Assembly: GCA_022508375.1 (NCBI GenBank)
Contig: JAFLVJ010000003.1
Location: 1-64,000, forward strand
Length of the DNA: 64,000 nt
Source: Clostridiales bacterium
GTDB taxonomy: Bacteria > Bacillota > Clostridia > Christensenellales > CAG-314
Direction of reading: 5' to 3'
Position numbers and translations under genes: made by a program. The notes beneath the pieces were generated by a model that was given only the letters and a program-made list of their open reading frames with translations, was not told the DNA's origin and did no database searches. Of the stretch, positions 1 through 64,000 are shown in pieces (within the stretch, counting starts at the first letter, position 1; every line of letters begins with the position of its first letter).

Positions 1-97
1 GTCCGCCACTAAGCCTATTGCTAGGCTCCGTTCGACTTGCATGTGTTAAGCACGCCGCCAGCGTTCGTCCTGAGCCAGGATCAAACTCTTAAGTTTA
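1..97 (-). rRNA. 16S ribosomal RNA, 5' end (partial)
   Basis: The reverse complement of positions 70-90 carries the universal 16S 5' sequence AGAGTTTGATCCTGGCTCAG, followed by the conserved GACGAACGCTGGCGGCGTGC and ACACATGCAAGTCGAACG blocks. Only about the first 95 nucleotides are present; the gene runs off the left edge of the window. The mature 5' end is estimated near position 97 by comparison with the usual distance upstream of AGAGTTTGAT. The helix 6 variable loop (GGAGCCTAGCAATAGGCTTAG) is short. An rRNA operon therefore begins here and reads leftwards. Confidence 0.97.
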
Positions 98-231
98 ATC
101 TGACTATGTTAACTTTTGGTTGAGTCTCCTCAACCGCTGGCTAAAATCCATAAAATTGACTGTGTTTCAATTCTTCTTACTATTCTGTTGTCAAGCTTCT
201 GTTTGCCACTGCGTTACACAATAGCCTATTT

Positions 232-260
232 AATATACTACATTAGTCAAAATATGTCAA
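232..260 (-). promoter_or_regulatory. rRNA operon promoter (predicted)
   Basis: On the minus strand a perfect -35 box TTGACA (255-260) is followed after 17 bp by TATATT (232-237), five of six matches to the -10 consensus. Transcription would start near 225 and read into the 16S gene about 130 nucleotides downstream, a normal rRNA leader length. The region 98-231 holds no gene. Confidence 0.6.
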
Positions 261-290
261 ACAATTTATCGCAATTTGATAAGATTTTTT

Positions 291-327
291 TACAAAAACA
301 GTTCTCACAAAATGTAGCGAGAACTGT
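291..327 (-). terminator. Rho-independent terminator of the LURP-one-like gene
   Basis: ACAGTTCTC (298-306) pairs with GAGAACTGT (319-327) across a 12-nt loop. Read on the minus strand the stem is followed by a run of five T. It lies about 30 bp past the stop codon of the gene at 360-848 and insulates it from the rRNA promoter. Confidence 0.8.
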
Positions 328-359
328 TGTTTGTTAAAACATAAACTTGTTACAACACA

Positions 360-848
360 TCAATGTGATTGTCCCTGAGATTTGTCATGAATGTTATCAA
401 TTGCAATGACCAAAGCAATCAAGAAAGTAGGATCCTGTCCGTCGGGTACGTCCAATACAAAGTAGTCGCGAAGCGCCCAAAACTCCTTTGTTATGGTGCC
501 AATGTATTGATTGTTGCGGCTTACCTGCATACCGTTAAGAATGTAACCGTTAACTTGAATGTTATCACGGGTTTCTTCGATAATGTAGTTTTGCTTAAAA
601 CTCAAGTTTTGCTTCACCTTGCATATTTTGTTGCCATCCCTATCACAGATGAAAGCGCTGTGAAGAAAAACCGTCGGCCACTTGTTGCGTATCCTGTACA
701 AAACGTTTCCGTTTAAATCAAGCAGCGTTTTTTTCCTAGTCCAACTGAAAGCTTTACCTTTGACTCGGTACAGAGCGTTACCCGAAGTATCCTCTACCTT
801 GGAACTGCCACCCCATGAAACAAACTTGTTTTTAACAATAATTTTCAA
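360..848 (-). CDS. LURP-one-related / tubby C-like family protein
   Basis: A 162-residue protein of the LURP-one-related (DUF567, YxjI) fold, a closed beta barrel around a helix related to tubby and phospholipid scramblases. Visible signs are the repeated short strands with D-x-x-GN-x-LYR turns (DTSGNALYRVKGK, DLNGNVLYRIRNK, DRDGNKICKVKQ) and the final hydrophobic helix around FLIALVIAIDNI. The cellular role of bacterial members is not established. The start is a TTG at 846-848, chosen because AAGGAG lies 9 nt upstream. It is monocistronic, with its own promoter and terminator. No signal peptide is present, so it is probably cytoplasmic. Confidence 0.8.
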   Translation of the reverse strand: MKIIVKNKFVSWGGSSKVEDTSGNALYRVKGKAFSWTRKKTLLDLNGNVLYRIRNKWPTVFLHSAFICDRDGNKICKVKQNLSFKQNYIIEETRDNIQVNGYILNGMQVSRNNQYIGTITKEFWALRDYFVLDVPDGQDPTFLIALVIAIDNIHDKSQGQSH

Positions 849-925
849 ACCGTTTTTCTCCTTTTAGATATTTGCAAGTTGCATATTAGCCTAATACAGC
901 AATATATACTTGTTGCATTATCAAT

Positions 926-954
926 ATTATACCACAAAATAAAAGAATATTCAA
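926..954 (-). promoter_or_regulatory. Promoter of the LURP-one-like gene
   Basis: TTGAAT (949-954), 17-bp spacer, TATAAT (926-931) on the minus strand. Transcription would begin near 919 and give a leader of about 70 nt before the TTG start at 848. Confidence 0.6.
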
Positions 955-1135
955 TACCGCTTAGATATTTGTGATTCGCACCTACAGGGTGTAGATTGCG
1001 TGGCAAGAGTTCAAACCCCAAACGGCTAAGCAAAATCGGCAAAAAAAATTGTCAAAAATATTTGCGCAATTGCAAAACTTATTGTATTTATTTCAAGTAA
1101 GTATCGTGGCAAAATAAATAAAAAGAGGTAATTAT

Positions 1136-1381
1136 ATGAAAAAACTACATCTATGTTTCGGTATTACTGCCGGTATAATGACTTTAGTAGCAATCGTTAT
1201 TGCCCTAGTAATGTACGTGTCCAATATTGGCAATACCGATACTAGTTTCCCCGCATGGACGGCGTTTATTATTGTAGGCATTTATTACTTAATTGGACTG
1301 GTGATTTGGAGTGCACTATGGCTAGTCGCTTGGGTTATATTGCGGAACAGGGCTTGCAAGAAGCAAAATAATATACTATAA
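1136..1381 (+). CDS. Small two-helix membrane protein
   Basis: An 81-residue hydrophobic protein with two predicted membrane helices (about residues 7-30 and 43-70) joined by a short polar loop (NIGNTDTSFPAW) and a basic tail (RNRACKKQ). AGAGGT lies just upstream of the ATG. Only 7 nt separate its stop from the HTH gene at 1389, so the two are almost surely co-transcribed. It resembles small membrane proteins paired with membrane-bound HTH regulators in Clostridia, where the pair may act as a sensing unit. That is inference. I do not recognise a named family. Confidence 0.7.
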   Translation: MKKLHLCFGITAGIMTLVAIVIALVMYVSNIGNTDTSFPAWTAFIIVGIYYLIGLVIWSALWLVAWVILRNRACKKQNNIL

Positions 1382-1388
1382 TTGATAT

Positions 1389-1844
1389 ATGAAGTTAGGT
1401 GAAAAGATTTGGCGACTTCGCGAAATACATCATTTATCGCAGGAAGAACTTGCAGAGCAGCTTGAAGTAACGCGACAAACTGTTTCTAATTGGGAAAATG
1501 ATAAGGCAGTTTTGGATGCAGAAAAACTCGCTAAACTCTGTGCAATATTTGGCGTGAGTGCGGACGATATGCTAAACGGAGAGGGTATTCCTCAACCATT
1601 AACGAAACATAAGGAAACTCCCGCTAGCAAAAAGAAAACAAATAAGCTTTTGATTGCAACGGTTTTTGCAATTACAGCACTTGCACTAATTGTAATTGCC
1701 ACTATCGGACTGATTGTAGTTGATGATAAAGATTCCATTTCATCCGTCATCACCTTACATAGCAACTTTATATGGATTGCGCTACTTGTTGTAGGCATTG
1801 CTATTCTTATCAGTGCAGTTATTACATTCGTGAAAAAGAAATAG
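1389..1844 (+). CDS. XRE-type HTH regulator with C-terminal membrane helices
   Basis: A 151-residue protein. Residues 1-65 form a Cro/C1-type helix-turn-helix: LREIHHLSQEELAEQLEVTR (helices 1-2) then QTVSNWENDKAVLDAEKL (recognition helix and helix 4) and the typical ending IFGVSADDML. A lysine-rich linker (residues 73-88) leads to two membrane helices at about 88-110 and 126-148, so the DNA-binding domain should be tethered to the inner face of the membrane. No clear SD precedes its ATG, which fits translational coupling to the gene ending 7 nt upstream. The target is unknown; autoregulation is likely. Confidence 0.85.
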   Translation: MKLGEKIWRLREIHHLSQEELAEQLEVTRQTVSNWENDKAVLDAEKLAKLCAIFGVSADDMLNGEGIPQPLTKHKETPASKKKTNKLLIATVFAITALALIVIATIGLIVVDDKDSISSVITLHSNFIWIALLVVGIAILISAVITFVKKK

Positions 1845-1885
1845 ATTAGTTTTACCAGAAAAGTATTACGCTTTGAATAAAGAAA

Positions 1886-1914
1886 TAAGGCTCCTTTTAA
1901 AGAGGGAGCCTTTT
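1886..1914. terminator. Bidirectional terminator
   Basis: AAGGCTCC (about 1888-1895) pairs with GGGAGCCTT (about 1905-1913). The stem is flanked by short T runs on both strands and separates the convergent HTH gene (plus) and Nudix-ASCH gene (minus). Confidence 0.7.
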
Positions 1915-1941
1915 GGCTATAATTTAGTGAGTTTTGCGATA

Positions 1942-2799
1942 TTAAACAATAGATATTATTTCGAATTCTATACCGAGTGCACCGTACTTTGCTTGCTGTT
2001 CTTTAGTATAATACGCAAGCATATCCGTATATTTTGCAGTTGCAACTTCTTCAAGCGAGTAGCCACATTTGAGCAAATCGAGCTTTGCATATAACTCATC
2101 GAAACTATCGAACCTGTGCAACGCCCTGACGCGCACATTGACCGCATGAACGTCGTATTTGAGCGTTATCATATCGCCGACCTTTACCGCTTGACGTTTT
2201 TCGTCGTTAAGGCGCATTTCAATAGTCTTTGCTCCGGACACTATCTTTTCGTAAGGTTCCTTAGCAAGGTTCATTTCGTGACAAACCTCTTTTACCAATC
2301 CGCGACGGGTACGACAGTAAAACAGGTATTCCATAAAACCCTTATTGCGAGGAATGAACACACCGCTATCTATCATTGCGTTTATTTCATCCAAAGACAA
2401 AAACGCAATTTCGCTCACTTCGCTTTCCTGAATGGTACAGTCGGATAGTTTAACGTCCATACTTGTACAGTAAAAGTCGTCAAATCCGCCCTTAAAGTTG
2501 ATTGTCAGTGCAGGAATAATATTGTTTGATAGCTCTAAGCCCAACTCTTCACGTGTTTCCCTTAGCACGGCATCTAGCGACGTTTCGCCGCTTATTGCAT
2601 GTCCACCTACCGACACGTCCCACATACCTGACCATCCATTATGATGAGGACTGCGGCGTTGACAAAGCAATTTGCCGTCACTATTGAATATACAGGCATG
2701 TACAACCAAACGAAACGTATCGGCAGGTTGCTTGTCACCTCGCGCCATTGTCTTTCCAAGCGGACGACGGTTAACGTCGTACAAATCCCAAAGTTCCAT
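1942..2799 (-). CDS. Nudix hydrolase fused to an ASCH domain
   Basis: A 285-residue two-domain protein. Residues 1-165 are a Nudix hydrolase of the isopentenyl-diphosphate-isomerase-like (YfcD) type: the start ELWDLYDVNRRPLGK, a substrate strand FRLVVHACIFNSDGKLL, and a complete Nudix box with G-x5-E-x7-RE-x2-EELG (GHAISGETSLDAVLRETREE). Nudix enzymes hydrolyse nucleoside-diphosphate-linked substrates with Mg2+. Residues about 175-285 are an ASCH domain (EPYEKIVSGAKTIEMRLND, then the KVGDMITL strand), a PUA-like fold thought to bind RNA or modified nucleotides. The fusion suggests nucleotide or RNA-cap-like surveillance, which is inference. Start ATG at 2799; AAGGAA lies upstream. The gene sits directly after the EF-G paralogue terminator. 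Confidence 0.85.
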   Translation of the reverse strand: MELWDLYDVNRRPLGKTMARGDKQPADTFRLVVHACIFNSDGKLLCQRRSPHHNGWSGMWDVSVGGHAISGETSLDAVLRETREELGLELSNNIIPALTINFKGGFDDFYCTSMDVKLSDCTIQESEVSEIAFLSLDEINAMIDSGVFIPRNKGFMEYLFYCRTRRGLVKEVCHEMNLAKEPYEKIVSGAKTIEMRLNDEKRQAVKVGDMITLKYDVHAVNVRVRALHRFDSFDELYAKLDLLKCGYSLEEVATAKYTDMLAYYTKEQQAKYGALGIEFEIISIV

Positions 2800-2841
2800 A
2801 TAAAATATGTTTCCTTATATGTAGTTATATTTAAATACAGT

Positions 2842-2872
2842 AAAAACAACCCCAACGGTACAGTTGGGGTTG
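2842..2872 (-). terminator. Terminator of the EF-G-like gene
   Basis: A 10-bp perfect stem, CAACCCCAAC (2847-2856) with GTTGGGGTTG (2863-2872), followed on the minus strand by five T. It lies 16 bp after the EF-G stop codon. Confidence 0.92.
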
Positions 2873-2887
2873 ATTGTATTTGACTGA

Positions 2888-4930
2888 TTATTCTTCTTCG
2901 GCGTACTTCTTAGCTTCTTCGATAATCTTGGGAACGCTGGTTGCGGGAACTTCCTCGTAACGAGCAAAGTTGATTTCGAACTTACCACGGCCTTGGGTCA
3001 TGGAACGAAGGTCCGTTGCATACTTCAAAATTTCAGCGTAGGGAGCTTCTGCTGTAACGATTTGCTTACCGTTTGCCATTTCCGTACCCATGATACGACC
3101 GCGACGTTTGTTCATGTCGCCCATTACGTCGCCCAGATAGTTATCGGGAACGACAATCTTGAGTTCATAGATAGGCTCGAGAAGAACGGGACCCGCCTTG
3201 ACGCAACCTGCCTTGAAAGCAAGAATTGCAGCCATTTGGAATGCGATATCCTTTCCGTCAACGGGGTGGGTTGATCCGTCGTAAAGAGTTGCCTTGAGGT
3301 CAACTACGGGATAACCTGCCAAAACACCCTTTTGGATGGCTTGACGAAGTCCTTTTTCGACCGAGGGAATAAATTGACGGGGAACTGCACCGCCGACTAC
3401 TGCGTCAACGAATTCGAAATTGCCGTCTGCTGCGCCCGGTTCAAAGCGAACCCAGCAGTGACCGTACTGACCTGCACCACCTGATTGCTTCTTGTGCTTA
3501 CCTTCCGCCTCAGCCATCTTGCGGATGGTTTCACGGTAAGGAATACGCGGGTCGGATAATACTGCTTCGCAGTTAAACTTGGACTTTAACTTTTTGCACA
3601 AAACGTCAAGCTGTGTTTCGCCTATACCGCACAAAAGCATGTCGCCCGTTTCGGGATCCTTGTTGACTGTGAAGGCAATATCTTCATCCTTAAGTTTGCT
3701 CAGTCCGCCAAATACCTTATCTTCGTCGCCCTTCTTAGCAGCGGTAACCGCGCGGAAATATACGGGACGGGGAAGATCAACGGGAGCAAGCTCTACTTCT
3801 GCACCTTCGCAAAGTACGTCGCCGGTGCTTGTTGCGGAAAGCTTAGCCAAAGCAGCGATATCGCCTGCAACTGCGCAATCGGCCGTTTCCTGCTTGTCGC
3901 CCTTGATGAAATAAACGTTGCTGATTTTTTCGGTGGTATCGCTGTTAACGTTCTTGAGCGACATACCGCTCTTCAACGTTCCGGAAATTACCTTGAATAT
4001 GGAAAGCTTACCAACAAATCTATCGACGATTGTCTTGAATACGCGAAGCACAACGGGAGCGCCGGCGTCTGCTGCGATTACATTGCCGTGAGCATCATGC
4101 GTGGGATGCGCTTCGGGACTGGGCAAAGAGCCAACAATCATATCCAACAATTCGTTGATACCCTGTCTCATAAGAGCGGAACCTGCAAGCGCGGGAACGG
4201 TTGCGCCGTTCAAAAGTCCCATTGAAAATCCGCGAGTGATTTCCTCACTGCTAAGTTCGCCAACTTCGAAGAACTTTTCCATAAGGGCGTCATCGCCTTC
4301 TGCAGCCATTTCCGACATTGCCATGCGCATGTCGTCATATTCGCCTTGAAGAGCAGCGGGGATTGCTCCGCCATTACCTTTGAAACTGCAATATTGACCT
4401 GTGATAGCGTTTACATAGCCCACCATTCTGTGTCCTTCGAGCTCGGGAACGATAATGCTCGAAACCTTGGAGAACTTCGCCTTGATAGCATCGACAGTTG
4501 CAGCATAATTAGCGTTTTCCTTATCAACGCCGTTAACGAATACGAGTGTCGGGATCTTGTGTTCCAAACAGTACTCGAGGGCCTTTTCCGTACCTACGCT
4601 CATCGAACCGGTTGCACTGGTTACGATAATTGCACTGTCGGCAACGGTAAGAGCTTCCAACATTTCGCACTCGAAGTCGAAGTAGCCGGGAACGTCGATA
4701 AGGTTGATTTTTGTTCCCTTGTACGTGCAATTCGCAACGGATAGACTGATGGATATTTTTCTTGCAACTTCTTCGGGATCGAAGTCCATTGTGGAGTTGC
4801 CATCGTCCACTTTACCAAATCTGTCCAATGCTCCCGCATTGTACAAAAGCGCCTCGGCGAGCGTTGTTTTGCCTTCGCCACTGTGTCCGATAAGAGCAAC
4901 GTTTCTGATGTCTTTGGTCAATACTGCCAT
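2888..4930 (-). CDS. EF-G-like translational GTPase (EF-G paralogue subfamily)
   Basis: A 680-residue translational GTPase with the EF-G domain order (GTPase, domain II beta barrel, domains III-V). The P-loop is GHSGEGKTT (residues 15-23) rather than the canonical GHIDAGKTT. Switch II reads DVPGYFDF, so the catalytic histidine of canonical EF-G (PGH) is tyrosine, and the G4 motif is NGVD rather than NKxD. These are hallmarks of the EF-G-like paralogue group found beside a canonical fusA in many Firmicutes, not of housekeeping EF-G. Domain IV is intact (GGAGQYGHCWVRFEP, GGAVPRQFIPSVEKGL). Its ribosomal role is unsettled. AGGAGT precedes the ATG. It has its own consensus promoter and a leader of about 350 nt that contains an inverted-repeat element. 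Confidence 0.92.
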   Translation of the reverse strand: MAVLTKDIRNVALIGHSGEGKTTLAEALLYNAGALDRFGKVDDGNSTMDFDPEEVARKISISLSVANCTYKGTKINLIDVPGYFDFECEMLEALTVADSAIIVTSATGSMSVGTEKALEYCLEHKIPTLVFVNGVDKENANYAATVDAIKAKFSKVSSIIVPELEGHRMVGYVNAITGQYCSFKGNGGAIPAALQGEYDDMRMAMSEMAAEGDDALMEKFFEVGELSSEEITRGFSMGLLNGATVPALAGSALMRQGINELLDMIVGSLPSPEAHPTHDAHGNVIAADAGAPVVLRVFKTIVDRFVGKLSIFKVISGTLKSGMSLKNVNSDTTEKISNVYFIKGDKQETADCAVAGDIAALAKLSATSTGDVLCEGAEVELAPVDLPRPVYFRAVTAAKKGDEDKVFGGLSKLKDEDIAFTVNKDPETGDMLLCGIGETQLDVLCKKLKSKFNCEAVLSDPRIPYRETIRKMAEAEGKHKKQSGGAGQYGHCWVRFEPGAADGNFEFVDAVVGGAVPRQFIPSVEKGLRQAIQKGVLAGYPVVDLKATLYDGSTHPVDGKDIAFQMAAILAFKAGCVKAGPVLLEPIYELKIVVPDNYLGDVMGDMNKRRGRIMGTEMANGKQIVTAEAPYAEILKYATDLRSMTQGRGKFEINFARYEEVPATSVPKIIEEAKKYAEEE

Positions 4931-4975
4931 GTGTTAGTACTCCTAATAAATAATTTTCGTTTAAAGTTTACCCGG

Positions 4976-5256
4976 CCACGCGAGACTTGAAAACTGTAAG
5001 GTTTTGGCGACGTAACGAACAGTTATCCTGCGTGAATCCGTATTTGCAGTACGTCCAGTACAGCTTCATACGTCTTTACTTGTCTAACAGTCCATTCCAT
5101 CCGCCAAAACTGCTTCGCACCGAAAGGGTGTAGATTGTGTGTAATTGCCGTCATCGCATTGCGAACTCGTACTTGACTTGTACGTGGAAGCAATAGAATG
5201 CGGCAAGGACGCGCAAGATACAACGTTTCGGCTTGCAGTGTTCAAGTTTCGCGTGG
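4976..5256. repeat. 281-bp element with 26-bp terminal inverted repeats, in the EF-G-like leader
   Basis: The left end (4976-5001) reads CCACGCGAgACTTGAAaACT then GtAAG, and the reverse complement of the right end (5231-5256) reads CCACGCGAaACTTGAAcACT then GcAAG, 22 matches in about 26. The interior has no credible gene. It contains a short palindrome CGTACttgacTTGTACG near 5167 and a block near 5114-5140 (TTCGCACC, 4 nt, GGGTGTAGATTG) that recurs at 975-998. The architecture resembles a MITE, but its place inside a leader also allows a structured RNA. Confidence 0.6.
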
Positions 5257-5288
5257 CAATTTCCATTCTAAGTAAACATCTATTATTT

Positions 5289-5317
5289 ATTATATACTAA
5301 CTTCAATATTTTTTCAA
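5289..5317 (-). promoter_or_regulatory. Promoter of the EF-G-like gene
   Basis: TTGAAA (5312-5317), 17-bp spacer, TATAAT (5289-5294) on the minus strand. No other start-proximal promoter is seen between here and the ATG at 4930, so the transcript should carry a leader of about 350 nt including the inverted-repeat element. The rest of 4931-5332 holds no gene. Confidence 0.65.
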
Positions 5318-5332
5318 GAGGGTGGACGCAAT

Positions 5333-6025
5333 TTAATCCAGAAAAATACTGTATTTTTCGCTAATATCCGCGCCATTGGCGTCTATCACGTTAACAAAGC
5401 TATCATCTTTACTGAATTTACGGTATTTTTTGCGTATTTTTCGCGCTACACCTTCTAAACTGTCGAAGATGTGCACGTTGGGAAACACGCGCGAAAAACA
5501 GTGTTTGTACACATTCATGCTGCTATTTGCCAACGCAATGCAGTCGAACTGTCCGTAAAACGGCTCGCAACACTCCGAAATATAGCGCACCACGTCACGC
5601 TCGTCGCCCGATTCTGCTATAGTTGGGAAATCCGGCATAGGGACGGGAATAATACCCGAAAGTGTAATCGACCCCACTGCAAAACGATCCCCTACAACCA
5701 GCACACGCGAAGCTGTGTAGGTGGACGCGTGCAGGACGGGCGCGTCGCAACCGAAAATAGTTGCATCAGGGTGGGCAAATGTCAGCGGCCTAAGACAACG
5801 GCTGGACAGCGCAACGGATGAAAACACTACCGCATCGCATCCAAGCTCGGTAAGCTTAGCAAGCGCATGGGAACCAACCGTCATCAATTGAGCGGAATTG
5901 CAATTTCCCAGTGGAAAAAGCCCGCTATCCACCATACAGATAAAATGCGCACTAACCACCTGTCTGAGCTTAGTCAAAGTCGGCACAAAACCGATACCGT
6001 CATCTACTATTCCTACCGTCAACAT
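5333..6025 (-). CDS. Glutamate racemase-like protein lacking both catalytic cysteines
   Basis: A 230-residue protein that follows the MurI (Asp/Glu racemase) pattern end to end. GIVDDGIGF aligns with GVFDSGVGG, DSGLFPLGN with the GDTARFPYGN segment, and LGCDAVVFSSVALSS with the K-x-LVIACNTAS segment. Further on, IALANSSMNVYKHCFSRVFP aligns with LGCTHYPLL-x-P-x-I, followed by the final I-DS-x-E-x-ARKI. Both racemase cysteines (ACNTAS and GCTHYP) are serine or other residues here, so D-glutamate formation is unlikely and a binding or regulatory role is more plausible (inference). The start is the ATG at 6025, preceded by AGAGGAGG 3 nt upstream; an upstream in-frame extension lacks a ribosome site. 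It diverges from rpsT. Confidence 0.6.
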   Translation of the reverse strand: MLTVGIVDDGIGFVPTLTKLRQVVSAHFICMVDSGLFPLGNCNSAQLMTVGSHALAKLTELGCDAVVFSSVALSSRCLRPLTFAHPDATIFGCDAPVLHASTYTASRVLVVGDRFAVGSITLSGIIPVPMPDFPTIAESGDERDVVRYISECCEPFYGQFDCIALANSSMNVYKHCFSRVFPNVHIFDSLEGVARKIRKKYRKFSKDDSFVNVIDANGADISEKYSIFLD

Positions 6026-6124
6026 ACTTCCTCCTCTCTCCCGCATAGTTATATGTTTAATATTATGAGTTATATCGACATAAAATTCATGCGGAAAAAC
6101 TTGCAAAAATGTACCCAAAAACTG

Positions 6125-6153
6125 TTGCGTAAAACGACAAAATATGTTAATAT
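6125..6153 (+). promoter_or_regulatory. Possible rpsT promoter
   Basis: TTGCGT (6125-6130), 17-bp spacer, TAATAT (6148-6153), about 40 bp before the SD AAGGAG of rpsT. Confidence 0.4.
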
Positions 6154-6200
6154 AGTTACGCAAAAATTATTTGTAGTACTATGTACACAAGGAGATAGTA

Positions 6201-6755
6201 ATGCCTAACATTAAATCCGCAGAAAAAAGAGTTTCTGTATCAGCAACCAAAAAACTTCAAAATCAAATGATCCGTTCGCAAATGCAAACGGCTCTCAAAA
6301 AGTTTAACGCTGCAATTTCCAACGGTGATATCGAACTTGCAAAACAACTGTTGCCTATTGCCAGCTCCAAGATTGACAACGCCGCTGTTAAAAACGTTAT
6401 CCACAAAAACGCAGCTAACCGCAAAAAGGCACAAATCGCCAAGGCTCTCAGTCAGTTGGAAAAGGGTATCGTAGTTGTTAAGGTTGACGCTAAGACACTT
6501 AAGCAAGCAGAGCAAAAAGCCGCTGCAGCACGTAAAGCAGAAGAAGCTGAAGCAATCAAAGCTCAAAGAAACGAAGCCAAGAAAGCTAAGGAAGCTGCAA
6601 AGGCTCCCGCTGCTAAGAAATCTTCCACTAAAAAGGCTGCCGCTCCCAAAGCCGCTAAAGCTGAACCCGCTGAAGCTCCCAAAAAGCGCGCTACGAGAAA
6701 GAAGGCTGAAACCGCTGAAGTTCCTGACGAAAATGTCGAAGACGAAATTAAATAA
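6201..6755 (+). CDS. rpsT: 30S ribosomal protein S20 with a long Lys/Ala-rich tail
   Basis: Residues 1-88 are ordinary bacterial S20, which binds 16S rRNA early in 30S assembly: MPNIKSAEKR, a helix rich in Lys and Gln, KQLLPIASSKIDNAAVKNVI, and the signature HKNAANRKKAQIAKAL. Residues about 95-184 are an extra tail of low complexity, rich in Ala, Lys and Glu, with a stretch of AAKAPAAKKSSTKKAAAPK type and an acidic end (VPDENVEDEIK). The family is normally 85-90 residues, so the protein is twice the usual size. The frame is continuous and the SD (AAGGAG) is strong. Single-gene unit with its own terminator. The tail is likely disordered and may bind RNA. Confidence 0.95.
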   Translation: MPNIKSAEKRVSVSATKKLQNQMIRSQMQTALKKFNAAISNGDIELAKQLLPIASSKIDNAAVKNVIHKNAANRKKAQIAKALSQLEKGIVVVKVDAKTLKQAEQKAAAARKAEEAEAIKAQRNEAKKAKEAAKAPAAKKSSTKKAAAPKAAKAEPAEAPKKRATRKKAETAEVPDENVEDEIK

Positions 6756-6777
6756 TAATTGCACTATTGCTAACAAC

Positions 6778-6814
6778 AAACCCCGACTTGGATTACCAAG
6801 TCGGGGTTTTATTT
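6778..6814 (+). terminator. rpsT terminator
   Basis: AAACCCCGACTTG pairs with CAAGTCGGGGTTT across a 6-nt loop and is followed by TTTTATTT. On the other strand the same stem can end the convergent helicase gene's transcript. Confidence 0.93.
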
Positions 6815-6845
6815 GCGGTTTTGTAAATTAAAGATAAAAATGTAA

Positions 6846-9800
6846 TTATGCTAAAGATATTCTGTCCGAAACTGAGCGCAACAAAATTCCCTTTTGTTCA
6901 CCGTAAGAAATACAGTCGCGTGTAAAGATAGTAAACTTTTCACTCGGACGCAACTTCAACGTATTTAGTAAAATAGATATGAGTTCATCCAGATATATAC
7001 TGACACGCTCTTCCAAAATTGCCTTTGTCATGGACACAATTTCAAACGGAGTAAAGTCTGTTTCCGACTTGCGAAGCACAACACCGCTCTCCACACGGAA
7101 CTTGCCAATAGATAGCGCGCTGTCCTTTTTGTACAAATAATCTACTCCGAATACGCGTTCTTTAGAAAATGCACACGCATCAATCAGAGCGTCAAGCCGA
7201 GCGTCAATTCGCGAACCTGACTTAGTTATGCCGAAACTGTTGAGACATCTCGTCTTCAAAAAAGTTCGTGAAATAGGTTCCTCGATTGCCACTATTTGCT
7301 TTAGGCGGTTCATGATTTCCGTATCATTGTCGCCACCGGTGATAAATGTTGCAACCTGTGCGTCGTCCGTTTTGAGCGCCTTGTACGTCTTGCCGTACTT
7401 CGCCAACCAGTTTGCACTTCTCTTTTCCGCGCCTGTCAGCTTGTCCAATGTTTCCTTAATGCGCTTGATTTCACGTTTGGGATTGTTGAAGTAGTTGACA
7501 CAGTTTACGCGCAAAACGTTCCAGTTAGCACGCTTTAAAGTCTGTACTTGCAATATATTTTTGTCTTTTACCGAGAATTTGTCCGTTGCGTCGCTTACAA
7601 TTGCCAAGATAAAGTCATGCTTGTTTCTTGGGTCGATGACTGCAACGTCAATCTTGAAGTCAGAGGCACCGACATCTACACGACTGTCGTAGCCGTACCC
7701 CTTAAGTTCCTTAGCAATGTATTTGCCAATTCCCGCTGCATCAGCCGAAAGAGTAGGCTTGGCGGCAAGCGTCGTCCTACCCTTCTCGGCAAATTCGAGA
7801 AATGCCTTGAGTCCTGCAACGCCCTTCGACGAAACCTTGGCAAGGTTAATCATGCCTGAAGTCATGGATGAGAATATAACCATTTCCTCCCGCGCACGCG
7901 AAACTGCAACGTTTAGTCTGCGCCAACCACCTGAGTGATTGAGCGGACCGAAGTTCAAAGACACCTTACCTGCAGCATCGGGGCCGTAGCAAACTGAGAA
8001 CAGTATCACGTCGCGCTCGTCACCCTGAACGTTTTCGAGGTTTTTGACAAACAACGGTTCTTCCCTGTCGTAAGCAACGTTTTCCAATTTTTTGGAGGCG
8101 ATTGTCTTGGTGAGCAACTTCTCAATATCACTTTGCTGCGCACCGGAGAATGTTACGATACCCATGCTCGAACGGCTTAAAACAGGATCCTTGAGCCTAC
8201 GCACTACTTCGGCTACCAGTGCTTCCGACTCCTTACGGTTGCGCTTTGTAAAGCCTCGGTCGTAGGTACCGTCCACCTGTACCAATCGTACCTTGCTTTG
8301 AATAGCGTCGGGAGAGGGGAAAGTGCAAAGGCGGTTGCCGTAATACATACTGTTAGAGAAAGCAATTAAGGATTCATGCTTACTGCGATAGTGCCATCTC
8401 AAATGCCGCTCGGGCATACCAAGCGCAAGACATTCGTCTAAGATGCTTTCGAGGTCTTCGTTTTCAAGGTTGTCCTCATCGACATATCCCGAATGGAAAA
8501 ACGACGTAGGTGGCAACTGCTTGGGATCGCCGACAATGATGGCGGCCTTTGCGCGCGCAATTGAACCGATTGCCTCGGCAGTGTTCATCTGGGACGCCTC
8601 GTCGAATATGACGAGGTCGAACAAATTGGCCTCAGGCTTGAGATACTGCGCCACAGTGACGGGACTCATGAGCATACACGGACTGATCTTTTGAATAAGT
8701 TCGGGAATCTCCGAGAACATAGACCGAAGCGCCACACCACGCAGGTTGCTCTTGGCATGATGTTTGAAGGAGGCAACCTCCAAACTGATACTTCCTTCGC
8801 AGTCCTCTGCCGGCAAACGGGATATGAGGTCACTTCGTATCTTTTGACGCGTAATGCGCGAAAACTCCTCCCACGCAATGCGGAATTTTTCCACGGTATC
8901 TTCGAGAGTGCCGACCGTCATTCGTGACAGTTCGGGATCTGCGGGAATGTTGATTTCCAAAAAGTTTTTGTAAACGTTCTTTTCAAAGCCGGAAAGGATA
9001 TTTTCGCCAGTGAGTTTGCCTTCCTCGAGTGCTTCCGTAACGAATGTACAGCCAAGTTCCCTCAGTCTTTCCCTTGTCTGACGGTACATGCACCAGTTGG
9101 CAAGCATATCAATGTTGTCAATCAGTGTGCCTGCCTTGAGCGAATAGTAATCGAGTACGTCCTCTTGGGTAAGCTTGGATTTGTCGCCGTTTGTAATTTC
9201 AATAAAACGCTCCTGCGCGTGGAAGAAAGCATCAACAGCCTTGATATATCCGTCCAAGATTGGCAACGTGTAGCCACTTTGCGAGCGCATACACATTCCG
9301 TTAAAAGCGTCGGGATTGTAGTCCATGAACGTTGTGGCGCTTAGCTCGTGCAATGCGTACAAATCACGCAAAAACTCCTCCCTGCGCTTGAAAACGATAT
9401 CGTTGTTTCTGTCGCAGAAATTCTTGGATATGCTAACGCTCTTGATACGCTCAATAGAGTCGTAAATATCAACGACAGTCTGCAAAAACTTCCTTTCGTC
9501 ATCTTCGGAAATGGGACGCACCGCCACCTTGGAGAGTTTTTTCAATATCTTCATCGCTGTGGCGTTTAGACGGTAATCACCGCCTTCGTCAAGTACTTTT
9601 TTAACCTCGGAATACTCCTTGCCTACATCTACAAGACTCTTGAAATGCTTGTAGTAGTACTTGAGGCAATCGTCAAGGCGCCTGTTCGCGTTGTAGAAAA
9701 CGTAAAACTGCTCTTCGGTTATACCGGCAAAATATTTGCCATACGCACCATTAGAAAGATTGCGCGCAATTGTAGCAATGTTCTCCAATTTCTTTTGCGT

Positions 9801-12452
9801 GATTGTAGATATCTTTTGACGGTAAAACTCCAAAAACAGCGCAAGAAAGCCCTTTAAATGCTTTATCTCTGCAATCATTACCTGACAAGAACAAAAGATG
9901 CGATCTCTCAGCTCCTGTGAGTAATCCAGTACGTTGACGTTATCGAATGGCGAATTATGTACACCGCCACACTCTTTTGCAGCGGCCGCCGCTGTCAAGA
10001 TACGATTGCGACACTCCGATAATCTACGCTCGTCCAACGAATCGTAAAACGTGCTTTCGATACCAAGTACGTCGGGGGCGTCCTTGTTTTTGAGGTAGGC
10101 AAGGATAGCTTGATAAACGGATATTCCCAAGCGACGTTTTTTGTGCAGGGCAAGCATTGGACGAATAAGCTCGTCACGAAGGGAAAGTATCTCATCTGCT
10201 CTCGCAATAAACTCCGTTACAGGTTCTTCCTTAGCAAGAGCAAGCGTCGTTTCCATGCGACGCAATACGTCCGACTTGTCCGTCTTGTTGGAATGTAATT
10301 CCAAACAGAACTCACCAATACCAAGGTTATCCAAACGCTTTTTGACTACGTCAAGCGCTGCCTTTTTTTCCGCTACGAACAGTACTCGCTTACCGTCCTC
10401 GACGGCGTTGGCAATGATATTGGTAATGGTCTGACTTTTACCCGTTCCGGGCGGACCGTGCAACACGAAGCTTGCACCCGCACGGGACAAAGCAATTGCC
10501 GAATATTGCGAACTATCCGCAGGTAATGGGATAAGCGTACCGACAGGGTCACCTTCGTCTTCTTCCTTGACGTCAGGATATCCAACGTACTCCATACGTC
10601 CCTTCAAAAGAGCACTAACTACGGCGTTATCCTTTAAATCGTCGAAATGTGCGTGCAAATCGTGCCACATCAGGTAGCGCTGGAAGGAGAAAGTTGCTAA
10701 ATATACGTCCTTAACAACCGCCCACCCCTTCATTGTAGCCGTTTCAGCAAGCACCATTGCTAGAATCTCGGATATCTTGAGCGCGGAAATATCACCGCCA
10801 AGTCCGCGGATATCGATGTTGAACTCCTGCTTCAAATATTCGAGCAGAGTGGAGTTGACAAAGTATTCCTCCTCGGCGCCTTCCACTGAGAAATCCTCGC
10901 CGCCCTTTGCACGCTTGATTCCGACAGGAACAAGTACAAGCGGAGCGTATTTGGGATGTCCGTCCTCTTTGCTGAGGTACTTCAAAAAGCCCATTGCAAG
11001 ATACAGAATCTTGGCGCCCGTCTCCTCGTCCGCTTCCCTGTTTTTGCGAAGGAGCCAGCGCGCGGTTTCCGACACCGTTTCCTTATCGGCATACACTCTT
11101 AACAGTTTCTTTTTCTGCTCCAGTTCGATAAGTTCCTTTGCAGCAGCATTGGGTTCACTGCCGAATGGCTCCACCGTTTCCGTACCCGCCTTTAAGCGCA
11201 TTTCGCCAATGTCGGCAAATCGGGCGTAAAACGAGTCCACGTCCGAACAGCATATATGTAACGCGTTTTTGCCGTAGAAATTAAGTAACGTGTTTTTGCC
11301 CGTCAGGTCTAAAAGTCTGCGTTCCCATTGACCGTTTTTGGAAGGTTTACCCTCCAACTTTATCTTTTTGTATTCCTTGAGGGGTGTTGGCGCGTTGTCG
11401 TCGGATGAGTCCGTTTCGCTGATGAGTTCATAGCCGCGAACGCCCTTCCCGCGCAGAGGCAACGGGTTTATTCCCGCCATACGGCAACGGCGAATATCCA
11501 CGAAATACTCGTAATAGCCGCCCTTCAATTTGTCCGCAAAGTGCTTTTCCGAAGGCGTGAACGCCACACTCTTTGTACCGAACAGATCCTCGATATCGAA
11601 AAAGCACAAATTGTTAATTCCGTCCGTGACGTACTTGGCAACAATATCCACGTCGTCCGTCACGGTATCCAAAAAACATGTTTCGTATAGCCACACGCCC
11701 ACCGCAACGGAGTTTTTGCCAAGGGCAATAACGGGATGCAGTCGCGCTGCTTCAAGACATGCCGCAACGTAAACGGCAAGCTCCAAACTATCCGCCTGTC
11801 GCGACGTATAGACTGATTCCGAACCGACAGCACATACGGGAACGGTAAGATCGGTTTTGCCGGTCTTGGTAATAGCAAGATTTTTTACCGAGGCATATAC
11901 CGCCGCCATGATTTGTCGAACGGTGTTTTTGTCTGCACCGGTGTATCCGCTAAATTCGATTTCCGCGTTCCATTTCTTGAGCCTTTTGCCCGCCTCGGTC
12001 AAGATACGTTGTCTGTCGGCAAGACGCGGACGGACAAATCCTGCAAGTCGCTCGGCATTGCCCTCCACTCCTTCCCAATAGTCATAGGGAAGTGCCGTGA
12101 CGGTATCATCCTTCTTGACAAGTTTCTTGCCCTTTTCGTCAAAGACCACCACCTCGAAAGGAACATCCTTGACGTCCATGTTTTCAGCAAGAAAAAGTGG
12201 CGAAAATACTCCCTCGGCGGTTACTTCCACCGCGCTTTCAAATGGAACGTTTATTTGCGTTTCGTAAGGAACGATTAGTCCCTCCTTGTCACTGATTGTA
12301 ACCTTCAGTTCGACAGCTTCGGTGTACGCGTTTTTGACCTGAACGGTAATTGGCGTACGCATTGCGTAGTCAATATATCCCACGCACTTGGGCGCGCGCA
12401 AGATTAATTCGACCTTGTCGTGAAGTGTATTTTTTGTTTTACTGCCTGCCAT
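6846..12452 (-). CDS. DUF4011-type superfamily I helicase with C-terminal nuclease-like domain
   Basis: A 1,868-residue protein. The DUF4011 block is near residue 400 (RRLLDLTGKNTLLNF). Superfamily I helicase motifs follow: Walker A GPPGTGKSQT (about 662-671), Walker B/II FDEASQ (about 1285), motif III GDPKQLPP (about 1311), WHYRSKHESLIAFSN, and VAVSRAREEM (about 1519). After these comes a Vsr/PD-(D/E)xK-like segment (VGASDFKIDVAVIDP, then ILAIVSD where related proteins have IECDG) and a DUF3320-like C-terminus. Relatives are fused helicase-nucleases, some placed in anti-phage defence surveys; a defence role here is inference. Start is the ATG at 12452 behind AGGAGG; an upstream extension of 27 residues lacks a ribosome site. 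Transcribed alone. Confidence 0.85.
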   Translation of the reverse strand: MAGSKTKNTLHDKVELILRAPKCVGYIDYAMRTPITVQVKNAYTEAVELKVTISDKEGLIVPYETQINVPFESAVEVTAEGVFSPLFLAENMDVKDVPFEVVVFDEKGKKLVKKDDTVTALPYDYWEGVEGNAERLAGFVRPRLADRQRILTEAGKRLKKWNAEIEFSGYTGADKNTVRQIMAAVYASVKNLAITKTGKTDLTVPVCAVGSESVYTSRQADSLELAVYVAACLEAARLHPVIALGKNSVAVGVWLYETCFLDTVTDDVDIVAKYVTDGINNLCFFDIEDLFGTKSVAFTPSEKHFADKLKGGYYEYFVDIRRCRMAGINPLPLRGKGVRGYELISETDSSDDNAPTPLKEYKKIKLEGKPSKNGQWERRLLDLTGKNTLLNFYGKNALHICCSDVDSFYARFADIGEMRLKAGTETVEPFGSEPNAAAKELIELEQKKKLLRVYADKETVSETARWLLRKNREADEETGAKILYLAMGFLKYLSKEDGHPKYAPLVLVPVGIKRAKGGEDFSVEGAEEEYFVNSTLLEYLKQEFNIDIRGLGGDISALKISEILAMVLAETATMKGWAVVKDVYLATFSFQRYLMWHDLHAHFDDLKDNAVVSALLKGRMEYVGYPDVKEEDEGDPVGTLIPLPADSSQYSAIALSRAGASFVLHGPPGTGKSQTITNIIANAVEDGKRVLFVAEKKAALDVVKKRLDNLGIGEFCLELHSNKTDKSDVLRRMETTLALAKEEPVTEFIARADEILSLRDELIRPMLALHKKRRLGISVYQAILAYLKNKDAPDVLGIESTFYDSLDERRLSECRNRILTAAAAAKECGGVHNSPFDNVNVLDYSQELRDRIFCSCQVMIAEIKHLKGFLALFLEFYRQKISTITQKKLENIATIARNLSNGAYGKYFAGITEEQFYVFYNANRRLDDCLKYYYKHFKSLVDVGKEYSEVKKVLDEGGDYRLNATAMKILKKLSKVAVRPISEDDERKFLQTVVDIYDSIERIKSVSISKNFCDRNNDIVFKRREEFLRDLYALHELSATTFMDYNPDAFNGMCMRSQSGYTLPILDGYIKAVDAFFHAQERFIEITNGDKSKLTQEDVLDYYSLKAGTLIDNIDMLANWCMYRQTRERLRELGCTFVTEALEEGKLTGENILSGFEKNVYKNFLEINIPADPELSRMTVGTLEDTVEKFRIAWEEFSRITRQKIRSDLISRLPAEDCEGSISLEVASFKHHAKSNLRGVALRSMFSEIPELIQKISPCMLMSPVTVAQYLKPEANLFDLVIFDEASQMNTAEAIGSIARAKAAIIVGDPKQLPPTSFFHSGYVDEDNLENEDLESILDECLALGMPERHLRWHYRSKHESLIAFSNSMYYGNRLCTFPSPDAIQSKVRLVQVDGTYDRGFTKRNRKESEALVAEVVRRLKDPVLSRSSMGIVTFSGAQQSDIEKLLTKTIASKKLENVAYDREEPLFVKNLENVQGDERDVILFSVCYGPDAAGKVSLNFGPLNHSGGWRRLNVAVSRAREEMVIFSSMTSGMINLAKVSSKGVAGLKAFLEFAEKGRTTLAAKPTLSADAAGIGKYIAKELKGYGYDSRVDVGASDFKIDVAVIDPRNKHDFILAIVSDATDKFSVKDKNILQVQTLKRANWNVLRVNCVNYFNNPKREIKRIKETLDKLTGAEKRSANWLAKYGKTYKALKTDDAQVATFITGGDNDTEIMNRLKQIVAIEEPISRTFLKTRCLNSFGITKSGSRIDARLDALIDACAFSKERVFGVDYLYKKDSALSIGKFRVESGVVLRKSETDFTPFEIVSMTKAILEERVSIYLDELISILLNTLKLRPSEKFTIFTRDCISYGEQKGILLRSVSDRISLA

Positions 12453-12504
12453 AATCCTCCTATAACAAGTACAGATAATATACTTACATATATTGCTACA
12501 ACAA

Positions 12505-12533
12505 ATTATACTATTTTTATTAGATAATTGCAA
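12505..12533 (-). promoter_or_regulatory. Promoter of the large helicase gene
   Basis: TTGCAA (12528-12533), 17-bp spacer, TATAAT (12505-12510) on the minus strand, about 50 nt before the start codon. Confidence 0.65.
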
Positions 12534-12564
12534 GTTTCAGAGCGGGGGAAACATAATCTTTGCA

Positions 12565-12593
12565 ACAAAAAAGCACTCCATAAGAAGTGCCTT
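12565..12593 (-). terminator. Duplicated tRNA terminator
   Basis: GCACT and AGTGC flank CCATAAGA and are followed on the minus strand by six T. It is a diverged copy of the terminator at 12775-12800 and ends the decayed tRNA copy. Confidence 0.7.
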
Positions 12594-12770
12594 TGGTGCT
12601 GGTGAAGAGAATACTCCGTTCGCGTTGCTCTCTTCGTGACGTTCGACGCGTTGCGTCTCGGTTGAGCGAACTCCCGACCTAGTGCTTAGCCGAGCGTAGC
12701 GAACGCCAACCGCCTTGCGCGGTTATTACGAATCAATCCTTGTGTAGAGCAAGTGATTCGTAATCTTTGC
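12594..12770 (-). pseudogene. Decayed tandem copy of tRNA-Thr with two inserts
   Basis: Three pieces match the intact tRNA at 12802-12877. The 3' acceptor and T-arm half with CCA is at 12594-12612, the variable and T-stem piece (CGAACTCCCGACCTAGTG on the plus strand) at 12667-12684, and part of the anticodon arm (ATTACGAATCA) at 12725-12735. They are separated by about 54 bp and 40 bp of unrelated GC-rich sequence with internal inverted repeats. At 12744-12764 a piece of the D and anticodon arms lies in the reverse orientation. With its own terminator copy, the unit forms a direct duplication with a period of about 207 bp. It cannot fold as a tRNA. Confidence 0.75.
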
Positions 12771-12774
12771 AACA

Positions 12775-12800
12775 AAAAAAGCACTTCCCACGAAGTGCTT
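12775..12800 (-). terminator. tRNA-Thr terminator
   Basis: AAGCACTTC pairs with GAAGTGCTT around CCAC and is followed on the minus strand by a run of seven T, directly after the tRNA 3' end. Confidence 0.88.
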
Positions 12801-12801
12801 T

Positions 12802-12877
12802 TGGTGCTGGTGAAGAGAATCGAACTCCCGACCTAGTGATTACGAATCACTTGCTCTACCGACTGAGCCACACCAGC
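12802..12877 (-). tRNA. tRNA-Thr (anticodon CGT)
   Basis: Reading the minus strand: acceptor stem GCTGGTG / CACCAGC, D arm GCTC-AGTCGGTA-GAGC, anticodon stem AGTGA / TCACT around loop TTCGTAA (anticodon CGT, reads ACG), a five-base variable region, T arm GGGAG-TTCGATT-CTCTT, and an encoded CCA. All standard tRNA positions are filled. It is a single tRNA with its own terminator, and a broken copy lies immediately downstream. The remaining stretch 12878-12983 is AT-rich and holds no gene I can support. Confidence 0.97.
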
Positions 12878-12983
12878 GCATATTTATTTGACCTAAAAGA
12901 GTATATCAAAAAAAGCGTTAAAAGTCAAAGGGAATAACAATATTTTATAAATAAATTTGCAACAAATAAAACAACATTATACT

Positions 12984-13017
12984 AAAACCACCCGAGGAAA
13001 CTTCCTCGGGTGGTTTT
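12984..13017 (-). terminator. Terminator of the lipoprotein cluster
   Basis: AAAACCACCCGAGGAA pairs with TTCCTCGGGTGGTTTT, one of the strongest hairpins in the window. It lies about 20 bp after the stop of the gene at 13038-15803. No other terminator was seen between the three lipoprotein genes. Confidence 0.9.
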
Positions 13018-13037
13018 GTTTAGATCAAAGATTTACA

Positions 13038-15803
13038 TTAAGCTCTTGTACAGGGGTGATTGTATCCAAATGAATCACCATATTCGTCAGAGAGAGTAAG
13101 TGTATTTCCATCTTCAGAAAGTGTACCTGTCCAATCTTCCCAATCGTATCTGAAAGAAACATTTGTTCCGTCAAACTCGTATTCGACTGTTGTCGTACCA
13201 TTGATAGTTACATTTCCGTTGCCATCGAACTCAAATGTCCAGCTTTCAAAAACCCATTTGCCTTTGAGTGCGTCGCCAGATTCTTCACCATCTTGCTTTG
13301 TGTAAGTTTCTGTGCTTGTTGCATAAGTGTAATCCTCATCCATGTCATCCCAACCTGTCATGTAGGTGTGAACAATCTGAAGTTGTCCATTAACGATTGT
13401 TACAGTAAAGGTATAGGTATTATTAGGATAAGCACCTAGGCTTGACTTAGCTATAAATGTGAGCGTAGCCTCATCCTTCACAGTTAAAGCATATGATTGT
13501 CCATTGTAGCTGATTGTCTTTGCAGCGTAATCAATTACAACAGTGCTACCACTTTCACTTTTCCATGTACCATTAAACGGATTCTCTACACCACCTTGCT
13601 TTGTGTAGGTTTCTGTTTGAGGATATGCTTCCATTCCCTCACCGTATTCGTCGAGTGCATTGTAAGCATACGTAATAACAATTGTGTTGCCGTTCAAAGT
13701 TACAGTGAATGTAATTATTTCATCCTTGTTGAAACTACGTGCGTCAGTACCTTCAAATGTGAATGATGTTGCTTCGTAGCCTTTGATGATTGCGTGATCT
13801 TTTCCCTTGTAGTTGATGGTCATTTCAGCAAGATCGATTACCACTTCGTTTCCTTCATCATCTTGCCATTCACCTTCAAAGTCATCGGAAGGATCAACAG
13901 CAGGTGTGTAACCTTCGAGGATATACGTATATCCGTTTGTGCTTGTTCCCGTAGCGCTGACAATAATCTTGCCGCCATCCTTGAGCGTATATTGACCATT
14001 GTAACTTGCTTGGCAATTGACAACTGTCATTGTTGTTCCACTAATTGTGTAGGAACCGATATAGCGAGAACCGCCGTTGTACATGTGTACGAAATCGCCA
14101 AATCCGGTAAGAACAATTTGATAAATTTGTGTGGAAGATAATTCGTAAACAAACTTACCTTCATTGCCGTCCTTTGCAAGAACTGTGTAGGTTCCGTTTT
14201 CGGAATTAAGTTCGTATGCTGCGGAATAGTCATCAACATTGAGGATGTGACCGTTTACGTAAACGTAGGTAAATTCGTCTTCGCCAAGCGTTGCATTGCC
14301 GAAACCGTCAAGAACAAGGTCGGCTTGTCCGTCAAGCGTGTAGGTGCCTGCTTCGTCACCGGCAAAGGCAAATCCGCCTGCGCTAAGTTTTACAGTGAAA
14401 GGCTCCTTGCCTTCAATGTTGATTGTAATGATTTCGCCTGCTGCGAGTGTACCTTCAACTGTTGCAATGTTGTATTCGCCGGCAGCTGTTTTGTAAACGA
14501 TAACTTGACCGTCATCCGTTGTGTAAACGTACAGATAATTAGTTCCACCGCTGGCTGGGCTGTTGGTATAGCTTTTACCTGACGTTGACTTTACATACAT
14601 ACCTGCGTGAGCGCTACCAAGATTGATAACAAGGATACCGTCTTTCAAAGATACGTTTTCAATTTCGGTAATTTCGGTATCACCGGAATGTGCAAAGTAT
14701 TCAATGGTATAGCTTTCGCCGTTAGCGTAAAGTCTTGCATACGCACCGAGAGTGGGAATTGCGCCACCTTCTACGATTTCCATTTTATTGCTACCGTCGC
14801 GGTATATACCGCCAATACCGGTCAGTTCGCCCTTGGTGAGAACGTAAGTTTCGCTTACCAAATCCTCGTATTCGTCGTATCCAACGAATACAACAGTCAT
14901 CGTGTTAAGTTCGATTGAAAGTGTCCAGTCCTTTCTGCTGAAGGCCATTCCTTCGCCAACAGTTACCTTGCCGTCTTCGTAGAAGAAACCGTAAGATTCA
15001 CCGTCAATGAAAACCTTGTTGTCGGCTGTAAATGCAATCATCTTGTGGTTTTCGGTGTCGAACCAAGAACCAACGTAGCTGTCGCGACCAACGTAAGTGC
15101 TGTAGTACGTTACGTCCGCTGTGATAGCTGCGCCTGCAACTGCCTTGACGCCATCGGCTGTGTACCAACCTTGAGCAACCTTATCGGCAACTTCATCTTG
15201 CGCGGGGATATCCGATGCAGCAAGCGTTCCGCCCACCTTTGCAACGTCAACCGTCTTGACTACGGTTTCACCGTTCATGAAGGTAACAACGTAAGCTTCC
15301 TTGATGAACTTGGCTGTGTACGTTACGTCTGCAGTTACGGGAGCCGTTTCAACAAATTCGTTACCATTTGCGTCGTACCAACCTTCGAACACGTAAATGT
15401 TGCTTACCGGCGTAGGATCGCTTGGAAGATCATTTGCAGGGATAGTTGTACCGTAGGTGATAGTAACTTCCTTGACAGTTGTGTCGTTTGCAACGAACTT
15501 TACAGTTACCAATGCATCCTTGAACTTAGCCTCAGCAGTTACGTTCTCCGTGGGAGTGTAGCCTGCTTCAACCTTGGTTGTGCCAACGTACCACCCATCA
15601 AATACCTTGCCTGTGGGGGCAGTGGGAGCCGCAGGAATATCGGCAGCTGCAAGGGCGTTGCCCTCTTCAACTTCAACTTCCTTGACAATTTCGTCACCGT
15701 TCTTAAATGTAACTGTATAAGATGCTTTGCATGCTGCAAGCACGCCAACGATGCTTACAAGTACGAAAAGAAAAGTGACAAAAACAATTAGTTTCTTTTT
15801 CAT
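13038..15803 (-). CDS. Surface lipoprotein with InlB-type repeats and beta-barrel-like modules (921 aa)
   Basis: A signal peptide ends in the lipobox LAAC with cysteine 25, so the protein should be lipid-anchored on the outer face of the membrane. Residues about 28-240 hold three Listeria-Bacteroides (InlB B) repeats, each ending in the GWY motif (VFDGWYVGTTKVEAGYTPTE; VFEGWYDANGNEF; AQGWYTADGVK). The rest is a string of small beta-rich modules that start with a G-x-W strand (YVGSWFDTENHK, FEGEWQDDEGNEVVIDL, FNGTWKSESGSTVVIDYA, LKGKWVFESWTFEF), reminiscent of lipocalin-like domains. AAGGAG lies ahead of the ATG. It is the last gene of a three-lipoprotein cluster with shared architecture. Ligand and role are unknown; adhesion or glycan binding is possible. 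Confidence 0.8.
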   Translation of the reverse strand: MKKKLIVFVTFLFVLVSIVGVLAACKASYTVTFKNGDEIVKEVEVEEGNALAAADIPAAPTAPTGKVFDGWYVGTTKVEAGYTPTENVTAEAKFKDALVTVKFVANDTTVKEVTITYGTTIPANDLPSDPTPVSNIYVFEGWYDANGNEFVETAPVTADVTYTAKFIKEAYVVTFMNGETVVKTVDVAKVGGTLAASDIPAQDEVADKVAQGWYTADGVKAVAGAAITADVTYYSTYVGRDSYVGSWFDTENHKMIAFTADNKVFIDGESYGFFYEDGKVTVGEGMAFSRKDWTLSIELNTMTVVFVGYDEYEDLVSETYVLTKGELTGIGGIYRDGSNKMEIVEGGAIPTLGAYARLYANGESYTIEYFAHSGDTEITEIENVSLKDGILVINLGSAHAGMYVKSTSGKSYTNSPASGGTNYLYVYTTDDGQVIVYKTAAGEYNIATVEGTLAAGEIITINIEGKEPFTVKLSAGGFAFAGDEAGTYTLDGQADLVLDGFGNATLGEDEFTYVYVNGHILNVDDYSAAYELNSENGTYTVLAKDGNEGKFVYELSSTQIYQIVLTGFGDFVHMYNGGSRYIGSYTISGTTMTVVNCQASYNGQYTLKDGGKIIVSATGTSTNGYTYILEGYTPAVDPSDDFEGEWQDDEGNEVVIDLAEMTINYKGKDHAIIKGYEATSFTFEGTDARSFNKDEIITFTVTLNGNTIVITYAYNALDEYGEGMEAYPQTETYTKQGGVENPFNGTWKSESGSTVVIDYAAKTISYNGQSYALTVKDEATLTFIAKSSLGAYPNNTYTFTVTIVNGQLQIVHTYMTGWDDMDEDYTYATSTETYTKQDGEESGDALKGKWVFESWTFEFDGNGNVTINGTTTVEYEFDGTNVSFRYDWEDWTGTLSEDGNTLTLSDEYGDSFGYNHPCTRA

Positions 15804-15884
15804 AGTTTTTCTCCTTTTAAATATATTTTACACCGTAATTAGCCAATCAAGCTATACGATATAATATCGATTTGAAATAATATA

Positions 15885-18800
15885 TTACTCCGCCTTGGTA
15901 AAGACGCCGTGGTAGTTTCTGTTTTCATCGTCCGACCACTCAACTGTGAAATTGTTGTCCGACGGATTGTAGGTTAAAGTAAAGTCCTTACCTGCGCCGG
16001 AAACAGTAATAACAAAGGTTGAACTGTCATAGTTGCCCATTCCGACAGGAGTTCCGTTGAAAGAAATACTGCCGTTTTCCTGAATGACGACGGTATAGGT
16101 GCCGGACGCGCCATAACCTTCCACATTCGAACAGGTCCATGTGCCTACCAGTGCTGCGGGAATGACTTCGAGTATTTCGCCGCCTTTAGTCAGCACAATA
16201 GATTCGCTACCGTATTGGATTGTAACACTACCGTCGAACACTACCGTGTAATTGACGTTGCCAAGCGTAAAGCGAAGCGTCTTGTCGCCGTCGTACACCG
16301 CTACAAACGGTGCGCCCTTGAAGTCGCCCGTACAGTCGGCGCGAAGGTTAAATATTACTTGCTTGTTTTCCGAATCCTGACCTGTGTATCTGCCTGCCCA
16401 ACTACTGTCGATAACGGGAGGAGTCGTAGGTCCGTTGTAACCAGCCTTGGCAAAGGTCTTTTCCTTAAGATAGCCGAAATTGGAGCTGTAAGCAACCTGC
16501 ATGTCGTAATAGAATACGATATCGGCGGGCTGTACCGAATTGAACTGGGCGTGGATACCTGTGGAAGTCAAATAGTATGTTCCCCATTGATCCGACCAGT
16601 TGGGCGTATATGTTTGACCGTACTTGTGATAGTAAAACGCAGTATTGCCATATCCATCGAGAATAAGCTTGTGATACATCGGGTCATAAACAGGCTCAAC
16701 CTTGTCGGTGGCGTAACCGTCATCGTCCAAAGGCGTGTAGTATGCTCCGCTGTACCAGATGCCAAAGTATTCATTTAAAGTTGCGAGCGGGGTTACTGTT
16801 CCGCCTGCGGCATTTGCCGCTGTGTAGTCAAATGAGAACAACGTGTCGTCATCAAACACTACCACTACGCGATGGTTGCTAAATACTGAGTAGAAACCTG
16901 TTGACTTACCGCCTTCAACGATGTTACCTATACCGTCAAGCGAGAATGCTCTGCCGTTGTAGCTGTAAGAGCCGTTTTCGTCGCCGATAGGATAAAGCGT
17001 ACAATACTCGTTGTAGTCGTCAAGGTTTCGTACCTTCAAGTAGTAGCCTTGTCCGTCAACAGTGATTACTGAACCGTTGACCAATTTACCTGTCACTTCG
17101 GCAAGACGGATAAGTTTGCCGTTTTCTATAACGTAAGTGTTAGTTTCGGTGAAGAACACCATTAACGAACGGTCATACGTGGACGCGCAGTACACTCTGC
17201 CCTGAGACTCGGGAGCAAGAACGCTGTATGAGTAGGCTGATTCGCCACGCTTGAACGTCCCCCAGAATATACCAAGTTCGCTGTCGTAGTAGAACAGACT
17301 TACGTGACCTTCGTCAATGTATTTGATAAAGCGTATATTGACCAAATCGATATAGTAGTAACGGGACTGTCTTGTTGAGTAGCGTGTTGACAGCGTTGCT
17401 GAACCATCGGCGAACAGTTCGAGTTCGTTTAAGTTGCCATACGATTCGTTGCTGGAGCCAGTATAGATATACATTAAAGTGTACTTACCGACAAATCCTT
17501 CCTTACTGTAATCGATATCTACTATCTTTTTGAAAGTTGTGTTTGTAAAGCCGTAACTACCGGGTTTTGCTACTGTGTCCATAGATACGGAACCGTCAAC
17601 GTTGAGCGTTGCCGTGATGGACGTGAAGGCGCCTGCAATGTTACCGCCAAATATAACGCTTGTTCCCTCTATCACGTAGTCGCCACGTATTGTGTTACCG
17701 TTGTTGAAATTGCTACTTTGGAAAGTGACCGTGCCGTCGGCTGCAAAGGTTAGGATGTCGCCGATTTCCGACACATATTCGCCAATCAGTTGTATTGCCT
17801 GATCCAACTTGACAAATTCGTAGGTTACCGAACCGGACATACCTGCGTCGTAGTCAAACGTAAACGTGATTGGATTGCCCATAGTAATGGTTCCGCTAAA
17901 GTCACCCGTAAAACCGCAATAACCAAGGATGTGTTCGCCGTCGAAACGATAGGTGCCTTTCCATAGAGAGGAACTAACCCATTCGAAAGTGCCGTTTTCG
18001 TACAAAATAATTGTTCCTGCGCCGTTTGTTTCATGCAAGGTACCCGTGCCGTTGTAGTAGCCTGCAATCTGAGAAGCGTCGCTCCACTTCGCTGTAACTG
18101 TTATTGGCTTGACTACCGGCATGTAGCTACGGTACAGAACGCCGTCATCCAGCTCCCAATCCCAAAAGATATAAGGAGCGTTGTTGCTGAGTTCGTCAAG
18201 ACTGCCTATAACGCTGTATCCGTTGTTTGCTGCGTACTGCTCGGTGCCGACCGTTTGTCCATTGGAAACAAGCGTCACCGTGTACGAGCCATGCAAGTCG
18301 CTACGTTTTACTGACGTAGGCGTTGCCGTCGTTCCGCTAACCGTCCAGCAGTCGCGCTCCCATTTGAGCGTATTAAACAGTAAATCCTCGGTGAAGGTTG
18401 CCGATGAGCCAACCTTGCTGACGATAGTACCCTTACTGTTCGTTATGCGACCTGTATAGTAGCTGTTGACAACTGCCAAACCTGCCGTGTAGTACCACAT
18501 GTAATCGTCTTCGGTGGAATATCCGACAATTCCACCCGTATATGACGTGTAGGTTGCGCTTGTTGCTTGCTTGCCATATACTGCGCCTGTAAATACGCTG
18601 TCCAGGATAAGCGCGTCACCGCTTGCCATACCTACAAGACCGCCTACGTAACATACTTCGCTTGCCGTGGGTTGTACGGTAGCCGAAGATAAGCTATCGA
18701 TGATGGAAACATTGTTGTCTAAGTATCCGACCAGACCGCCGGTGTACTTTCCACCGTGAATTGAACCGCTTGTCGCGCAGTTGACAATTGCAACGGCGCC

Positions 18801-19751
18801 ATATGAATAAATACGACCAAACAGTCCGCCTAGCATTGCCGATTCCAACGAACCGCCTTCCGCCTTGTCCTCGTCAACGATTGTTGTCGTAAGGGACGAG
18901 TTGCAGTTTTCGACGTAGGCAATATAAAGAGTGCCGTTGCTGTCGGAGTCCATCTTGAGCAAACCGGCGATTCCGCCAAGATACGTTGTCGTATCCGACA
19001 TGAGGGCTGTTTCCATTGTGCCGGTTGAAGTTACGTTAGTAAAGTTGGTATTGATAGCGTATCCTACTACACCGCCCGCATAAACGGATGCGGAAGCTGC
19101 GTAGCACTCCAGCGAGTAACTGTATTCAACGTTTAAGTCGTGAATTATCGCCATATAGGTGTAACCGAACAATCCAATTATGCCTTGGTTACGTACTGTG
19201 CGCTTGACGTTGATACCGGATATCTTGTGTCCGTTGCCGTCCAAATCACCCGAAAAAGCGTTGTCTGCGCTGTCACCGATAGGCGTAAAGGTTTCGTTTG
19301 ACATATCGATATCCACCATAAGACGGTAGTACGCGTCAGCATATCCGTCTTGACCGCCGTTTATCTTGGTTGCCATTTCCTCGATATCTTCGGCGCTGTC
19401 GATAAGGTACGGACTATCGCTTGTGCCCTGTCCTGCAAGTCCTGCTTGCGGAGCGTACTTTTCGCTCCACTTCGCAGTTAGGGTGAAGTCCTCCTTTACC
19501 GGAGTGGAAAAGTCGTACGATGCTGTCGCTCCGTCACGGAACCAACCGTCGAATTGGTAGCCGTCCCGTTCGGGGTCGTTAGGCTCGATAACGGTTGCGC
19601 CATCGTCAACCGTCTGGGTAAAGGTGGTAACTCCTTCGCCCTTAAACGTTACCGTGTGGCGCTTGTTTGAGTTGTCTTTGCAGGCAACCACACCTACGCA
19701 CAACGCTACCGCCATCAATATACATAGTAATATTGTCGCAATTTTTTTCAT
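15885..19751 (-). CDS. Surface lipoprotein with InlB-type and GLUG-like repeats (1,288 aa)
   Basis: A signal peptide ends in the lipobox VVAC (cysteine 24). Residues about 32-92 form one InlB B repeat (RDGYQFDGWFRDGATASYDF). Residues about 105-430 hold GLUG-like beta-helix repeats (GLFGYTYMAIIHDLNVEYS, AGGVVGYAINTNFTNVTSTG, GGLFGRIYSYGAVAIVNC, GGLVGYLDNNVSIIDS, GGLVGMASGDALILDS, GGIVGYSTED). The rest is at least six beta-rich modules of the SYVGxW or GKYTL type found in the neighbouring lipoproteins. GLUG repeats occur in secreted bacterial adhesins and peptidases. GGAG lies 7 nt before the ATG. The last module (VGTWTCSNVEGYGASGTYTV) resembles the C-terminal module of the 13038 protein, so the genes probably arose by duplication. 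Confidence 0.8.
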   Translation of the reverse strand: MKKIATILLCILMAVALCVGVVACKDNSNKRHTVTFKGEGVTTFTQTVDDGATVIEPNDPERDGYQFDGWFRDGATASYDFSTPVKEDFTLTAKWSEKYAPQAGLAGQGTSDSPYLIDSAEDIEEMATKINGGQDGYADAYYRLMVDIDMSNETFTPIGDSADNAFSGDLDGNGHKISGINVKRTVRNQGIIGLFGYTYMAIIHDLNVEYSYSLECYAASASVYAGGVVGYAINTNFTNVTSTGTMETALMSDTTTYLGGIAGLLKMDSDSNGTLYIAYVENCNSSLTTTIVDEDKAEGGSLESAMLGGLFGRIYSYGAVAIVNCATSGSIHGGKYTGGLVGYLDNNVSIIDSLSSATVQPTASEVCYVGGLVGMASGDALILDSVFTGAVYGKQATSATYTSYTGGIVGYSTEDDYMWYYTAGLAVVNSYYTGRITNSKGTIVSKVGSSATFTEDLLFNTLKWERDCWTVSGTTATPTSVKRSDLHGSYTVTLVSNGQTVGTEQYAANNGYSVIGSLDELSNNAPYIFWDWELDDGVLYRSYMPVVKPITVTAKWSDASQIAGYYNGTGTLHETNGAGTIILYENGTFEWVSSSLWKGTYRFDGEHILGYCGFTGDFSGTITMGNPITFTFDYDAGMSGSVTYEFVKLDQAIQLIGEYVSEIGDILTFAADGTVTFQSSNFNNGNTIRGDYVIEGTSVIFGGNIAGAFTSITATLNVDGSVSMDTVAKPGSYGFTNTTFKKIVDIDYSKEGFVGKYTLMYIYTGSSNESYGNLNELELFADGSATLSTRYSTRQSRYYYIDLVNIRFIKYIDEGHVSLFYYDSELGIFWGTFKRGESAYSYSVLAPESQGRVYCASTYDRSLMVFFTETNTYVIENGKLIRLAEVTGKLVNGSVITVDGQGYYLKVRNLDDYNEYCTLYPIGDENGSYSYNGRAFSLDGIGNIVEGGKSTGFYSVFSNHRVVVVFDDDTLFSFDYTAANAAGGTVTPLATLNEYFGIWYSGAYYTPLDDDGYATDKVEPVYDPMYHKLILDGYGNTAFYYHKYGQTYTPNWSDQWGTYYLTSTGIHAQFNSVQPADIVFYYDMQVAYSSNFGYLKEKTFAKAGYNGPTTPPVIDSSWAGRYTGQDSENKQVIFNLRADCTGDFKGAPFVAVYDGDKTLRFTLGNVNYTVVFDGSVTIQYGSESIVLTKGGEILEVIPAALVGTWTCSNVEGYGASGTYTVVIQENGSISFNGTPVGMGNYDSSTFVITVSGAGKDFTLTYNPSDNNFTVEWSDDENRNYHGVFTKAE

Positions 19752-19822
19752 GTCAATCTCCTTTTACATGAACGTAACTGTATGTGTACAAGTAAGATAA
19801 TTAAAAGGCTTATCTTTGCATG

Positions 19823-22800
19823 TTAACTGATTTCTGTTATATACAACGTCGTGCCGTTTTCCGATACGAATGCTGTTGCGCCTTGGCTGTCAACGCGGGA
19901 TACGACGTAGTAAGGAATCCATTCGTCATTGATATTGATGGACAAAACAATCGTTCCGTCCTGTTGAATTTCGTAAACGTAGGTGATGGTTCCTTCGGAC
20001 GTAGTAAGACGCGCTGTGGGATAGTATCCGTAAACGAGACCTCTACCGTCAATGTAAAGCGTATCGCCGTTATCCGCAACGTAGGTACCGCCCCAGTCAT
20101 CAAGCACTGTTAGCATACCAATTAGTTGTTGATAACTGTCGAACAGCGCAACGTTGTTGTCGTTAACGCAAACGATATAGTATTCGATGTATGAGCCAAA
20201 GTACACTGCTACCGCGTTGTCGGCGTACATCTCAAGTCTTACTTCGTAGCCGGCAAAGGTTGCTGTGGCAATTCCGCGCAAATCGAACACGCCGTGCAAT
20301 TCGAAAGACAAGCTATCTACCGAAAGGTGATACGTTTTACCAAACATCGGACTGTACAATCCGAATGAAATTGTGCTGTTACCGGTATCCACAAGATCAA
20401 GCATGTACGTCTGAATATTGACGGACGCCGTATAAACGGTTGTACCGTCCTGCTTGAGGGTTACGATATCGCCTTCGATTGTGTAGTCGTAAGTTGATGT
20501 TTGACCGTCGTTTATTAGCGTTGCAATGCCCAATCCAACGTTGCTCTTTCCGTTGAAAGACAATACACTACCGTCCTCGCTTTGGAAGGTGAAACCTGCG
20601 TACTCGTCGGGAGCAAGATACGTCTTAGCTGACCCGCTGTTAACCGTTACTGTCAATCCGTCCGAGGTGTAATTAGCCGTCCACGCTTCGCCGTTTACGG
20701 TAAAAGTTGCCACGCGCGTGTTGCGGTCAAATTCGTACCTAACCGTTTGCGTTTCGCCGTCAGCCGACGTTACTGCTACTTGTCCGATAGCAAGCCATGT
20801 GCTACCGCCGTAAGGCATGTTGATGTTGTATCCACCGTAGCCGTTAAATTTCAACGACTCACCGTTCGTTGCATTCCATACGCCTTCGAAGATATCGACG
20901 TACACCATGTTGTAGTCGTCCAATATAGCGCCTGATTCGGGCGTGTACATGCTTAGATACAGCAACGAACCCTTTCCTAAATCCTTTTCATCGCTTTCGG
21001 GAGTCGGCTGTTGCTCGTAGCCGTCACCGTACCAGACCGTACGGTAGTAGAAATTGAGATAGTAGGATTCCGCACCGTAAAGGTCGTCCCATCTTGACGT
21101 GTAAGTTAGGTCGAAACCGCGACTGTCCAACGCATGACCGTAACCGTCACGACCTATTCCGTAAAGTCGAACGGAGTAGTTATACCAAGTTTCTACCCAC
21201 AGTCCGATGTAGCTGCCCTCACGTCCCAAGGTGAGTGTTTCATCACCGTTTGTCAGTACGAGCAACCCGTCGGCGTTGAAATGAGCTGTATATTGTTTAC
21301 CGTTGTCAAATTTAAGTTCGCCACCATTTATTTCGTAGTGATATTGACCTTCACCAATGGTAACGTTTCCCTTGCCGTCGAAGGTTACGCTAAAGCCAAG
21401 ACCGTACTCCGCTTCCCACGTTCCCGTAAACTCGTCGAACTTTGTCAGCGAAAATACTGCTTCGCCGTCAAGGTTGACCATGTGGTCGTCACCCTCTTCC
21501 AATATAGCAACTATCGTTTTGTCGCCAATCGTTATTGTTACAATACCTTGAACGTAGGTGTAGGTAAATTGTCCCTGTGTTGAAGACGTACCGCTACCGT
21601 CCGCATTGAAAGAGTAAACGGCGTTGCTTTGGTCGTACCATTCACCCATCACGGCATTGCGCCTGTAGGCGGTGATGGGATGTTGCATATCGGCGTCCGA
21701 CGTAAAGAAATAATTATCGCAAATTGTCAACGTACCGTCCAAATTGAACGTTGCGTAAAAGTCGGTATTAAGATTTGTTGAGCGGTCCTGACTGTAGTAA
21801 CCCAGGTTGACGAAGTACGCGTCGCGAATGTATATTTTTTCGCCGTCATAGACGTACATGTTGTAGGACACCATTCCGTCGTACACCATCGTCATTCTGC
21901 CCAGTTCGTTAAATGTGAGCGTCACGTCATAGCGACTAAATTCGGTGTTGTTTCGTATCTGTACAACTGCGTAATAGGTGCCTGCAACTGCGCTGTAGTC
22001 GGCAAAAGCAACATATATTGTCATATCATGCGTTAATGGCATTGCCGACGGTACACGACGGGTGTGTTGCTCATCCAAGTAAAATCCGTACGAAACGTAT
22101 CCGTTATCTGCTAGGAACGTGTTCTTGCCACTGCCGTCCTGCGCCCAGTAGGTGGGAATATAACCGCCTTCAACGTTGATAACGTCGCTCGATTTGCCGC
22201 CTACGGTTACGCTGTTGGCAAATTGGAACGTCACGTCGAATTTAACTTCCGCTTCGCCCTCAGGCTTGACTACGGGACGACCGTTATTGAAATCCCAGTC
22301 GCTATCCGCCCAACCGAGCAGCGCCTTAACCGCGCCGAAGTCGGATACGTCAACGCCGCCGATTTTGCCACCATCTACAACGTAAGATTTGTAAACGAGA
22401 ACCTCTTTACCGTCAACAGAAACTAATGGTAGTCCCTTTAATAGTTCGCCGTCCTTGTAGTAGTTGCCTACGACGTCACCGCTTACTGTGTTTACGTCGT
22501 CCATATCGTCATAACTGAGTATGTTGGTTGCTGCATAAGAGAAAGTAACCGCCGTTTCGTTTTCGGCAAAGCCTACTATTCCCCCGCTTGACTTTTGTGA
22601 TGTAACTGAGCCTTGAGCGTAGCAGTTAGCTACCGCAGTATAAGCGCGTAGATAACCTACGATACCGCCTGACGTATCAGCTGAGCCAACGCCGCTGATA
22701 TTGCCTACATATGCGCAGTTAGTAACGTATGCAGGCGCGGACTCTGCCGTTCCGTGCAAGGCGCCGGCAATACCGCCAACGGAGTAAAGCGGCTCCCAAC

Positions 22801-23977
22801 CTGACGACGTAATGTTTCCTTCCACCGAACAATATGCTACCGTTGCGGTGTAGTCGGTGCCGTATCCTTGAGCAAAGCCCACTATTCCGCCCACGTAAAC
22901 TATGGGACCGGAAACCATAAGGTTGACGTTGAAGTTGGCTTTGACGCTGCAACCGACGATATCCGAACCGATGTTGTACGCCACAATACCGCCAACTACG
23001 TAGTTTTTCAAGTTGTTGACATCCACGCTGTAGATAACGTCTTGCACGTTGACATCTGCAATTACGGCTTGTGCAACGTAGCCGAACAGTCCGATGATAC
23101 CGCTACTTGTATCCAACGTGAAATTGGAAATCGTATGTCCGTTGCCGTAGAACACACCGGAAAAATACGTGTAACTTAAGTCTGCGCCAATGGGTTCAAG
23201 TTGTTCGCCCTTAAAGTTCAAGTCGGATTGAAGACTTATATATGCGGAGTTGTAACGTGTATCCGACACGTTGTTGATAGCGTCCGAAAACGTCTTGAAC
23301 TGCGCGTTATTTGCAATAACGTATGGGTCAGCGGATGTTCCCGAACCGCTTATTGCGCCGCTGTCACGTTGAAGCCCGTTTATTTCAAACAGTATCGTCG
23401 TAGAATCCTGCGGTACCGTGTAGGTAAACTCCTTGCCTTCATCGGGTAGTTCCGTTTCGCGTATTATCTCGACGCCGGACGCTGTAACAATAAGCGCGCC
23501 GTCAGCGGGTATGCTGTAGTACGGCGAGGTACTTATACCGAACTTAATTACGTCGCCCGCCTTAGCAGAACGCGGAGCGTCGTACTCAAATACAAAGCTC
23601 GCCGCATCGGTGTTTCGCCAATTCAATCGGATTTCCGTTGACGTTACGGGAGGCGGATCTATTGAACTGCTTTCCCAATGCGCCGTCAACGTAAAGCTTT
23701 CCGTTACTGGCGTTGAAAAATCATACTTAACTGTCGCGCCATCGCGAAACCATCCTTGGAAGGTGTGTCCTTCATACGTCGGATTGCGCGGTTGCGTTGC
23801 AAGTTCGCCCGATTTGACGGATATAGTACTGTTTTTTTGCCCATTTCCGTAAACATAAGTTACGTCGAAATATTGATCGTTGTTTTTGTTGTCCTTGCAT
23901 GCGACAAGCGCAATTACCGAACAAATCAATATCATAAACATAACGAATATGGCAATAAATTTTTTGGACGTTGTCAT
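19823..23977 (-). CDS. Surface lipoprotein with InlB-type and GLUG-like repeats (1,384 aa)
   Basis: First gene of the lipoprotein cluster. Start ATG at 23977, chosen because AAGGAG lies 9 nt upstream and a signal peptide with lipobox LVAC (cysteine 27) follows; an upstream extension has no ribosome site. One InlB B repeat (YEGHTFQGWFRDGATVKYDF) is followed by a short beta domain. Six GLUG-like repeats come next at about 290-520 (GLFGYVAQAVIADVNVQDV, GGIVAYNIGSDIVGCSV, GGIVGFAQGYGTDYTATVAY, GGIAGALHGTAES, GGIVGYLRAYTAVANCY, GGIVGFAENETAVTFSYA). The remaining 850 residues are beta-rich modules with G-x-W or G-x-Y openings. The central layout is the same as in the 15885 protein. Function unknown; secreted adhesion or binding role inferred. 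Confidence 0.8.
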   Translation of the reverse strand: MTTSKKFIAIFVMFMILICSVIALVACKDNKNNDQYFDVTYVYGNGQKNSTISVKSGELATQPRNPTYEGHTFQGWFRDGATVKYDFSTPVTESFTLTAHWESSSIDPPPVTSTEIRLNWRNTDAASFVFEYDAPRSAKAGDVIKFGISTSPYYSIPADGALIVTASGVEIIRETELPDEGKEFTYTVPQDSTTILFEINGLQRDSGAISGSGTSADPYVIANNAQFKTFSDAINNVSDTRYNSAYISLQSDLNFKGEQLEPIGADLSYTYFSGVFYGNGHTISNFTLDTSSGIIGLFGYVAQAVIADVNVQDVIYSVDVNNLKNYVVGGIVAYNIGSDIVGCSVKANFNVNLMVSGPIVYVGGIVGFAQGYGTDYTATVAYCSVEGNITSSGWEPLYSVGGIAGALHGTAESAPAYVTNCAYVGNISGVGSADTSGGIVGYLRAYTAVANCYAQGSVTSQKSSGGIVGFAENETAVTFSYAATNILSYDDMDDVNTVSGDVVGNYYKDGELLKGLPLVSVDGKEVLVYKSYVVDGGKIGGVDVSDFGAVKALLGWADSDWDFNNGRPVVKPEGEAEVKFDVTFQFANSVTVGGKSSDVINVEGGYIPTYWAQDGSGKNTFLADNGYVSYGFYLDEQHTRRVPSAMPLTHDMTIYVAFADYSAVAGTYYAVVQIRNNTEFSRYDVTLTFNELGRMTMVYDGMVSYNMYVYDGEKIYIRDAYFVNLGYYSQDRSTNLNTDFYATFNLDGTLTICDNYFFTSDADMQHPITAYRRNAVMGEWYDQSNAVYSFNADGSGTSSTQGQFTYTYVQGIVTITIGDKTIVAILEEGDDHMVNLDGEAVFSLTKFDEFTGTWEAEYGLGFSVTFDGKGNVTIGEGQYHYEINGGELKFDNGKQYTAHFNADGLLVLTNGDETLTLGREGSYIGLWVETWYNYSVRLYGIGRDGYGHALDSRGFDLTYTSRWDDLYGAESYYLNFYYRTVWYGDGYEQQPTPESDEKDLGKGSLLYLSMYTPESGAILDDYNMVYVDIFEGVWNATNGESLKFNGYGGYNINMPYGGSTWLAIGQVAVTSADGETQTVRYEFDRNTRVATFTVNGEAWTANYTSDGLTVTVNSGSAKTYLAPDEYAGFTFQSEDGSVLSFNGKSNVGLGIATLINDGQTSTYDYTIEGDIVTLKQDGTTVYTASVNIQTYMLDLVDTGNSTISFGLYSPMFGKTYHLSVDSLSFELHGVFDLRGIATATFAGYEVRLEMYADNAVAVYFGSYIEYYIVCVNDNNVALFDSYQQLIGMLTVLDDWGGTYVADNGDTLYIDGRGLVYGYYPTARLTTSEGTITYVYEIQQDGTIVLSININDEWIPYYVVSRVDSQGATAFVSENGTTLYITEIS

Positions 23978-24086
23978 CACAAATTTCTCCTTACAAATAT
24001 TCTCAAAGAGAATATCGCATCTGCAAATGGTTGCAATGGACATAGTATATTGCAAAAATAATTATACTACCCATTATAATAGACAA

Positions 24087-24116
24087 ATTATACGCTTCCG
24101 TTTGTCCGATTGTCAA
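24087..24116 (-). promoter_or_regulatory. Promoter of the lipoprotein cluster
   Basis: Both boxes are perfect consensus: TTGACA (24111-24116), 18-bp spacer, TATAAT (24087-24092) on the minus strand. It gives a leader of about 100 nt before the ATG at 23977. The rest of 23978-24296 is AT-rich with no gene seen. Confidence 0.75.
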
Positions 24117-24296
24117 ACAAATAGTATATAAATATATACTTTTATTATCTAATTATCATTATTAGTATGCTGTTTTGACTTAATTTGTAGTGATTTTCGA
24201 TGTGATTTGTGTAAAAAGTTAAACAATTGCGTATTTCATTGCTGTCAACACACAAAAAAATCAATATTGCAAAAGTAATAAAAAAATAAAATAAAA

Positions 24297-24322
24297 ACAA
24301 CGGCCTCTCGGTCGTTGTTAAA
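24297..24322 (-). terminator. Terminator of the Na/phosphate symporter gene
   Basis: AACAACGGCC pairs with GGTCGTTGTT (one G-U pair) around TCTC. On the minus strand the stem is followed by TTTTATTTTATTT. Confidence 0.8.
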
Positions 24323-24343
24323 GTTAATAGGTTATTTATACTT

Positions 24344-26008
24344 TTACCTTTTGACTGTTTGCGCTACGTTTATAAGGTGGTCGGCAATACGCTCGACACT
24401 TGTGGATAGCGACAGGTACTGTGCGCCGACTTCCGGAGTGCAGACGCCCTCTCTAAGTCGTTTGACGTGATGTTTACCCATTGCCGCAGTAAAGTCATCG
24501 ACATTGTCCTCTATATCGTTAGCTTCGGATAACGCCTTGCGGTCATGCTCCTTGTAACCTTTCATCACCTTTTCAAACAGGTTATCGACAAGCGCTCGCA
24601 GTTCATTTATTTCATTCAAAGCTTTTTCGGAAAATACGCTGTTGTTTTCCTTCAAGATATCCGCGAACTCTACTATGTTTTCGGCGTAGTCGCCTATACG
24701 TTCAAAATCGGCAATGGAACGCACCGCGCGAGTAAGATACGTTCTGTCTTTTACGCCCAGTTCGCATTGAAGTAGCTTTACGATAAACACAACTAACTCG
24801 CGGTTGAGGAAGTTCAACTGCTCTTCGTTAGCGCGGAACTTGTCCACCTCGGAATAATCTAGCGTAGAGATAATATTCATGGCGATATGAAAGTTTTCCA
24901 TTGCTATTTGCGCCATGTGAACGATTTCGTTTTTTGTTTCCAATACGGCAATGGGCGGAGTACGAAGCAAGTGTTCGTCCACGAAATACAAGTGTGGCTT
25001 GTTGTCCTCCTCCTTTTGCTTTGGCTCGGGGATGATCTTTGTAACAAGCTTTACAAGCAGTCCCGTCATGGGTAAAACTATTGCAACCGAAATTACATTA
25101 AAGAATGTGTGGAACATTGCCAGTTGTGTGGCGTATGCGCCGGGGAACATTGCTTCCATGAGATAACCGAAGTCAATGTGACCAAGTCGCAAGAACAAAC
25201 CGATTAGCATAAATATTGCCACGCCTGCAACGTTAAATATAACGCGAATAAGCGCTGCGCGCTTTGCATTGCGTCCGCTTGTAAAGCCGGCAATAACCGT
25301 TGTTACACATGCGCCTATATTTGCGCCCAAAGTAATGTAAATACCTTGGTTGACATCTATAAGCTTGGCGACAATCATGGCAATCGCCATAGAAGTTAGC
25401 ACTGACGAGCTTTGCACTATTGCCGTCAGAACCAAGCCGATAAGCACAAGCAATATAGGACTGGTGAAGCCTGCGAGGAAACCGCGTACGGCGGGCGAAT
25501 CGGCAAATGCATCCATTGATTTACTCATTAGCGACAAACCAACGAAAATCATGCCAAAGCCTGATAATATTCTGCCAATCTTTTGTGGAGTGTCCTTCTT
25601 GGTGAACAGCGTAATAAATGCGCCGATTCCTGCAAATGCAGCAAATACAACCGAAGTGGAAAGGGTATCATCGCCAAACATACCGAGCGCTACAAGCTGA
25701 CCGGTAATTGTAGTACCGATATTTGCACCGAACATTATCGTCGCCGCTTGCGTTAACGTCATTATGCCCGCATTTACAAAGCCTATCACCATGACAGACG
25801 TTGCACCCGAACTTTGTATTGCCGCAGTTGCAACCGTACCGATGCCTACGCCCAGCAACTTGCTGTTGGACGTTTTGGAAAACAACGCTTTAAGTCGCTT
25901 ACTACCCAACGACTCCAAGTTGGAGCTCATCATTGAACAAGCAACCAAAAACACGCCCAAGCCTGCTATCAGCGTCAATATCGAAGTTGTAACGGTAATT
26001 CCATTCAT
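24344..26008 (-). CDS. Na+/phosphate symporter family protein with PhoU-like domain
   Basis: A 554-residue inner-membrane protein. The first ~310 residues form 8 or more membrane helices in two inverted halves, each with the family motif QSS (AIQSSGATSVMVIGF and AIVQSSSVLTSMAIAM), which marks the NptA/YjbB Na+-dependent phosphate transporters. GANIGTTITGQLVALG and GANIGACVTTVIAGF are the paired re-entrant segments. Residues about 345-554 form a PhoU-like helical domain (VRSIADFERIGDYAENIVEF and STSVERIADHLINVAQ). The reaction is Na+-coupled phosphate movement; YjbB-type members may export. Start chosen at the ATG 26008 (MNGITVTTS); earlier in-frame starts add an unusual hydrophobic leader and lack an SD. 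Single gene with its own terminator. Confidence 0.9.
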   Translation of the reverse strand: MNGITVTTSILTLIAGLGVFLVACSMMSSNLESLGSKRLKALFSKTSNSKLLGVGIGTVATAAIQSSGATSVMVIGFVNAGIMTLTQAATIMFGANIGTTITGQLVALGMFGDDTLSTSVVFAAFAGIGAFITLFTKKDTPQKIGRILSGFGMIFVGLSLMSKSMDAFADSPAVRGFLAGFTSPILLVLIGLVLTAIVQSSSVLTSMAIAMIVAKLIDVNQGIYITLGANIGACVTTVIAGFTSGRNAKRAALIRVIFNVAGVAIFMLIGLFLRLGHIDFGYLMEAMFPGAYATQLAMFHTFFNVISVAIVLPMTGLLVKLVTKIIPEPKQKEEDNKPHLYFVDEHLLRTPPIAVLETKNEIVHMAQIAMENFHIAMNIISTLDYSEVDKFRANEEQLNFLNRELVVFIVKLLQCELGVKDRTYLTRAVRSIADFERIGDYAENIVEFADILKENNSVFSEKALNEINELRALVDNLFEKVMKGYKEHDRKALSEANDIEDNVDDFTAAMGKHHVKRLREGVCTPEVGAQYLSLSTSVERIADHLINVAQTVKR

Positions 26009-26096
26009 AGTTAGTAAATTAACCTTTTTACGATATATCGTTATAATACCATGCCAAACCCAATATGTAAAGTAAATTGATATTACCATGAAATAA

Positions 26097-26120
26097 GGAC
26101 TAAACACATAAGTTTAGTCC
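26097..26120. terminator. Terminator of the TetR-ABC operon
   Basis: GGACTAAAC (26097-26105) pairs with GTTTAGTCC (26112-26120). It lies downstream of the permease gene at 26155. T runs are modest on the minus strand and better (CTTTTT) on the plus strand. Confidence 0.7.
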
Positions 26121-26154
26121 CTTTTTGTTATTTATATAATTTCACTGCACGACT

Positions 26155-27108
26155 TTATTTTTTGCTTTTACTTGCCTTGCCTGTCATGCGAACTACGTTG
26201 TGAGATATCTTTTTGTTTTTGAAAATAACTATCAACACGTACGCAGCAAAAAGCAACGCACAGGTGCTAAGCAGTATCACGTACATTGACCAAAGGGGCA
26301 TTTGTGTACTACCGACGTAAATGTGACCGTCAAAGCCATCAAGAAGGGCTTTTTGTCCTTCATCGGGAAGTCCCATTTCCGCTAACTTCTCAACGTAACC
26401 GCTCATGAAGTGCTTGCGCAACATTCCTACGCTGTAGGTGCCCGGCAGAACACATATCATGTTACGCATACCTTCGGCAAACTGCGACAACGGCATATAT
26501 GCGCCACAGATAAATCCGTACATACTGGAAACAAGCGTAGATAATGCGGACAATCCGCCCTGTGTGGAAATGAAGCTTTCGATAACTCCCGACAATAACG
26601 TACCAAACAAAACAGCACATATCATATCAACGAGTATCATCAAGAAGTCAAGGAAAGGTATGTACCAACCCACTATTGCAAGGTATATTGATCCTACTGC
26701 AAGTACGCACAACATCACCAATAGTGTTACGATAAAGTTTGCAATGAAGTAACTAATAGACACCGTCGTTCCCTTGACAGGTGATACGGCTAAATCACAA
26801 ATAGGACCTTCAATCTTGTCCTGAATCATAACGGCGTTGGAGCAGATAGCAACCGTTACTGCGCTTACCGATATTATTGAGGACAGCAACCAGGAGCCTG
26901 CCAGTCCGTTTATTATGTCATCGCTTGCGGTAAACTGAGCAGCTTCAAATATTTGCTCAAATGAACTTATGTACACACCGCGTAAAAAGGTTACGAACAG
27001 CACAAGCAGTATCATTGGTGTCATGAGAGATACGAAAAACAAAAATTTATCCTTGAAGTAACACTTCATATTGCGCAATACCAGCGCGAAAAGTTTACGA
27101 ATTTCCAT
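26155..27108 (-). CDS. ABC-2 type exporter permease
   Basis: A 317-residue membrane protein with the ABC-2 layout. A basic N-terminus (FALVLRNMKCYFKDK) precedes the first helix, then a large external loop, a block of four helices (about 65-220, with SAVTVAICSNAVMIQDKIEG in between), a second external loop and a final helix followed by a Lys-rich tail. With the ATPase encoded 1 nt upstream it should form a homodimeric or heteromeric exporter, probably of drugs, peptides or lipids. The third gene of the unit is a TetR regulator, which suggests induction by a toxic compound. The substrate cannot be read from sequence. Confidence 0.88.
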   Translation of the reverse strand: MEIRKLFALVLRNMKCYFKDKFLFFVSLMTPMILLVLFVTFLRGVYISSFEQIFEAAQFTASDDIINGLAGSWLLSSIISVSAVTVAICSNAVMIQDKIEGPICDLAVSPVKGTTVSISYFIANFIVTLLVMLCVLAVGSIYLAIVGWYIPFLDFLMILVDMICAVLFGTLLSGVIESFISTQGGLSALSTLVSSMYGFICGAYMPLSQFAEGMRNMICVLPGTYSVGMLRKHFMSGYVEKLAEMGLPDEGQKALLDGFDGHIYVGSTQMPLWSMYVILLSTCALLFAAYVLIVIFKNKKISHNVVRMTGKASKSKK

Positions 27109-27109
27109 A

Positions 27110-28018
27110 CTAAACCTCTTTAATGCTTTTACCTGTAACCTTTAAGAACACTACATCCATATTTCCCTTAAGAACTTCGAAGTCGGTAAAAATCTGCGGA
27201 TATTTATGTATATAATCCACCACGTTGGCTGTATTGTCTATTTCTACTTCCAAAAAGTCACGCTCACGTTTCAACGGGAAACCAATTTCACTAAATATCT
27301 TTTCCGCCTTATCAAGTTGCGTGTAAAAACGTATAAAGTCACTGGCGTATTGCGTTTTCAACTCATGCGGGGTACCTTCGGCAACCTTTTTACCGCCGTC
27401 GAGAATTACCACGTAGTCGGCAACCGCTGCTTCTTCCATGTAGTGCGTTGTTAAAAATACCGTCAGTCCACGTTCGTGGCGAAGTTGCTCAATAACGTTC
27501 CACACCGTTTGACGCGTTTGCGGATCCAGCCCCGTTGTGGGCTCGTCGAGAATGAGCAAATCGGGATTGTGCAATAGCGCTCGTGCTATGTCCACACGTC
27601 GCTTTTGCCCACCGCTCAGTTTTGTTAACGGGCGTTTGAGGATATCTCTCAACCCCAAAAGCTTGTCCAGTTCATCAAGTCGCATTTCGAATTGTTTACC
27701 GAAAATGCCATACAATGCAGCACGGCTCTTGAGATTGTCATAGGCGGACAAACGCTTGTCCAATACCGAACTTTGAAATACAATACCTATCTTCGACTTA
27801 ATTACATCGGGATGAGTATCTATATTTTGACCGCATACATAAACCGTCCCGTCATCTTTACTTAGTATTCCGCTGATAATATTTATCGTAGTAGATTTGC
27901 CTGCGCCGTTAACTCCCAAAAAAGCAAACAGTTCCCCTTCCCGTACGGAAAAAGATAAACCGTCCACCGCTTTTACGTCTTTGAAAGATTTGCGCAGATT
28001 GTTAATTTCTATAATCAT
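27110..28018 (-). CDS. ABC exporter ATP-binding protein
   Basis: A 302-residue ABC ATPase of the drug-export (DrrA/NatA-like) class. Walker A GVNGAGKST (about residues 35-43), Q-loop VFQSSVLD, signature LSGGQKRRVDIARAL (about 132), Walker B LLILDEPTTGLDP, and switch histidine TTHYMEEA are all intact, so it should hydrolyse ATP. A C-terminal domain of about 80 residues (IRFYTQLDKAEKIF) is typical of this class. The gene lies 7 bp after the TetR gene and 1 bp before the permease, so the three form one operon driven from the palindrome-bearing promoter at 28630-28658. Confidence 0.95.
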   Translation of the reverse strand: MIIEINNLRKSFKDVKAVDGLSFSVREGELFAFLGVNGAGKSTTINIISGILSKDDGTVYVCGQNIDTHPDVIKSKIGIVFQSSVLDKRLSAYDNLKSRAALYGIFGKQFEMRLDELDKLLGLRDILKRPLTKLSGGQKRRVDIARALLHNPDLLILDEPTTGLDPQTRQTVWNVIEQLRHERGLTVFLTTHYMEEAAVADYVVILDGGKKVAEGTPHELKTQYASDFIRFYTQLDKAEKIFSEIGFPLKRERDFLEVEIDNTANVVDYIHKYPQIFTDFEVLKGNMDVVFLKVTGKSIKEV

Positions 28019-28025
28019 AGTTTTC

Positions 28026-28583
28026 TCACTTTTCCTTTTTATATATAGACATAATACCCATAAAGATTTCGTTAAGTAGGTTGCTCACAGTATCCCAGTC
28101 CCAGTTCAGAAAACCCGTTGCATAGTTTGTGGCTATGCCATGAACATACACCCACATATGTGTGTGAATGGCAATCGCGGTGTCACGATCTATACCGTAC
28201 TGCGTCGCACGTTCGGCTTCACGCTCAAAAACCTTTTCCATTTCGTTGGAAGTTTCATTTGAGCGGTCGCGCATGAACAGATACTTGAAATACTGCGGTT
28301 GTTCCTTAGCAAAGCGTATATACGCCATACCACTCGCCTTGTACTCGGGATATTTGTTACTTGCTATCTCCTCGGAAATGTAGCGATTGTAGCACTCAAC
28401 TATTTGTCCGAATATTACGCGCTTGAGTTCGTCCGCATTTTTAAACGACAGATAAATGGGCTGCGTTGAACAGTTGCACCGCTTTGCTAACTCACGCATA
28501 TTGAGCCCTTCCATACCTACATCAGCCACAAGCTCGCATGCCACTTGCACTATGTAATCCCGTGAAATTATTTTCTTAGCCAT
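28026..28583 (-). CDS. TetR-family repressor of the downstream ABC exporter
   Basis: A 185-residue TetR-type regulator. Residues 7-53 carry the helix-turn-helix (DYIVQVACELVADVGMEGLN, then MRELAKRCNCSTQPIYLSFK, where IYLSFKN replaces the usual LYYHFKN). The C-terminal ligand domain has the YIRFAKEQPQYFKYLFM block and the WVYVHGIATNYATG helix seen in the WHG-type TetR C-domain. Start at the ATG 28583, preceded by AGGAG 5 nt upstream; the longer open frame upstream crosses the promoter and is not used. It is the first gene of an operon with the ABC ATPase and permease. Two adjacent 16-bp palindromes overlap the promoter, so it very likely represses its own operon until an exported ligand binds. 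Confidence 0.92.
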   Translation of the reverse strand: MAKKIISRDYIVQVACELVADVGMEGLNMRELAKRCNCSTQPIYLSFKNADELKRVIFGQIVECYNRYISEEIASNKYPEYKASGMAYIRFAKEQPQYFKYLFMRDRSNETSNEMEKVFEREAERATQYGIDRDTAIAIHTHMWVYVHGIATNYATGFLNWDWDTVSNLLNEIFMGIMSIYKKEK

Positions 28584-28600
28584 AATTTCTCCTAAAAATA

Positions 28601-28632
28601 AATAACAGCTGTTATTGATAACAACTGTTATT
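28601..28632. promoter_or_regulatory. Tandem 16-bp palindromic operators
   Basis: AATAACAGCTGTTATT (28601-28616) is a perfect palindrome. GATAACAACTGTTATT (28617-28632) follows directly and is a near-perfect one, so the same site occurs twice, 16 bp apart. The second site covers part of the -10 box and the first lies just past the transcription start. This is the classic position for a TetR-type repressor acting on its own operon. Confidence 0.8.
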
Positions 28633-28658
28633 TTACAGTATTGTACTTTAATTGTCAA
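28630..28658 (-). promoter_or_regulatory. Promoter of the TetR-ABC operon
   Basis: TTGACA (28653-28658), 17-bp spacer, TAAAAT (28630-28635) on the minus strand. The start would be near 28623, inside the operator pair. Confidence 0.8.
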
Positions 28659-28714
28659 GATATTAAAAAAAATAATGATAGGAAAATTATGTTTTTTTCG
28701 GTTTAAGTACTTGT

Positions 28715-28884
28715 TGAGGCGGTTAGAAGCGAGGTAGGCGAGGCGCACGCGTGGCGAGGGCAATGCCCGACCCCCAGCGTATTTCGAAGAAATCGCGTGC
28801 TTGCATGACGGGAGCGTACTAAGCGTACGTGACCGAAGGCAAACGCAAGTGGAACAAAGCATACCGACGCTTATAACTGCCTCA
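28715..28884. repeat. Intergenic inverted-repeat element, copy A (TTAGAAGC subfamily)
   Basis: Ends TGAGGCGGTTAGAAGCG (left) and TGAGGCAGTTATAAGCG (right, reverse complement) are inverted repeats. The core GGGAGCGTACTAAGCGTACG then TGACCGAAG is shared with the other copies, and the element also carries CCCGACCCCCAGCG, shared with copy E. Its right tip supplies the TGA stop of the permease gene at 28882. Confidence 0.8.
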
Positions 28885-29676
28885 GCTACCTGTGGATTCG
28901 TAGCGCTTTTCTAAGGCACGCCAGATGACGATTGATATAGCGAACAGCGCGCAGGAAACCAACACTACCACCCCTGCAATGAGATATGGCGAATAGCTTT
29001 GAAACAGGAATATCTCGACAGGGTAGGAAATGATCAGCGCAAAGGGAAAAACAAAGGTTAGCATTCCCTTAATAAACTTGGGGTAAATGCTTATCGGGTA
29101 ACGCGTGTAACCGATAAAGTTATAGGCTACCTGCAACAGTTGCCCGCTACGCTTAAATTTGAATGCAAGCGAGGCAAATATAATCTTGAAGGACGTTATA
29201 ACCAATGCGCCGAACACGGTTGCAATAATCAATACGAACACAGCGCCGAAACTCCACGTAACATCTAACATGCTTCCGCATACCGCAAGCATTACTATGC
29301 CTACGATAAGCTCGCCCAAACCTTCCAGTTGGAACGTTTCGGCGATAACCTGAAACAAAACGGGCACAGGCTTGGTGAACATCCTGTCCAAGTCGCCGTT
29401 TCTCACCTTCCAATATGCCACGTTCCACAAGTCGTCTGTAAATATGTGGTCAAGCGCTACAGGCATCATGGAAAAGCCGTACAAAAAGCCCAATTCCACC
29501 ATTGTCCAACCTTGCAACGACGGAATGCTTTCCATTATCATCCAGATGGACAGTATTGACGCCACGTTGGTGAGGAAAAAGTTGAATATGGATATGAAAG
29601 TGTCTCTTTTGTACTCTAAACGTGTAATGATAGAGCGTTTAATGCAGGTAAAGTACAGTTTTATATATCTTAACAT
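28882..29676 (-). CDS. ABC-2 family permease (second exporter, subunit 2)
   Basis: A 264-residue membrane protein with about six helices, of the uncharacterised ABC-2 permease group that pairs with a second permease and the ATPase typified by GQKTQLWWD (COG3694 / COG4587 / COG4586 triad). The segment MFTKPVPVLFQVIAETFQLE after helix 2 is a good match to this group. The start at 29676 has only a distant GGAG (about 18 nt). Its TGA stop is the first three bases of repeat copy A, and copy D separates it from the partner permease. Substrate unknown. Confidence 0.85.
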   Translation of the reverse strand: MLRYIKLYFTCIKRSIITRLEYKRDTFISIFNFFLTNVASILSIWMIMESIPSLQGWTMVELGFLYGFSMMPVALDHIFTDDLWNVAYWKVRNGDLDRMFTKPVPVLFQVIAETFQLEGLGELIVGIVMLAVCGSMLDVTWSFGAVFVLIIATVFGALVITSFKIIFASLAFKFKRSGQLLQVAYNFIGYTRYPISIYPKFIKGMLTFVFPFALIISYPVEIFLFQSYSPYLIAGVVVLVSCALFAISIVIWRALEKRYESTGS

Positions 29677-29711
29677 ACTTAAATGATAATAATCTCCTTG
29701 TTACAAAACGC

Positions 29712-29840
29712 TTTTGAAAGTACAGTCGCGCGTCAGGTGGGCAACAGGTGACAATCTACACGCAGGGAGCGTACTAGGCGTACGTGACCAAGGTAGTTGA
29801 CACACGTAGCACGCATTACGCGATGAATGTGCTTTCAAAA
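29712..29840. repeat. Intergenic inverted-repeat element, copy D (GAAAGTGCAGTCG subfamily)
   Basis: TTTTGAAAGTACAGTCGCGC at the left and, reverse-complemented, TTTTGAAAGCACATTCATCG at the right. The core GGGAGCGTACTAGGCGTACG then TGACCAAGG has the stem CGTAC / GTACG. It lies between two permease genes, 2 bp after the stop of the gene at 29842. Confidence 0.85.
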
Positions 29841-29841
29841 A

Positions 29842-30666
29842 TTAACCTCCTTGTACCGTAACTTTTTTACTGGCTTGGCGGAAAAGCAACCATGCAATAA
29901 GTTCCATTACGCACAGCCAACCAAGGGACAGGGCAATGCACTTGAGCGCTGAAAGTAAATCCATCTTCATGATGAGTATCAATACCGGATTTTGACTGAT
30001 TCCCGCAAAAGGTGAATAGGATACGATGTCCTTGAACACTCCCGGGAAAAACGACAACGGAATTAACGTACCACCAAGAAAACTGAGAACAACATCCTTG
30101 ATTGCATTCATGCCCCAAGCTGCAGTTGTATAAAAGCACAGTACACCGCAAATGTAATTGATACAATCATACAGTAATACAGCAAACAACTGCGCCATCA
30201 CAAACAGTAACAAGTGAAGTAAAAACATCCAAACGGAAGTAATAACTATGTAACCGAGGACGCCAAATACAACGTACAGTATGGTGAATGCAGGCAATCC
30301 CAACAGCAACATGTTCATACTAAAACCGCCAAGTGTAGTAAATATGAACCGTACACGATATGATATAGGCTTGACAAAAGACATGGCAATTGTTCCGGTT
30401 TTTATATCTTGCGATATACTATACATTGTGTCACCGGCAAATGTCACGAAATTGAACACGTTAATAAACGCAGTGTACACCAGCATGTCATTGAGCGTAA
30501 AGCCGTTGATAATTTCGTCGGGAGAGTTCCTATATACGCCAATCCACAAAAAGAATACGCACAACACTTGCAGTGCGCTGACAATCAACCACCCGAAAAT
30601 ATTAAATTTGTACGCAAGCGTTTCCATTGCGCCCGCGCGGAAAAACGGTTTGTATCTTCTTAACAT
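29842..30666 (-). CDS. ABC-2 family permease (second exporter, subunit 1)
   Basis: A 274-residue membrane protein with about six helices. The N-terminus (RYKPFFRAGAMETLAYKFNI) is basic and amphipathic, the external loop holds YRNSPDEIINGFTLNDML, and SISQDIKTGTIAMSFVKPIS matches the cytoplasmic loop conserved in this permease pair. It is encoded 60 bp after the ATPase at 30727 and before the second permease, which gives an ATPase-permease-permease exporter. Repeat copy D begins right after its stop, so transcription of the last gene has to pass the repeat. Confidence 0.85.
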   Translation of the reverse strand: MLRRYKPFFRAGAMETLAYKFNIFGWLIVSALQVLCVFFLWIGVYRNSPDEIINGFTLNDMLVYTAFINVFNFVTFAGDTMYSISQDIKTGTIAMSFVKPISYRVRFIFTTLGGFSMNMLLLGLPAFTILYVVFGVLGYIVITSVWMFLLHLLLFVMAQLFAVLLYDCINYICGVLCFYTTAAWGMNAIKDVVLSFLGGTLIPLSFFPGVFKDIVSYSPFAGISQNPVLILIMKMDLLSALKCIALSLGWLCVMELIAWLLFRQASKKVTVQGG

Positions 30667-30726
30667 AAATTTATATTAGTTTGTTTGCATTAGTTTATCG
30701 TTTGAAAAAGTGTTTTGTTGCCGATA

Positions 30727-31716
30727 TCACTTGGATTCTTTTTCGTGCAAGATACTGCGCACTACATCCTCGATTGTGATTTCGGCAACCTTTAAGTCGC
30801 TACTCTTCAGCGTATGGAAAGCGTAATCCACTACCTGCTCCATTGCAATATCGTCGGCGTTAAACTTTATTAGCAAATTGCTGTCCTGCTGTTCGTAGCT
30901 CACCTTACCGTCATAGGTGTTTAACTCATCAGTTGAGTACTCTACCTTAGGGGTGACGGTTACCGTACGCAAATCGCCGAAACGGTGCTTGATTGTTTCG
31001 AGCGCTCCGTCGTAGATGATTCCGCCGTTTTCGATGATGACAATACGTGAACACAAATCCTCGATATCCTGCATGTCGTGGGTTGTGAGTATAACGGTTG
31101 TCTTGTACTTGGCGTTCATTACCTTGATTGCCTCGCGGATACGTTCCTTGACAAGCACGTCCAAGCCTATAGTGGGCTCGTCCAAAAACAGGATTCGCGG
31201 ATTGTGCAGCCATGCTGCTGCCAAGTCTGCGCGCATACGCTGTCCCAACGATAACGTGCGTACAGCCTGACTGAGAAACTCACGAATGCCTAGCGTATCG
31301 CACAAAAAGTCCATACGCTCCTTGTAATCCGCGTCGCTTATCTGATAAATTTCCTTTAGCACCTTGAAGCTTTCAATAAGAGGAATATCCCACCACAACT
31401 GCGTTTTCTGTCCAAACACAACGCCGATTTTTTGTGCTATCTTGCGTCTATTTTTGTACGGTTCAACGCCATCGACAAGCACCTTGCCCTCGGTTGGCGT
31501 AAGTATTCCGCACATCATCTTAATTGTCGTGGACTTGCCTGCACCGTTGGAACCTATGTAGCCTACAATTTCACCTTCGGCAATATCCAGGTTAATATGA
31601 TTTACGGCAACAATTTCCTCATATTTAGCGGAAAACAACGTCTTGAGCATGCCCAAGACGCCCTCTTGCCTTATCGGTTTTTTAAATATTTTCGTTAAAT
31701 TTTCTATATGTATCAT
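30727..31716 (-). CDS. ABC transporter ATPase (second exporter, COG4586-like)
   Basis: A 329-residue ATPase. Walker A is GSNGAGKST, followed by the group-specific VFGQKTQLWWDIP in place of the Q-loop region, signature LSLGQRMRADLAAAWL, Walker B ILFLDEPTIGLD, and switch histidine TTHDMQDIE. A C-terminal extension of about 90 residues (VTVTPKVEYSTDELNTYDGK) is normal for this class. All catalytic residues are present. It heads a three-gene unit with two membrane subunits and has its own promoter. Divergent from the small HTH genes at 31895 and 32287, which are candidate regulators by position only. Confidence 0.93.
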   Translation of the reverse strand: MIHIENLTKIFKKPIRQEGVLGMLKTLFSAKYEEIVAVNHINLDIAEGEIVGYIGSNGAGKSTTIKMMCGILTPTEGKVLVDGVEPYKNRRKIAQKIGVVFGQKTQLWWDIPLIESFKVLKEIYQISDADYKERMDFLCDTLGIREFLSQAVRTLSLGQRMRADLAAAWLHNPRILFLDEPTIGLDVLVKERIREAIKVMNAKYKTTVILTTHDMQDIEDLCSRIVIIENGGIIYDGALETIKHRFGDLRTVTVTPKVEYSTDELNTYDGKVSYEQQDSNLLIKFNADDIAMEQVVDYAFHTLKSSDLKVAEITIEDVVRSILHEKESK

Positions 31717-31753
31717 GTGATCCTCAAGTGGAACATTTGTTCGTTGTAATGAT

Positions 31754-31783
31754 ATTTTATTGCAATAACGCCACCATTGTCAA
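31754..31783 (-). promoter_or_regulatory. Promoter of the second ABC exporter operon
   Basis: TTGACA (31778-31783), 18-bp spacer, TAAAAT (31754-31759) on the minus strand, about 38 bp before the ATPase ATG. Confidence 0.65.
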
Positions 31784-31894
31784 GCAAATTGCCATTATTA
31801 CATTTGTTTGTATTTAATTTACAAGAGCGCTACTCAATGACTGCCGTAATAATTTGCCGCAATTTGCGCACATTAAAACAAAGGAGTGATCATG

Positions 31895-32104
31895 ATGACC
31901 GTAGCACAAATAGTAGGAGATAACTTAAGACAGGCACGTAGAGCCAAGGGACTCACGCAACAAAAAGTTGCCGAAGCAATGAATAAATACCAGTCGGATT
32001 ACAGCGATTACGAAAGGGGACTTATCCAACTGGACTACGACAAGATTGTATTTTTGTGCAAGATGTTTGATATTACGCCCAACGAGTTATTTTCTTTTGA
32101 CTGA
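31895..32104 (+). CDS. Small XRE-type HTH protein, copy 1
   Basis: A 69-residue protein that is nothing but a Cro/C1-type helix-turn-helix: IVGDNLRQARRAKGLTQQKV, a turn at AEAMNKYQSDYSDYERG, and the ending LCKMFDITPNELFSF. The ATG at 31895 was chosen over the GTG and ATG upstream because it aligns with copy 2 and sits 8 nt after AAGGAG. It faces away from the ABC operon and may regulate it or itself. Confidence 0.82.
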   Translation: MTVAQIVGDNLRQARRAKGLTQQKVAEAMNKYQSDYSDYERGLIQLDYDKIVFLCKMFDITPNELFSFD

Positions 32105-32258
32105 AATTAGGTGAATAGGTTTTTACAAATCGGTATTGACAGTCTCCCTGCCTCTGCCATTAACATGAGAGCCATTTAATAAGCACTAACTGATAATATC
32201 TAAAAGTAATTTTATAGGATTTATTCCTATATGTCAAGCGAAAAATAGGAAAAATTAC

Positions 32259-32264
32259 TATAAT
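32259..32264 (+). promoter_or_regulatory. -10 box of HTH copy 2, with nearby inverted repeats
   Basis: TATAAT at 32259-32264 with no good -35 box. Just upstream ATAGGA-TTTAT-TCCTAT forms an inverted repeat (about 32213-32230), and AAAAATAGGA repeats half of it. This is a likely operator for one of the small HTH proteins. Confidence 0.35.
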
Positions 32265-32286
32265 CTTACGCACAGGGGGCTTAGAT

Positions 32287-32499
32287 ATGACTATATCACA
32301 AATTGTAGGCGAAAATTTGAAACAAGCTCGAAAAGCTAAAGGGTTGACTCAAAAACAAGTGGCTGAAACGCTGAACAAATATCAACCCGATTACTGCGAA
32401 TACGAAACAGGACAAATCCAGCTTGACTACGAAAAAATCGTGTTGTTATGTAAACTGTTGGACATAACACCCAATGACCTATTTTCCATACACAAGTAA
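32287..32499 (+). CDS. Small XRE-type HTH protein, copy 2
   Basis: A 70-residue HTH-only protein, roughly two-thirds identical to copy 1 along its whole length: IVGENLKQARKAKGLTQKQV aligns with IVGDNLRQARRAKGLTQQKV, and both end LCK-x-x-DITPN-x-LFS. Recent tandem duplication is the simplest origin. The separating 180 bp carries its own -10 box and inverted repeat, so the two may be expressed separately and could form heterodimers. Terminates at the hairpin at 32506. Confidence 0.82.
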   Translation: MTISQIVGENLKQARKAKGLTQKQVAETLNKYQPDYCEYETGQIQLDYEKIVLLCKLLDITPNDLFSIHK

Positions 32500-32505
32500 T
32501 TCACA

Positions 32506-32533
32506 AAAATGCAGCGAAATATCGCTGCATTTT
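32506..32533. terminator. Bidirectional terminator between HTH copy 2 and smpB
   Basis: AAAATGCAGCG pairs with CGCTGCATTTT around AAATAT, with T runs on both strands. It serves the convergent HTH and smpB transcripts. Confidence 0.88.
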
Positions 32534-32574
32534 AATTATCAAATAAACTTGGCATCAATTTATTACGACACTTA

Positions 32575-33030
32575 TCACCGTCTCTCAGCATACTCTTTCA
32601 TTGTGCGCTGAAGATCGCGCTCGGCGTCTTTTTTGAGTAGTGACTCCTTCTTGTCATAGTCGCGCTTGCCCTTGACAAGACCCACTTCTACCTTGACAAG
32701 GCTGTCCTTGAAGTAAAGCTTTAGCGGAACTATCGAATAGCCCTTTTCCTTGACTTTACCCATCATACGCATGATTTCACGCTTGTGAGCAAGCAGTCTT
32801 CTGTCACGCCTCGACGCTACGTTGGAGTAGCTGCCTTTGTCGTAATTTTTGATATGACAGTTGAGCAATATCAAACTTCCATCCACAATTCGGCAATAGG
32901 AATCGGCAAGGTTAACTTCGCCCTTTCTTAGCGACTTGACCTCGCAACCTATAAGATTTATTCCGCATTCCAGTGACTCCACTACGTTGTAGTCGTGAAA
33001 TGCCTTTTTGTTTGTGGATATTAGTTTCAT
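32575..33030 (-). CDS. smpB: SsrA-binding protein SmpB
   Basis: A 151-residue protein of normal length with the family's landmarks: KAFHDYNVVESLECGINLIG, the EVKSLRKGEVNLADSYC core, CHIKNYDKGSY, and the basic C-terminal tail (GKRDYDKKESLLKKDAERDL). SmpB carries tmRNA to stalled ribosomes and the tail enters the empty mRNA channel. It is the last gene of the glycolysis-SecG-RNase R operon, a common order in Clostridia; RNase R, encoded two genes upstream, acts with tmRNA. The tmRNA gene itself, often next to smpB, was not found in this window. Confidence 0.97.
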   Translation of the reverse strand: MKLISTNKKAFHDYNVVESLECGINLIGCEVKSLRKGEVNLADSYCRIVDGSLILLNCHIKNYDKGSYSNVASRRDRRLLAHKREIMRMMGKVKEKGYSIVPLKLYFKDSLVKVEVGLVKGKRDYDKKESLLKKDAERDLQRTMKEYAERR

Positions 33031-33052
33031 AGTCTTTAATTAGCTATTTGTT

Positions 33053-33436
33053 TTACTTTTCGTCAATGACGTTGTTCTCGGCGTGATCGGAATCGGCGTC
33101 ATCTTTGGGCTGTTCCTCTTGGGAAAGAGTGGCTGCTGTCTTTTTGTTTCGGCGAACTTTCTTGACTGCGCCCACCGTAAGACATGCGTCCAAAATTACG
33201 TACGCCCAAAATAGTCCAATCCAAATAAGTGACGCAAGAGGTGGCCAAGCACTGTCCCTTATGATAACGTCGGTAATTACATAACCTATAACAGCAACGC
33301 CAAGCAATACCAATCCTACGATGTTTGTCTTGGTTTTGTTGCGCTGTTTTATGCTGCCGATTATGTCAAAGAGTATAAGTATTATTCCTATACCCGCAAA
33401 AATTCCGCCTATCCAAGGTAATACTTTTTCCCACAT
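33053..33436 (-). CDS. Small membrane protein between rnr and smpB
   Basis: A 127-residue protein with about three membrane helices (residues 8-28, 42-62 and 77-100) and an acidic, probably cytoplasmic tail (SQEEQPKDDADSDHAENN). The start is taken as the ATG at 33436 (MWEKVLPWIGG), behind a weak AAAGGCGG. A longer frame begins 21 residues earlier without a better ribosome site. Co-transcribed with rnr and smpB (spacing 60 and 22 bp). I do not recognise the family. Confidence 0.7.
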   Translation of the reverse strand: MWEKVLPWIGGIFAGIGIILILFDIIGSIKQRNKTKTNIVGLVLLGVAVIGYVITDVIIRDSAWPPLASLIWIGLFWAYVILDACLTVGAVKKVRRNKKTAATLSQEEQPKDDADSDHAENNVIDEK

Positions 33437-33559
33437 TTGTAAAACCGCCTTTTTGTGAGCTGCTACTTTCGGTAATAACCGAAAACTCACCAAGTACAAA
33501 TATAATATATATCTTAGGTAAACTTTTCGTCAACAGATATGAGGAAATTAAGTAATTTT

Positions 33560-35674
33560 TCAGTTTACTTTTGCCGGCATGATATCGAAATCAATCTTAC
33601 ATGCCTGACGGTTGACAGACGCCACGCGTATTGTTATCGCGTCTCCAAGAGAATACTTGACAGCATCGTTAAACAAACAAAACTGTTGTGGGTTGTAACT
33701 TAGATACGAACCTAGCTTGTCCACCGAAATAAATCCTTCCACGGTGTTGTCAAGTTCGGCATAAATTCCCCTTTCGGTTACGCCGGATATGATTGCAGAA
33801 AACGTCTTGCCTATCACACGCTCGGCGTAGGCGCACTTTTTAACGTCGTCCGCTTTGCGTTCGGCTTCGTCGGCAATTTTTTCACGTAGGCTCGATTGCT
33901 TTGCCGCGTCATAACACATATCTTCGTAAGCGCGAAAAGCCTTGTCGGTCATTTTACCGCTAATTGCCGCTTTAAGAACTCGGTGTACAACCAAATCGGG
34001 GTAACGTCTAATTGGTGAAGTAAAGTGACAGTAGCTTTTGCTAGCCAAACCAAAGTGACCCGTGTTCACGTCGCTGTACTTGGCTTTTTGCATGGTGCGT
34101 AGCATTACATCGTTAACAAGATTGAAAAACGGTGTGCATTTTGCTTGCAAAAGTGCGTCTTGCAAAACCGAGTTGTGTATCTCCTGACTGCGTTTGACGT
34201 TTATTCCCAAACCGCGCATAAGCGCAAGCAATACCGCTAGTTTTGCCTCGTCCGGCTTTGCATGAACACGATATACGAATGGATAACAGCACGTTTCGGC
34301 GTATTCGGCAACCGTTTCGTTTGCCACAATCATGAATTCCTCTATCAGCTGATGCGAAAAGCTGTTTTGTACCACCTTAACGTCCACAACTCTCCCCTTC
34401 GCATCGTGCTCGAAATAAACTTCCTTGGTGTTGAATTCGATATTGCCACGCTTGTCGCGCTTGCGTTGCAGAATTTCGGCTAATTCCTTCATTGTGAACA
34501 AGTCTTGTACTATATCGGAGTATCTGCGCAACTCCTCACTGTCCATTGCACCGTCGAGTATTGCCTGCACTGCCGTGTAAGTCATACGGTGACAACTGTT
34601 GATAACGGACGGATAAACGTCGTACCCCACGACCTTTCCCACGGAGTTTATCGTCATTTCACAAGTAAGTGTTAGTCTGTCCACTTTTTCGAACAGCGAA
34701 CAAATACCGTTGGATAACTCGCGTGGCAACATAGGAAATACCGTTTCGGGCAAATATACGCTTGTACCACGTGCAAATGCTTCCTTGTCGATATCATCGC
34801 CCGACTTGACGTAGTGAGATACGTCGGCAATGTGTACGCCCAGCGTAAAGGTGCCGTCGGCGTTTTTCACAATGGATACCGCGTCGTCCAAGTCCTTGGC
34901 GTCCTCGCCGTCGATTGTGAATATTGTGCAACCTCGCAAGTCGCGCCTGCCCGACAAATCGCTTTCGGAAAGCGTTTGAGCAATTGCCTCAGCCCTTTTT
35001 TGCACTGCGGGCGGGAAGTCCTGACTGAGTCCAAAACTCCTTGCAACGGACAGGATATCCACGTTTTTATCCTTAGCAAAGCCCAGCACCTCCACTATCT
35101 CGCCTTCGGGACAGTTACGGTTGTCATCGGGAAAAACAGTAATACGCGCTACCACCTTTTGACCGTTCTTGGCGCCTAAATCACGCTTGGGCTGAATGTA
35201 GATGTCACTGGCAAAACGTTGATCGTCAGGCAGGACAAAACGAGCGTTGTTGCTTTTGTCATAGGTGCCTACAATGTGCGTCATGCCGCGCGATACAATC
35301 TTGACAATTTCCGCTTCGTCGGTTGTGCCCTTGATACGCTTGTACATGACTGTATCTTTGTGAAAAGCGCCGTTTGTTTTGTTCGCGGGTACAAATAGGT
35401 CATCGCCGTCATCACTCAGGATAAAGCCAAAGCCGCGTGCGTTTCCGCAAAACTCCGCAACGCCGTAATCACCTTCCTTGACAATACGGTAACGGTGATT
35501 GCGAGCATCATATATCAATTGACAGTCCTTTTCAAGCTGTGTGAGCGCGTCTGTTACTGCCCTACGCTCCGCAGTTGAATGGGTTTGCAAAATACCGTAA
35601 ATCTGCTTTACGGTAAAGTACTCGCTATTGATATTTTTGAGTATTTGAAGTAATTTATCTTTAAAAGTTTCCAT
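33560..35674 (-). CDS. rnr: Ribonuclease R
   Basis: A 704-residue 3'-5' exoribonuclease with the full domain order: winged helix (about 1-65, VTDALTQLEKDCQLIY), cold-shock domains (about 70-215), catalytic RNB domain and C-terminal S1 domain (about 620-700, FSAIISGVTERGIYAELDN). The RNB catalytic aspartates lie in CTIFTIDGEDAKDLDDAV, and HFTSPIRRYPDLVVHR is the conserved RNA-clamp motif. RNase R degrades structured RNA and non-stop mRNA with tmRNA-SmpB, in line with smpB in the same operon. No SD is evident before the ATG. Repeat copy B lies 60 bp upstream of the start. Confidence 0.97.
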   Translation of the reverse strand: METFKDKLLQILKNINSEYFTVKQIYGILQTHSTAERRAVTDALTQLEKDCQLIYDARNHRYRIVKEGDYGVAEFCGNARGFGFILSDDGDDLFVPANKTNGAFHKDTVMYKRIKGTTDEAEIVKIVSRGMTHIVGTYDKSNNARFVLPDDQRFASDIYIQPKRDLGAKNGQKVVARITVFPDDNRNCPEGEIVEVLGFAKDKNVDILSVARSFGLSQDFPPAVQKRAEAIAQTLSESDLSGRRDLRGCTIFTIDGEDAKDLDDAVSIVKNADGTFTLGVHIADVSHYVKSGDDIDKEAFARGTSVYLPETVFPMLPRELSNGICSLFEKVDRLTLTCEMTINSVGKVVGYDVYPSVINSCHRMTYTAVQAILDGAMDSEELRRYSDIVQDLFTMKELAEILQRKRDKRGNIEFNTKEVYFEHDAKGRVVDVKVVQNSFSHQLIEEFMIVANETVAEYAETCCYPFVYRVHAKPDEAKLAVLLALMRGLGINVKRSQEIHNSVLQDALLQAKCTPFFNLVNDVMLRTMQKAKYSDVNTGHFGLASKSYCHFTSPIRRYPDLVVHRVLKAAISGKMTDKAFRAYEDMCYDAAKQSSLREKIADEAERKADDVKKCAYAERVIGKTFSAIISGVTERGIYAELDNTVEGFISVDKLGSYLSYNPQQFCLFNDAVKYSLGDAITIRVASVNRQACKIDFDIMPAKVN

Positions 35675-35733
35675 GATATGCTATTAGTATAAGTTGTAAT
35701 GAGTTTTACAATTCCCCATAATATTCATTTCAA

Positions 35734-35854
35734 TTGAGAGCGTTAGAAGCGAGCAAGACGAGGCGCGCAAGTATTTACAAGGGGAGTCTAAGCGTACATG
35801 ACCCGAAGTAAAACAGAGCGGAACAAAGTATTGCGATGCTTATAACGTTTTCAA
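35734..35854. repeat. Intergenic inverted-repeat element, copy B (TTAGAAGC subfamily)
   Basis: Left end TTGAGAGCGTTAGAAGC and right end (reverse complement) TTGAAAACGTTATAAGC. The core is decayed (GGGGAGTCTAAGCGTACATG then ACCCGAAG). It lies between secG and rnr, directly after the secG terminator. Confidence 0.75.
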
Positions 35855-35885
35855 CAAAAAAGCGACAGTAATTAAATACTGTCGC
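35855..35885 (-). terminator. Terminator after secG
   Basis: GCGACAGTA (35862-35870) pairs with TACTGTCGC (35877-35885) and is followed on the minus strand by six T. It should end or attenuate transcription between secG and rnr. Confidence 0.88.
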
Positions 35886-35907
35886 CACAAATTATCGTTT
35901 AATCGGT

Positions 35908-36213
35908 TTACAGAACTGCTTGCAAAATAAGCATGACAATGCAACATACTGCAAATACGCCTGCTGCAATGTAAGTTAAAAGCTTCAAGCGCGCTTCCTT
36001 GCGAGAGCCTGCATTTTGACCGTAGTAAGTTTCGGATTCGTCAGATTTGCTGGATGAACCTGTGAAGGCTTCCGTTCCGTCGGAGTTACCCGATTGCTTC
36101 ATTACTACGAAAATAATGAATCCTATACAAATCAATGCAAGAGCTGCAAGAGCAATTCTTATTCCTGCGACAATATTTGCTGTAGCAACAGCGAATGCTA
36201 AATAATTCAACAC
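35908..36213 (-). CDS. secG: Preprotein translocase subunit SecG
   Basis: A 101-residue protein with two membrane helices (about 12-38 and 80-100) and the SecG middle region VVMKQSGNSDGTEAFTG, ETYYGQNAGSRKEARLKLLT. SecG is the accessory subunit of the SecYEG channel. The GTG start at 36211-36213 is supported by GGAGGT 8 nt upstream. The Ser/Glu-rich link between the helices is a little longer than usual. Position between gpmI and rnr is the standard Clostridia order and supports the call. Confidence 0.85.
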   Translation of the reverse strand: MLNYLAFAVATANIVAGIRIALAALALICIGFIIFVVMKQSGNSDGTEAFTGSSSKSDESETYYGQNAGSRKEARLKLLTYIAAGVFAVCCIVMLILQAVL

Positions 36214-36339
36214 TTTAATAGACCTCCGTCCAAAGTCAATTGGGCATAAATTGCCCTATCGACATATTACGCTTATGTATTGTACCATATCGCAACCGAA
36301 TTGGCAACTTTTTTTAGACAAAAAATGTAAAACTCTTTA

Positions 36340-37887
36340 CTACTTTACTTCTTCAATAAGAACTTTTCCCGTCATTTCAGCGGGAATTTTCAGTCCCATG
36401 GTATAAAGCATTGTGGGAGCAATGTCGCAAAGCGCACCGTCCTTTAAAGTTACCTTGTCGCGCAATTGATTATCCACCAAGATAAACGGTACCTTATTGG
36501 TTGTATGCGCGGTGAAGGGTGAACCGTCCTCATCCAGCATTTTTTCCGCATTGCCGTGGTCAGCTGTGACGAATACTCTGCCGCCGTTAGTCAAGATACA
36601 CTCAACAACACGTCTTACACACTCGTCCACTGTCGCTACTGCTTTTTCCGTTGCAGGTATTACGCCCGTGTGACCTACCATATCGCAGTTGGCGTAATTT
36701 AGTATCATCACGTCGTATTTGTCCTTTTCAATTTCGCTGATTGCGCGTTCGCACACTTCAACGGCACTCATTTCCGGTTGAAGGTCGTAAGTTGCTACCT
36801 TGGGCGAATTGATAAGTACGCGAGTTTCGTTTTCATTTGGCTGTTCAACGCCACCGTTGAAGAAAAAGGTTACGTGAGCGTATTTTTCCGTTTCCGCAAT
36901 GCGAAGTTGAGTCTTGCCCATCTTAGCAAGATATTCGCCTAACGTGTTGACGTAAGTTTCGGGACGGTAAGCAATGTCAATACCGGTAAACTTTTCGTCG
37001 TATTGGGTCATGCATACCCAATACACTTTGCGAGCTTTGCCGCGAAGGTCGAAGCCTTCGAATCCGCTTTGTGTAAATGCGCGCGTCATTTCCCTTGCGC
37101 GGTCGGGACGGAAGTTGAAGAATATCACTGCGTCGCCGTTTTCGATAGTTGCAACGGGCTTACCGTTTTCCGTAATTACCGTGGGCAACACAAATTCGTC
37201 CGTTACACCGTTGTCGTAACTGTCAAGCAATGCTTTAACGGCATCCGTTGCCGTGTTGTCGCACTTGCCAAGCAGCATATCGTAGGCTTTTTCCACCCTG
37301 TCCCAACGGTTGTCGCGATCCATTGCGTAGTAACGTCCGCAAACGGTTGCGATTTTGCCGAACTTCCATTCGTCCATTTTATCCTGAACTTGCTTAACAA
37401 AGCCCGCGCCACTCGTAGGAGAAACGTCACGTCCGTCCATATAGCAATGAACGTAGGCGTTGTCCAGTCCTTCGCGCTTCGCCAGTTCGAGCAATGCAAG
37501 CAGGTGGTTTATGTGTGAGTGTACGCCACCGTCCGACGTCAAACCCATCAGGTGCAACTTACCGCCGCTCTTTTTTACCGCTTGGATTGCGCCAAGTAGT
37601 GCTTGGTTGGTGAAGAAATCGCCATCGTATATCGCCTTGGTTATACGGGTTAATTCTTGATAGATCACCCTGCCTGCGCCGATGTTTAAGTGTCCAACTT
37701 CGCTGTTTCCCATTTGTCCTTCGGGCAGTCCCACAGCAAATCCGCTTGCGTTGAGCGTTGCTGTTGGATAGTTGCTCATGAGATACTTGACATAGGGTGA
37801 ACATTCCACGCCTATTGCGTTACCTTTTGCCTCTTTGGACAAGCCGTAGCCGTCCATTATTACCAGTGCCGTTAATTGTTTCATCAT
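36340..37887 (-). CDS. gpmI: 2,3-bisphosphoglycerate-independent phosphoglycerate mutase
   Basis: A 515-residue Mn2+ enzyme of the alkaline phosphatase superfamily that interconverts 3- and 2-phosphoglycerate. Landmarks are LVIMDGYGLS with the metal-binding Asp, the catalytic serine in GQMGNSEVGHLNIGAGR, MDGRDVSPTSG, NCDMVGHTG, and TADHGNAE near the C-terminus. Length is normal (about 510). Encoded 16 bp after tpiA and 126 bp before secG, as part of the glycolysis operon. Either of two adjacent ATG codons could start translation. Confidence 0.98.
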   Translation of the reverse strand: MMKQLTALVIMDGYGLSKEAKGNAIGVECSPYVKYLMSNYPTATLNASGFAVGLPEGQMGNSEVGHLNIGAGRVIYQELTRITKAIYDGDFFTNQALLGAIQAVKKSGGKLHLMGLTSDGGVHSHINHLLALLELAKREGLDNAYVHCYMDGRDVSPTSGAGFVKQVQDKMDEWKFGKIATVCGRYYAMDRDNRWDRVEKAYDMLLGKCDNTATDAVKALLDSYDNGVTDEFVLPTVITENGKPVATIENGDAVIFFNFRPDRAREMTRAFTQSGFEGFDLRGKARKVYWVCMTQYDEKFTGIDIAYRPETYVNTLGEYLAKMGKTQLRIAETEKYAHVTFFFNGGVEQPNENETRVLINSPKVATYDLQPEMSAVEVCERAISEIEKDKYDVMILNYANCDMVGHTGVIPATEKAVATVDECVRRVVECILTNGGRVFVTADHGNAEKMLDEDGSPFTAHTTNKVPFILVDNQLRDKVTLKDGALCDIAPTMLYTMGLKIPAEMTGKVLIEEVK

Positions 37888-37903
37888 AGCTTTAATTTAC
37901 CCT

Positions 37904-38656
37904 TTATTTATGTGAATTAACTATAGCAGAAAATTTAGTAGCCACCAAACTTGCGCCGCCGATAAGTCCACCGTCTATATCGGACATTGCAAGCAGTCCC
38001 TTAGCGTTTGCGTCGTTCATACTTCCGCCGTACTGAATGTACAAAGCGCTTGCTGCCTTTTTGCCGTATTTTTCCGCAAATACACTGCGGACAAATTTGA
38101 TTGCGTCGTTTGCTTGCTCATCGGTGGCAGTAACACCAGTACCGATTGCCCAAACAGGTTCGTACGCTACGATAACGTTATTCAGTTCGGCTTCCGTGAT
38201 ATCTTTAAATCCTTCCACCACCTGACGGCGAAGTACATTTTCCATATTTCCGCTGTTGCGTTCCTCAAGCGTTTCGCCAATGCAAACGATAGGTTTTAAA
38301 CCGGCTGCTAACGCTGCCTTAGTACGGAGCAGCACTGTAGCGTCCGTTTCGCCGAAGTATGTGCGACGTTCACTGTGTCCGATAACAACGTACTCTACGC
38401 CGATTTCCGTAAGCATCGAGGGAGCAATTTCGCCTGTGTAGGCACCCGATTCTTTCCAGTGGCAGTTTTGTGCGCCGACGTGAATATTTGTACCCTTGGT
38501 AAGCTTTACAGCCTTGCACAAATCAGTATAAGGCACACAAATGATAACGGTGTTTTTGCTATCCGCAACAAGCGGGATAAGCTCTGTAATAAGTTGCTCC
38601 GCTTCAACGCGGTTTTTGTTCATCTTCCAGTTGCCTGCAATAATTTTGTTTTTCAT
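37904..38656 (-). CDS. tpiA: Triosephosphate isomerase
   Basis: A 250-residue TIM barrel that interconverts dihydroxyacetone phosphate and glyceraldehyde 3-phosphate. IIAGNWKMNK holds the active-site lysine, VIGHSERR the histidine, and VAYEPVWAIGTGVTATD the catalytic glutamate and the phosphate loop; IQYGGSMNDANA and GLIGGASLV complete the phosphate site. The second ATG (38656) is preferred to the one 6 nt upstream because of AAGGA spacing and family length. Lies between pgk and gpmI in the operon. Confidence 0.98.
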   Translation of the reverse strand: MKNKIIAGNWKMNKNRVEAEQLITELIPLVADSKNTVIICVPYTDLCKAVKLTKGTNIHVGAQNCHWKESGAYTGEIAPSMLTEIGVEYVVIGHSERRTYFGETDATVLLRTKAALAAGLKPIVCIGETLEERNSGNMENVLRRQVVEGFKDITEAELNNVIVAYEPVWAIGTGVTATDEQANDAIKFVRSVFAEKYGKKAASALYIQYGGSMNDANAKGLLAMSDIDGGLIGGASLVATKFSAIVNSHK

Positions 38657-38680
38657 AGTCATTTCCTTTTAATACGTGCC

Positions 38681-38706
38681 AAACGGCATACAGTTGTACG
38701 CCGTTT
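38681..38706 (-). other. Intergenic hairpin between pgk and tpiA
   Basis: AAACGGC and GCCGTTT, with further inner pairs, form a stem of about 10 bp in the 60-bp gap. No T run follows, so it is more likely an mRNA-stability or processing hairpin than a terminator. Confidence 0.5.
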
Positions 38707-38723
38707 GTGTTTAGTCTTTAAGA

Positions 38724-40040
38724 TTAGTCTTTGTCGTTGAGGCATGCGATGCCGGGAAGAACCTTGCCTTCAAACAGTTCCAAGCTTGCGCCACCGCCTG
38801 TGCTTACGTGAGTCATCTTGTCGGAGTATCCCAATTGAGCTACTGCCGCCGCGCTGTCGCCACCGCCGATGATTGTGGTTGCCTTGCTTTCGGACATTGC
38901 GTGAGCAACTGCATTGGTTCCCTTGGCAAGCATGGGATTTTCAAATATTCCCATAGGTCCGTTCCAGATAACCGTCTTGGCGTCCTTGATGATTTCCGCA
39001 TACAGCGTACGGGTCTTGGGACCGATATCTGCGCCTTCGCGGTCAGCAGGTATTTGTTCGATATCCACAACGCGAGTTTCAACCGGAGCGTCGATGGGGT
39101 TGGGGAATTCGGCAATGGTTACTGCGTCAATGGGAAGAATAATTTGCTTGTTGGTAGCTCTTGCCTTGTTGAGCATGTCACGGCAGTAATCGATCTTTTC
39201 TTCGTCAAGTAAGGATTTGCCGATTTCGTAGCCTTGAGCCTTGAGGAACGTATAAGCCATACCGCCACCGATTATCAACGTGTCGCACTTTTCAAGCAGG
39301 TTGTTGATAACTGCCAACTTGTCGCTTACCTTTGCACCGCCGAGAATTGCAACGAACGGGTGAACGGGATGTTCGAGAGCATCTGCCATGACGGACAGTT
39401 CCTTTTCGATAAGGAAACCGCAAACAGCATCTTTTACAAAACCGTATTCGACGATTGCTGCTGTACTTGCGTGTGAACGGTGAGCAGTTCCGAATGCGTC
39501 GTTAACGTAGATATCAGCGAATGCGGCAAGTTTTTTGCAAAATTCTTCGTCTCTGGCTTCTTCGCCTGCGTCGAAACGGGTGTTTTCGAGAAGCACTACT
39601 TCGCCATCCTTCATTGCCTTAATCTTTGTTTGAGCGCTCTTACCAACGATGTCGGTTGCAAACTTTACCTTGCCGTCAAGCAGTTGGTTAAGTCTGTCTG
39701 CAACGGGTTTAAGACTGTATTTCTTAGCGTCATCCTTAACAGCCTTTTCCATCATCTTGGCTTTGGCAGATTCGCGTTCGTTTTCGGGCAAAGCTTCCAA
39801 CGCTGCCTTTTCCTTCTTGTTCAGCTTGAAGTTGGGTGAAAAAATATTGTGAGGTTTACCCAAGTGTGAACAAAGAATAACCTTTGCGCCATGCTCCATC
39901 AAATACTTGATTGTGGGAAGCGCACCGTTGATGCGGTTTTCATCCGTAATAACGCCGTCTTTCATAGGCACGTTGAAGTCCACGCGTACCAGACATCTTT
40001 TACCTTTTACGTCCACGTCTTTTATGCTCTTTTTGTTCAT
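38724..40040 (-). CDS. pgk: Phosphoglycerate kinase with an N-domain insertion
   Basis: A 438-residue glycolytic kinase. Landmarks are the substrate site [21 protein letters not shown], and the ATP-domain motifs [29 protein letters not shown], and GGGDSAAAV with STGGGASLE. The family is usually about 395 residues. The extra ~40 lie between SHLGKP and [10 protein letters not shown], where this protein has a charged, Lys/Glu-rich segment (about residues 65-108, [18 protein letters not shown]) in place of the usual short loop. Strong SD (AAGGAG). First gene of the operon pgk-tpiA-gpmI-secG-rnr-smpB; gap is not upstream here. Confidence 0.98.
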
Positions 40041-40083
40041 TGTTTTACTCCTTGGAAAAAATTAGATTATTGCGTAGTCACAC

Positions 40084-40138
40084 AGGACAAAACTGCAAAG
40101 AATTGTCAATTGTATGTCGGACGCAAATTCGTCCTGTA
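40084..40138 (-). promoter_or_regulatory. Inverted repeats in the pgk leader
   Basis: Read on the minus strand from the start site: ACAGGACGAA, an internal GGACG / CGTCC hairpin, and later TTGTCCTGT, which is complementary to the first block. The leader can therefore fold into either a short or a long hairpin. Possible operator or leader structure. Confidence 0.4.
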
Positions 40139-40140
40139 CA

Positions 40141-40169
40141 ATTATATTTTTTTTTGTAAAGATTGTCAA
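40141..40169 (-). promoter_or_regulatory. Promoter of the pgk operon
   Basis: Perfect consensus on both boxes: TTGACA (40164-40169), 17-bp spacer, TATAAT (40141-40146). Start near 40134, leader of about 94 nt before the pgk ATG. Confidence 0.85.
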
Positions 40170-40260
40170 GTATGAAAATGCAATATATATTATTTAGTTT
40201 TTTTATATAAACATATACTTTTTTTTATATTATTTACGTGCAACTTTTCACCCTAATTGG

Positions 40261-41292
40261 TTACATAAACCATTTGTCATTTGCCAGCACCGTGGGATGA
40301 GACGGGTGCAATCTTTTTGCTGCGTCATGGTATCGCTTTGCGCCTTGCCTGTCTCCCAGTCGCCACAGACACACCGATAGTTGAACGTTGGGTAAAAAGG
40401 TAACGTAATACTCGTTGACAAACCCCGTCTTGCACTGCGAATAAAGCGCAAAGCGGTACCACTCTACCGCATGATGATACAGCTGCCGTTCCATGTAACA
40501 TTGACCGAAAAGGCAACAGATTTCGCCACTTGGGGGCAATAATTTCACGCTCGCGGATAAATAACGTAGCGCCGTATTGACATCTTGGACGGATAAGGCG
40601 GCATTTGCAAGCATTTTATACGCATCTACACGGTCTATTACATACGCGTGCGGATTGCAGGCAAACTTGCGCAAAATGGGTAAAGCTAGCCCCACCTGAT
40701 TGCACTCAACAAGCGTCCTCGCGTAGTAAAACTTGTCACGTAAGGTAAAGCGTTTACCTTCCTTAATAGCCTGCTCATATATTTGCAAATTGCGTTGCTC
40801 GTGCGTTTCCGTTGGCATATGAATTACTTCACAGTCGAGGTATCGTATATCACCAAAGGGTGAAATAGACTCGTGGATAAAGCCCTTGAATCGGCATTTA
40901 TTGCACCGCCTTATAATTCGCTCCCGCCAAAACCAAAAAGGAAATTCGCCTTGCATACTGTAACGCATATAGTAAATATCGGCGTTTTCGGAGGAAATTT
41001 TCCACCCATGGAGCGCTTTTTGTGTTATCGGGGATAAAATATCGTCGGCATCCAACCACATGATGTATTGGCATGTGGCTTTGCTTATTGCAAAGTTGCG
41101 CGCTTTGCTGAAATCGTCGCACCATGTGTAATAATAAATATTGTCGGTGAAGCATTGCGCAACCTCCACTGTTTTGTCGGTGGAGCCCGTATCCACTACG
41201 ACTATTTCGTCGGCAAATGAAAGCATGGGCAAAAGCCTTGCCAGATTGTCCTGTTCGTTTTTTACAATTAAAGTGACGGATAAAGATTTCAT
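40261..41292 (-). CDS. Family 2 glycosyltransferase with C-terminal TPR-like region
   Basis: A 343-residue protein. Residues 1-230 form a GT-A glycosyltransferase of the family 2 SunS/WaaE-like group: SVTLIVKNEQDNLARLLPML, EIVVVDTGSTDKTVEVA, DDFSKARNFAI, and the metal-binding WLDADDIL. RCRFKGFIHESI is the conserved H-E-x acceptor segment. Residues about 190-335 are helical pairs of the TPR type (YARTLVECNQVGLALPILRK, ALRYLSASVKLLPPSGEICC). Such proteins glycosylate surface polymers or peptides. Cytoplasmic, no membrane helix. No SD is seen. It stands alone between the pgk promoter and the ferritin-like gene. Confidence 0.88.
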   Translation of the reverse strand: MKSLSVTLIVKNEQDNLARLLPMLSFADEIVVVDTGSTDKTVEVAQCFTDNIYYYTWCDDFSKARNFAISKATCQYIMWLDADDILSPITQKALHGWKISSENADIYYMRYSMQGEFPFWFWRERIIRRCNKCRFKGFIHESISPFGDIRYLDCEVIHMPTETHEQRNLQIYEQAIKEGKRFTLRDKFYYARTLVECNQVGLALPILRKFACNPHAYVIDRVDAYKMLANAALSVQDVNTALRYLSASVKLLPPSGEICCLFGQCYMERQLYHHAVEWYRFALYSQCKTGFVNEYYVTFLPNVQLSVCLWRLGDRQGAKRYHDAAKRLHPSHPTVLANDKWFM

Positions 41293-41441
41293 AACAACAG
41301 AGTATGCAAATAAACAGTATAGTGACAGTCAAAGTGTTATTTTGTCATCTCAAACTTTACGCACAGTTTACTCGCAATAATGGGCAACTTAATTTAACGA
41401 AGAAAAACAATAACAAAATAACAAAAGAATACATACATTGA

Positions 41442-41483
41442 TGTAAGTCAGACAGTGCTTGCCTGGCTAATATCTGACTAGCA
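41442..41483 (+). other. Leader hairpin of the ferritin-like gene
   Basis: AGTCAGA and TCTGACT can pair around about 20 nt shortly before the SD. No known riboswitch class was recognised. Confidence 0.35.
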
Positions 41484-41501
41484 AACAACAAGGAGAGACA
41501 T

Positions 41502-42002
41502 TTGAAACCACTTATTTGTGATTTACCGTATCCGTCAACCGATACCCTAACCAAAGATATACGAAGCGGAAATATTATATCTTTTGCTTACGCCACGCTA
41601 AAAGGTGAACTAACGGCAACGTTACAGTACGTTTACCACCACTTTTTCTTCGGTCAGATTGATGAAACGGACAGCGAAATATTGATGGCAATAGCCAAGG
41701 CGGAGATGATGCACATTGATATACTGGGCAAAGCAATGCTAAAACTGGGTGTAAACCCAAGATACGTGCAGTGTCCCAATACAAACGCCTTTTACAACAC
41801 ATCTACCGTATCGCAGGCAACAAGCGCGCAGAAAATGCTTATGGACGACATACAAGGGGAAATGACGGCAATTGCCGACTATCAAAAAATGCTGTTCGTA
41901 CTAAAAAACGAACAGGTGGAAGCAATCATTCAACGAATTATTCTCGATGAACAACTACACCTTGAAAAGTTAAAAGAAATGTTAGCAAAATACGCTAAGT
42001 AA
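41502..42002 (+). CDS. Ferritin-like di-iron protein
   Basis: A 166-residue four-helix protein with the full di-iron ligand pattern of the ferritin/rubrerythrin superfamily: Glu in helix 1 (LKGELTATLQYVYHH), E-x-x-H in helix 2 (KAEMMHIDILG), Glu in helix 3 (IQGEMTAIADYQ), and E-x-x-H in helix 4 (LDEQLHLEKLKEML). It lacks the rubredoxin tail of rubrerythrin and is close to manganese-catalase-like and small ferritin-like proteins of Clostridia. A role in peroxide or iron handling is inferred. The TTG start is supported by AAGGAGA 5 nt upstream. Alone on the plus strand, convergent with ispDF across repeat copy C. Confidence 0.85.
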   Translation: MKPLICDLPYPSTDTLTKDIRSGNIISFAYATLKGELTATLQYVYHHFFFGQIDETDSEILMAIAKAEMMHIDILGKAMLKLGVNPRYVQCPNTNAFYNTSTVSQATSAQKMLMDDIQGEMTAIADYQKMLFVLKNEQVEAIIQRIILDEQLHLEKLKEMLAKYAK

Positions 42003-42059
42003 AAAATAATGTATTGAGTTAATAAATTATTGTACGAAACAAATGAATTATTCCTAAGC

Positions 42060-42185
42060 TTTGAGGTGATTAGAAGCGAGGTAGGCGAGGCGTGCGAGGC
42101 TTTTGCGAAGGAGCGTACTAAGACGTACGTGACTGAGCAAAAACGTAGCAGAACAAAGCATACCGACGCTTATAACCGCCTCAAA
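42060..42185. repeat. Intergenic inverted-repeat element, copy C (TTAGAAGC subfamily)
   Basis: Left end TTTGAGGTGATTAGAAGCG, right end (reverse complement) TTTGAGGCGGTTATAAGCG. The core GGAGCGTACTAAGACGTACG then TGACTGAG matches copies A and H. The right end overlaps the ispDF gene: it encodes the last residues (LRRL) and its TAA stop. Confidence 0.85.
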
Positions 42186-43225
42186 AGAGTTTGGGCGTTG
42201 ACTGCGATACCGTCGCCGTTACCTAACGCACCCAAGTGCTCCGTTGTAGTTGCGGATAAATTGACGCAACCGGGCGAAACCTTGAGTATTGCAGACAAAC
42301 GGTTTGCCATTTCGTCAACGTGGGGTGAAATTTTCGGTGCTTGACATATAATCACCGCCGAAACGTTTACGACTTCGTAACCGCTTTGTGCAGCAAGTTC
42401 CACACATTGCGCCAGTAGCTTTGTACTGTCTGCGCCCTTGTAGCGCTCGTCTGTGTCGGGAAATTGATGCCCTATATCCTTGTTGCCCGATGCGGACAAT
42501 ATTGCGTCGCTTATAGCGTGGCATAACGCATCGGCGTCCGAGTGACCTTGTAACTTCTTGTCAAAGGGGATTGTTACTCCGCCTAGTATCACACCGTTTC
42601 CCTCTCCAAAAGGATGAACGTCGAAACCTACACCCACCTTAAATTCGGGCAAATCTTCCTTAAACGTAATCTTGGTATTGCCACGCATACCCTCGACAAA
42701 GTTGACTGCGCCGTACGTATCGAAGTACAGCGTGCTCTCGTCAGTGTAGTCGCCTGTTGCGTGTTCGACGGCGTAACGTAGCTTAGCAACGTCGAAAACC
42801 TGTGGCGTTTGAACTGTAAACAAAGCGTTTCTGTTTGCTTTTTTTACTCCGCTCTTTCCCTTTGTATAAACGGTATCCGTTACCGGCAAATGGGGCACAG
42901 CCGAACCATGTTGCTCCGCCTCGGCGTAAAGTCGCTCGACAAATTGACGGGTAATAAACGGGCGCGCGCCGTCATGGATTGCGACAAGTCCGTGACCGTC
43001 CGCTACTTTCATAAGTCCGTTAAACACCGACTGAAAGCGAGTGTTACCGCCCTCGGCGTATATGGTGCCGTCTATCTTTTGTCCTACTACAACAACTACG
43101 TCCGCAACAGCCTGAAAAACGTCCACACTGTGTTGTAGGACGCTTTTGTCAAGTAATTGTTCATTGAGTTTGTCTTTGCCGTAACGGGAGGAAGTTCCAC
43201 CCGCCACAATGATTGCGTATTTCAT
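42170..43225 (-). CDS. ispDF: Bifunctional IspD/IspF (methylerythritol phosphate pathway)
   Basis: A 351-residue fusion of two enzymes of isoprenoid precursor synthesis. Residues 1-195 are the IspD cytidylyltransferase (IIVAGGTSSRYGKDKLNEQL, GLVAIHDGARPFI, PVTDTVY, LFTVQTPQVF). Residues about 196-351 are IspF, 2-C-methyl-D-erythritol 2,4-cyclodiphosphate synthase (VGVGFDVHPFGEG with metal Asp/His, LQGHSDADALCHAISDAIL, DIGHQFPDTD, SATTTEHLGALGNGDGIAV). IspE acts between these steps. The extreme C-terminus (LRRL-stop) is formed by repeat copy C, so the native end has been replaced. Confidence 0.97.
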   Translation of the reverse strand: MKYAIIVAGGTSSRYGKDKLNEQLLDKSVLQHSVDVFQAVADVVVVVGQKIDGTIYAEGGNTRFQSVFNGLMKVADGHGLVAIHDGARPFITRQFVERLYAEAEQHGSAVPHLPVTDTVYTKGKSGVKKANRNALFTVQTPQVFDVAKLRYAVEHATGDYTDESTLYFDTYGAVNFVEGMRGNTKITFKEDLPEFKVGVGFDVHPFGEGNGVILGGVTIPFDKKLQGHSDADALCHAISDAILSASGNKDIGHQFPDTDERYKGADSTKLLAQCVELAAQSGYEVVNVSAVIICQAPKISPHVDEMANRLSAILKVSPGCVNLSATTTEHLGALGNGDGIAVNAQTLLRRL

Positions 43226-43257
43226 AATTGAAACCTAGATTTTTTGCAAAATGTTCC

Positions 43258-43427
43258 TTGAAAGTGCAGTCGCGCGGTAGGTGTGGCGAGGATGCAGTCC
43301 GACCCCCAGCGATTGTAATAATCGCGTGGCAACTAGTGGCAGTTGTCTGAAGGGAGTGTACTAGACGTACACGACCGAAGCAATCTGACGCACGTAGCCA
43401 TCATAACGCGATGAATGCGCCTTCAAA
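43258..43427. repeat. Intergenic inverted-repeat element, copy E (GAAAGTGCAGTCG subfamily)
   Basis: Left end TTGAAAGTGCAGTCGCGCG, right end (reverse complement) TTTGAAGGCGCATTCATCGCG. The core is GGGAGTGTACTAGACGTACA then CGACCGAAG. It also has the CCGACCCCCAGCGATT block found in copy A of the other subfamily. The right end overlaps the stop codon of rqcP. Confidence 0.85.
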
Positions 43428-43671
43428 GTTCAGCTATAATTTCGTACATCTCGCTTGCCTCATCCTTCTTGACGGACTCCTTGAGCATTTTCACCTTGAA
43501 GGTAAGGGATGCAGTTGCAAAGTGTACAACAACAAGGTCGCCAACCTTTAGTTGACAACCGGGCTTAGCAGGACGTCCGTTGACGTCCACGCGTCCCGCC
43601 GTACACGCCTCCTGCGCTACGGTTCGACGCTTCAATATTCGGGATACCTTCAGAAACTTATCTAAACGCAT
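43423..43671 (-). CDS. rqcP: S4-domain protein RqcP (YabO/Hsp15 family)
   Basis: An 82-residue S4 RNA-binding protein very close to Bacillus YabO/RqcP in length and pattern: MRLDKFLKVSRILKRRTVAQ, GRVDVNGRPAKPG, KVGDLVVVHF, then KKDEASEMYEII. RqcP works with RqcH to add alanine tails on stalled 50S nascent chains. The TGA stop lies in the end of repeat copy E. It follows recR after a 74-bp gap that contains a compact hairpin element. Confidence 0.93.
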   Translation of the reverse strand: MRLDKFLKVSRILKRRTVAQEACTAGRVDVNGRPAKPGCQLKVGDLVVVHFATASLTFKVKMLKESVKKDEASEMYEIIAEL

Positions 43672-43684
43672 AATAAACTTAACA

Positions 43685-43738
43685 GTCCCTCAGTCTGCTA
43701 TGCAGACAGCTCCCGTTACAAATAGGAGCTATTTTTTG
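43685..43738 (+). repeat. Compact double-hairpin (REP-like) element between recR and rqcP
   Basis: CCCTCAGTCTGCTATGCAGA then CAGCTCCC, followed by AGGAGCT and ATTTTTT. The first hairpin is GTCTGC-TAT-GCAGAC; AGCTCC pairs with GGAGCT, and a T6 run follows on the plus strand. I recall similar CCCTCAGTC...GACAGCTCCC repeats scattered in many gut Firmicutes genomes. Could act as a terminator for plus-strand read-through. Confidence 0.55.
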
Positions 43739-43745
43739 CACAAGG

Positions 43746-44336
43746 TCACAATTCTTTTCTATTTGTAAATGCCCTTGAAAGCGTAACCTCATCCGCGTAT
43801 TGTAGTTCGCTACCGATAGATATACCTTGAGCAAGGCGCGTAACCTTGATACCGTACTGCTTGACAAAACGCACAATGTAAGTTGCCGTTGCCTCGCCTT
43901 CCGCCGAGGTATCCGTTGCGAGAATTACTTCCTTGACATCACCTGTCAAACGCTGAAACAGTTCCGCCAAGCGAATATCTTCGCGACCTACACCCTTTAA
44001 AGGATTGAGCACACCGCCAAGCACGTGATACACACCGTGATATTCGCCAAGACGCTCGACCGCAAGTACGTCCTTAGCCTCCTGCACTACGCAGATTGTC
44101 GAGTTGTCCCGCGTGTTGCATATGTGGCAAGGATCCGTATCGGTGTAGTTTCCGCATACGGAGCAAACGGTTACCTTGTCCTTGGCGTCAATTACCGCCT
44201 GAGCAAAGGCGTGCGCTTCCTCTTGCGTCATTGAAAGAACAGTCAACGCGTACCGTTGAGCCGTCTTGCTGCCAACGCCGGGAAGCTTGGTGAATTGGCG
44301 AATTAACTTTTCGATTGGTTCGATGTAGTTTGGCAT
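43746..44336 (-). CDS. recR: Recombination mediator RecR
   Basis: A 196-residue protein of normal length. Helix-hairpin-helix FTKLPGVGSKTAQRYALTVL, four-cysteine zinc finger (CSVCGNYTDTDPCHIC), and a Toprim domain with EAKDVLAVERLGEY and ATDTSAEGEATATYI, then a C-terminal Walker-B-like tail (LAQGISIGSELQYADEVTLS). It helps load RecA in RecFOR repair. Encoded after ybaB in the widespread dnaX-ybaB-recR arrangement. Confidence 0.98.
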   Translation of the reverse strand: MPNYIEPIEKLIRQFTKLPGVGSKTAQRYALTVLSMTQEEAHAFAQAVIDAKDKVTVCSVCGNYTDTDPCHICNTRDNSTICVVQEAKDVLAVERLGEYHGVYHVLGGVLNPLKGVGREDIRLAELFQRLTGDVKEVILATDTSAEGEATATYIVRFVKQYGIKVTRLAQGISIGSELQYADEVTLSRAFTNRKEL

Positions 44337-44386
44337 GGTATAACTTTATCCTTATGGTCTTTGATTAGAACGCGCGTGTGGTCGGT

Positions 44387-44749
44387 TTAAAGTAATCCTT
44401 TCATTGCCGCAAATGGCGCCATGAGTTTATCTTCTTCCTCCTGCGCCTTGGAATACGCGTCGTTGATTGCTGCCAATACAAGATCCTCGAGCATTTCGTG
44501 ATCGTCCGGATCACATGCCTCGGGCTTAATCTTGACGGACAAAATATTCTTTTTACCGTTGCAAGTAACCTCTACAAGTCCGCCGGACGCTGCGCCTGTA
44601 ACTTCCAATTCTTCCAACTGTTGTTGCGCTTCGGCTAGCTTTTGTTGCATCTGTTGCGCCTGCTTCATGAGGTTTTGCATGTTTCCACCGCCAAAGCCAC
44701 CACCGCGTGCGCCTCCACCTGCTCCGTTGTATCCATATTTGTTTCCCAT
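44387..44749 (-). CDS. ybaB: YbaB/EbfC family nucleoid-associated protein
   Basis: A 120-residue protein with the family pattern: NLMKQAQQMQQKLAEAQQQL (helix 1), EVTGAASGGLVEVTCNGKKN, and the C-terminal helix ending MAPFAAMKGLL. The N-terminus is preceded by a Gly-rich stretch (GYNGAGGGARGGGFGGG) that is longer than usual. It binds DNA as a dimer. Strong SD AAGGAG. Between dnaX and recR, as expected. Confidence 0.95.
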   Translation of the reverse strand: MGNKYGYNGAGGGARGGGFGGGNMQNLMKQAQQMQQKLAEAQQQLEELEVTGAASGGLVEVTCNGKKNILSVKIKPEACDPDDHEMLEDLVLAAINDAYSKAQEEEDKLMAPFAAMKGLL

Positions 44750-44767
44750 AATCGTACTCCTTTTATA

Positions 44768-46261
44768 TCACTTCTTATCGTCAAACGTGACGTTTTTACC
44801 AAGTCCGTTAAGTTGCTTTTCTACGTCGCTGTCCGATACTTGTTCTTCCAGTTGAATGACCACTTTGTTGTCACATAAAACTGCCACTTCCGCTTGAATT
44901 ATCCTTTTGTATTTGTTTTCGATGAGCCAATAGGAGCCTTCTCCGCATTTGATAACGTAGTTCCCCTGACTGTCGAACTCTACCTTGACGTCGCGCCACA
45001 CTCCGCTGAGCAGAGGTTCGTTTTTGGCGTCAATGGACATCTTGACACCGCGCCAAATGGACTTGGGGTCGGTTTTATCCACGACGTACAGTCCCTTGCT
45101 TTCGGCGGATATATTTTGCGGGAGTTGCTCCAAACGCGTCAAACGAGTGTTGAGACCTTCGTAGTCCACCTCACCGCTGCTTGACGCAACCTTGAGAGCC
45201 GTAGCCTCGAATAGCATCAATGGTGACAGTGCATAACGTAGATTGGTTTCGAGGCTTACGAGCTGATCTATAGCGTAAAGAAGTTTCTTTACAGTGACGG
45301 TATCGGCAAGCTCCTTTAGCCCTTGATAAACGTCCTGTGGCAACATCAATATTTTGTTGGCATCCTGTACCAGCTTTACAGTTAGTAAGTCGCGGATATA
45401 CAGCGACAAATCCTTGTTTAAGCGGGCAACGTCCTTTCCTTCGGATACCAACTTGTTGGTTTCGGTAAGTATATCGGCTGTCGCGTTGGTTAACACTGCT
45501 TTGCAAAGCGACGCTATGTTGCTTTGTGATGATACGCCCAATATGGACATTACGTCGTCATACGTCAGCTTGCCTGTGGCAGAATAACATCTGTCAGCAA
45601 TGGATACGCAATCTCTCACACTGCCCTCGCCTGCTTGCGCTATTGCTTGGACAGCTTCCATTGTGTACTCTTTACCTTCAGCGTCGTATATCTTGCAAAC
45701 GTGTTGAGCCAATACCGGCGTAGGAACAAGTCGGAAATCGAATCGCATACAGCGCGAAAGAATCGTTGCGGGAATCTTGTGTACTTCCGTTGTGCACAAT
45801 ATGAACAACGCGTGCGCGGGCGGTTCCTCAAGAGTCTTGAGTAGCGCGTTGAATGCGCCGACGGACAGCATGTGAACCTCGTCGATAATATATACCTTGT
45901 ATTTGCCGTTTACGGGAGGATATGCCACCTTTTCGCGAATGTCACGGGCGTAATCTACACCGTTGTTACTTGCCGCGTCCATTTCAATAATATCAAGGTT
46001 GGCGGCGCCTACGGTGTTGCAAACAGCGCATTTGCCACAGGGATTACCGTTGTGTTCCTTGGCATGGGGACAGTTTACTGCGCGGGCAAAAATCTTAGCG
46101 GTACTTGTTTTGCCCGTTCCGCGTGTACCCGTAAACAGATACGCGTGCGACACCTTGTCCTGCAATATCTGGTTGCGCAAAGTATTGATAATATGGTCCT
46201 GTCCTATTACCTCGTCGAAATTAGACGGACGGTATTTACGGTACAATGCAACGTATTTCAT
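44768..46261 (-). CDS. dnaX: DNA polymerase III gamma/tau subunit
   Basis: A 497-residue clamp-loader ATPase. Walker A FTGTRGTGKTSTAKIF (about 43-58), zinc-binding cysteines (CPHAKEHNGNPCGKCAVC), Walker B YIIDEVHML, LEEPPAHALFILCTTEVHKI, and the sensor/arginine-finger ATILSRCMRF are all present, followed by the collar domain (about 230-360) and a short C-terminal region. The full tau form in other bacteria is 550-640 residues, so this is compact. Its SD (AAGGAG) is made from the last codons of the sigma factor gene, 1 nt away. Confidence 0.97.
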   Translation of the reverse strand: MKYVALYRKYRPSNFDEVIGQDHIINTLRNQILQDKVSHAYLFTGTRGTGKTSTAKIFARAVNCPHAKEHNGNPCGKCAVCNTVGAANLDIIEMDAASNNGVDYARDIREKVAYPPVNGKYKVYIIDEVHMLSVGAFNALLKTLEEPPAHALFILCTTEVHKIPATILSRCMRFDFRLVPTPVLAQHVCKIYDAEGKEYTMEAVQAIAQAGEGSVRDCVSIADRCYSATGKLTYDDVMSILGVSSQSNIASLCKAVLTNATADILTETNKLVSEGKDVARLNKDLSLYIRDLLTVKLVQDANKILMLPQDVYQGLKELADTVTVKKLLYAIDQLVSLETNLRYALSPLMLFEATALKVASSSGEVDYEGLNTRLTRLEQLPQNISAESKGLYVVDKTDPKSIWRGVKMSIDAKNEPLLSGVWRDVKVEFDSQGNYVIKCGEGSYWLIENKYKRIIQAEVAVLCDNKVVIQLEEQVSDSDVEKQLNGLGKNVTFDDKK

Positions 46262-46262
46262 A

Positions 46263-46805
46263 TTACTCCTTGTACATTAACAGCTTGCGGCGGGCTCTTT
46301 GCAAAGCTCCGTCCACTGCTTTGTAGCTTTTGTTGGTGTGTACGGCTATATCGTCGTAACTGTAGCCATCGGCGAATAAAGTGAGCACCTTTCGCTCGAA
46401 TGGGGTAAGTTTTTCCTTAATTAGTTGAGCAACCTTTTCGGCGTACTCCTTTTGCAATAGATTTTCAAGCGGACTATTGACTGAGTCGGATAATTGCGCA
46501 ACCGTTTCCAGTTCGACGAAGTTGGAAAGCGGTTTTTGGCTGGCGCCGTTGTCGCGCTTGACAGCGTCCAACAGTTGGCGCAATACGCAAAGCTCCACAA
46601 ACGAAGGGAAAGCGCCCTTGTTTTCGTCGTAGTTGGTGATTGCGTAAAACAATCCCAACATACCTTCCTGCAACAAGTCGTCCTTGTCCCCACCCACCAA
46701 GTAAAACTTGTTGGCGTAGGAGCGGATAAGTCCCTTGTAGTTGCTTACCAATTGCTCGATTGCAACCTGATTACCTGCTTTTGCCTGCTTGATGATTTCT
46801 TCCAA
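46263..46805 (-). CDS. Sigma-70 family factor of the SigH (Spo0H) type
   Basis: A 180-residue sigma factor. Region 2: NYKGLIRSYANKFYLVGGD, then KDDLLQEGMLGLFYAITNYD, and FVELCVLRQLLDAVKRDN; region 4: LTPFERKVLTLFADGYSYDD, IAVHTNKSYKAVDGALQRAR. The FYLVGGDKDDLLQEG block and the gene order rlmB-sigH-dnaX point to SigH, the transition-state and early sporulation sigma of Firmicutes. It is shorter than Bacillus SigH (218). TTG start, 2 nt after the rlmB stop, with SD AGAGG inside rlmB. Whether this organism sporulates cannot be told from the window. Confidence 0.88.
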   Translation of the reverse strand: MEEIIKQAKAGNQVAIEQLVSNYKGLIRSYANKFYLVGGDKDDLLQEGMLGLFYAITNYDENKGAFPSFVELCVLRQLLDAVKRDNGASQKPLSNFVELETVAQLSDSVNSPLENLLQKEYAEKVAQLIKEKLTPFERKVLTLFADGYSYDDIAVHTNKSYKAVDGALQRARRKLLMYKE

Positions 46806-46807
46806 AG

Positions 46808-47509
46808 TTAACCTCTTTGTCGTATGACCTCATAAACGGCTATTCCGCACGCTACCGAGGCGTTTAACGAGTTTACTTTTCCTTTTAGTTTGAGGGATAC
46901 CACGCCGTCACAACATTGCTTGGTGTAGGCGGATATTCCGTCTCCTTCACTACCCACTACAAGCGCGATTGAACCTGTGAGGTTTGCCGAAGTAATTTCC
47001 TGTCCGTCCATGTCCAGCGCATATACCCACACGCCCGAACTTTGCAGTTGTTTTATCGCGTTGTTTATGTTGGTTACGCGCGCTATCTTCATGTGCGCAA
47101 CGGCTCCTGCCGATGTGCGTACGACGGTGTCGGTAACTGCAACCTGACGGTTACGCCCAATAATAATGCCATCCACTCCTGCACATTCGCAAGCGCGGAT
47201 TATGCTACCGAAATTGTGCGGATCGGATAGGTTATCCAAAATAACTACAAACGGAGTAGGATTCCCCTCAAGAATATCCTCTAATTGACAGTAATTAAAG
47301 TCCGTTACGTCGGCAACGTAGCCTTGGTGCTTCCCTTCTATACTTGCTTTGTCCAATACGCTCTTATCTACGAAGCTTACCTTGACCCCCTTACTGCGGG
47401 CAAGTGCAACGATACTATTTGACATGCCCTTTTCTACCATGAGCGAGTTTACGGTGATATCATCCGATTTGAGCGCTTCGTAAACGCTGTTTCTTCCTTC
47501 TATTTTCAT
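46808..47509 (-). CDS. rlmB: 23S rRNA 2'-O-ribose methyltransferase (TrmH/RlmB family)
   Basis: A 233-residue SPOUT methyltransferase. An N-terminal substrate-binding domain (EGRNSVYEALKSDD) is followed by the knotted catalytic domain with the three family motifs: LDNLSDPHNFGSIIRACECA, IALVVGSEGDGIS, and VSLKLKGKVNSLNASVACGI. RlmB methylates G2251 (E. coli numbering) of 23S rRNA; YacO-type relatives in Firmicutes lie in this same cluster. No SD is seen. Repeat copy F lies in the 66-bp gap to mrnC. Confidence 0.95.
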   Translation of the reverse strand: MKIEGRNSVYEALKSDDITVNSLMVEKGMSNSIVALARSKGVKVSFVDKSVLDKASIEGKHQGYVADVTDFNYCQLEDILEGNPTPFVVILDNLSDPHNFGSIIRACECAGVDGIIIGRNRQVAVTDTVVRTSAGAVAHMKIARVTNINNAIKQLQSSGVWVYALDMDGQEITSANLTGSIALVVGSEGDGISAYTKQCCDGVVSLKLKGKVNSLNASVACGIAVYEVIRQRG

Positions 47510-47539
47510 AACAATTACTGTAAAACCTGACTAATATTA

Positions 47540-47599
47540 TTGGGAAAGCACAGTCGTGACCCAGACGACAAGTATCTAGTCAATGAATGTGCTTTCCAA
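47540..47599. repeat. Intergenic inverted-repeat element, copy F (short)
   Basis: A 60-bp member: TTGGGAAAGCACAGTCGTGA at the left and, reverse-complemented, TTGGAAAGCACATTCATTG at the right. The core found in longer copies is absent. It overlaps the last codons of mrnC (STFID-stop). Confidence 0.75.
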
Positions 47600-47971
47600 T
47601 ATGTGTTGTAGGCGCTCCATTTGCCCTGTAAGATACAAATACCCAAGCACTGCCTCAAAACCCGTAGCCTTGCGGTAATCGGCACCGGACTGATTTTTCG
47701 CCCTGTGATGCGAACTGCTGTTGCGTCCGCGCAAATATACCGATTGCTCCGTTTCCGTAAAACTGTCGAAAAGCTTTTCCGCCAGTTTTGCCTGTGTTTC
47801 CGCCTTAACTACACTACTTGCCATCCTGTGCAATTCGTCGATCTTTTTGTCACAGGAGATAACTAGACTGTTACGTACGTACAAACTGTGTACGGCGTCT
47901 CCCACGTAGGCAAGTGTAAGAGCGTTGAGTAACAATGCCTCTTTTTCACTGATGGGTGTAAATAACTCCAA
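47576..47971 (-). CDS. mrnC: Mini-ribonuclease III
   Basis: A 131-residue RNase III catalytic domain without a double-stranded-RNA-binding domain: NALTLAYVGDAVHSLYVRN, RGRNSSSHHRAKNQSGADYR, and ATGFEAVLGYLYLTG. Mini-RNase III trims 23S rRNA ends in Bacillus. TTG start, supported by GGAGGT 9 nt upstream. The last codons (ESTFID-stop) are made by repeat copy F. First gene of the mrnC-rlmB-sigH-dnaX-ybaB-recR-rqcP run. Confidence 0.94.
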   Translation of the reverse strand: MELFTPISEKEALLLNALTLAYVGDAVHSLYVRNSLVISCDKKIDELHRMASSVVKAETQAKLAEKLFDSFTETEQSVYLRGRNSSSHHRAKNQSGADYRKATGFEAVLGYLYLTGQMERLQHILESTFID

Positions 47972-48000
47972 TTAGCCGTGACCTCCTTGCAACAATACCA

Positions 48001-48040
48001 TGAAAGTACAGTCGCGCATACCACGATGAATGCGCTTTCA
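48001..48040. repeat. Intergenic inverted-repeat element, copy G (minimal)
   Basis: A 40-bp version of only the two ends: TGAAAGTACAGTCGCGC and, reverse-complemented, TGAAAGCGCATTCATCG. It sits 24 bp from the larger copy H. Confidence 0.8.
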
Positions 48041-48063
48041 ATTCATTTATTAAAATAATTTGT

Positions 48064-48190
48064 TTGAAAGTGCAGTCGCGCGTTAGGTAGGCAACTGGTG
48101 AGAAGCCGATTGACGGGAGCGTACTAAGACGTACGTGACCGAAGCGGCTTAACGCACGTAGCCTGCATCACGCGATGAATGCGCTTTCAA
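48064..48190. repeat. Intergenic inverted-repeat element, copy H (full length)
   Basis: TTGAAAGTGCAGTCGCGCG at the left, TTGAAAGCGCATTCATCGCG (reverse complement) at the right, core GGGAGCGTACTAAGACGTAC then GTGACCGAAG. The right end overlaps the TGA stop of the GNAT gene. The clearest full-length member. Confidence 0.88.
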
Positions 48191-48756
48191 TCTTCCGTAA
48201 AGAATTTCTTGCCGTAAACAACCGACCCCTTGAGAAAGTCGATATCTTCGTAACCCAGTTTATCGTACAATGCGCGTGCGGAGGACTTTTCGCCGCAGAC
48301 GAGATATATTCCTTCAACGTACATTTCGCGCAGTTTGTTTTCCAAAGTGCTGATAAGCTGTGTGCCAAGCTCCTCACTTTCATACTGCTCAAGCATATGA
48401 ATATGCATATGTGCCAAATAACCCATACGAACATAGCGCGACGTTACCTTGAGTTGCGCATTGTATAAAAAGTATTCGCTACTGTTTAGCTTGTGTAACA
48501 AAGGAAGATACAACTCCGTCATCTTCTCTTCGTAGTCATCCCTGTCAACCGAACACAAAACGTAGCCTACGGGGATATCGTTATCGTCCACTGCTACGAA
48601 ACAGTAATCCGACTGATTGTCAAGATAGTAGTCACACAACACCGCCGTGAGCGTTGCGCGTGTTACGGGGGTATCGTTATCGGCATACTTGGACGTAGCA
48701 ACACATATATCCTGAACGTAACGGAAGTCTTTCTTTTGATAAGGTCTGATAGTCAT
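48187..48756 (-). CDS. GNAT family N-acetyltransferase
   Basis: A 189-residue acetyltransferase: MTIRPYQKKDFRYVQDIC at the N-terminus, a YCFVAVDDNDIPVGYVLCSV strand, AHMHIHMLEQYESEELGTQL (motif A, of the H-x-HI-x-x-L type seen in the O-GlcNAcase-associated acetyltransferase subgroup), and SSARALYDKLGYEDI (motif B). The acetyl-CoA loop ESEELG is a poor match to the usual Q/R-x-x-G-x-G, so cofactor binding is uncertain. Start chosen at ATG 48756 behind GGAGG. The stop overlaps repeat copy H. Substrate unknown. Confidence 0.85.
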   Translation of the reverse strand: MTIRPYQKKDFRYVQDICVATSKYADNDTPVTRATLTAVLCDYYLDNQSDYCFVAVDDNDIPVGYVLCSVDRDDYEEKMTELYLPLLHKLNSSEYFLYNAQLKVTSRYVRMGYLAHMHIHMLEQYESEELGTQLISTLENKLREMYVEGIYLVCGEKSSARALYDKLGYEDIDFLKGSVVYGKKFFTED

Positions 48757-48793
48757 ATTTCCTCCATACGGACATAATATTCCATTATTTTGT

Positions 48794-48822
48794 ATAGTAT
48801 CACACACTACCGATATTGTCAA
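48794..48822 (-). promoter_or_regulatory. Promoter of the GNAT gene
   Basis: TTGACA (48817-48822), 17-bp spacer, TACTAT (48794-48799) on the minus strand, directly after the terminator of the surface-protein gene. Confidence 0.55.
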
Positions 48823-48832
48823 GTGACAATAC

Positions 48833-48863
48833 AAAAGGCTGCCGCAATTGCAACAGCCTTTTT
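48833..48863 (-). terminator. Terminator of the 917-residue surface protein gene
   Basis: AAAAGGCTG pairs with CAGCCTTTTT. The loop holds the palindrome GCAATTGC. It lies about 20 bp after the stop codon. Confidence 0.83.
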
Positions 48864-48883
48864 ATATGTGATTGTTCACAAAA

Positions 48884-51637
48884 CTATTTACGTTTTTTAC
48901 GAGGGATAAACAACAAGATGATCAATATCACGAAGATGACGATAACAATGATCATCATCGCCCAAAACCAGTAATTACCCTGTTTGTTGCCTTTCGAAGC
49001 GTCGTTGTCTTCGGGCTTTGGGTCAGGTTCGTCGGGCTTTTCGACGGGTTTGTCGTCAACGGGAGGTTGTTCCTCTAACTTGGGGATATTTTCCCTGGTT
49101 GTTTTGCCACAGTTTACGCAAGTGTATGTCTTTACGCCGTCAAACTCCAACGTTGGTTGTTTGGTTACAACGCCCTCGTCCCATTCGTGATCTATTTTAG
49201 CGATACTTTCAGTCTTGATAACCTCGTTGCAGGTAATACAGGTGAATGTTTTGACGCCCATTTGCGCGCAAGTTGACTCTTGGGTTACATTGCCACCGTC
49301 AGACGTATGCCCAAGCGCCGGGATAGTTTCCGTATTAAGTACCGCCTTGCACACCGAGCAGGTTGTTGTTGTTACGCCTGCTTGCGTACACGTCGGGTCG
49401 CTATGCGTCGTTGTCGGTACGTGACTTTCGGAAACGTCCGCGCTGCAATATTCGCATTTACCAACGTGACTGTTGCCGCTGTCGGTAAACTTCGACACTA
49501 CGTGTGCCTGACTTACTCCTTGCTTTTGACGACAAACGGGGCATTGTTTTTGGTGGGTTGAACCCTCTACTACGTAATTGTTGATGCCGTTCCAGTTGTG
49601 AACGGTGAAGTCGGTTACTTCGCCGCAGTTTGCGCATTTGTTGTAGTGTTCGTTGACGTTACCCACCAATTCCAAAACGTGATCTACTAACGTAAGCTTA
49701 TCACCGTTAACACCTATACATTTGCCATCATCGTCCGAAGTGAAGTAATCGGACGGATTGCCGTAACTTTCCTCCCACCCCGAAGCAAACGTACTATTGC
49801 CATCTTCCAGCGTTACGCCAATTTGTGCTTTGTTACTACTGTCATCTTCAAGTGTGTTAATATAAATATTGAATTTAGGAATATAGACATTGTTGTCAGA
49901 ATTGTCGGTAATTATTGGAGCACCTTGTACATAAACAATGCCGGCGGCATACACTCCGCCTCCATAGGTTGCCTCATTGGCGTATATTGAGCCGCCTCTT
50001 AATATACAGCCACCGTAGCTTGCAATCCCACCTGAGGAGTTATCCGGAACGCACACTCCACCGCCGTACATCGCTGTGTTACCATATATTGCGCCGTCGT
50101 TCATTTCAAAGAAACAGTTCGAATGAATGTAAACTCCACCGCCGTAAGTTGCAGTATTTCCTGCGATTTTGCCACCATTCATGGTGAACTTACCGGTAAC
50201 ATACACGCCACCGCCACGGTCCGCCTTGCCACCCGTGATTATGCCGGCACAATCTGCACTACAATCGTGCAACGTTAGCATTGCCGAACTGCTAACCGTT
50301 ATTACGGAGCCGTTGCCAGAACCTATCAGCTTGTAGCCGTTAAGACAAAGTTCGACGTCACCTGTGATTTCCAAATCACCTTCGAAATCGCCGGAAAGAT
50401 AGTACTTGCCATCTGAAAGCGTAGTGGTTCCTTCAAGCAATTCACTAAACAATTTAGTGCCTTGCTCTTGCTCATGAACGTGAGCGTCTATAACTGACGC
50501 TTCGTCATTACTTCGAATGACGCTCTTCGCCGAGTCATCGGCAAAGAAATATTTCGACGGGATATCTTCGTTGTATTTGCTCCAACCGGAAGTGAATATA
50601 CCACTGCCGTCCGCAAGCGTTACGCCGACTTTTGCGCCGTATTCAATGTTACCGACAACGGTTATTGTTGTGTCACTTTGAAGATAAACATTTCCATTGG
50701 TGTTACTATATATCTGGGGCGCCCCCTTAACATTAACGTAGCCTTGATACGTCAGGTACTCGTAATTATACACGCCGCCGCCTTTACCGGTTGCAACGTT
50801 CCCTATGACTGAGCCGCCACTTACAGTAAACACACCCCAGTTGTACACGCCTGCGCCATCGTTTGCGATATTGTTTTCGATTGAGCCATCATTCATCTCA
50901 AAAGTACCGCAATCATAATCTATGGGTCCATACATGCCATAATATAAATAAAGTGCATTAAATACGCCACCACCGTCCGTTGACGTATTTTGGCAAATTA
51001 CACCGCCGTTCATTACGAACGTACCTATTCCCACGTACACACCGCCACCTTCATTGGACTCGTTGCCGGAAATCACGCCGCCGTTCATTGTAAATTCTCC
51101 GTTGACGGCAACGCCACCGCCACCGGAGTGGTAATCACCTGTCGATATATTTCCTGATATTTTGCCACCGTTCATTGTGAAAATGCCGTTTCTCTTAACT
51201 TGCACGCCACCGCCGCTTTCAGCCTTTCCACCGGTGATTGCGCCAACGTTGGAGTTTTCGTCGCAATCATACAGTACAAAGTTTGCATTGGCGTTTACCG
51301 TCACTACCGAACCTGTACCGGTACCTGTTAAGGCGTGACCGTTAAGACAAAGTTCAACACGCCCGTTTATAACGATATCGTTGACAAGCGTAACGTCGTC
51401 GGTTAAGTAATACGTAGTTCCTTCTTGCGAACCTGTAAGTTCACCACCTTCCTCTGCTAACGAGAGCGCCTGCTCATGCGACCAAACGTGGTTGCACATT
51501 GTATCGCTTGCCGCGGCAAGACTGACGCCTGATACGTTTGCGCTACTGCTAAAAGTAACGGATAACGTTGCGACAAGCGTAACGCACAATACTGCTACAA
51601 GTAATGTTAATATATATTCTTTTGTTGCGAATTTCAT
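48884..51637 (-). CDS. Surface beta-helix repeat protein (917 aa)
   Basis: A secreted, membrane-anchored protein. An N-terminal signal (YILTLLVAVLCVTLVATLSV) is followed by two copies of one layout: a cap with YYL-x-DD, LCLNGHAL and VLYDC motifs, about six then four right-handed beta-helix repeats of the type GGGVYV-x-FTMNGG-x-ISGN, and a closing module ending in YFFADD or YFTSDD. Then come about five CxxC repeats (TTTCSVCKAVLNTETIPALG; FTCITCNEVIKTESIAK), a Pro/Glu/Asp linker, a C-terminal helix (FWAMMIIVIVIFVILIILLF) and RKKRK. There is no LPxTG motif, so it is held by the membrane helix. Repeats of this kind occur in polymorphic adhesins; adhesion is inferred. The SD is weak. Confidence 0.82.
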   Translation of the reverse strand: MKFATKEYILTLLVAVLCVTLVATLSVTFSSSANVSGVSLAAASDTMCNHVWSHEQALSLAEEGGELTGSQEGTTYYLTDDVTLVNDIVINGRVELCLNGHALTGTGTGSVVTVNANANFVLYDCDENSNVGAITGGKAESGGGVQVKRNGIFTMNGGKISGNISTGDYHSGGGGVAVNGEFTMNGGVISGNESNEGGGVYVGIGTFVMNGGVICQNTSTDGGGVFNALYLYYGMYGPIDYDCGTFEMNDGSIENNIANDGAGVYNWGVFTVSGGSVIGNVATGKGGGVYNYEYLTYQGYVNVKGAPQIYSNTNGNVYLQSDTTITVVGNIEYGAKVGVTLADGSGIFTSGWSKYNEDIPSKYFFADDSAKSVIRSNDEASVIDAHVHEQEQGTKLFSELLEGTTTLSDGKYYLSGDFEGDLEITGDVELCLNGYKLIGSGNGSVITVSSSAMLTLHDCSADCAGIITGGKADRGGGVYVTGKFTMNGGKIAGNTATYGGGVYIHSNCFFEMNDGAIYGNTAMYGGGVCVPDNSSGGIASYGGCILRGGSIYANEATYGGGVYAAGIVYVQGAPIITDNSDNNVYIPKFNIYINTLEDDSSNKAQIGVTLEDGNSTFASGWEESYGNPSDYFTSDDDGKCIGVNGDKLTLVDHVLELVGNVNEHYNKCANCGEVTDFTVHNWNGINNYVVEGSTHQKQCPVCRQKQGVSQAHVVSKFTDSGNSHVGKCEYCSADVSESHVPTTTHSDPTCTQAGVTTTTCSVCKAVLNTETIPALGHTSDGGNVTQESTCAQMGVKTFTCITCNEVIKTESIAKIDHEWDEGVVTKQPTLEFDGVKTYTCVNCGKTTRENIPKLEEQPPVDDKPVEKPDEPDPKPEDNDASKGNKQGNYWFWAMMIIVIVIFVILIILLFIPRKKRK

Positions 51638-51668
51638 AACCGTTTCTCCACAGTAATAAATTTAATCA

Positions 51669-51698
51669 CAAAGGTTGCCACTCACGTGACAACCTTTG
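51669..51698. terminator. Hairpin between surface genes 917 and 1,054
   Basis: CAAAGGTTG (51669-51677) pairs with CAACCTTTG (51690-51698). T runs are short, so it may only partly stop transcription between the two surface-protein genes. Confidence 0.6.
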
Positions 51699-51728
51699 TT
51701 TTACACAATCGATTGCAATTGTGCAATT

Positions 51729-54700
51729 TTATTTTCTTTTCTTGATTACTACTACAATTGTCGTAACCGAACACACGATAACGGTTAACAACAGCATAGC
51801 CGACCAGAAAATTTTGTATCTCTGTTCATCAGTTAAACCATTTTGAACAGGTGTATTATCTATCGGAGCTTCTTCAAGGGCAGGAATATTGCTTCTTTTT
51901 GTAGTTTTACAGAATTTGCAAGTGTATGTCAATACACCGTCGAACTCTACTGTGGGTTCCTTGGTTACAACGCCTTCGTCCCAATCGTGATCGATCTTGG
52001 GCAATACTTGTTCGTTTTCTTCGAAAATATATCCACATTCGTGAACGCAGAAGTAAGTCATAATACCTGTTGATACACACGTAGGTGCAGTAGTTACAGT
52101 GCCCTCGCCAATTTTATGACCGAGCATGGAAATAACTTCCGAGTCAATTACATTTTCGCATGTTAAACAAGTGTAAGTAAACACACCGTCTTCCGTGCAA
52201 GTAGCAGCAAGCGTTACTTTGCCACCGTCGGACGTATGTCCAAAGGCGTCAATTACTTCGGTATCGATTGCTTCCTCGCATACCAAGCAAGTGTAGGTCT
52301 TTACACCATTTTCCGTACAAGTGGCATCAAGTGTTACTTTACCGCCGTCAGACTTGTGTCCGAGAGCATTGAGCGTATTGTTTACAGGTACAGCCTCACA
52401 AATTGTGCAGTACACCTTGTGTATGCCGTTTTCCGTACAAGTAGCGTCAACATGGATCGTTTCAAGAGTGTGATTCTGTACAACGCCTCTTTCACCGCAG
52501 TCGTCGCACGCGCCTTTATGCGCTTCGCCATCTGCCGTCACAGTGGCAACAGTTACGACGTGAGTACGTTTTACGCCTTCCTTTTGGAGACAGAACTCAC
52601 ACCTTTTTTGATGAGTTCCTAAACCTTCCCCATCACTAACGTAGGTGCTAATTTCATCCCAAACGTGTTCGGCGTAATCGATAACGTCCTTACAGTTGGG
52701 ACATTCATTGTAGTGTTTGTTAACGTCGCTGTTGAGTATGTAACGATGTTTTTCCAACGTAAGGTTAGTGCCTTTAACACCAATGCACTTGCCGTCGATA
52801 TCGGAGAAGAAATATTGCATGGGATGTTCATATGTATCAGTCCAACCCGTTGCAATGATATCACTTGCGTCTTCGCTCATTTCTTTAGCGTAAACGATAG
52901 TTACGCCAACGTGAGCGCCGTCTAACATTTCGCCGACAACCTTGATTGCAAGGCTATCGCCTACTGCTGACGAATTGGAATTAACGTCTCTGTAAAGATA
53001 TACGTTTGCAGTTTTATTTTCCGAAACAACAGGCGTTCCGCTCATTTTTACAGTGCTTTTAACTGTAGCATTGTTGTAAACGTACACACCGTATTCGCCG
53101 TGATTGGTGATTACACCGCCCGTCATCGTGAACGTAGCGCCGTAAAGGTACACGCCGGCATCTACCGCTTCTTCTTCAGCAACGCTTTGACCTGATACGT
53201 TTTCGGAAATTGTTCCGCCGTTCATAGTGAAAGAACTACCGTTGTCAGCGTACACGCCACCGCCGTTGTATTCGGCAGTGTTACCAACGATTTTACCACC
53301 GTTCATGGTGAAAGAACTACCGTTGCCAACATAAACGCCACCGCCGTTAAGATGAATGGAATTAGAAACACTTGCTCTGTTAGCGGTGATAACGCCACCG
53401 TTCATGATGAACGTTCCGCCAACGTAAACGCCTGCGCCCTGTTCAGCAACACCACCGGTAACTGTTCCTTTACCGTGGATATTGCAGTCATGCAAAGTGA
53501 GCGTTGCGCCCTTGTTTACTGTTATAACAGGAGCTGTACCGTCGCCTTGAATTGTGCAGCCGTTGAGACAAAGTTCAACTTTGCCATCAATTATCAAATT
53601 GCCGTTGAGGGTGCCTTCAAGGTAATACTTGCCTTGTGAAAGTGTTCTTGATGAATACAGACGGAGGAATCCGTCAACGTCGGTATCGTCATGTCTATGT
53701 CCGCTACCCACTTTGGCTTCGCCGTCCGAATCAACGATGTTCGACGACGTTTGGTCGGATGTAAAGTGATCCAGCACGCTGCCATCGTTGTGTTTGCTCC
53801 AGTCAACGGTAATTACGCCATCATTACCGGGACCGCATCTAACGCCGATAAGTGCGCCGTCTTCAAACTTACTAATGATGGTAATCATCGATTCATAGGA
53901 AAGATAAACGTTACTGCTTCCGTTAGCGAAGATAACAGGTTTACCGCCAAGATTGAACTTGCCAATTGAGTCTTCTCTGTTACCGTGACCTCTTACCAAT
54001 ACGCCGTCGCCTACATTTGCAGTGTTGCCTGTGATTACGCCGCCAGTCATGGTGAAGGTACCGAGAATATCAGCCCATACGCCACCGCCTTCGCCTTCAG
54101 CAGCTGAGTTGCCGTAAATCTGACCGTTATTCATGGTGAATGTACAATCAGTAGAATAATAAATGCCGCCACCGTTAGTTGCTGTATTGTTGCGAATTAT
54201 ACCGTTATTCAACGTAAAGGTACCGTATCCAAGATCCGCTGTGGCTCTTGACATACTTGTCTGGCTCAAAACAGTATCCATATCAAGCGATCCGCTGTAA
54301 ACACTTACACCGCCACCGAAATGTGCACTGTTTTGTTCAACGGTACCGCCGTTCATTACGAAAGCGCCACCGTCAACATATACTCCGCCACCGTTTGATG
54401 AAGCCTCGTTACCGGAGATTGCTCCGCCATTCATTATGAATGTGCCGTATCTAACGTACACACCGCCACCGGAAGCAGCACTACCATTGGTAACCTTGCC
54501 TGTGTTGTTGTTACTGCAATCATAAAGAACGAATGATGCGCCAATATCTACAGTCACTACCGAACCTGTGCCGGTACCCGTAAGAGTGTGACCGTTCAGA
54601 CAGATTTCGACGTTGCCGCTAATAGTAATATTATCTGCGAGAGTAAGGTCGCCATTGAGGTAATAGTTACCATCCGAAGACAGTTGACCACCATCTTCAG

Positions 54701-54893
54701 TAAGCACCGTCGCATCTCTATGCGCCCACTCGTGGTTGCACTTGACGTATCCTTCTGCATTGGCAGCAGCGATGATTTCATCGCTTGTCAGCGCGTTACC
54801 ACTGAAAGTTATGGATGCTACAGCTACGAGCGCAAAGCACAGTAGCGCTATCAGCAATCCTAACATAAATTTTCTTGTTGTTATCAATTTCAT
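51729..54893 (-). CDS. Surface beta-helix repeat protein (1,054 aa)
   Basis: Same architecture as its neighbour. A signal helix (FMLGLLIALLCFALVAVASI), then two cap / beta-helix / closing units (LCLNG caps; GGGVYVRYGTFIMNGGAIS, GGGVYADNGSSFTMNGGTIS and about nine further repeats). Six CxxC repeats follow (TYTCLVCEEAIDTEVIDAFG; FTYTCLTCENVIDSEVISML), with alternating SDGGKVTL stretches, then a C-terminal helix and the KKRK tail. Start at ATG 54893 behind GGAG; an upstream 24-residue extension lacks a ribosome site. In the closing repeats cysteines are spaced as CxxC pairs, which may bind metal (inference). Lies between the 917-residue gene and the 114-residue 'empty' version. Confidence 0.82.
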   Translation of the reverse strand: MKLITTRKFMLGLLIALLCFALVAVASITFSGNALTSDEIIAAANAEGYVKCNHEWAHRDATVLTEDGGQLSSDGNYYLNGDLTLADNITISGNVEICLNGHTLTGTGTGSVVTVDIGASFVLYDCSNNNTGKVTNGSAASGGGVYVRYGTFIMNGGAISGNEASSNGGGVYVDGGAFVMNGGTVEQNSAHFGGGVSVYSGSLDMDTVLSQTSMSRATADLGYGTFTLNNGIIRNNTATNGGGIYYSTDCTFTMNNGQIYGNSAAEGEGGGVWADILGTFTMTGGVITGNTANVGDGVLVRGHGNREDSIGKFNLGGKPVIFANGSSNVYLSYESMITIISKFEDGALIGVRCGPGNDGVITVDWSKHNDGSVLDHFTSDQTSSNIVDSDGEAKVGSGHRHDDTDVDGFLRLYSSRTLSQGKYYLEGTLNGNLIIDGKVELCLNGCTIQGDGTAPVITVNKGATLTLHDCNIHGKGTVTGGVAEQGAGVYVGGTFIMNGGVITANRASVSNSIHLNGGGVYVGNGSSFTMNGGKIVGNTAEYNGGGVYADNGSSFTMNGGTISENVSGQSVAEEEAVDAGVYLYGATFTMTGGVITNHGEYGVYVYNNATVKSTVKMSGTPVVSENKTANVYLYRDVNSNSSAVGDSLAIKVVGEMLDGAHVGVTIVYAKEMSEDASDIIATGWTDTYEHPMQYFFSDIDGKCIGVKGTNLTLEKHRYILNSDVNKHYNECPNCKDVIDYAEHVWDEISTYVSDGEGLGTHQKRCEFCLQKEGVKRTHVVTVATVTADGEAHKGACDDCGERGVVQNHTLETIHVDATCTENGIHKVYCTICEAVPVNNTLNALGHKSDGGKVTLDATCTENGVKTYTCLVCEEAIDTEVIDAFGHTSDGGKVTLAATCTEDGVFTYTCLTCENVIDSEVISMLGHKIGEGTVTTAPTCVSTGIMTYFCVHECGYIFEENEQVLPKIDHDWDEGVVTKEPTVEFDGVLTYTCKFCKTTKRSNIPALEEAPIDNTPVQNGLTDEQRYKIFWSAMLLLTVIVCSVTTIVVVIKKRK

Positions 54894-54980
54894 AGTTAGT
54901 TCTCCATCGAGAAAGTTTTGCACAAAAGCTGTCCCACTTGTGACGAACTTTTTAACAACTTTCAACGTCTTAAACAGTTA

Positions 54981-55325
54981 TTATTTCTTTGTAACGAACA
55001 CTATCAGTATCGCTACAACCACCAAAACAATCACAACCAGTAGCAAAATTGACCAAAACCAAAAGTTGGAAAAAAAGCCATTAGCCAACGCCTCGTCAAT
55101 GATGTCAGGAGACGTTTCGGACGTGGTAGATTCTTCAGCAGAGAGTCTTGCGCCATTTGCAGGTACATCTAGTGAAGTTGTTGTATCGGTTCTAGCGCTT
55201 GCCATACAGTTTACGTTCGCTGAAGATGTATTTAGTATAGTTACGGATACTGTAGCAACCAGTAGAACTAACAATATAGCTACAAGCACACCGCAAACTA
55301 TTCTTTTTGCATAAGTCAATTTCAT
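54981..55325 (-). CDS. Short surface protein: signal and anchor without the repeat domain
   Basis: A 114-residue protein. The N-terminus (KRIVCGVLVAILLVLLVATV) is the same type of signal helix as in the big neighbours (LLVAVLCVTLVATLSV), followed by only about 50 residues rich in Ser/Thr/Glu and an anchor (FWFWSILLLVVIVLVVVAIL). The whole beta-helix passenger is absent. It looks like a natural deletion derivative of the family or a minimal family member. The ends of the protein are intact, with SD-less start at 55325. Function unknown. Confidence 0.7.
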   Translation of the reverse strand: MKLTYAKRIVCGVLVAILLVLLVATVSVTILNTSSANVNCMASARTDTTTSLDVPANGARLSAEESTTSETSPDIIDEALANGFFSNFWFWSILLLVVIVLVVVAILIVFVTKK

Positions 55326-55347
55326 AATTTGTTCCTATACAGTAAAG

Positions 55348-55391
55348 GCACCTCCCAAAAGTCACCGCGAAGGTAACTTTTGGGGAGATGC
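55348..55391 (-). terminator. Long hairpin after the giant surface gene
   Basis: GCACCTCCCAAAAGTCACC pairs imperfectly with GGTAACTTTTGGGGAGATGC around GCGAA, about 19 bp of stem. It lies downstream of the giant gene and upstream of the short gene at 54981. No strong T run follows, so it could be an attenuator or an mRNA-end stabiliser. The stretch 55392-55516 holds no gene. Confidence 0.6.
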
Positions 55392-55516
55392 GCTTTCCTA
55401 GACAATAATGTTTGGTTTTTGGTTAATTTGCCAACTAATTTGCCTATAAGGCGCCCGGACGTCACAAATATTTCACGTCGTCCGTATTTGTTAAATTGTT
55501 CTTGTGTTTACTGCTT

Positions 55517-58500
55517 TTATGCAGCCTTCTTTTTACGTCTGATGATCAACCAGATAGCAACGCCGATTCCTACAAGCGCCACAGCACCAAGTGATACGGG
55601 CAACCATGGGAAGATCTTGTCAATGCTTTCGGTTCTTGTGTCACCGCAAAGTTCGCACGTGAAGGTAAGTTCGCCCTCTTTGAATTGAGTAGCTTTTTCC
55701 GTTACAACGCCCTCGCCCCATACGTGCTCGAGTTTTGCAATAGCTTCCGTCTTGATGACGCCTTCACATACCGTGCAGGTGAAGGTACGAACGCCTTCTT
55801 CATGGCAGGTAGCTTCCTTAGTTACCTTGCCGCCGTCGGATACGTGTTCTTCAGCGTTGATTTGTCCGCAAACTTCGCATTGCTTGTAGTGGTTAGCTTC
55901 GCCTTTCTGCCAAGCAAGTTCGTCCCATTTGTGTTCTACAGCTTTGTAGTGATATCCACATTCGTTGCAAACAAGCCAGTGTCCGCTGAGGTCATGGTTG
56001 ACTGCAGATTTGTAATCCTCATCATCCGTTGAGTGAGCTGCTGACAGTTGAACGTCACAACCGTCAACCGTACAAGCATTGTAGTGCTTTTCATCGTCGT
56101 AAGCCCATTCTGCATCATTCCAAATGTGCGGAGTGATTTCAAAGCTACCGAGATATGTCTTTGCTTCTTCTACGTAATCTTCATCGCCTACAACTACAAC
56201 GTATGCGTAGTAGATTCCTGCAGGAGTTTGTGTATGGATTACTGTGATGTAATCGCCAGTGCCGTCAGCATTCTTGTAGTATCTGATAACTGCCTTTTCA
56301 ACAGTAACAGTGATTCCCGTTTCTGCTGCGGGTTCTTGGTTTTCGTGCCAACCTTCACGAGAGTACGTTCCTTCGAAAGCGGTATCCGCATTCGTCAAAG
56401 CATTAACTTCTACGGTGATAGGCAAGTACTTCGTAACGCCGCCAACCGTGTAGCTGACTCTTACAGAAGTTTCATTTACTGTCATGTACTTGCCGTTTGT
56501 TCTGAAATCGGAAGTAGCGATACGGAATACTGCAAGAGTGATGTACTCTTCAACTTCATCGGAAGATCCGTCTTGAGCAATGTACTTAACAAGCAGTACA
56601 ACGTTAGTGAGAACTGTATCCTTTGCAGAGATAGCATCCCAGCTTTTTACTTCGAAGCTATCGATTGCAAGAACGCGATTTTCCACGTAGGGGCACTTGT
56701 CAATACCCACAACAAGACAGTCGCGAGTTTGTTGACGAGCCTCTGTTGCGCTTGCTTCACCTACCATACTCCAGTCGTTCATCTTGTGGGTATGAATTTC
56801 GGTGATGTTAACTTCTCCGTTTACATAAGACAGGTCGTTTCTGTTATCTGCGAAGAAATATTCCGTAAAGTTTTCGCTAGTGTTACCGGGACGTTCATAG
56901 TGTACGGTGAAGATACCCTTCGTATCTTGCATTGTTACACCGATACGAGCATTAACACCCTTGAACTCAAGTGCGCCTTGAACGTCAATAATCGTGCCGG
57001 AAGTCAGATATACGTTACTTCCTTGGTTTCCTACAACTTGAGATGCACCGTTTACACTGAACGAACCCATGTTGTAAATACCGCCACCGCTTGTAGCTCT
57101 GTTGCCTGTAATTACGGACATGTCGTTCATTGCGAACGTAGCATTTCTTGCAACGTAAACACCGCCACCGTAGGTTGCATAGTTATCCTTGATTGTACCA
57201 CCGTTCATGTTGAACGATGCGCCGGTTTCAACGCGTACGCCGCCGCCGTTTTCCGTTCTGTCACCACCGGTGATCAAACCTTTTTCACCGCAATCGTGCA
57301 AAGCGAACTTGCCTTGTACCGTGATAACCGAAGTGAAACCTGAACCTCTAAGCGTGTGGTCGTTCAAGCAAAGTTCTACCGTAGCTCTTGTTCCTATAGA
57401 CAAATCGGAGATGAATTCCTTGTCTTCGAGGTAATAGTATCCGTCACCTGAGAAAGTCGTATAGCCCTTGAGCAATTGGATAAATTCTTTGGTGTGTCCT
57501 TCTGTGTGTACGTAAACGATTGCAAGTTGGTCTTCGTCATACAGACGAACTTCTCTCGTATCGTCATCAGAAGTAAAGTAGTTGTAAGTTCTATTTTCGC
57601 CTTTTTGTATCCAGTCTTTAGTAAAGATGTCGCTACCGATTTCAAGTTTAACACCGATAGATGCGCCGTCTTTCATTTCGCCTGCCACGATGATAAGCTT
57701 ACCGTTGGGCAGATATACGTTGTTAATATCGTTGTCAATAATCTTAGGATTGTTGCTTACTTTGAACTCACCGTCAACATATACGCCACCGCCGTTACCG
57801 GAGATGTGGTTCTTGTTGATTGTGCCGCCGCTCATTTCAAACGAACCGGTACTTACAATGTAAACACCGCCACCGTTTACGGAAGTATTGCCGGCAAGTG
57901 AACCGCCCTTCATGGTGAAGGTTCCGCCGTAAACTACGTAAACTGCGCCACCGTCTTTAGCTGCTTGGTTCTTGGTAATCGTACCTGTTTCCATTACGAA
58001 CTTACCGTGGTAGTTATATACAGCACCGCCGTTTCCGCCGGAGATGTTACCAGTAATTTCGCCGTCTTTCATCGTCAAAGCGCCGTCGTAAATGTACACG
58101 CCTGCACCGTCTTGAGTTGCAGTATTGTTGTACACCTTAGCGTCACTGCTGTTCATGAATAACGTACCCTTGGTAATGCTACCCGTGCTACCCGTACTAC
58201 CGTAAATGTACACGCCTGCACCGGTATTAGACTTATTACCGAAGATTTCGCCTTTATTCATTGTGAACGTACCTTGAACGAGGTACACACCGCCACCTGT
58301 GCTGGACGCAGCAGTCAACGTGTTGTTGCTGATAACGCCGCCGTTCATTGTGATTGAACAATTTTCATCTGTTGCATAAACGCCGCCGCCCAACGAACTA
58401 GCTGTGTTTCCACTGATTGAGCCACCGCTTATAATCAGTCTGCTGCTGTCGGTGATCATAACGCCGCCGCCGTTAAGGCTTGCAGTGTTGCCGGAAACGA

Positions 58501-61500
58501 TTGCGTCGTCGCCGATTGTAAATTCGCTGTTGCTTCTTACATATACGCCTGCGCCGTACGTTGCGCTGTTTTCAGTGATAATTGCATCTGTGTTCATAGC
58601 AAAATCACTGTCTGTCGAAATGTAAACTCCGCCGCCGTCGGTGCTTATCGCTCTGTTAGTAGCGATTGTACCACCGGTCATGGTGATATGTGCATGGCTG
58701 ATTGCGTAAACACCGCCGCCGTTACCGCTTGCAGTGTTGTCGATGATGGAGCCACCACTCATTGTGAAGGTACCTTCGGTAACGTAAACACCGCCGCCGC
58801 CTTTGCCAACGCCTCTGGATTCGTTGTTGCTGATTTCACCTGCAGTCATGGTGAGAGTGGTATTTTGTGCAAAGATACCTCCACCGTAACCGGCAGTTGC
58901 AACGTTCCTGTTGTAGATCTTGCCGCCGTCAAATGCCATTGTGGTGCCAAGAGCATATACGCCTGCGCCGTCCTGAGTTGCAGTATTGGCGAATATTTCG
59001 CCGCCGCTCATTGTGAACTTACCGCCACTTGTAAAGTAAACGCCTGCGCCGTTAGTTGCTTTGTTTTCGTTGATGGAACCGCCACTCAACGTGTAAGTGC
59101 AGTTTGTAGTAGCGAATATACCACCGCCGAGTGTTGCACTGTTGTCATTGATTACACCGTCTTTCATTGTGATGGTGCTTGTAATTGCGTACACGCCACC
59201 ACCGCTTTGTGATGCAGTGTTATCGGAAATTACGCCTTTGTTAAAGGTGAACGTGCTACCGGTTACATAGATACCGCCACCGTTTTGTGTTGCGCTATTG
59301 CCTGTTACCAATGCGTTTTCGTTCATTGTCAACGAACTACTGTTGCTAGTAACGTAGATACCGCCACCGTCGCGAGTTGCTATATTGCTGGAAACTACAG
59401 CGCCTTTGTTCATTGTGAACGCGCCGGTTTCAACATAAACACCTGCACCGTCTTGAGTTGCCCTGTTACGGGTGATTGTACTGTTTGTCATGGTAAACGT
59501 CTTACCTACGAAGTAGATACCGCCACCGTTAACTTGTGCATTGTTTTGAGAAATTTCACTATCAACCAAAGTGAAGCTTTCGCCTGCAAAGTACAATCCA
59601 CCACCGTTGTTAGATGCCGTGTTAGCGGAAATTGTCGTGCTACCGTTCATGTCGTACGAAGCACCTGTTGCTACGTAAACGCCTGCACCATCTACTGCTT
59701 CGTTGTTAAGGACCTTAGCCTTGTTGGTCGTTACAAGCAGACCGCTGTTTACGTACACACCACCGCCGTTAACGGTTGCAGTGTTGTAGGATACCGTGCT
59801 GTTGTCCAACGTGAGAGATGTTCCGTTGAAGTACACGCCACCGCCGTTAACGTCTGCATGGTTGTAAGAGATAACTGCGCCATTGTTAACAGTAATAGTT
59901 CCGCTCTTTACATACATACCACCGCCGGAGCCTGTAGCACTGTTGTTAGAGATAGAGCCGTAACTCATCTTGAACGTACTGCTGTCGAAGTACACGCCGC
60001 CACCGTCTTGAACACTACCTTCAGTCTTGTTGTACGCAATGGTACTTCTGGACATGGAGAATTCGCATTGGAACATATAAACGCCGCCACCGATACCGGT
60101 CGATGCTTTGTTACCGTCTGCTTCCTTGTCACCGCCGATGATACTGCTCGTCACAGTAAACGTGCTGTTGGTGATATAAACGCCGCCGCCTGTTACAGTT
60201 GCAGTGTTAGCGGAAACGTAACTGCTGGTAATAGTAAATTCATTACCGCTGAAATATACACCGCCACCGTTAACTTTTGCAGTATTGCCGGAGATTGTTG
60301 ATTGATTGCTTACTTCAAAGTCACCTTTTACACAGAAATATACGCCGCCGCCGCAGTTATCTGCAGTGTTGTCCGCAATTGAGCTGTTGTTCATTGTGAA
60401 CTTTGTACCGTTGAAGTGAACACCGCCGCCGTCGTGAGTTGCCTCGTTAGCGGAGATTGTCGCTTTGTTAGTCACTTCAAATGTTCCGGTTTCAAGATAA
60501 ACGCCTGCGCCATCATTTGCAGTGTTTTCGGAAATTGCGCCACCGTTCATTGTGAAAGCAACACCCTTGAAGTAAACACCGCCACCGGATTTAGTTGAAT
60601 CTGTTACATGGTTCTTAGTGATAGTGCTGTCGGTCATTGCTAATGAACCTGCAGCTACGTACACGCCGCCACCGTTACTTGTCGAAGTGTTTTCGGAAAT
60701 GGAGCTTGTTTTCAGCGTAAAGGTTGCGCCTGCTACGTTGTAATATACACCGCCGCCATATACCGTTGCTTCGTTGTAGGAAATGGATGATTTACTATCT
60801 ACTGTGAAGGTTACTCCCTTGAAGTAAACACCACCGCCCGAGTGACTTGCGCCCGTCTTGTTGTGTTCAACTTTGCTTCCGCTCATGCTTACGTCGCCTG
60901 CGTCTGCATATAGTCCGCCACCGTTGGATGCCGAAACGTTGTAAGAGAGTACGCTGGTGTTCATGGTGAACATCGAACCTGCGAAGTAAACGCCACCACC
61001 GTTATCCTGTGATTTGTTGCCCAGTTCAGCGGTCTCACCACCGATAGAGCTTTCTACCATTGTAAATAGACTACCGACGAAGTAAACGCCACCGCCGGCA
61101 CCTGTTGTAGCCGTGTTCTTTGTAATGGCTGCGCCTTCGCTCATTCTGTACGTACCGTTGAGGTCAACATACACGCCACCACCGTGAACTTTTGCTGTAT
61201 TGTGAGTAATTTCGCCGTCAATCATGGTGAACGTTCCGTCGTAGAAGTAAACGCCACCGCCGTAGTACGGAGAAATATTGTCGCTGATGGTGCTTCTGGT
61301 CATTCTGAACGTTGTTGCACTTGAGTACACACCGCCGCCTGATCTTTCATCATCGGAAACAACATTTTGCGTAATCGTGCTATCAGTCATTGTGAACGTG
61401 CTCTTGCTTACGAACACGCCGCCGCCGTTACTGGTCGATTTGTTGTAGGAGATCAAAGCCTTTTGGCTCATATCGAACGTGCCTTCGTAAACGTACACGC

Positions 61501-63280
61501 CGCCGCCTACACTGCTTATACCTTCTGTAACGTTGTGGCTGATTTCACCGGGAGTCAAAGCTTCGTCAGCATTTTCAGTGTCAACGCCCTTCATGATGAA
61601 GGTACCGCGGTCAACATAAACACCGCCGCCCGCCTTGGATTGATCTTTAATTTTGTTATAGTTGATTTCGCCATCGGTCATTGTGAATCTACCGCCGTCA
61701 ACGTAAACGCCGCCGCCGGAACCTGTAGCCGTGTTGTAATCGATAGCTACGTCGATTGCATCAAATGAACCCTTGACATAAACACCGCCGCCGCCAAGAG
61801 CGCCGTCAGTTGCAATGTTCTCTTTGATTACGCCTTTAACCATTCCGAATCCGCCTTGGTTGACGTAAACACCACCGCCGGTTTTTGCCTCGTTGTAGGA
61901 AATGGAGCTATTGCCTTCCACTTTCAACGTACCGTTTTGCAGATAGATACCGCCACCGAAGTTGGAACGGGGATTTTGCGTGTCAACACCCGTCAACTTA
62001 TTGTAGTTGATTGTGCCGTTAGTTATAACGAGCTTACCGTTAACGTAGATACCGCCACCGCGTATAGCTCCCTTGTTACCATCATCTTTAGTTGTTTCTA
62101 CATTAGAGCCACCGATTGTACTGTTGTTCAACGTGAACAAATCGGAACTTGCGCCGTAGTAAACGCCACCGCCGGAGTAACCGTCAGCAGTTGTGTTACG
62201 TCTTACGACACAGTCATCCATAGTGAGAGGACCCTTAGCAACGTAAATACCGCCGCCGTCCATACTGGAGTTGTTGTCGCACACTTCGGTATTCTCAGCC
62301 ATTGTGAAAGACTTACCGCTGAAGTAAATACCGCCGCCGTTACCGATAGCTATGTTTCCTAAACGACTTGCAACGTTTTCGGCAATAAGACCGTTGCGCA
62401 GTTCAAGCGTGCTGCTATCACCGCCAACGTAAATACCGCCGCCGTCGCCAAATGCGAAGTTGTCGCAGATAGTACCCTTGTTCATAACGAAGGAGCTGTT
62501 GTCAATGCATACGCCGCCACCGTTAGATGTGTAATATGTAGAAGTTGCGGTTACTGTTCTGTTGTATGCGATTGCTCCGCCGTTCATTGTAAACGATCCG
62601 TTGGTAACATAAACGCCACCGCCGTGCTCGTTTGCTTTGTTTGTAGTTGTGTTACCGAATATTGTGCCGGCTTCCATTATCAATGTTCCGCCGCTTTGTA
62701 CGTGAACACCGCCACCGCGTTCTGCCGATCTGGAACCGGTAATGACGCCACCGTAGATTGTACCGTCTTTACCATTGGTATCAAGTTTAGCCAGGGGTTC
62801 GTCGCCGGTTACTTGCATAAGCGAAGGATATGTCAAGGAATAAGGATGCGCAGCGTTACCCCTACAGTCGTGAATAACCAACGTAGCTCCGGGAGTTACA
62901 GTGATTACCGAACCGCCCGATCCTGCGCCGCCGTTTTTACCGACGATAACGTTACCGTTAAGACACATTTCAACGTAACCTTGAATTTCCAAGTTTGCGT
63001 CCAAGTTAACGAAGTTGTCTTTAAGGTAGTAACGATAAGCGTTATTCTTGTCTGTACCACCGGTAATTTTACCGCCCGACTGTCCAATGATGTAGTTATC
63101 ACTGTGCTCCCAGTCGTGAGTGCTCGTCGAAGGCTCAATCGGTTTAATGTCACCGATTGCCAAGAAGCCACCGCCATTTGACACGTCTGTTTTGCCAAAA
63201 GTCATGACTGCTGCTACAACAAGTGCCGAGCAAAGTATTGCAACCAGCAAGCCAAGCATTAGTTTCTTAGTTCTTGTCAT
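55517..63280 (-). CDS. Giant surface beta-helix protein (2,587 aa, about 62 repeats)
   Basis: A secreted anchored protein. A signal helix (LMLGLLVAILCSALVVAAVM) is followed by a cap domain (MCLNGNVIVGK, LVIHDCRGN), then by hand count about 59 right-handed beta-helix repeats of 26-35 residues (GGGVYF-x-FTM-x-S-x-I-x-N-x-A) from about residue 185 to 1990. A second cap and three more repeats (GGGVRVETGASFNMNGG; GGGVYVARNATFAMND) follow. C-terminal modules include FTSDDDTREVRLYDE and two CxxC repeats (FTCTVCEGVIKTEAIAKL; FTCELCGDTRTESIDK), then the anchor (VSLGAVALVGIGVAIWLII) and RRKKKAA. Clear SD (GAGGT) before the ATG and a consensus promoter about 180 bp upstream. Repeat DNA is diverged, so exact DNA tandem repeats are not obvious. 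Adhesion is inferred. Confidence 0.85.
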   Translation of the reverse strand: MTRTKKLMLGLLVAILCSALVVAAVMTFGKTDVSNGGGFLAIGDIKPIEPSTSTHDWEHSDNYIIGQSGGKITGGTDKNNAYRYYLKDNFVNLDANLEIQGYVEMCLNGNVIVGKNGGAGSGGSVITVTPGATLVIHDCRGNAAHPYSLTYPSLMQVTGDEPLAKLDTNGKDGTIYGGVITGSRSAERGGGVHVQSGGTLIMEAGTIFGNTTTNKANEHGGGVYVTNGSFTMNGGAIAYNRTVTATSTYYTSNGGGVCIDNSSFVMNKGTICDNFAFGDGGGIYVGGDSSTLELRNGLIAENVASRLGNIAIGNGGGIYFSGKSFTMAENTEVCDNNSSMDGGGIYVAKGPLTMDDCVVRRNTTADGYSGGGVYYGASSDLFTLNNSTIGGSNVETTKDDGNKGAIRGGGIYVNGKLVITNGTINYNKLTGVDTQNPRSNFGGGIYLQNGTLKVEGNSSISYNEAKTGGGVYVNQGGFGMVKGVIKENIATDGALGGGGVYVKGSFDAIDVAIDYNTATGSGGGVYVDGGRFTMTDGEINYNKIKDQSKAGGGVYVDRGTFIMKGVDTENADEALTPGEISHNVTEGISSVGGGVYVYEGTFDMSQKALISYNKSTSNGGGVFVSKSTFTMTDSTITQNVVSDDERSGGGVYSSATTFRMTRSTISDNISPYYGGGVYFYDGTFTMIDGEITHNTAKVHGGGVYVDLNGTYRMSEGAAITKNTATTGAGGGVYFVGSLFTMVESSIGGETAELGNKSQDNGGGVYFAGSMFTMNTSVLSYNVSASNGGGLYADAGDVSMSGSKVEHNKTGASHSGGGVYFKGVTFTVDSKSSISYNEATVYGGGVYYNVAGATFTLKTSSISENTSTSNGGGVYVAAGSLAMTDSTITKNHVTDSTKSGGGVYFKGVAFTMNGGAISENTANDGAGVYLETGTFEVTNKATISANEATHDGGGVHFNGTKFTMNNSSIADNTADNCGGGVYFCVKGDFEVSNQSTISGNTAKVNGGGVYFSGNEFTITSSYVSANTATVTGGGVYITNSTFTVTSSIIGGDKEADGNKASTGIGGGVYMFQCEFSMSRSTIAYNKTEGSVQDGGGVYFDSSTFKMSYGSISNNSATGSGGGMYVKSGTITVNNGAVISYNHADVNGGGVYFNGTSLTLDNSTVSYNTATVNGGGVYVNSGLLVTTNKAKVLNNEAVDGAGVYVATGASYDMNGSTTISANTASNNGGGLYFAGESFTLVDSEISQNNAQVNGGGIYFVGKTFTMTNSTITRNRATQDGAGVYVETGAFTMNKGAVVSSNIATRDGGGIYVTSNSSSLTMNENALVTGNSATQNGGGIYVTGSTFTFNKGVISDNTASQSGGGVYAITSTITMKDGVINDNSATLGGGIFATTNCTYTLSGGSINENKATNGAGVYFTSGGKFTMSGGEIFANTATQDGAGVYALGTTMAFDGGKIYNRNVATAGYGGGIFAQNTTLTMTAGEISNNESRGVGKGGGGVYVTEGTFTMSGGSIIDNTASGNGGGVYAISHAHITMTGGTIATNRAISTDGGGVYISTDSDFAMNTDAIITENSATYGAGVYVRSNSEFTIGDDAIVSGNTASLNGGGVMITDSSRLIISGGSISGNTASSLGGGVYATDENCSITMNGGVISNNTLTAASSTGGGVYLVQGTFTMNKGEIFGNKSNTGAGVYIYGSTGSTGSITKGTLFMNSSDAKVYNNTATQDGAGVYIYDGALTMKDGEITGNISGGNGGAVYNYHGKFVMETGTITKNQAAKDGGAVYVVYGGTFTMKGGSLAGNTSVNGGGVYIVSTGSFEMSGGTINKNHISGNGGGVYVDGEFKVSNNPKIIDNDINNVYLPNGKLIIVAGEMKDGASIGVKLEIGSDIFTKDWIQKGENRTYNYFTSDDDTREVRLYDEDQLAIVYVHTEGHTKEFIQLLKGYTTFSGDGYYYLEDKEFISDLSIGTRATVELCLNDHTLRGSGFTSVITVQGKFALHDCGEKGLITGGDRTENGGGVRVETGASFNMNGGTIKDNYATYGGGVYVARNATFAMNDMSVITGNRATSGGGIYNMGSFSVNGASQVVGNQGSNVYLTSGTIIDVQGALEFKGVNARIGVTMQDTKGIFTVHYERPGNTSENFTEYFFADNRNDLSYVNGEVNITEIHTHKMNDWSMVGEASATEARQQTRDCLVVGIDKCPYVENRVLAIDSFEVKSWDAISAKDTVLTNVVLLVKYIAQDGSSDEVEEYITLAVFRIATSDFRTNGKYMTVNETSVRVSYTVGGVTKYLPITVEVNALTNADTAFEGTYSREGWHENQEPAAETGITVTVEKAVIRYYKNADGTGDYITVIHTQTPAGIYYAYVVVVGDEDYVEEAKTYLGSFEITPHIWNDAEWAYDDEKHYNACTVDGCDVQLSAAHSTDDEDYKSAVNHDLSGHWLVCNECGYHYKAVEHKWDELAWQKGEANHYKQCEVCGQINAEEHVSDGGKVTKEATCHEEGVRTFTCTVCEGVIKTEAIAKLEHVWGEGVVTEKATQFKEGELTFTCELCGDTRTESIDKIFPWLPVSLGAVALVGIGVAIWLIIRRKKKAA

Positions 63281-63407
63281 TGTTATTTTACCTCGTAAAA
63301 TTCAAATTTAACTGAAACATGCAACAAAAGGACACACAACGCCCCTTGTGTTATCCCAAAATATCAAAATTACGCAACGCCTCTTGAGTAACCTTGATCT
63401 ATTCAAC

Positions 63408-63436
63408 TCGTTGCACTCGTTCGTTCAGTGCAACCA
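63408..63436. other. Leader hairpin of the giant surface gene
   Basis: TTGCAC pairs with GTGCAA across about 11 nt, just after the predicted transcription start (near 63432). A second small hairpin, ACACAA-CGCCCC-TTGTGT, lies near 63334-63352. The leader of about 150 nt is otherwise without a recognised element. Confidence 0.45.
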
Positions 63437-63438
63437 CA

Positions 63439-63467
63439 CTATACTGCAAAAATTAACTTGTGTCAAG
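63439..63467 (-). promoter_or_regulatory. Promoter of the giant surface gene
   Basis: TTGACA (63462-63467), 17-bp spacer, TATAGT (63439-63444) on the minus strand, close to full consensus. It would transcribe a leader of about 150 nt ahead of the ATG at 63280. Confidence 0.75.
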
Positions 63468-63479
63468 TTTTTTTTGTAA

Positions 63480-63840
63480 AAAACTGTAAAAAATAGGAAA
63501 AATCCCAGTCATATTTATTTTTTCGCCCATATGTAAAAAAAATCGCACCCCATGTCAATATTGGCGCATACGCGCACACGTAGTATAAAATACACGCGCA
63601 AAAGTGGTCTTGTAATATATATACTGTATTCACGCGCGCGCATGTATATGCACTCATGAGATACACTTTCGCGCATATATAAGGATAATTACCACTCCGA
63701 CCTTGTCTCGAAGTCTTATCAATCCACGTTATTGCTATTTATCGAGCTGCCTACGCGTATGATTGACTAAAAAATACACCCACTTTACCATGAAATATCG
63801 ACTTGGGATACGAAAAACAGAAATATAATGCAAAATAAAA
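63480..63840. other. AT-rich intergenic stretch with alternating purine-pyrimidine tract
   Basis: No gene is supported in 63480-63840. The sequence holds a strictly alternating pyrimidine-purine run of 23 bp at 63631-63653 (CACGCGCGCGCATGTATATG then CAC) and shorter ones near 63568-63598 and 63671-63683, with GC-rich CGCG cores in an AT-rich background. Confidence 0.6.
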
Positions 63841-63872
63841 CAAAAAATACCCTCCCGAAAAAGGAGGGTATT
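63841..63872 (-). terminator. Terminator of the gene ending at 63908
   Basis: ATACCCTCC (63848-63856) pairs with GGAGGGTAT (63863-63871) and is followed on the minus strand by six T. Confidence 0.88.
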
Positions 63873-63907
63873 ATGTTGTTAAATTGACTGTGTTAGTTGT
63901 AGGTTTC

Positions 63908-64000
63908 TTATTCGAGACCGTCCAAAAGCTTGCGAATTTCGTCCACGAATTCGTCGTTGTCGCCTTGGCTGTTTTTACGTATTTCTTCGATGCGACGCAT
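63908..64000 (-). CDS. C-terminal end of a minus-strand gene (partial)
   Basis: The open frame to the right edge encodes MRRIEEIRKNSQGDNDEFVD then EIRKLLDGLE-stop, 30 residues, on the minus strand. It may be the end of a longer gene cut by the window edge, since no SD can be seen beyond the edge. A good terminator lies right after its stop. Charged and helical; family not recognised. Confidence 0.6.
   Translation of the reverse strand: MRRIEEIRKNSQGDNDEFVDEIRKLLDGLE

Follow-up and report, generated by a model that had tools for sequence, protein, structure and literature searches.

The usual definition of bacterial MITEs is by their ends, and to our knowledge they are lineage-bound, as are the ERIC, BOX, RUP and SPRITE repeats. 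Integron attC sites are imperfect hairpins with a strand bias, which follow a stop codon, precede the next start and carry RYYYAAC and GTTRRRY boxes. Enterobacterial repeat units such as ERIC are described as 103–168 bp long (PMC2759123), and the pneumococcal repeats BOX, RUP and SPRITE as over-represented between convergent genes (PMC3049150). REPs are given as 20–40 bp sequences with a GTAG or CGTC end, of which the GTAG type is paired with a Y1 transposase (PMC3733652). From Porphyromonas, MITEPgRS/MITE464 and BrickBuilt are reported as IS5-family MITEs with tandem repeats of 41 and 23 nt, and the same source gives GAGACTGTTGCA as the TIR of ISPg4, of the IS5 family (PMC4596501).

Our study concerned a window of 64 kb, the whole stretch of DNA analysed, in which the first-pass annotation had described a family of eight repeat copies, A to H. 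We consider it probable that these copies are MITE-like, non-autonomous mobile elements with one strand-specific hairpin and exchangeable ends. All eight were recovered, on the plus strand, using two covariance models, R2 for subfamily T1 and R3 for subfamily T2, and neither model found a further place at E up to 10 across the 64 kb; the other R3 rows were weaker matches to known copies (H and B on the minus strand, D, and part of A). The features were as follows:

28714–28885, plus strand: copy A, T1 with the extra module (R2, 79 bits; fold z −4.5)
28751–28800, plus strand, limits approximate: extra module in A, a separate small repeat with five places in the genome
29694–29699, minus strand: Shine–Dalgarno sequence next to B, preceding the downstream gene and separated by 16 nt from the base of the hairpin
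29711–29842, plus strand: copy B, T2 (R3, 134 bits)
35732–35857, plus strand: copy C, T1, tip partly deleted (R2, 107.7 bits)
42059–42186, plus strand: copy D, T1 (R2, 127 bits)
43257–43428, plus strand: copy E, T2 with the extra module (R3, 65.6 bits for the hairpin part)
43283–43330, plus strand, limits approximate: extra module in E, a separate small repeat
47540–47605, plus strand: copy F, T2 remnant without the core (R3, 34.2 bits)
47983–47988, minus strand: Shine–Dalgarno sequence next to G; none was seen where G023, G020 and G024 have the homologous junction
48001–48041, plus strand: copy G, T2 remnant, ends only (R3, 25.2 bits)
48063–48191, plus strand: copy H, T2, intact (R3, 134.1 bits; fold z −7.3)

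R2 also scored B (54.7 bits), H (49.4 bits) and the core of E (30.4 bits). The list of copies stands with two amendments, as part of the tip is missing from C (GGGGAGTCTAAGCGTACATGACC) and F and G are remnants left by internal deletion. The common core attributed to them persists in varying form; as an exact 20-mer it is present in H only, with one mismatch in D, and the others diverge more. It also recurs elsewhere above chance, as a 23-nt core allowing up to three mismatches was found at 19 places in the window's own genome, compared to none for the reversed pattern. Screening window positions 27000–49500 against Rfam at E up to 1 gave only a sub-threshold ar35 match at 48828–48958, on no copy; 14 other loci gave rRNA and tRNA matches only, and copy H had no blastn match among phage and plasmid records.

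The two kinds of end described on one core correspond to subfamilies T1 and T2, which were told apart by short motifs; the consensus (alignments A2 and A3) has the ends TTTGAG and TTTGAAAG. One copy, L024, looks like a T1/T2 mosaic when its sequence is judged by eye. The block common to A and E across their different end types (CCGACCCCCAGCG) is present as an independent repeat of ~47 nt, with five genome matches. The initial remark that a single core beneath two kinds of end is unlike a simple MITE holds, and extends across phyla.

Intact copies form one long imperfect hairpin of ~130 nt, or ~175 nt with the extra module, in which the internal loops are fixed and the tip, GG-GA-GYGTAC-loop-GTACRT-GA-CC, is nearly so. 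Besides the fold z-scores of A and H listed above, that of E was −2.6, with 2 of 200 shuffles folding equally well. Compensatory change was seen across 43 T1 copies, with 31 of 42 pairs altered on both sides and a covariation score of 0.500 compared to 0.177 when shuffled and at most 0.128 when slid, in a test whose structure was predicted from the same alignment and whose shuffles do not keep relatedness; a wobble pair stays G-U in 38 of the 43. Among copies from many hosts (145, reduced to 126 by redundancy filtering) the plus strand was the more stable in 120, by a mean of 12 kcal/mol, compared to 110/231 flanking controls, and 112/126 had at least 30 spanning pairs, compared to 14 with shuffled flanks. 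Isolated mismatches in 106 hairpins were G.T rather than A.C (130 vs 55) and G.A rather than C.T (230 vs 43). DNA energies gave the same strand bias (121/126), and for this reason the structure is not proof of a functional RNA; of the structured RNA family proposed earlier, it is the one-strand structure that is upheld, by covariation and fold bias. An initial alignment across phyla (A1), whose consensus structure (R1) was poor, with 8 pairs, was left out of the results. Compensatory change in palindromes may also arise by strand-switch repair.

Like MITEs, the copies are non-coding, short and present several times per genome, and homologous sites are found unoccupied. The first-pass annotation had a mobile non-autonomous element among its readings, and this is supported by the absence of copies at homologous sites and by 5-bp target duplications in Porphyromonas. 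In sister genomes A, B, C, E and G/H are missing from the homologous site and D is represented by remnants; several flank alignments were misplaced, and for E and G/H the empty sites were identified in the sequences themselves, together with adjoining matches. Copy A adjoins the stop codon of the minus-strand gene 28882–29676, and its site is occupied in G023, without the module; in G024, G019 and G022 the stop is followed by no element. Copy B sits between the stop of gene 29842–30666 and the start of gene 28882–29676, a junction that is unoccupied in G024 (TTAA-T-ATG) and G019 (TTAG-AC-GTG) and holds a shortened copy in G023. Copy C is not present at the same site of G023, the sole readable alignment of four there. 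Copy D, whose sequence codes for most of the terminal LLRRL* of the minus-strand gene it abuts, is matched by shortened remnants in G023 and G020 and by none in G019. Copy E was inserted where stop and start overlap (ATGA) and is absent at the homologous site in G023, G020, G024 and G019; the gene abutting H takes its TGA stop from this copy, and G and H together are absent in G023, G020 and G024. Copies differ between sister species, and decay by internal deletion was seen among them. No secure target duplication was found in the window's genus, and a 12–15 bp 'target duplication' at B was demoted from first choice, a similar Shine–Dalgarno leader being present at other T2 copies. Flanking direct repeats with a match score of at least 10 occurred in 15/130 cases compared to 5/749 mismatched pairs, an excess not used as proof because in some of them the element itself is repeated in tandem.

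The T2 copies B, E and G/H separate one gene's stop from the start of the gene that follows. A Shine–Dalgarno sequence lies 13–17 nt from the hairpin base in 10/16 T2 copies (the mis-typed L270 dropped, the remnant G added), compared to 3/47 other copies at 9–17 nt, a set whose base was placed by a fixed offset and which includes A and E, where the module misplaces it. In 20/23 convergent and 27/30 tandem cases the distance to a gene was shorter from the right end than from the left, and of 80 intergenic copies whose right-hand neighbour was called, 64 fold on the strand antisense to that abutting gene. The distance counts on orientation relative to stop codons leave out 11 short-hairpin copies and 47 overlapping a called ORF. 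Precise stop-codon targeting is not claimed, because Porphyromonas copies show no preference for stops (5 distances); selection may explain the placement at stop codons. The left flank of 63 copies showed no promoter enrichment at a score of at least 10 (forward 5, reverse 8, shuffled 3.3), and one copy, L001, lies behind a perfect TTGACA-17-TATAAT promoter. Clustering of ORFs of at least 80 aa from loci L027–L170 revealed no common neighbour gene, no family occurring in more than six loci.

The hairpin was also found in Bacteroidota, Desulfobacterota and others. Applied with an E limit of 1, the T1 model, built on the window's genus, matched 45 of 46 loci that we had picked from 120 pattern-found loci, 43 of these along the whole model and the best with E 1.3e-16. 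The tip, whose identity is imposed in L051–L170 by the exact pattern used to find them, adds to model scores outside the genus. Two loop boxes outside the search pattern, defined after the sequences had been viewed, occurred together in 45/95 copies of L051–L170, compared to 1.5 expected from shuffles. Loci from the exact-pattern scan are a lower bound and taxon counts are not prevalences; the exact pattern was found in 0/397 other members of the phylum sampled. These sequence comparisons fall short of proving that the phyla share the tip by common descent and not by convergence. One Bacteroidales copy, L147, has a 20-bp flanking repeat.

In Porphyromonas the element takes the form of a ~173-bp MITE flanked by target duplications of 5 bp; its ends are of ISPg4 type (IS5), being equal to the ISPg4 TIR GAGACTGTTGCA. 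Exact 5-bp duplications flanked 14/23 copies from P. somerae and one relative, compared to 2/506 mismatched pairs. P. levii has a partial DDE_Tnp_1 element (L308) whose ends are like those of these copies. End matches with up to three mismatches numbered 121 forward and 122 reverse in the P. somerae genome (control 24 and 23), and among the exact matches listed none were long-spaced, as those of an autonomous copy would be.

A partner transposase or RAYT gene, for which the first-pass annotation had suggested looking, was not found in the window's own genome (89 % complete), where the three families searched, DDE_Tnp_1, Y1 and RVT_1, gave no match. Y1 matches were present in 14/27 genomes examined and in 5/7 other genus members searched, and lacking in 13/27, including 12/24 with the core pattern. 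RVT_1 was unmatched in 15/24 core-pattern genomes, the window's own included, and present in one (G006) of four other genus members searched. Among 31 places in the window's own genome, no pair of T1 ends lay 1–2 kb apart, as those of an autonomous element would. The earlier suggestion of a REP-like element, taken in the RAYT sense, is not supported, given these Y1 results, in the own genome and in 13 of the 27, and an element several times longer than REPs.

We propose that the conserved part of these MITE-like elements is a long one-strand hairpin, and that the ends would be exchanged to fit whichever enzyme moves the element in a given host, mobilisation probably occurring in trans by a host transposase. 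As for the tip, its likeliest target would be a universal host factor that acts on the plus strand in its folded form. The T2 copies checked occupy operon junctions, and a ribosome-binding site accompanies most T2 copies, so that the downstream gene can stay translatable. A fuller account, which we offer tentatively as one possibility, is that one hairpin module, which a universal host factor recognises on a single strand, has spread in at least three phyla as a passenger of unrelated MITE families, swapping ends for the available transposase; its branch in the window's genus would be an operon-junction element with its own ribosome-binding site, inserting between stop and start without silencing either gene.

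It is unlikely that the copies instead represent ordinary MITE families, each with its own transposase, whose tip is convergence or a generic stable palindrome. The Porphyromonas copies are indeed plain IS5-type MITEs, and MITE transcripts are said, in the account drawn upon here, to form stable stem-loops (PMC10969869); however, ordinary MITEs would not lead one to expect full-model T1 matches in hosts of other phyla, two loop boxes together in 45/95 copies against 1.5 expected, or a G-U wobble kept in 38/43 T1 copies. A structured RNA (sRNA or 3′-UTR element), functional in the host and spread secondarily, would account for the strand-specific fold with its covariation and for the promoter ahead of L001. 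We regard it as distinctly unlikely, given the lack of promoter enrichment in the left flank of 63 copies, a folding strand antisense to the right-hand gene in 64/80, variation between sister species, an exact pattern found in 0/397 other phylum members sampled and no Rfam match on a copy.

More doubtful still is an element of single-stranded DNA, on whose folded strand a recombinase would act, as in attC or an IS200/IS605-type end. Such an element would suit a folded strand that is antisense to the gene before it, T2 copies that follow a stop and precede the next start, structure kept more than sequence and the same bias with DNA energies (121/126), but the consensus ends hold no RYYYAAC/GTTRRRY pair (boxes as generally known), the own genome has no Y1 match, and the 5-bp Porphyromonas duplications fit a DDE transposase. 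The fixed length of those duplications also argues against a retro-element moved by reverse transcription of plus-strand RNA, as do the 15/24 core-pattern genomes, own included, in which RVT_1 was unmatched; despite the 20-bp flanking repeat at L147 and the orientation relative to stop codons, which would fit, we hold this to be very improbable indeed.

Reading the copies as MITE-like elements with a conserved hairpin would make the gain from that hairpin testable, as protection of host transcripts, a handle for transposition or a binding site for a host factor. Furthermore, T2 copies would naturally separate tightly packed operon genes with translation preserved.

Compared to the described systems, the copies resemble MITEPgRS/MITE464 and BrickBuilt in being non-coding and multicopy, with short TIRs resembling resident IS5-family elements, and differ in that the descriptions of those drawn upon here include neither a long strand-specific hairpin nor a cross-phylum tip (PMC4596501). 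They are short structured intergenic repeats like ERIC and BOX/RUP/SPRITE (PMC2759123, PMC3049150), but have another sequence, and the accounts of those repeats used here mention no ribosome-binding site or exchangeable ends. With REP/BIME they share dispersed extragenic hairpins, some REP/BIME being transcribed, whereas, against REP/RAYT as described (PMC3733652), the element is ~130 nt long, has ends other than GTAG/CGTC and occurs with Y1 unmatched in 13/27 genomes examined. The imperfect hairpin with strand bias between a stop and the next start recalls attC sites; R boxes were not found at the consensus ends (A2, A3), and it is the tip that is conserved rather than the ends. MITEs are as a rule defined by their ends; here it is the interior that is retained, on one strand and across phyla, while the ends change.

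Covariance models of the two element subfamilies, which are told apart by end type (T1, built from 43 sequences, and T2, from 13, all of them copies from the window's genus), jointly recovered the eight intergenic copies, A to H, that the first-pass annotation had marked in the 64-kb window, and neither model found a ninth place there at E up to 10. All eight lie in the same orientation:

Copies A, C and D, plus strand, type T1
Copies B, E and H, plus strand, type T2
Copies F and G, plus strand, type T2, shortened
Copies A and E, plus strand, carrying an additional internal module

The window's own genome is a 1.63-Mb draft, 89% complete. Elsewhere in it, a copy at locus L024 seems, as judged by eye, to have T2 outer arms around a T1-type interior, as if element ends and interior could recombine. 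The block that A and E had been said to share despite their different ends was matched in both; it measures about 47 nt (GGCGAGG..CCGACCCCCAGCG) and amounts to a smaller repeat of its own that sits inside the larger one, with five matching places in the genome (loci L204-L208):

Copy A
Copy E
L207, within the tip (the apical stem-loop of the hairpin) of another T1 copy
L208, in DNA unlike the element
L204, on the opposite strand

Further along the window, the minus strand of 48884-63280 carries three long ORFs, of 917, 1078 and 2587 aa, amid many short degenerate repeats.

Every intact copy folds end to end as a single hairpin with regularly placed internal loops. In the T1 alignment 91.8% of cells are paired, both-sided changes occur at 31 of 42 pairs, and the covariation score is 0.500 vs 0.177 for shuffled and ≤0.128 for slid controls, for a structure predicted on that very alignment. 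The tip stem GYGTAC/GTACRT alternates between U-A (26/43 T1 copies) and C-G (16/43), and its foot is kept as G-U in 38/43. Compensatory change by itself could arise from palindrome-arm repair, but that process would also be expected to erase the invariant loops and the wobble at the foot of the stem. When folded as RNA, 120 of 126 non-redundant copies gave a more stable structure on the plus strand than on the complementary one, with a mean difference of 12 kcal/mol, compared with 110 of 231 control windows 400 nt away. DNA energies favoured the same strand in 121/126, so that RNA and single-stranded DNA are indistinguishable by this measure. Isolated mismatches in 106 hairpins (G.T 130, A.C 55, G.A 230, C.T 43) agree with the strand bias from folding energies; among all mismatches, G.T (228) and A.C (218) were about equal and G.A (502) exceeded C.T (87).

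The exact core pattern, the tip sequence used as search query, was found in 6 of 41 order and genus genomes, own included, which is an underestimate, as sister genome G024 scores none by this pattern yet has copies. A phylum sample gave 1 of 398, the own genome alone. A search over 84,980 species genomes turned up at least 116 stretches; their titles name Clostridia, Bacteroidales, Porphyromonas, Desulfovibrio, Desulfobacterales, Verrucomicrobia, Sandaracinaceae and others, and some are from isolates. Since the scan imposes the core pattern, the rest of the element is the test. The genus-built T1 model matched 45 of 46 loci chosen by the analyst from 120, 43 over the full model; the sole miss, L122, is a core-pattern match without a hairpin. 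The model also recovered copies that the pattern missed (e.g. L134:6671-6803 and L053:1188-1317). At least 30 pairs spanning the tip were formed by 112 of 126 copies, a level that was reached by 14 when the flanks were shuffled. Two loop boxes that lie beyond the search pattern, defined after the sequences had been seen, co-occur in 45 of 95 copies (L051-L170) vs 1.5 expected. The core is also present on four viral contigs; a 13.8-kb viral contig, L167, has three T1-model matches. Two hosts have copies immediately ahead of the 16S rRNA gene: a Coriobacteriales MAG, with a tandem pair (L059:2360-2560), and Sporosarcina sp. NCCP-2222 (L093, close to its 16S end).

Patchy presence and high copy number are consistent with mobility. 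Sister genomes G023, G024, G020 and G019 are mostly collinear with the window. At the site of copy A, G023 has a copy that lacks the module; the same gene ends in YESTGS or YESTGN in G024, G019 and G022, and its stop is followed by no element. Copy B is shortened in G023, and its site is empty in G024 and G019, where the next start follows almost directly after the stop. Copy C is missing in G023, copy E in G023, G024, G020 and G019, and copies G and H in G023, G020 and G024. Of copy D, shortened remnants are present in G023 and in G020, and G019 has none. Copies have therefore been gained, shortened or lost. The neighbouring gene's C-terminal LLRRL* is for the most part encoded by copy D (42167-42186) and resembles LLRKF in G019, where this copy is missing.

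In Porphyromonas somerae and one relative, intact copies measure 172-174 bp and terminate in GAGAATGTTGCACGAA and a near-inverse of it. Exact 5-bp repeats flank 14 of 23 copies, with 6 bp at 1, 4 bp at 2, and 2 bp or none at 6, three of these last sitting at contig ends; mismatched-pair controls agreed in 2/506. Klein et al. (PMC4596501) give the left TIR of ISPg4, of the IS5 family, as GAGACTGTTGCA, and P. levii has a partial DDE_Tnp_1 element that terminates with the same letters. On these grounds the Porphyromonas copies resemble MITEs that belong with an IS5-type transposase. L147:398, a Bacteroidales copy, lies between perfect AT-rich direct repeats of 20 bp, far longer than the Porphyromonas 5 bp. 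DDE_Tnp_1 was matched in 6 of 21 genomes searched, and not in the own genome, G023, G024, the further genome G029 or 11 of the 17 others. The own genome has no match to Y1, the transposase type of the RAYT partner envisaged earlier, although some genus members have one; RVT_1 likewise gave no match in the own genome. We infer that an enzyme other than those sought must act in the window's genome.

Position relative to genes was measured on genes called by a simple ORF rule that may err in individual cases. For 64 intergenic copies with an antisense gene on the right, the median offset between that gene's stop codon and the end of the hairpin was -2 nt, with quartiles of -6 and 14; left-hand gene distances had medians of 153 and 162. 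The right end was nearer to a gene in 20/23 convergent and 27/30 tandem pairs, and 55 stops within 60 nt comprised 27 TAA, 21 TGA and 7 TAG. A stop lay ≤15 nt away for 11/14 copies in the own genome, 4/5 in the rest of the order, 17/25 in other Clostridia, 4/10 in Bacteroidota and 6/10 in others. The 23 Porphyromonas copies showed no stop preference, the five measurable right-hand distances being -1, 27, 69, 113 and 435. Proximity to stops may reflect targeting or selection. In the operon direction, 10 of 16 T2 copies have a Shine-Dalgarno sequence 13-17 nt past the hairpin base, and 3 of 47 other genus copies have one at a distance of 9-17 nt (Fisher p 1.3e-5). In some copies the resemblance goes beyond this motif: against a 17-letter reference string from L239, L232 matches 16, B 14 and L240 13, a score of ≥13 being reached in 3 of 1880 windows taken on both strands of the 64 kb. 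A Shine-Dalgarno sequence precedes the insertion point at unoccupied sites homologous to B, and AAGGAGG is missing from the junctions homologous to copy G; the Shine-Dalgarno sequence therefore most likely came together with the element. For copy B, target duplication is an alternative to an element-borne sequence. A T1 copy, L001 (G000:C1:316016), lies downstream of a perfect TTGACA-17-TATAAT promoter and upstream of a same-strand start codon, and may be a transcribed leader.

Among the titles and abstracts listed from open-access full text for core letters and for repeat, host and IS terms, none described the hairpin; PMC8040213 refers to 20 candidate RNAs that are palindromic and for which no terminator is predicted. 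Porphyromonas copies show the features that define a MITE; for the window's genus the set is incomplete. Our overall reading is of a family of MITE-like elements in which selection maintains the hairpin on one strand and the ends are tuned to local enzymes. Given the host range, the likeliest partner of the tip would be a universal host factor. The arrangement is the reverse of a textbook MITE, as here it is the interior that is conserved and the ends that vary.
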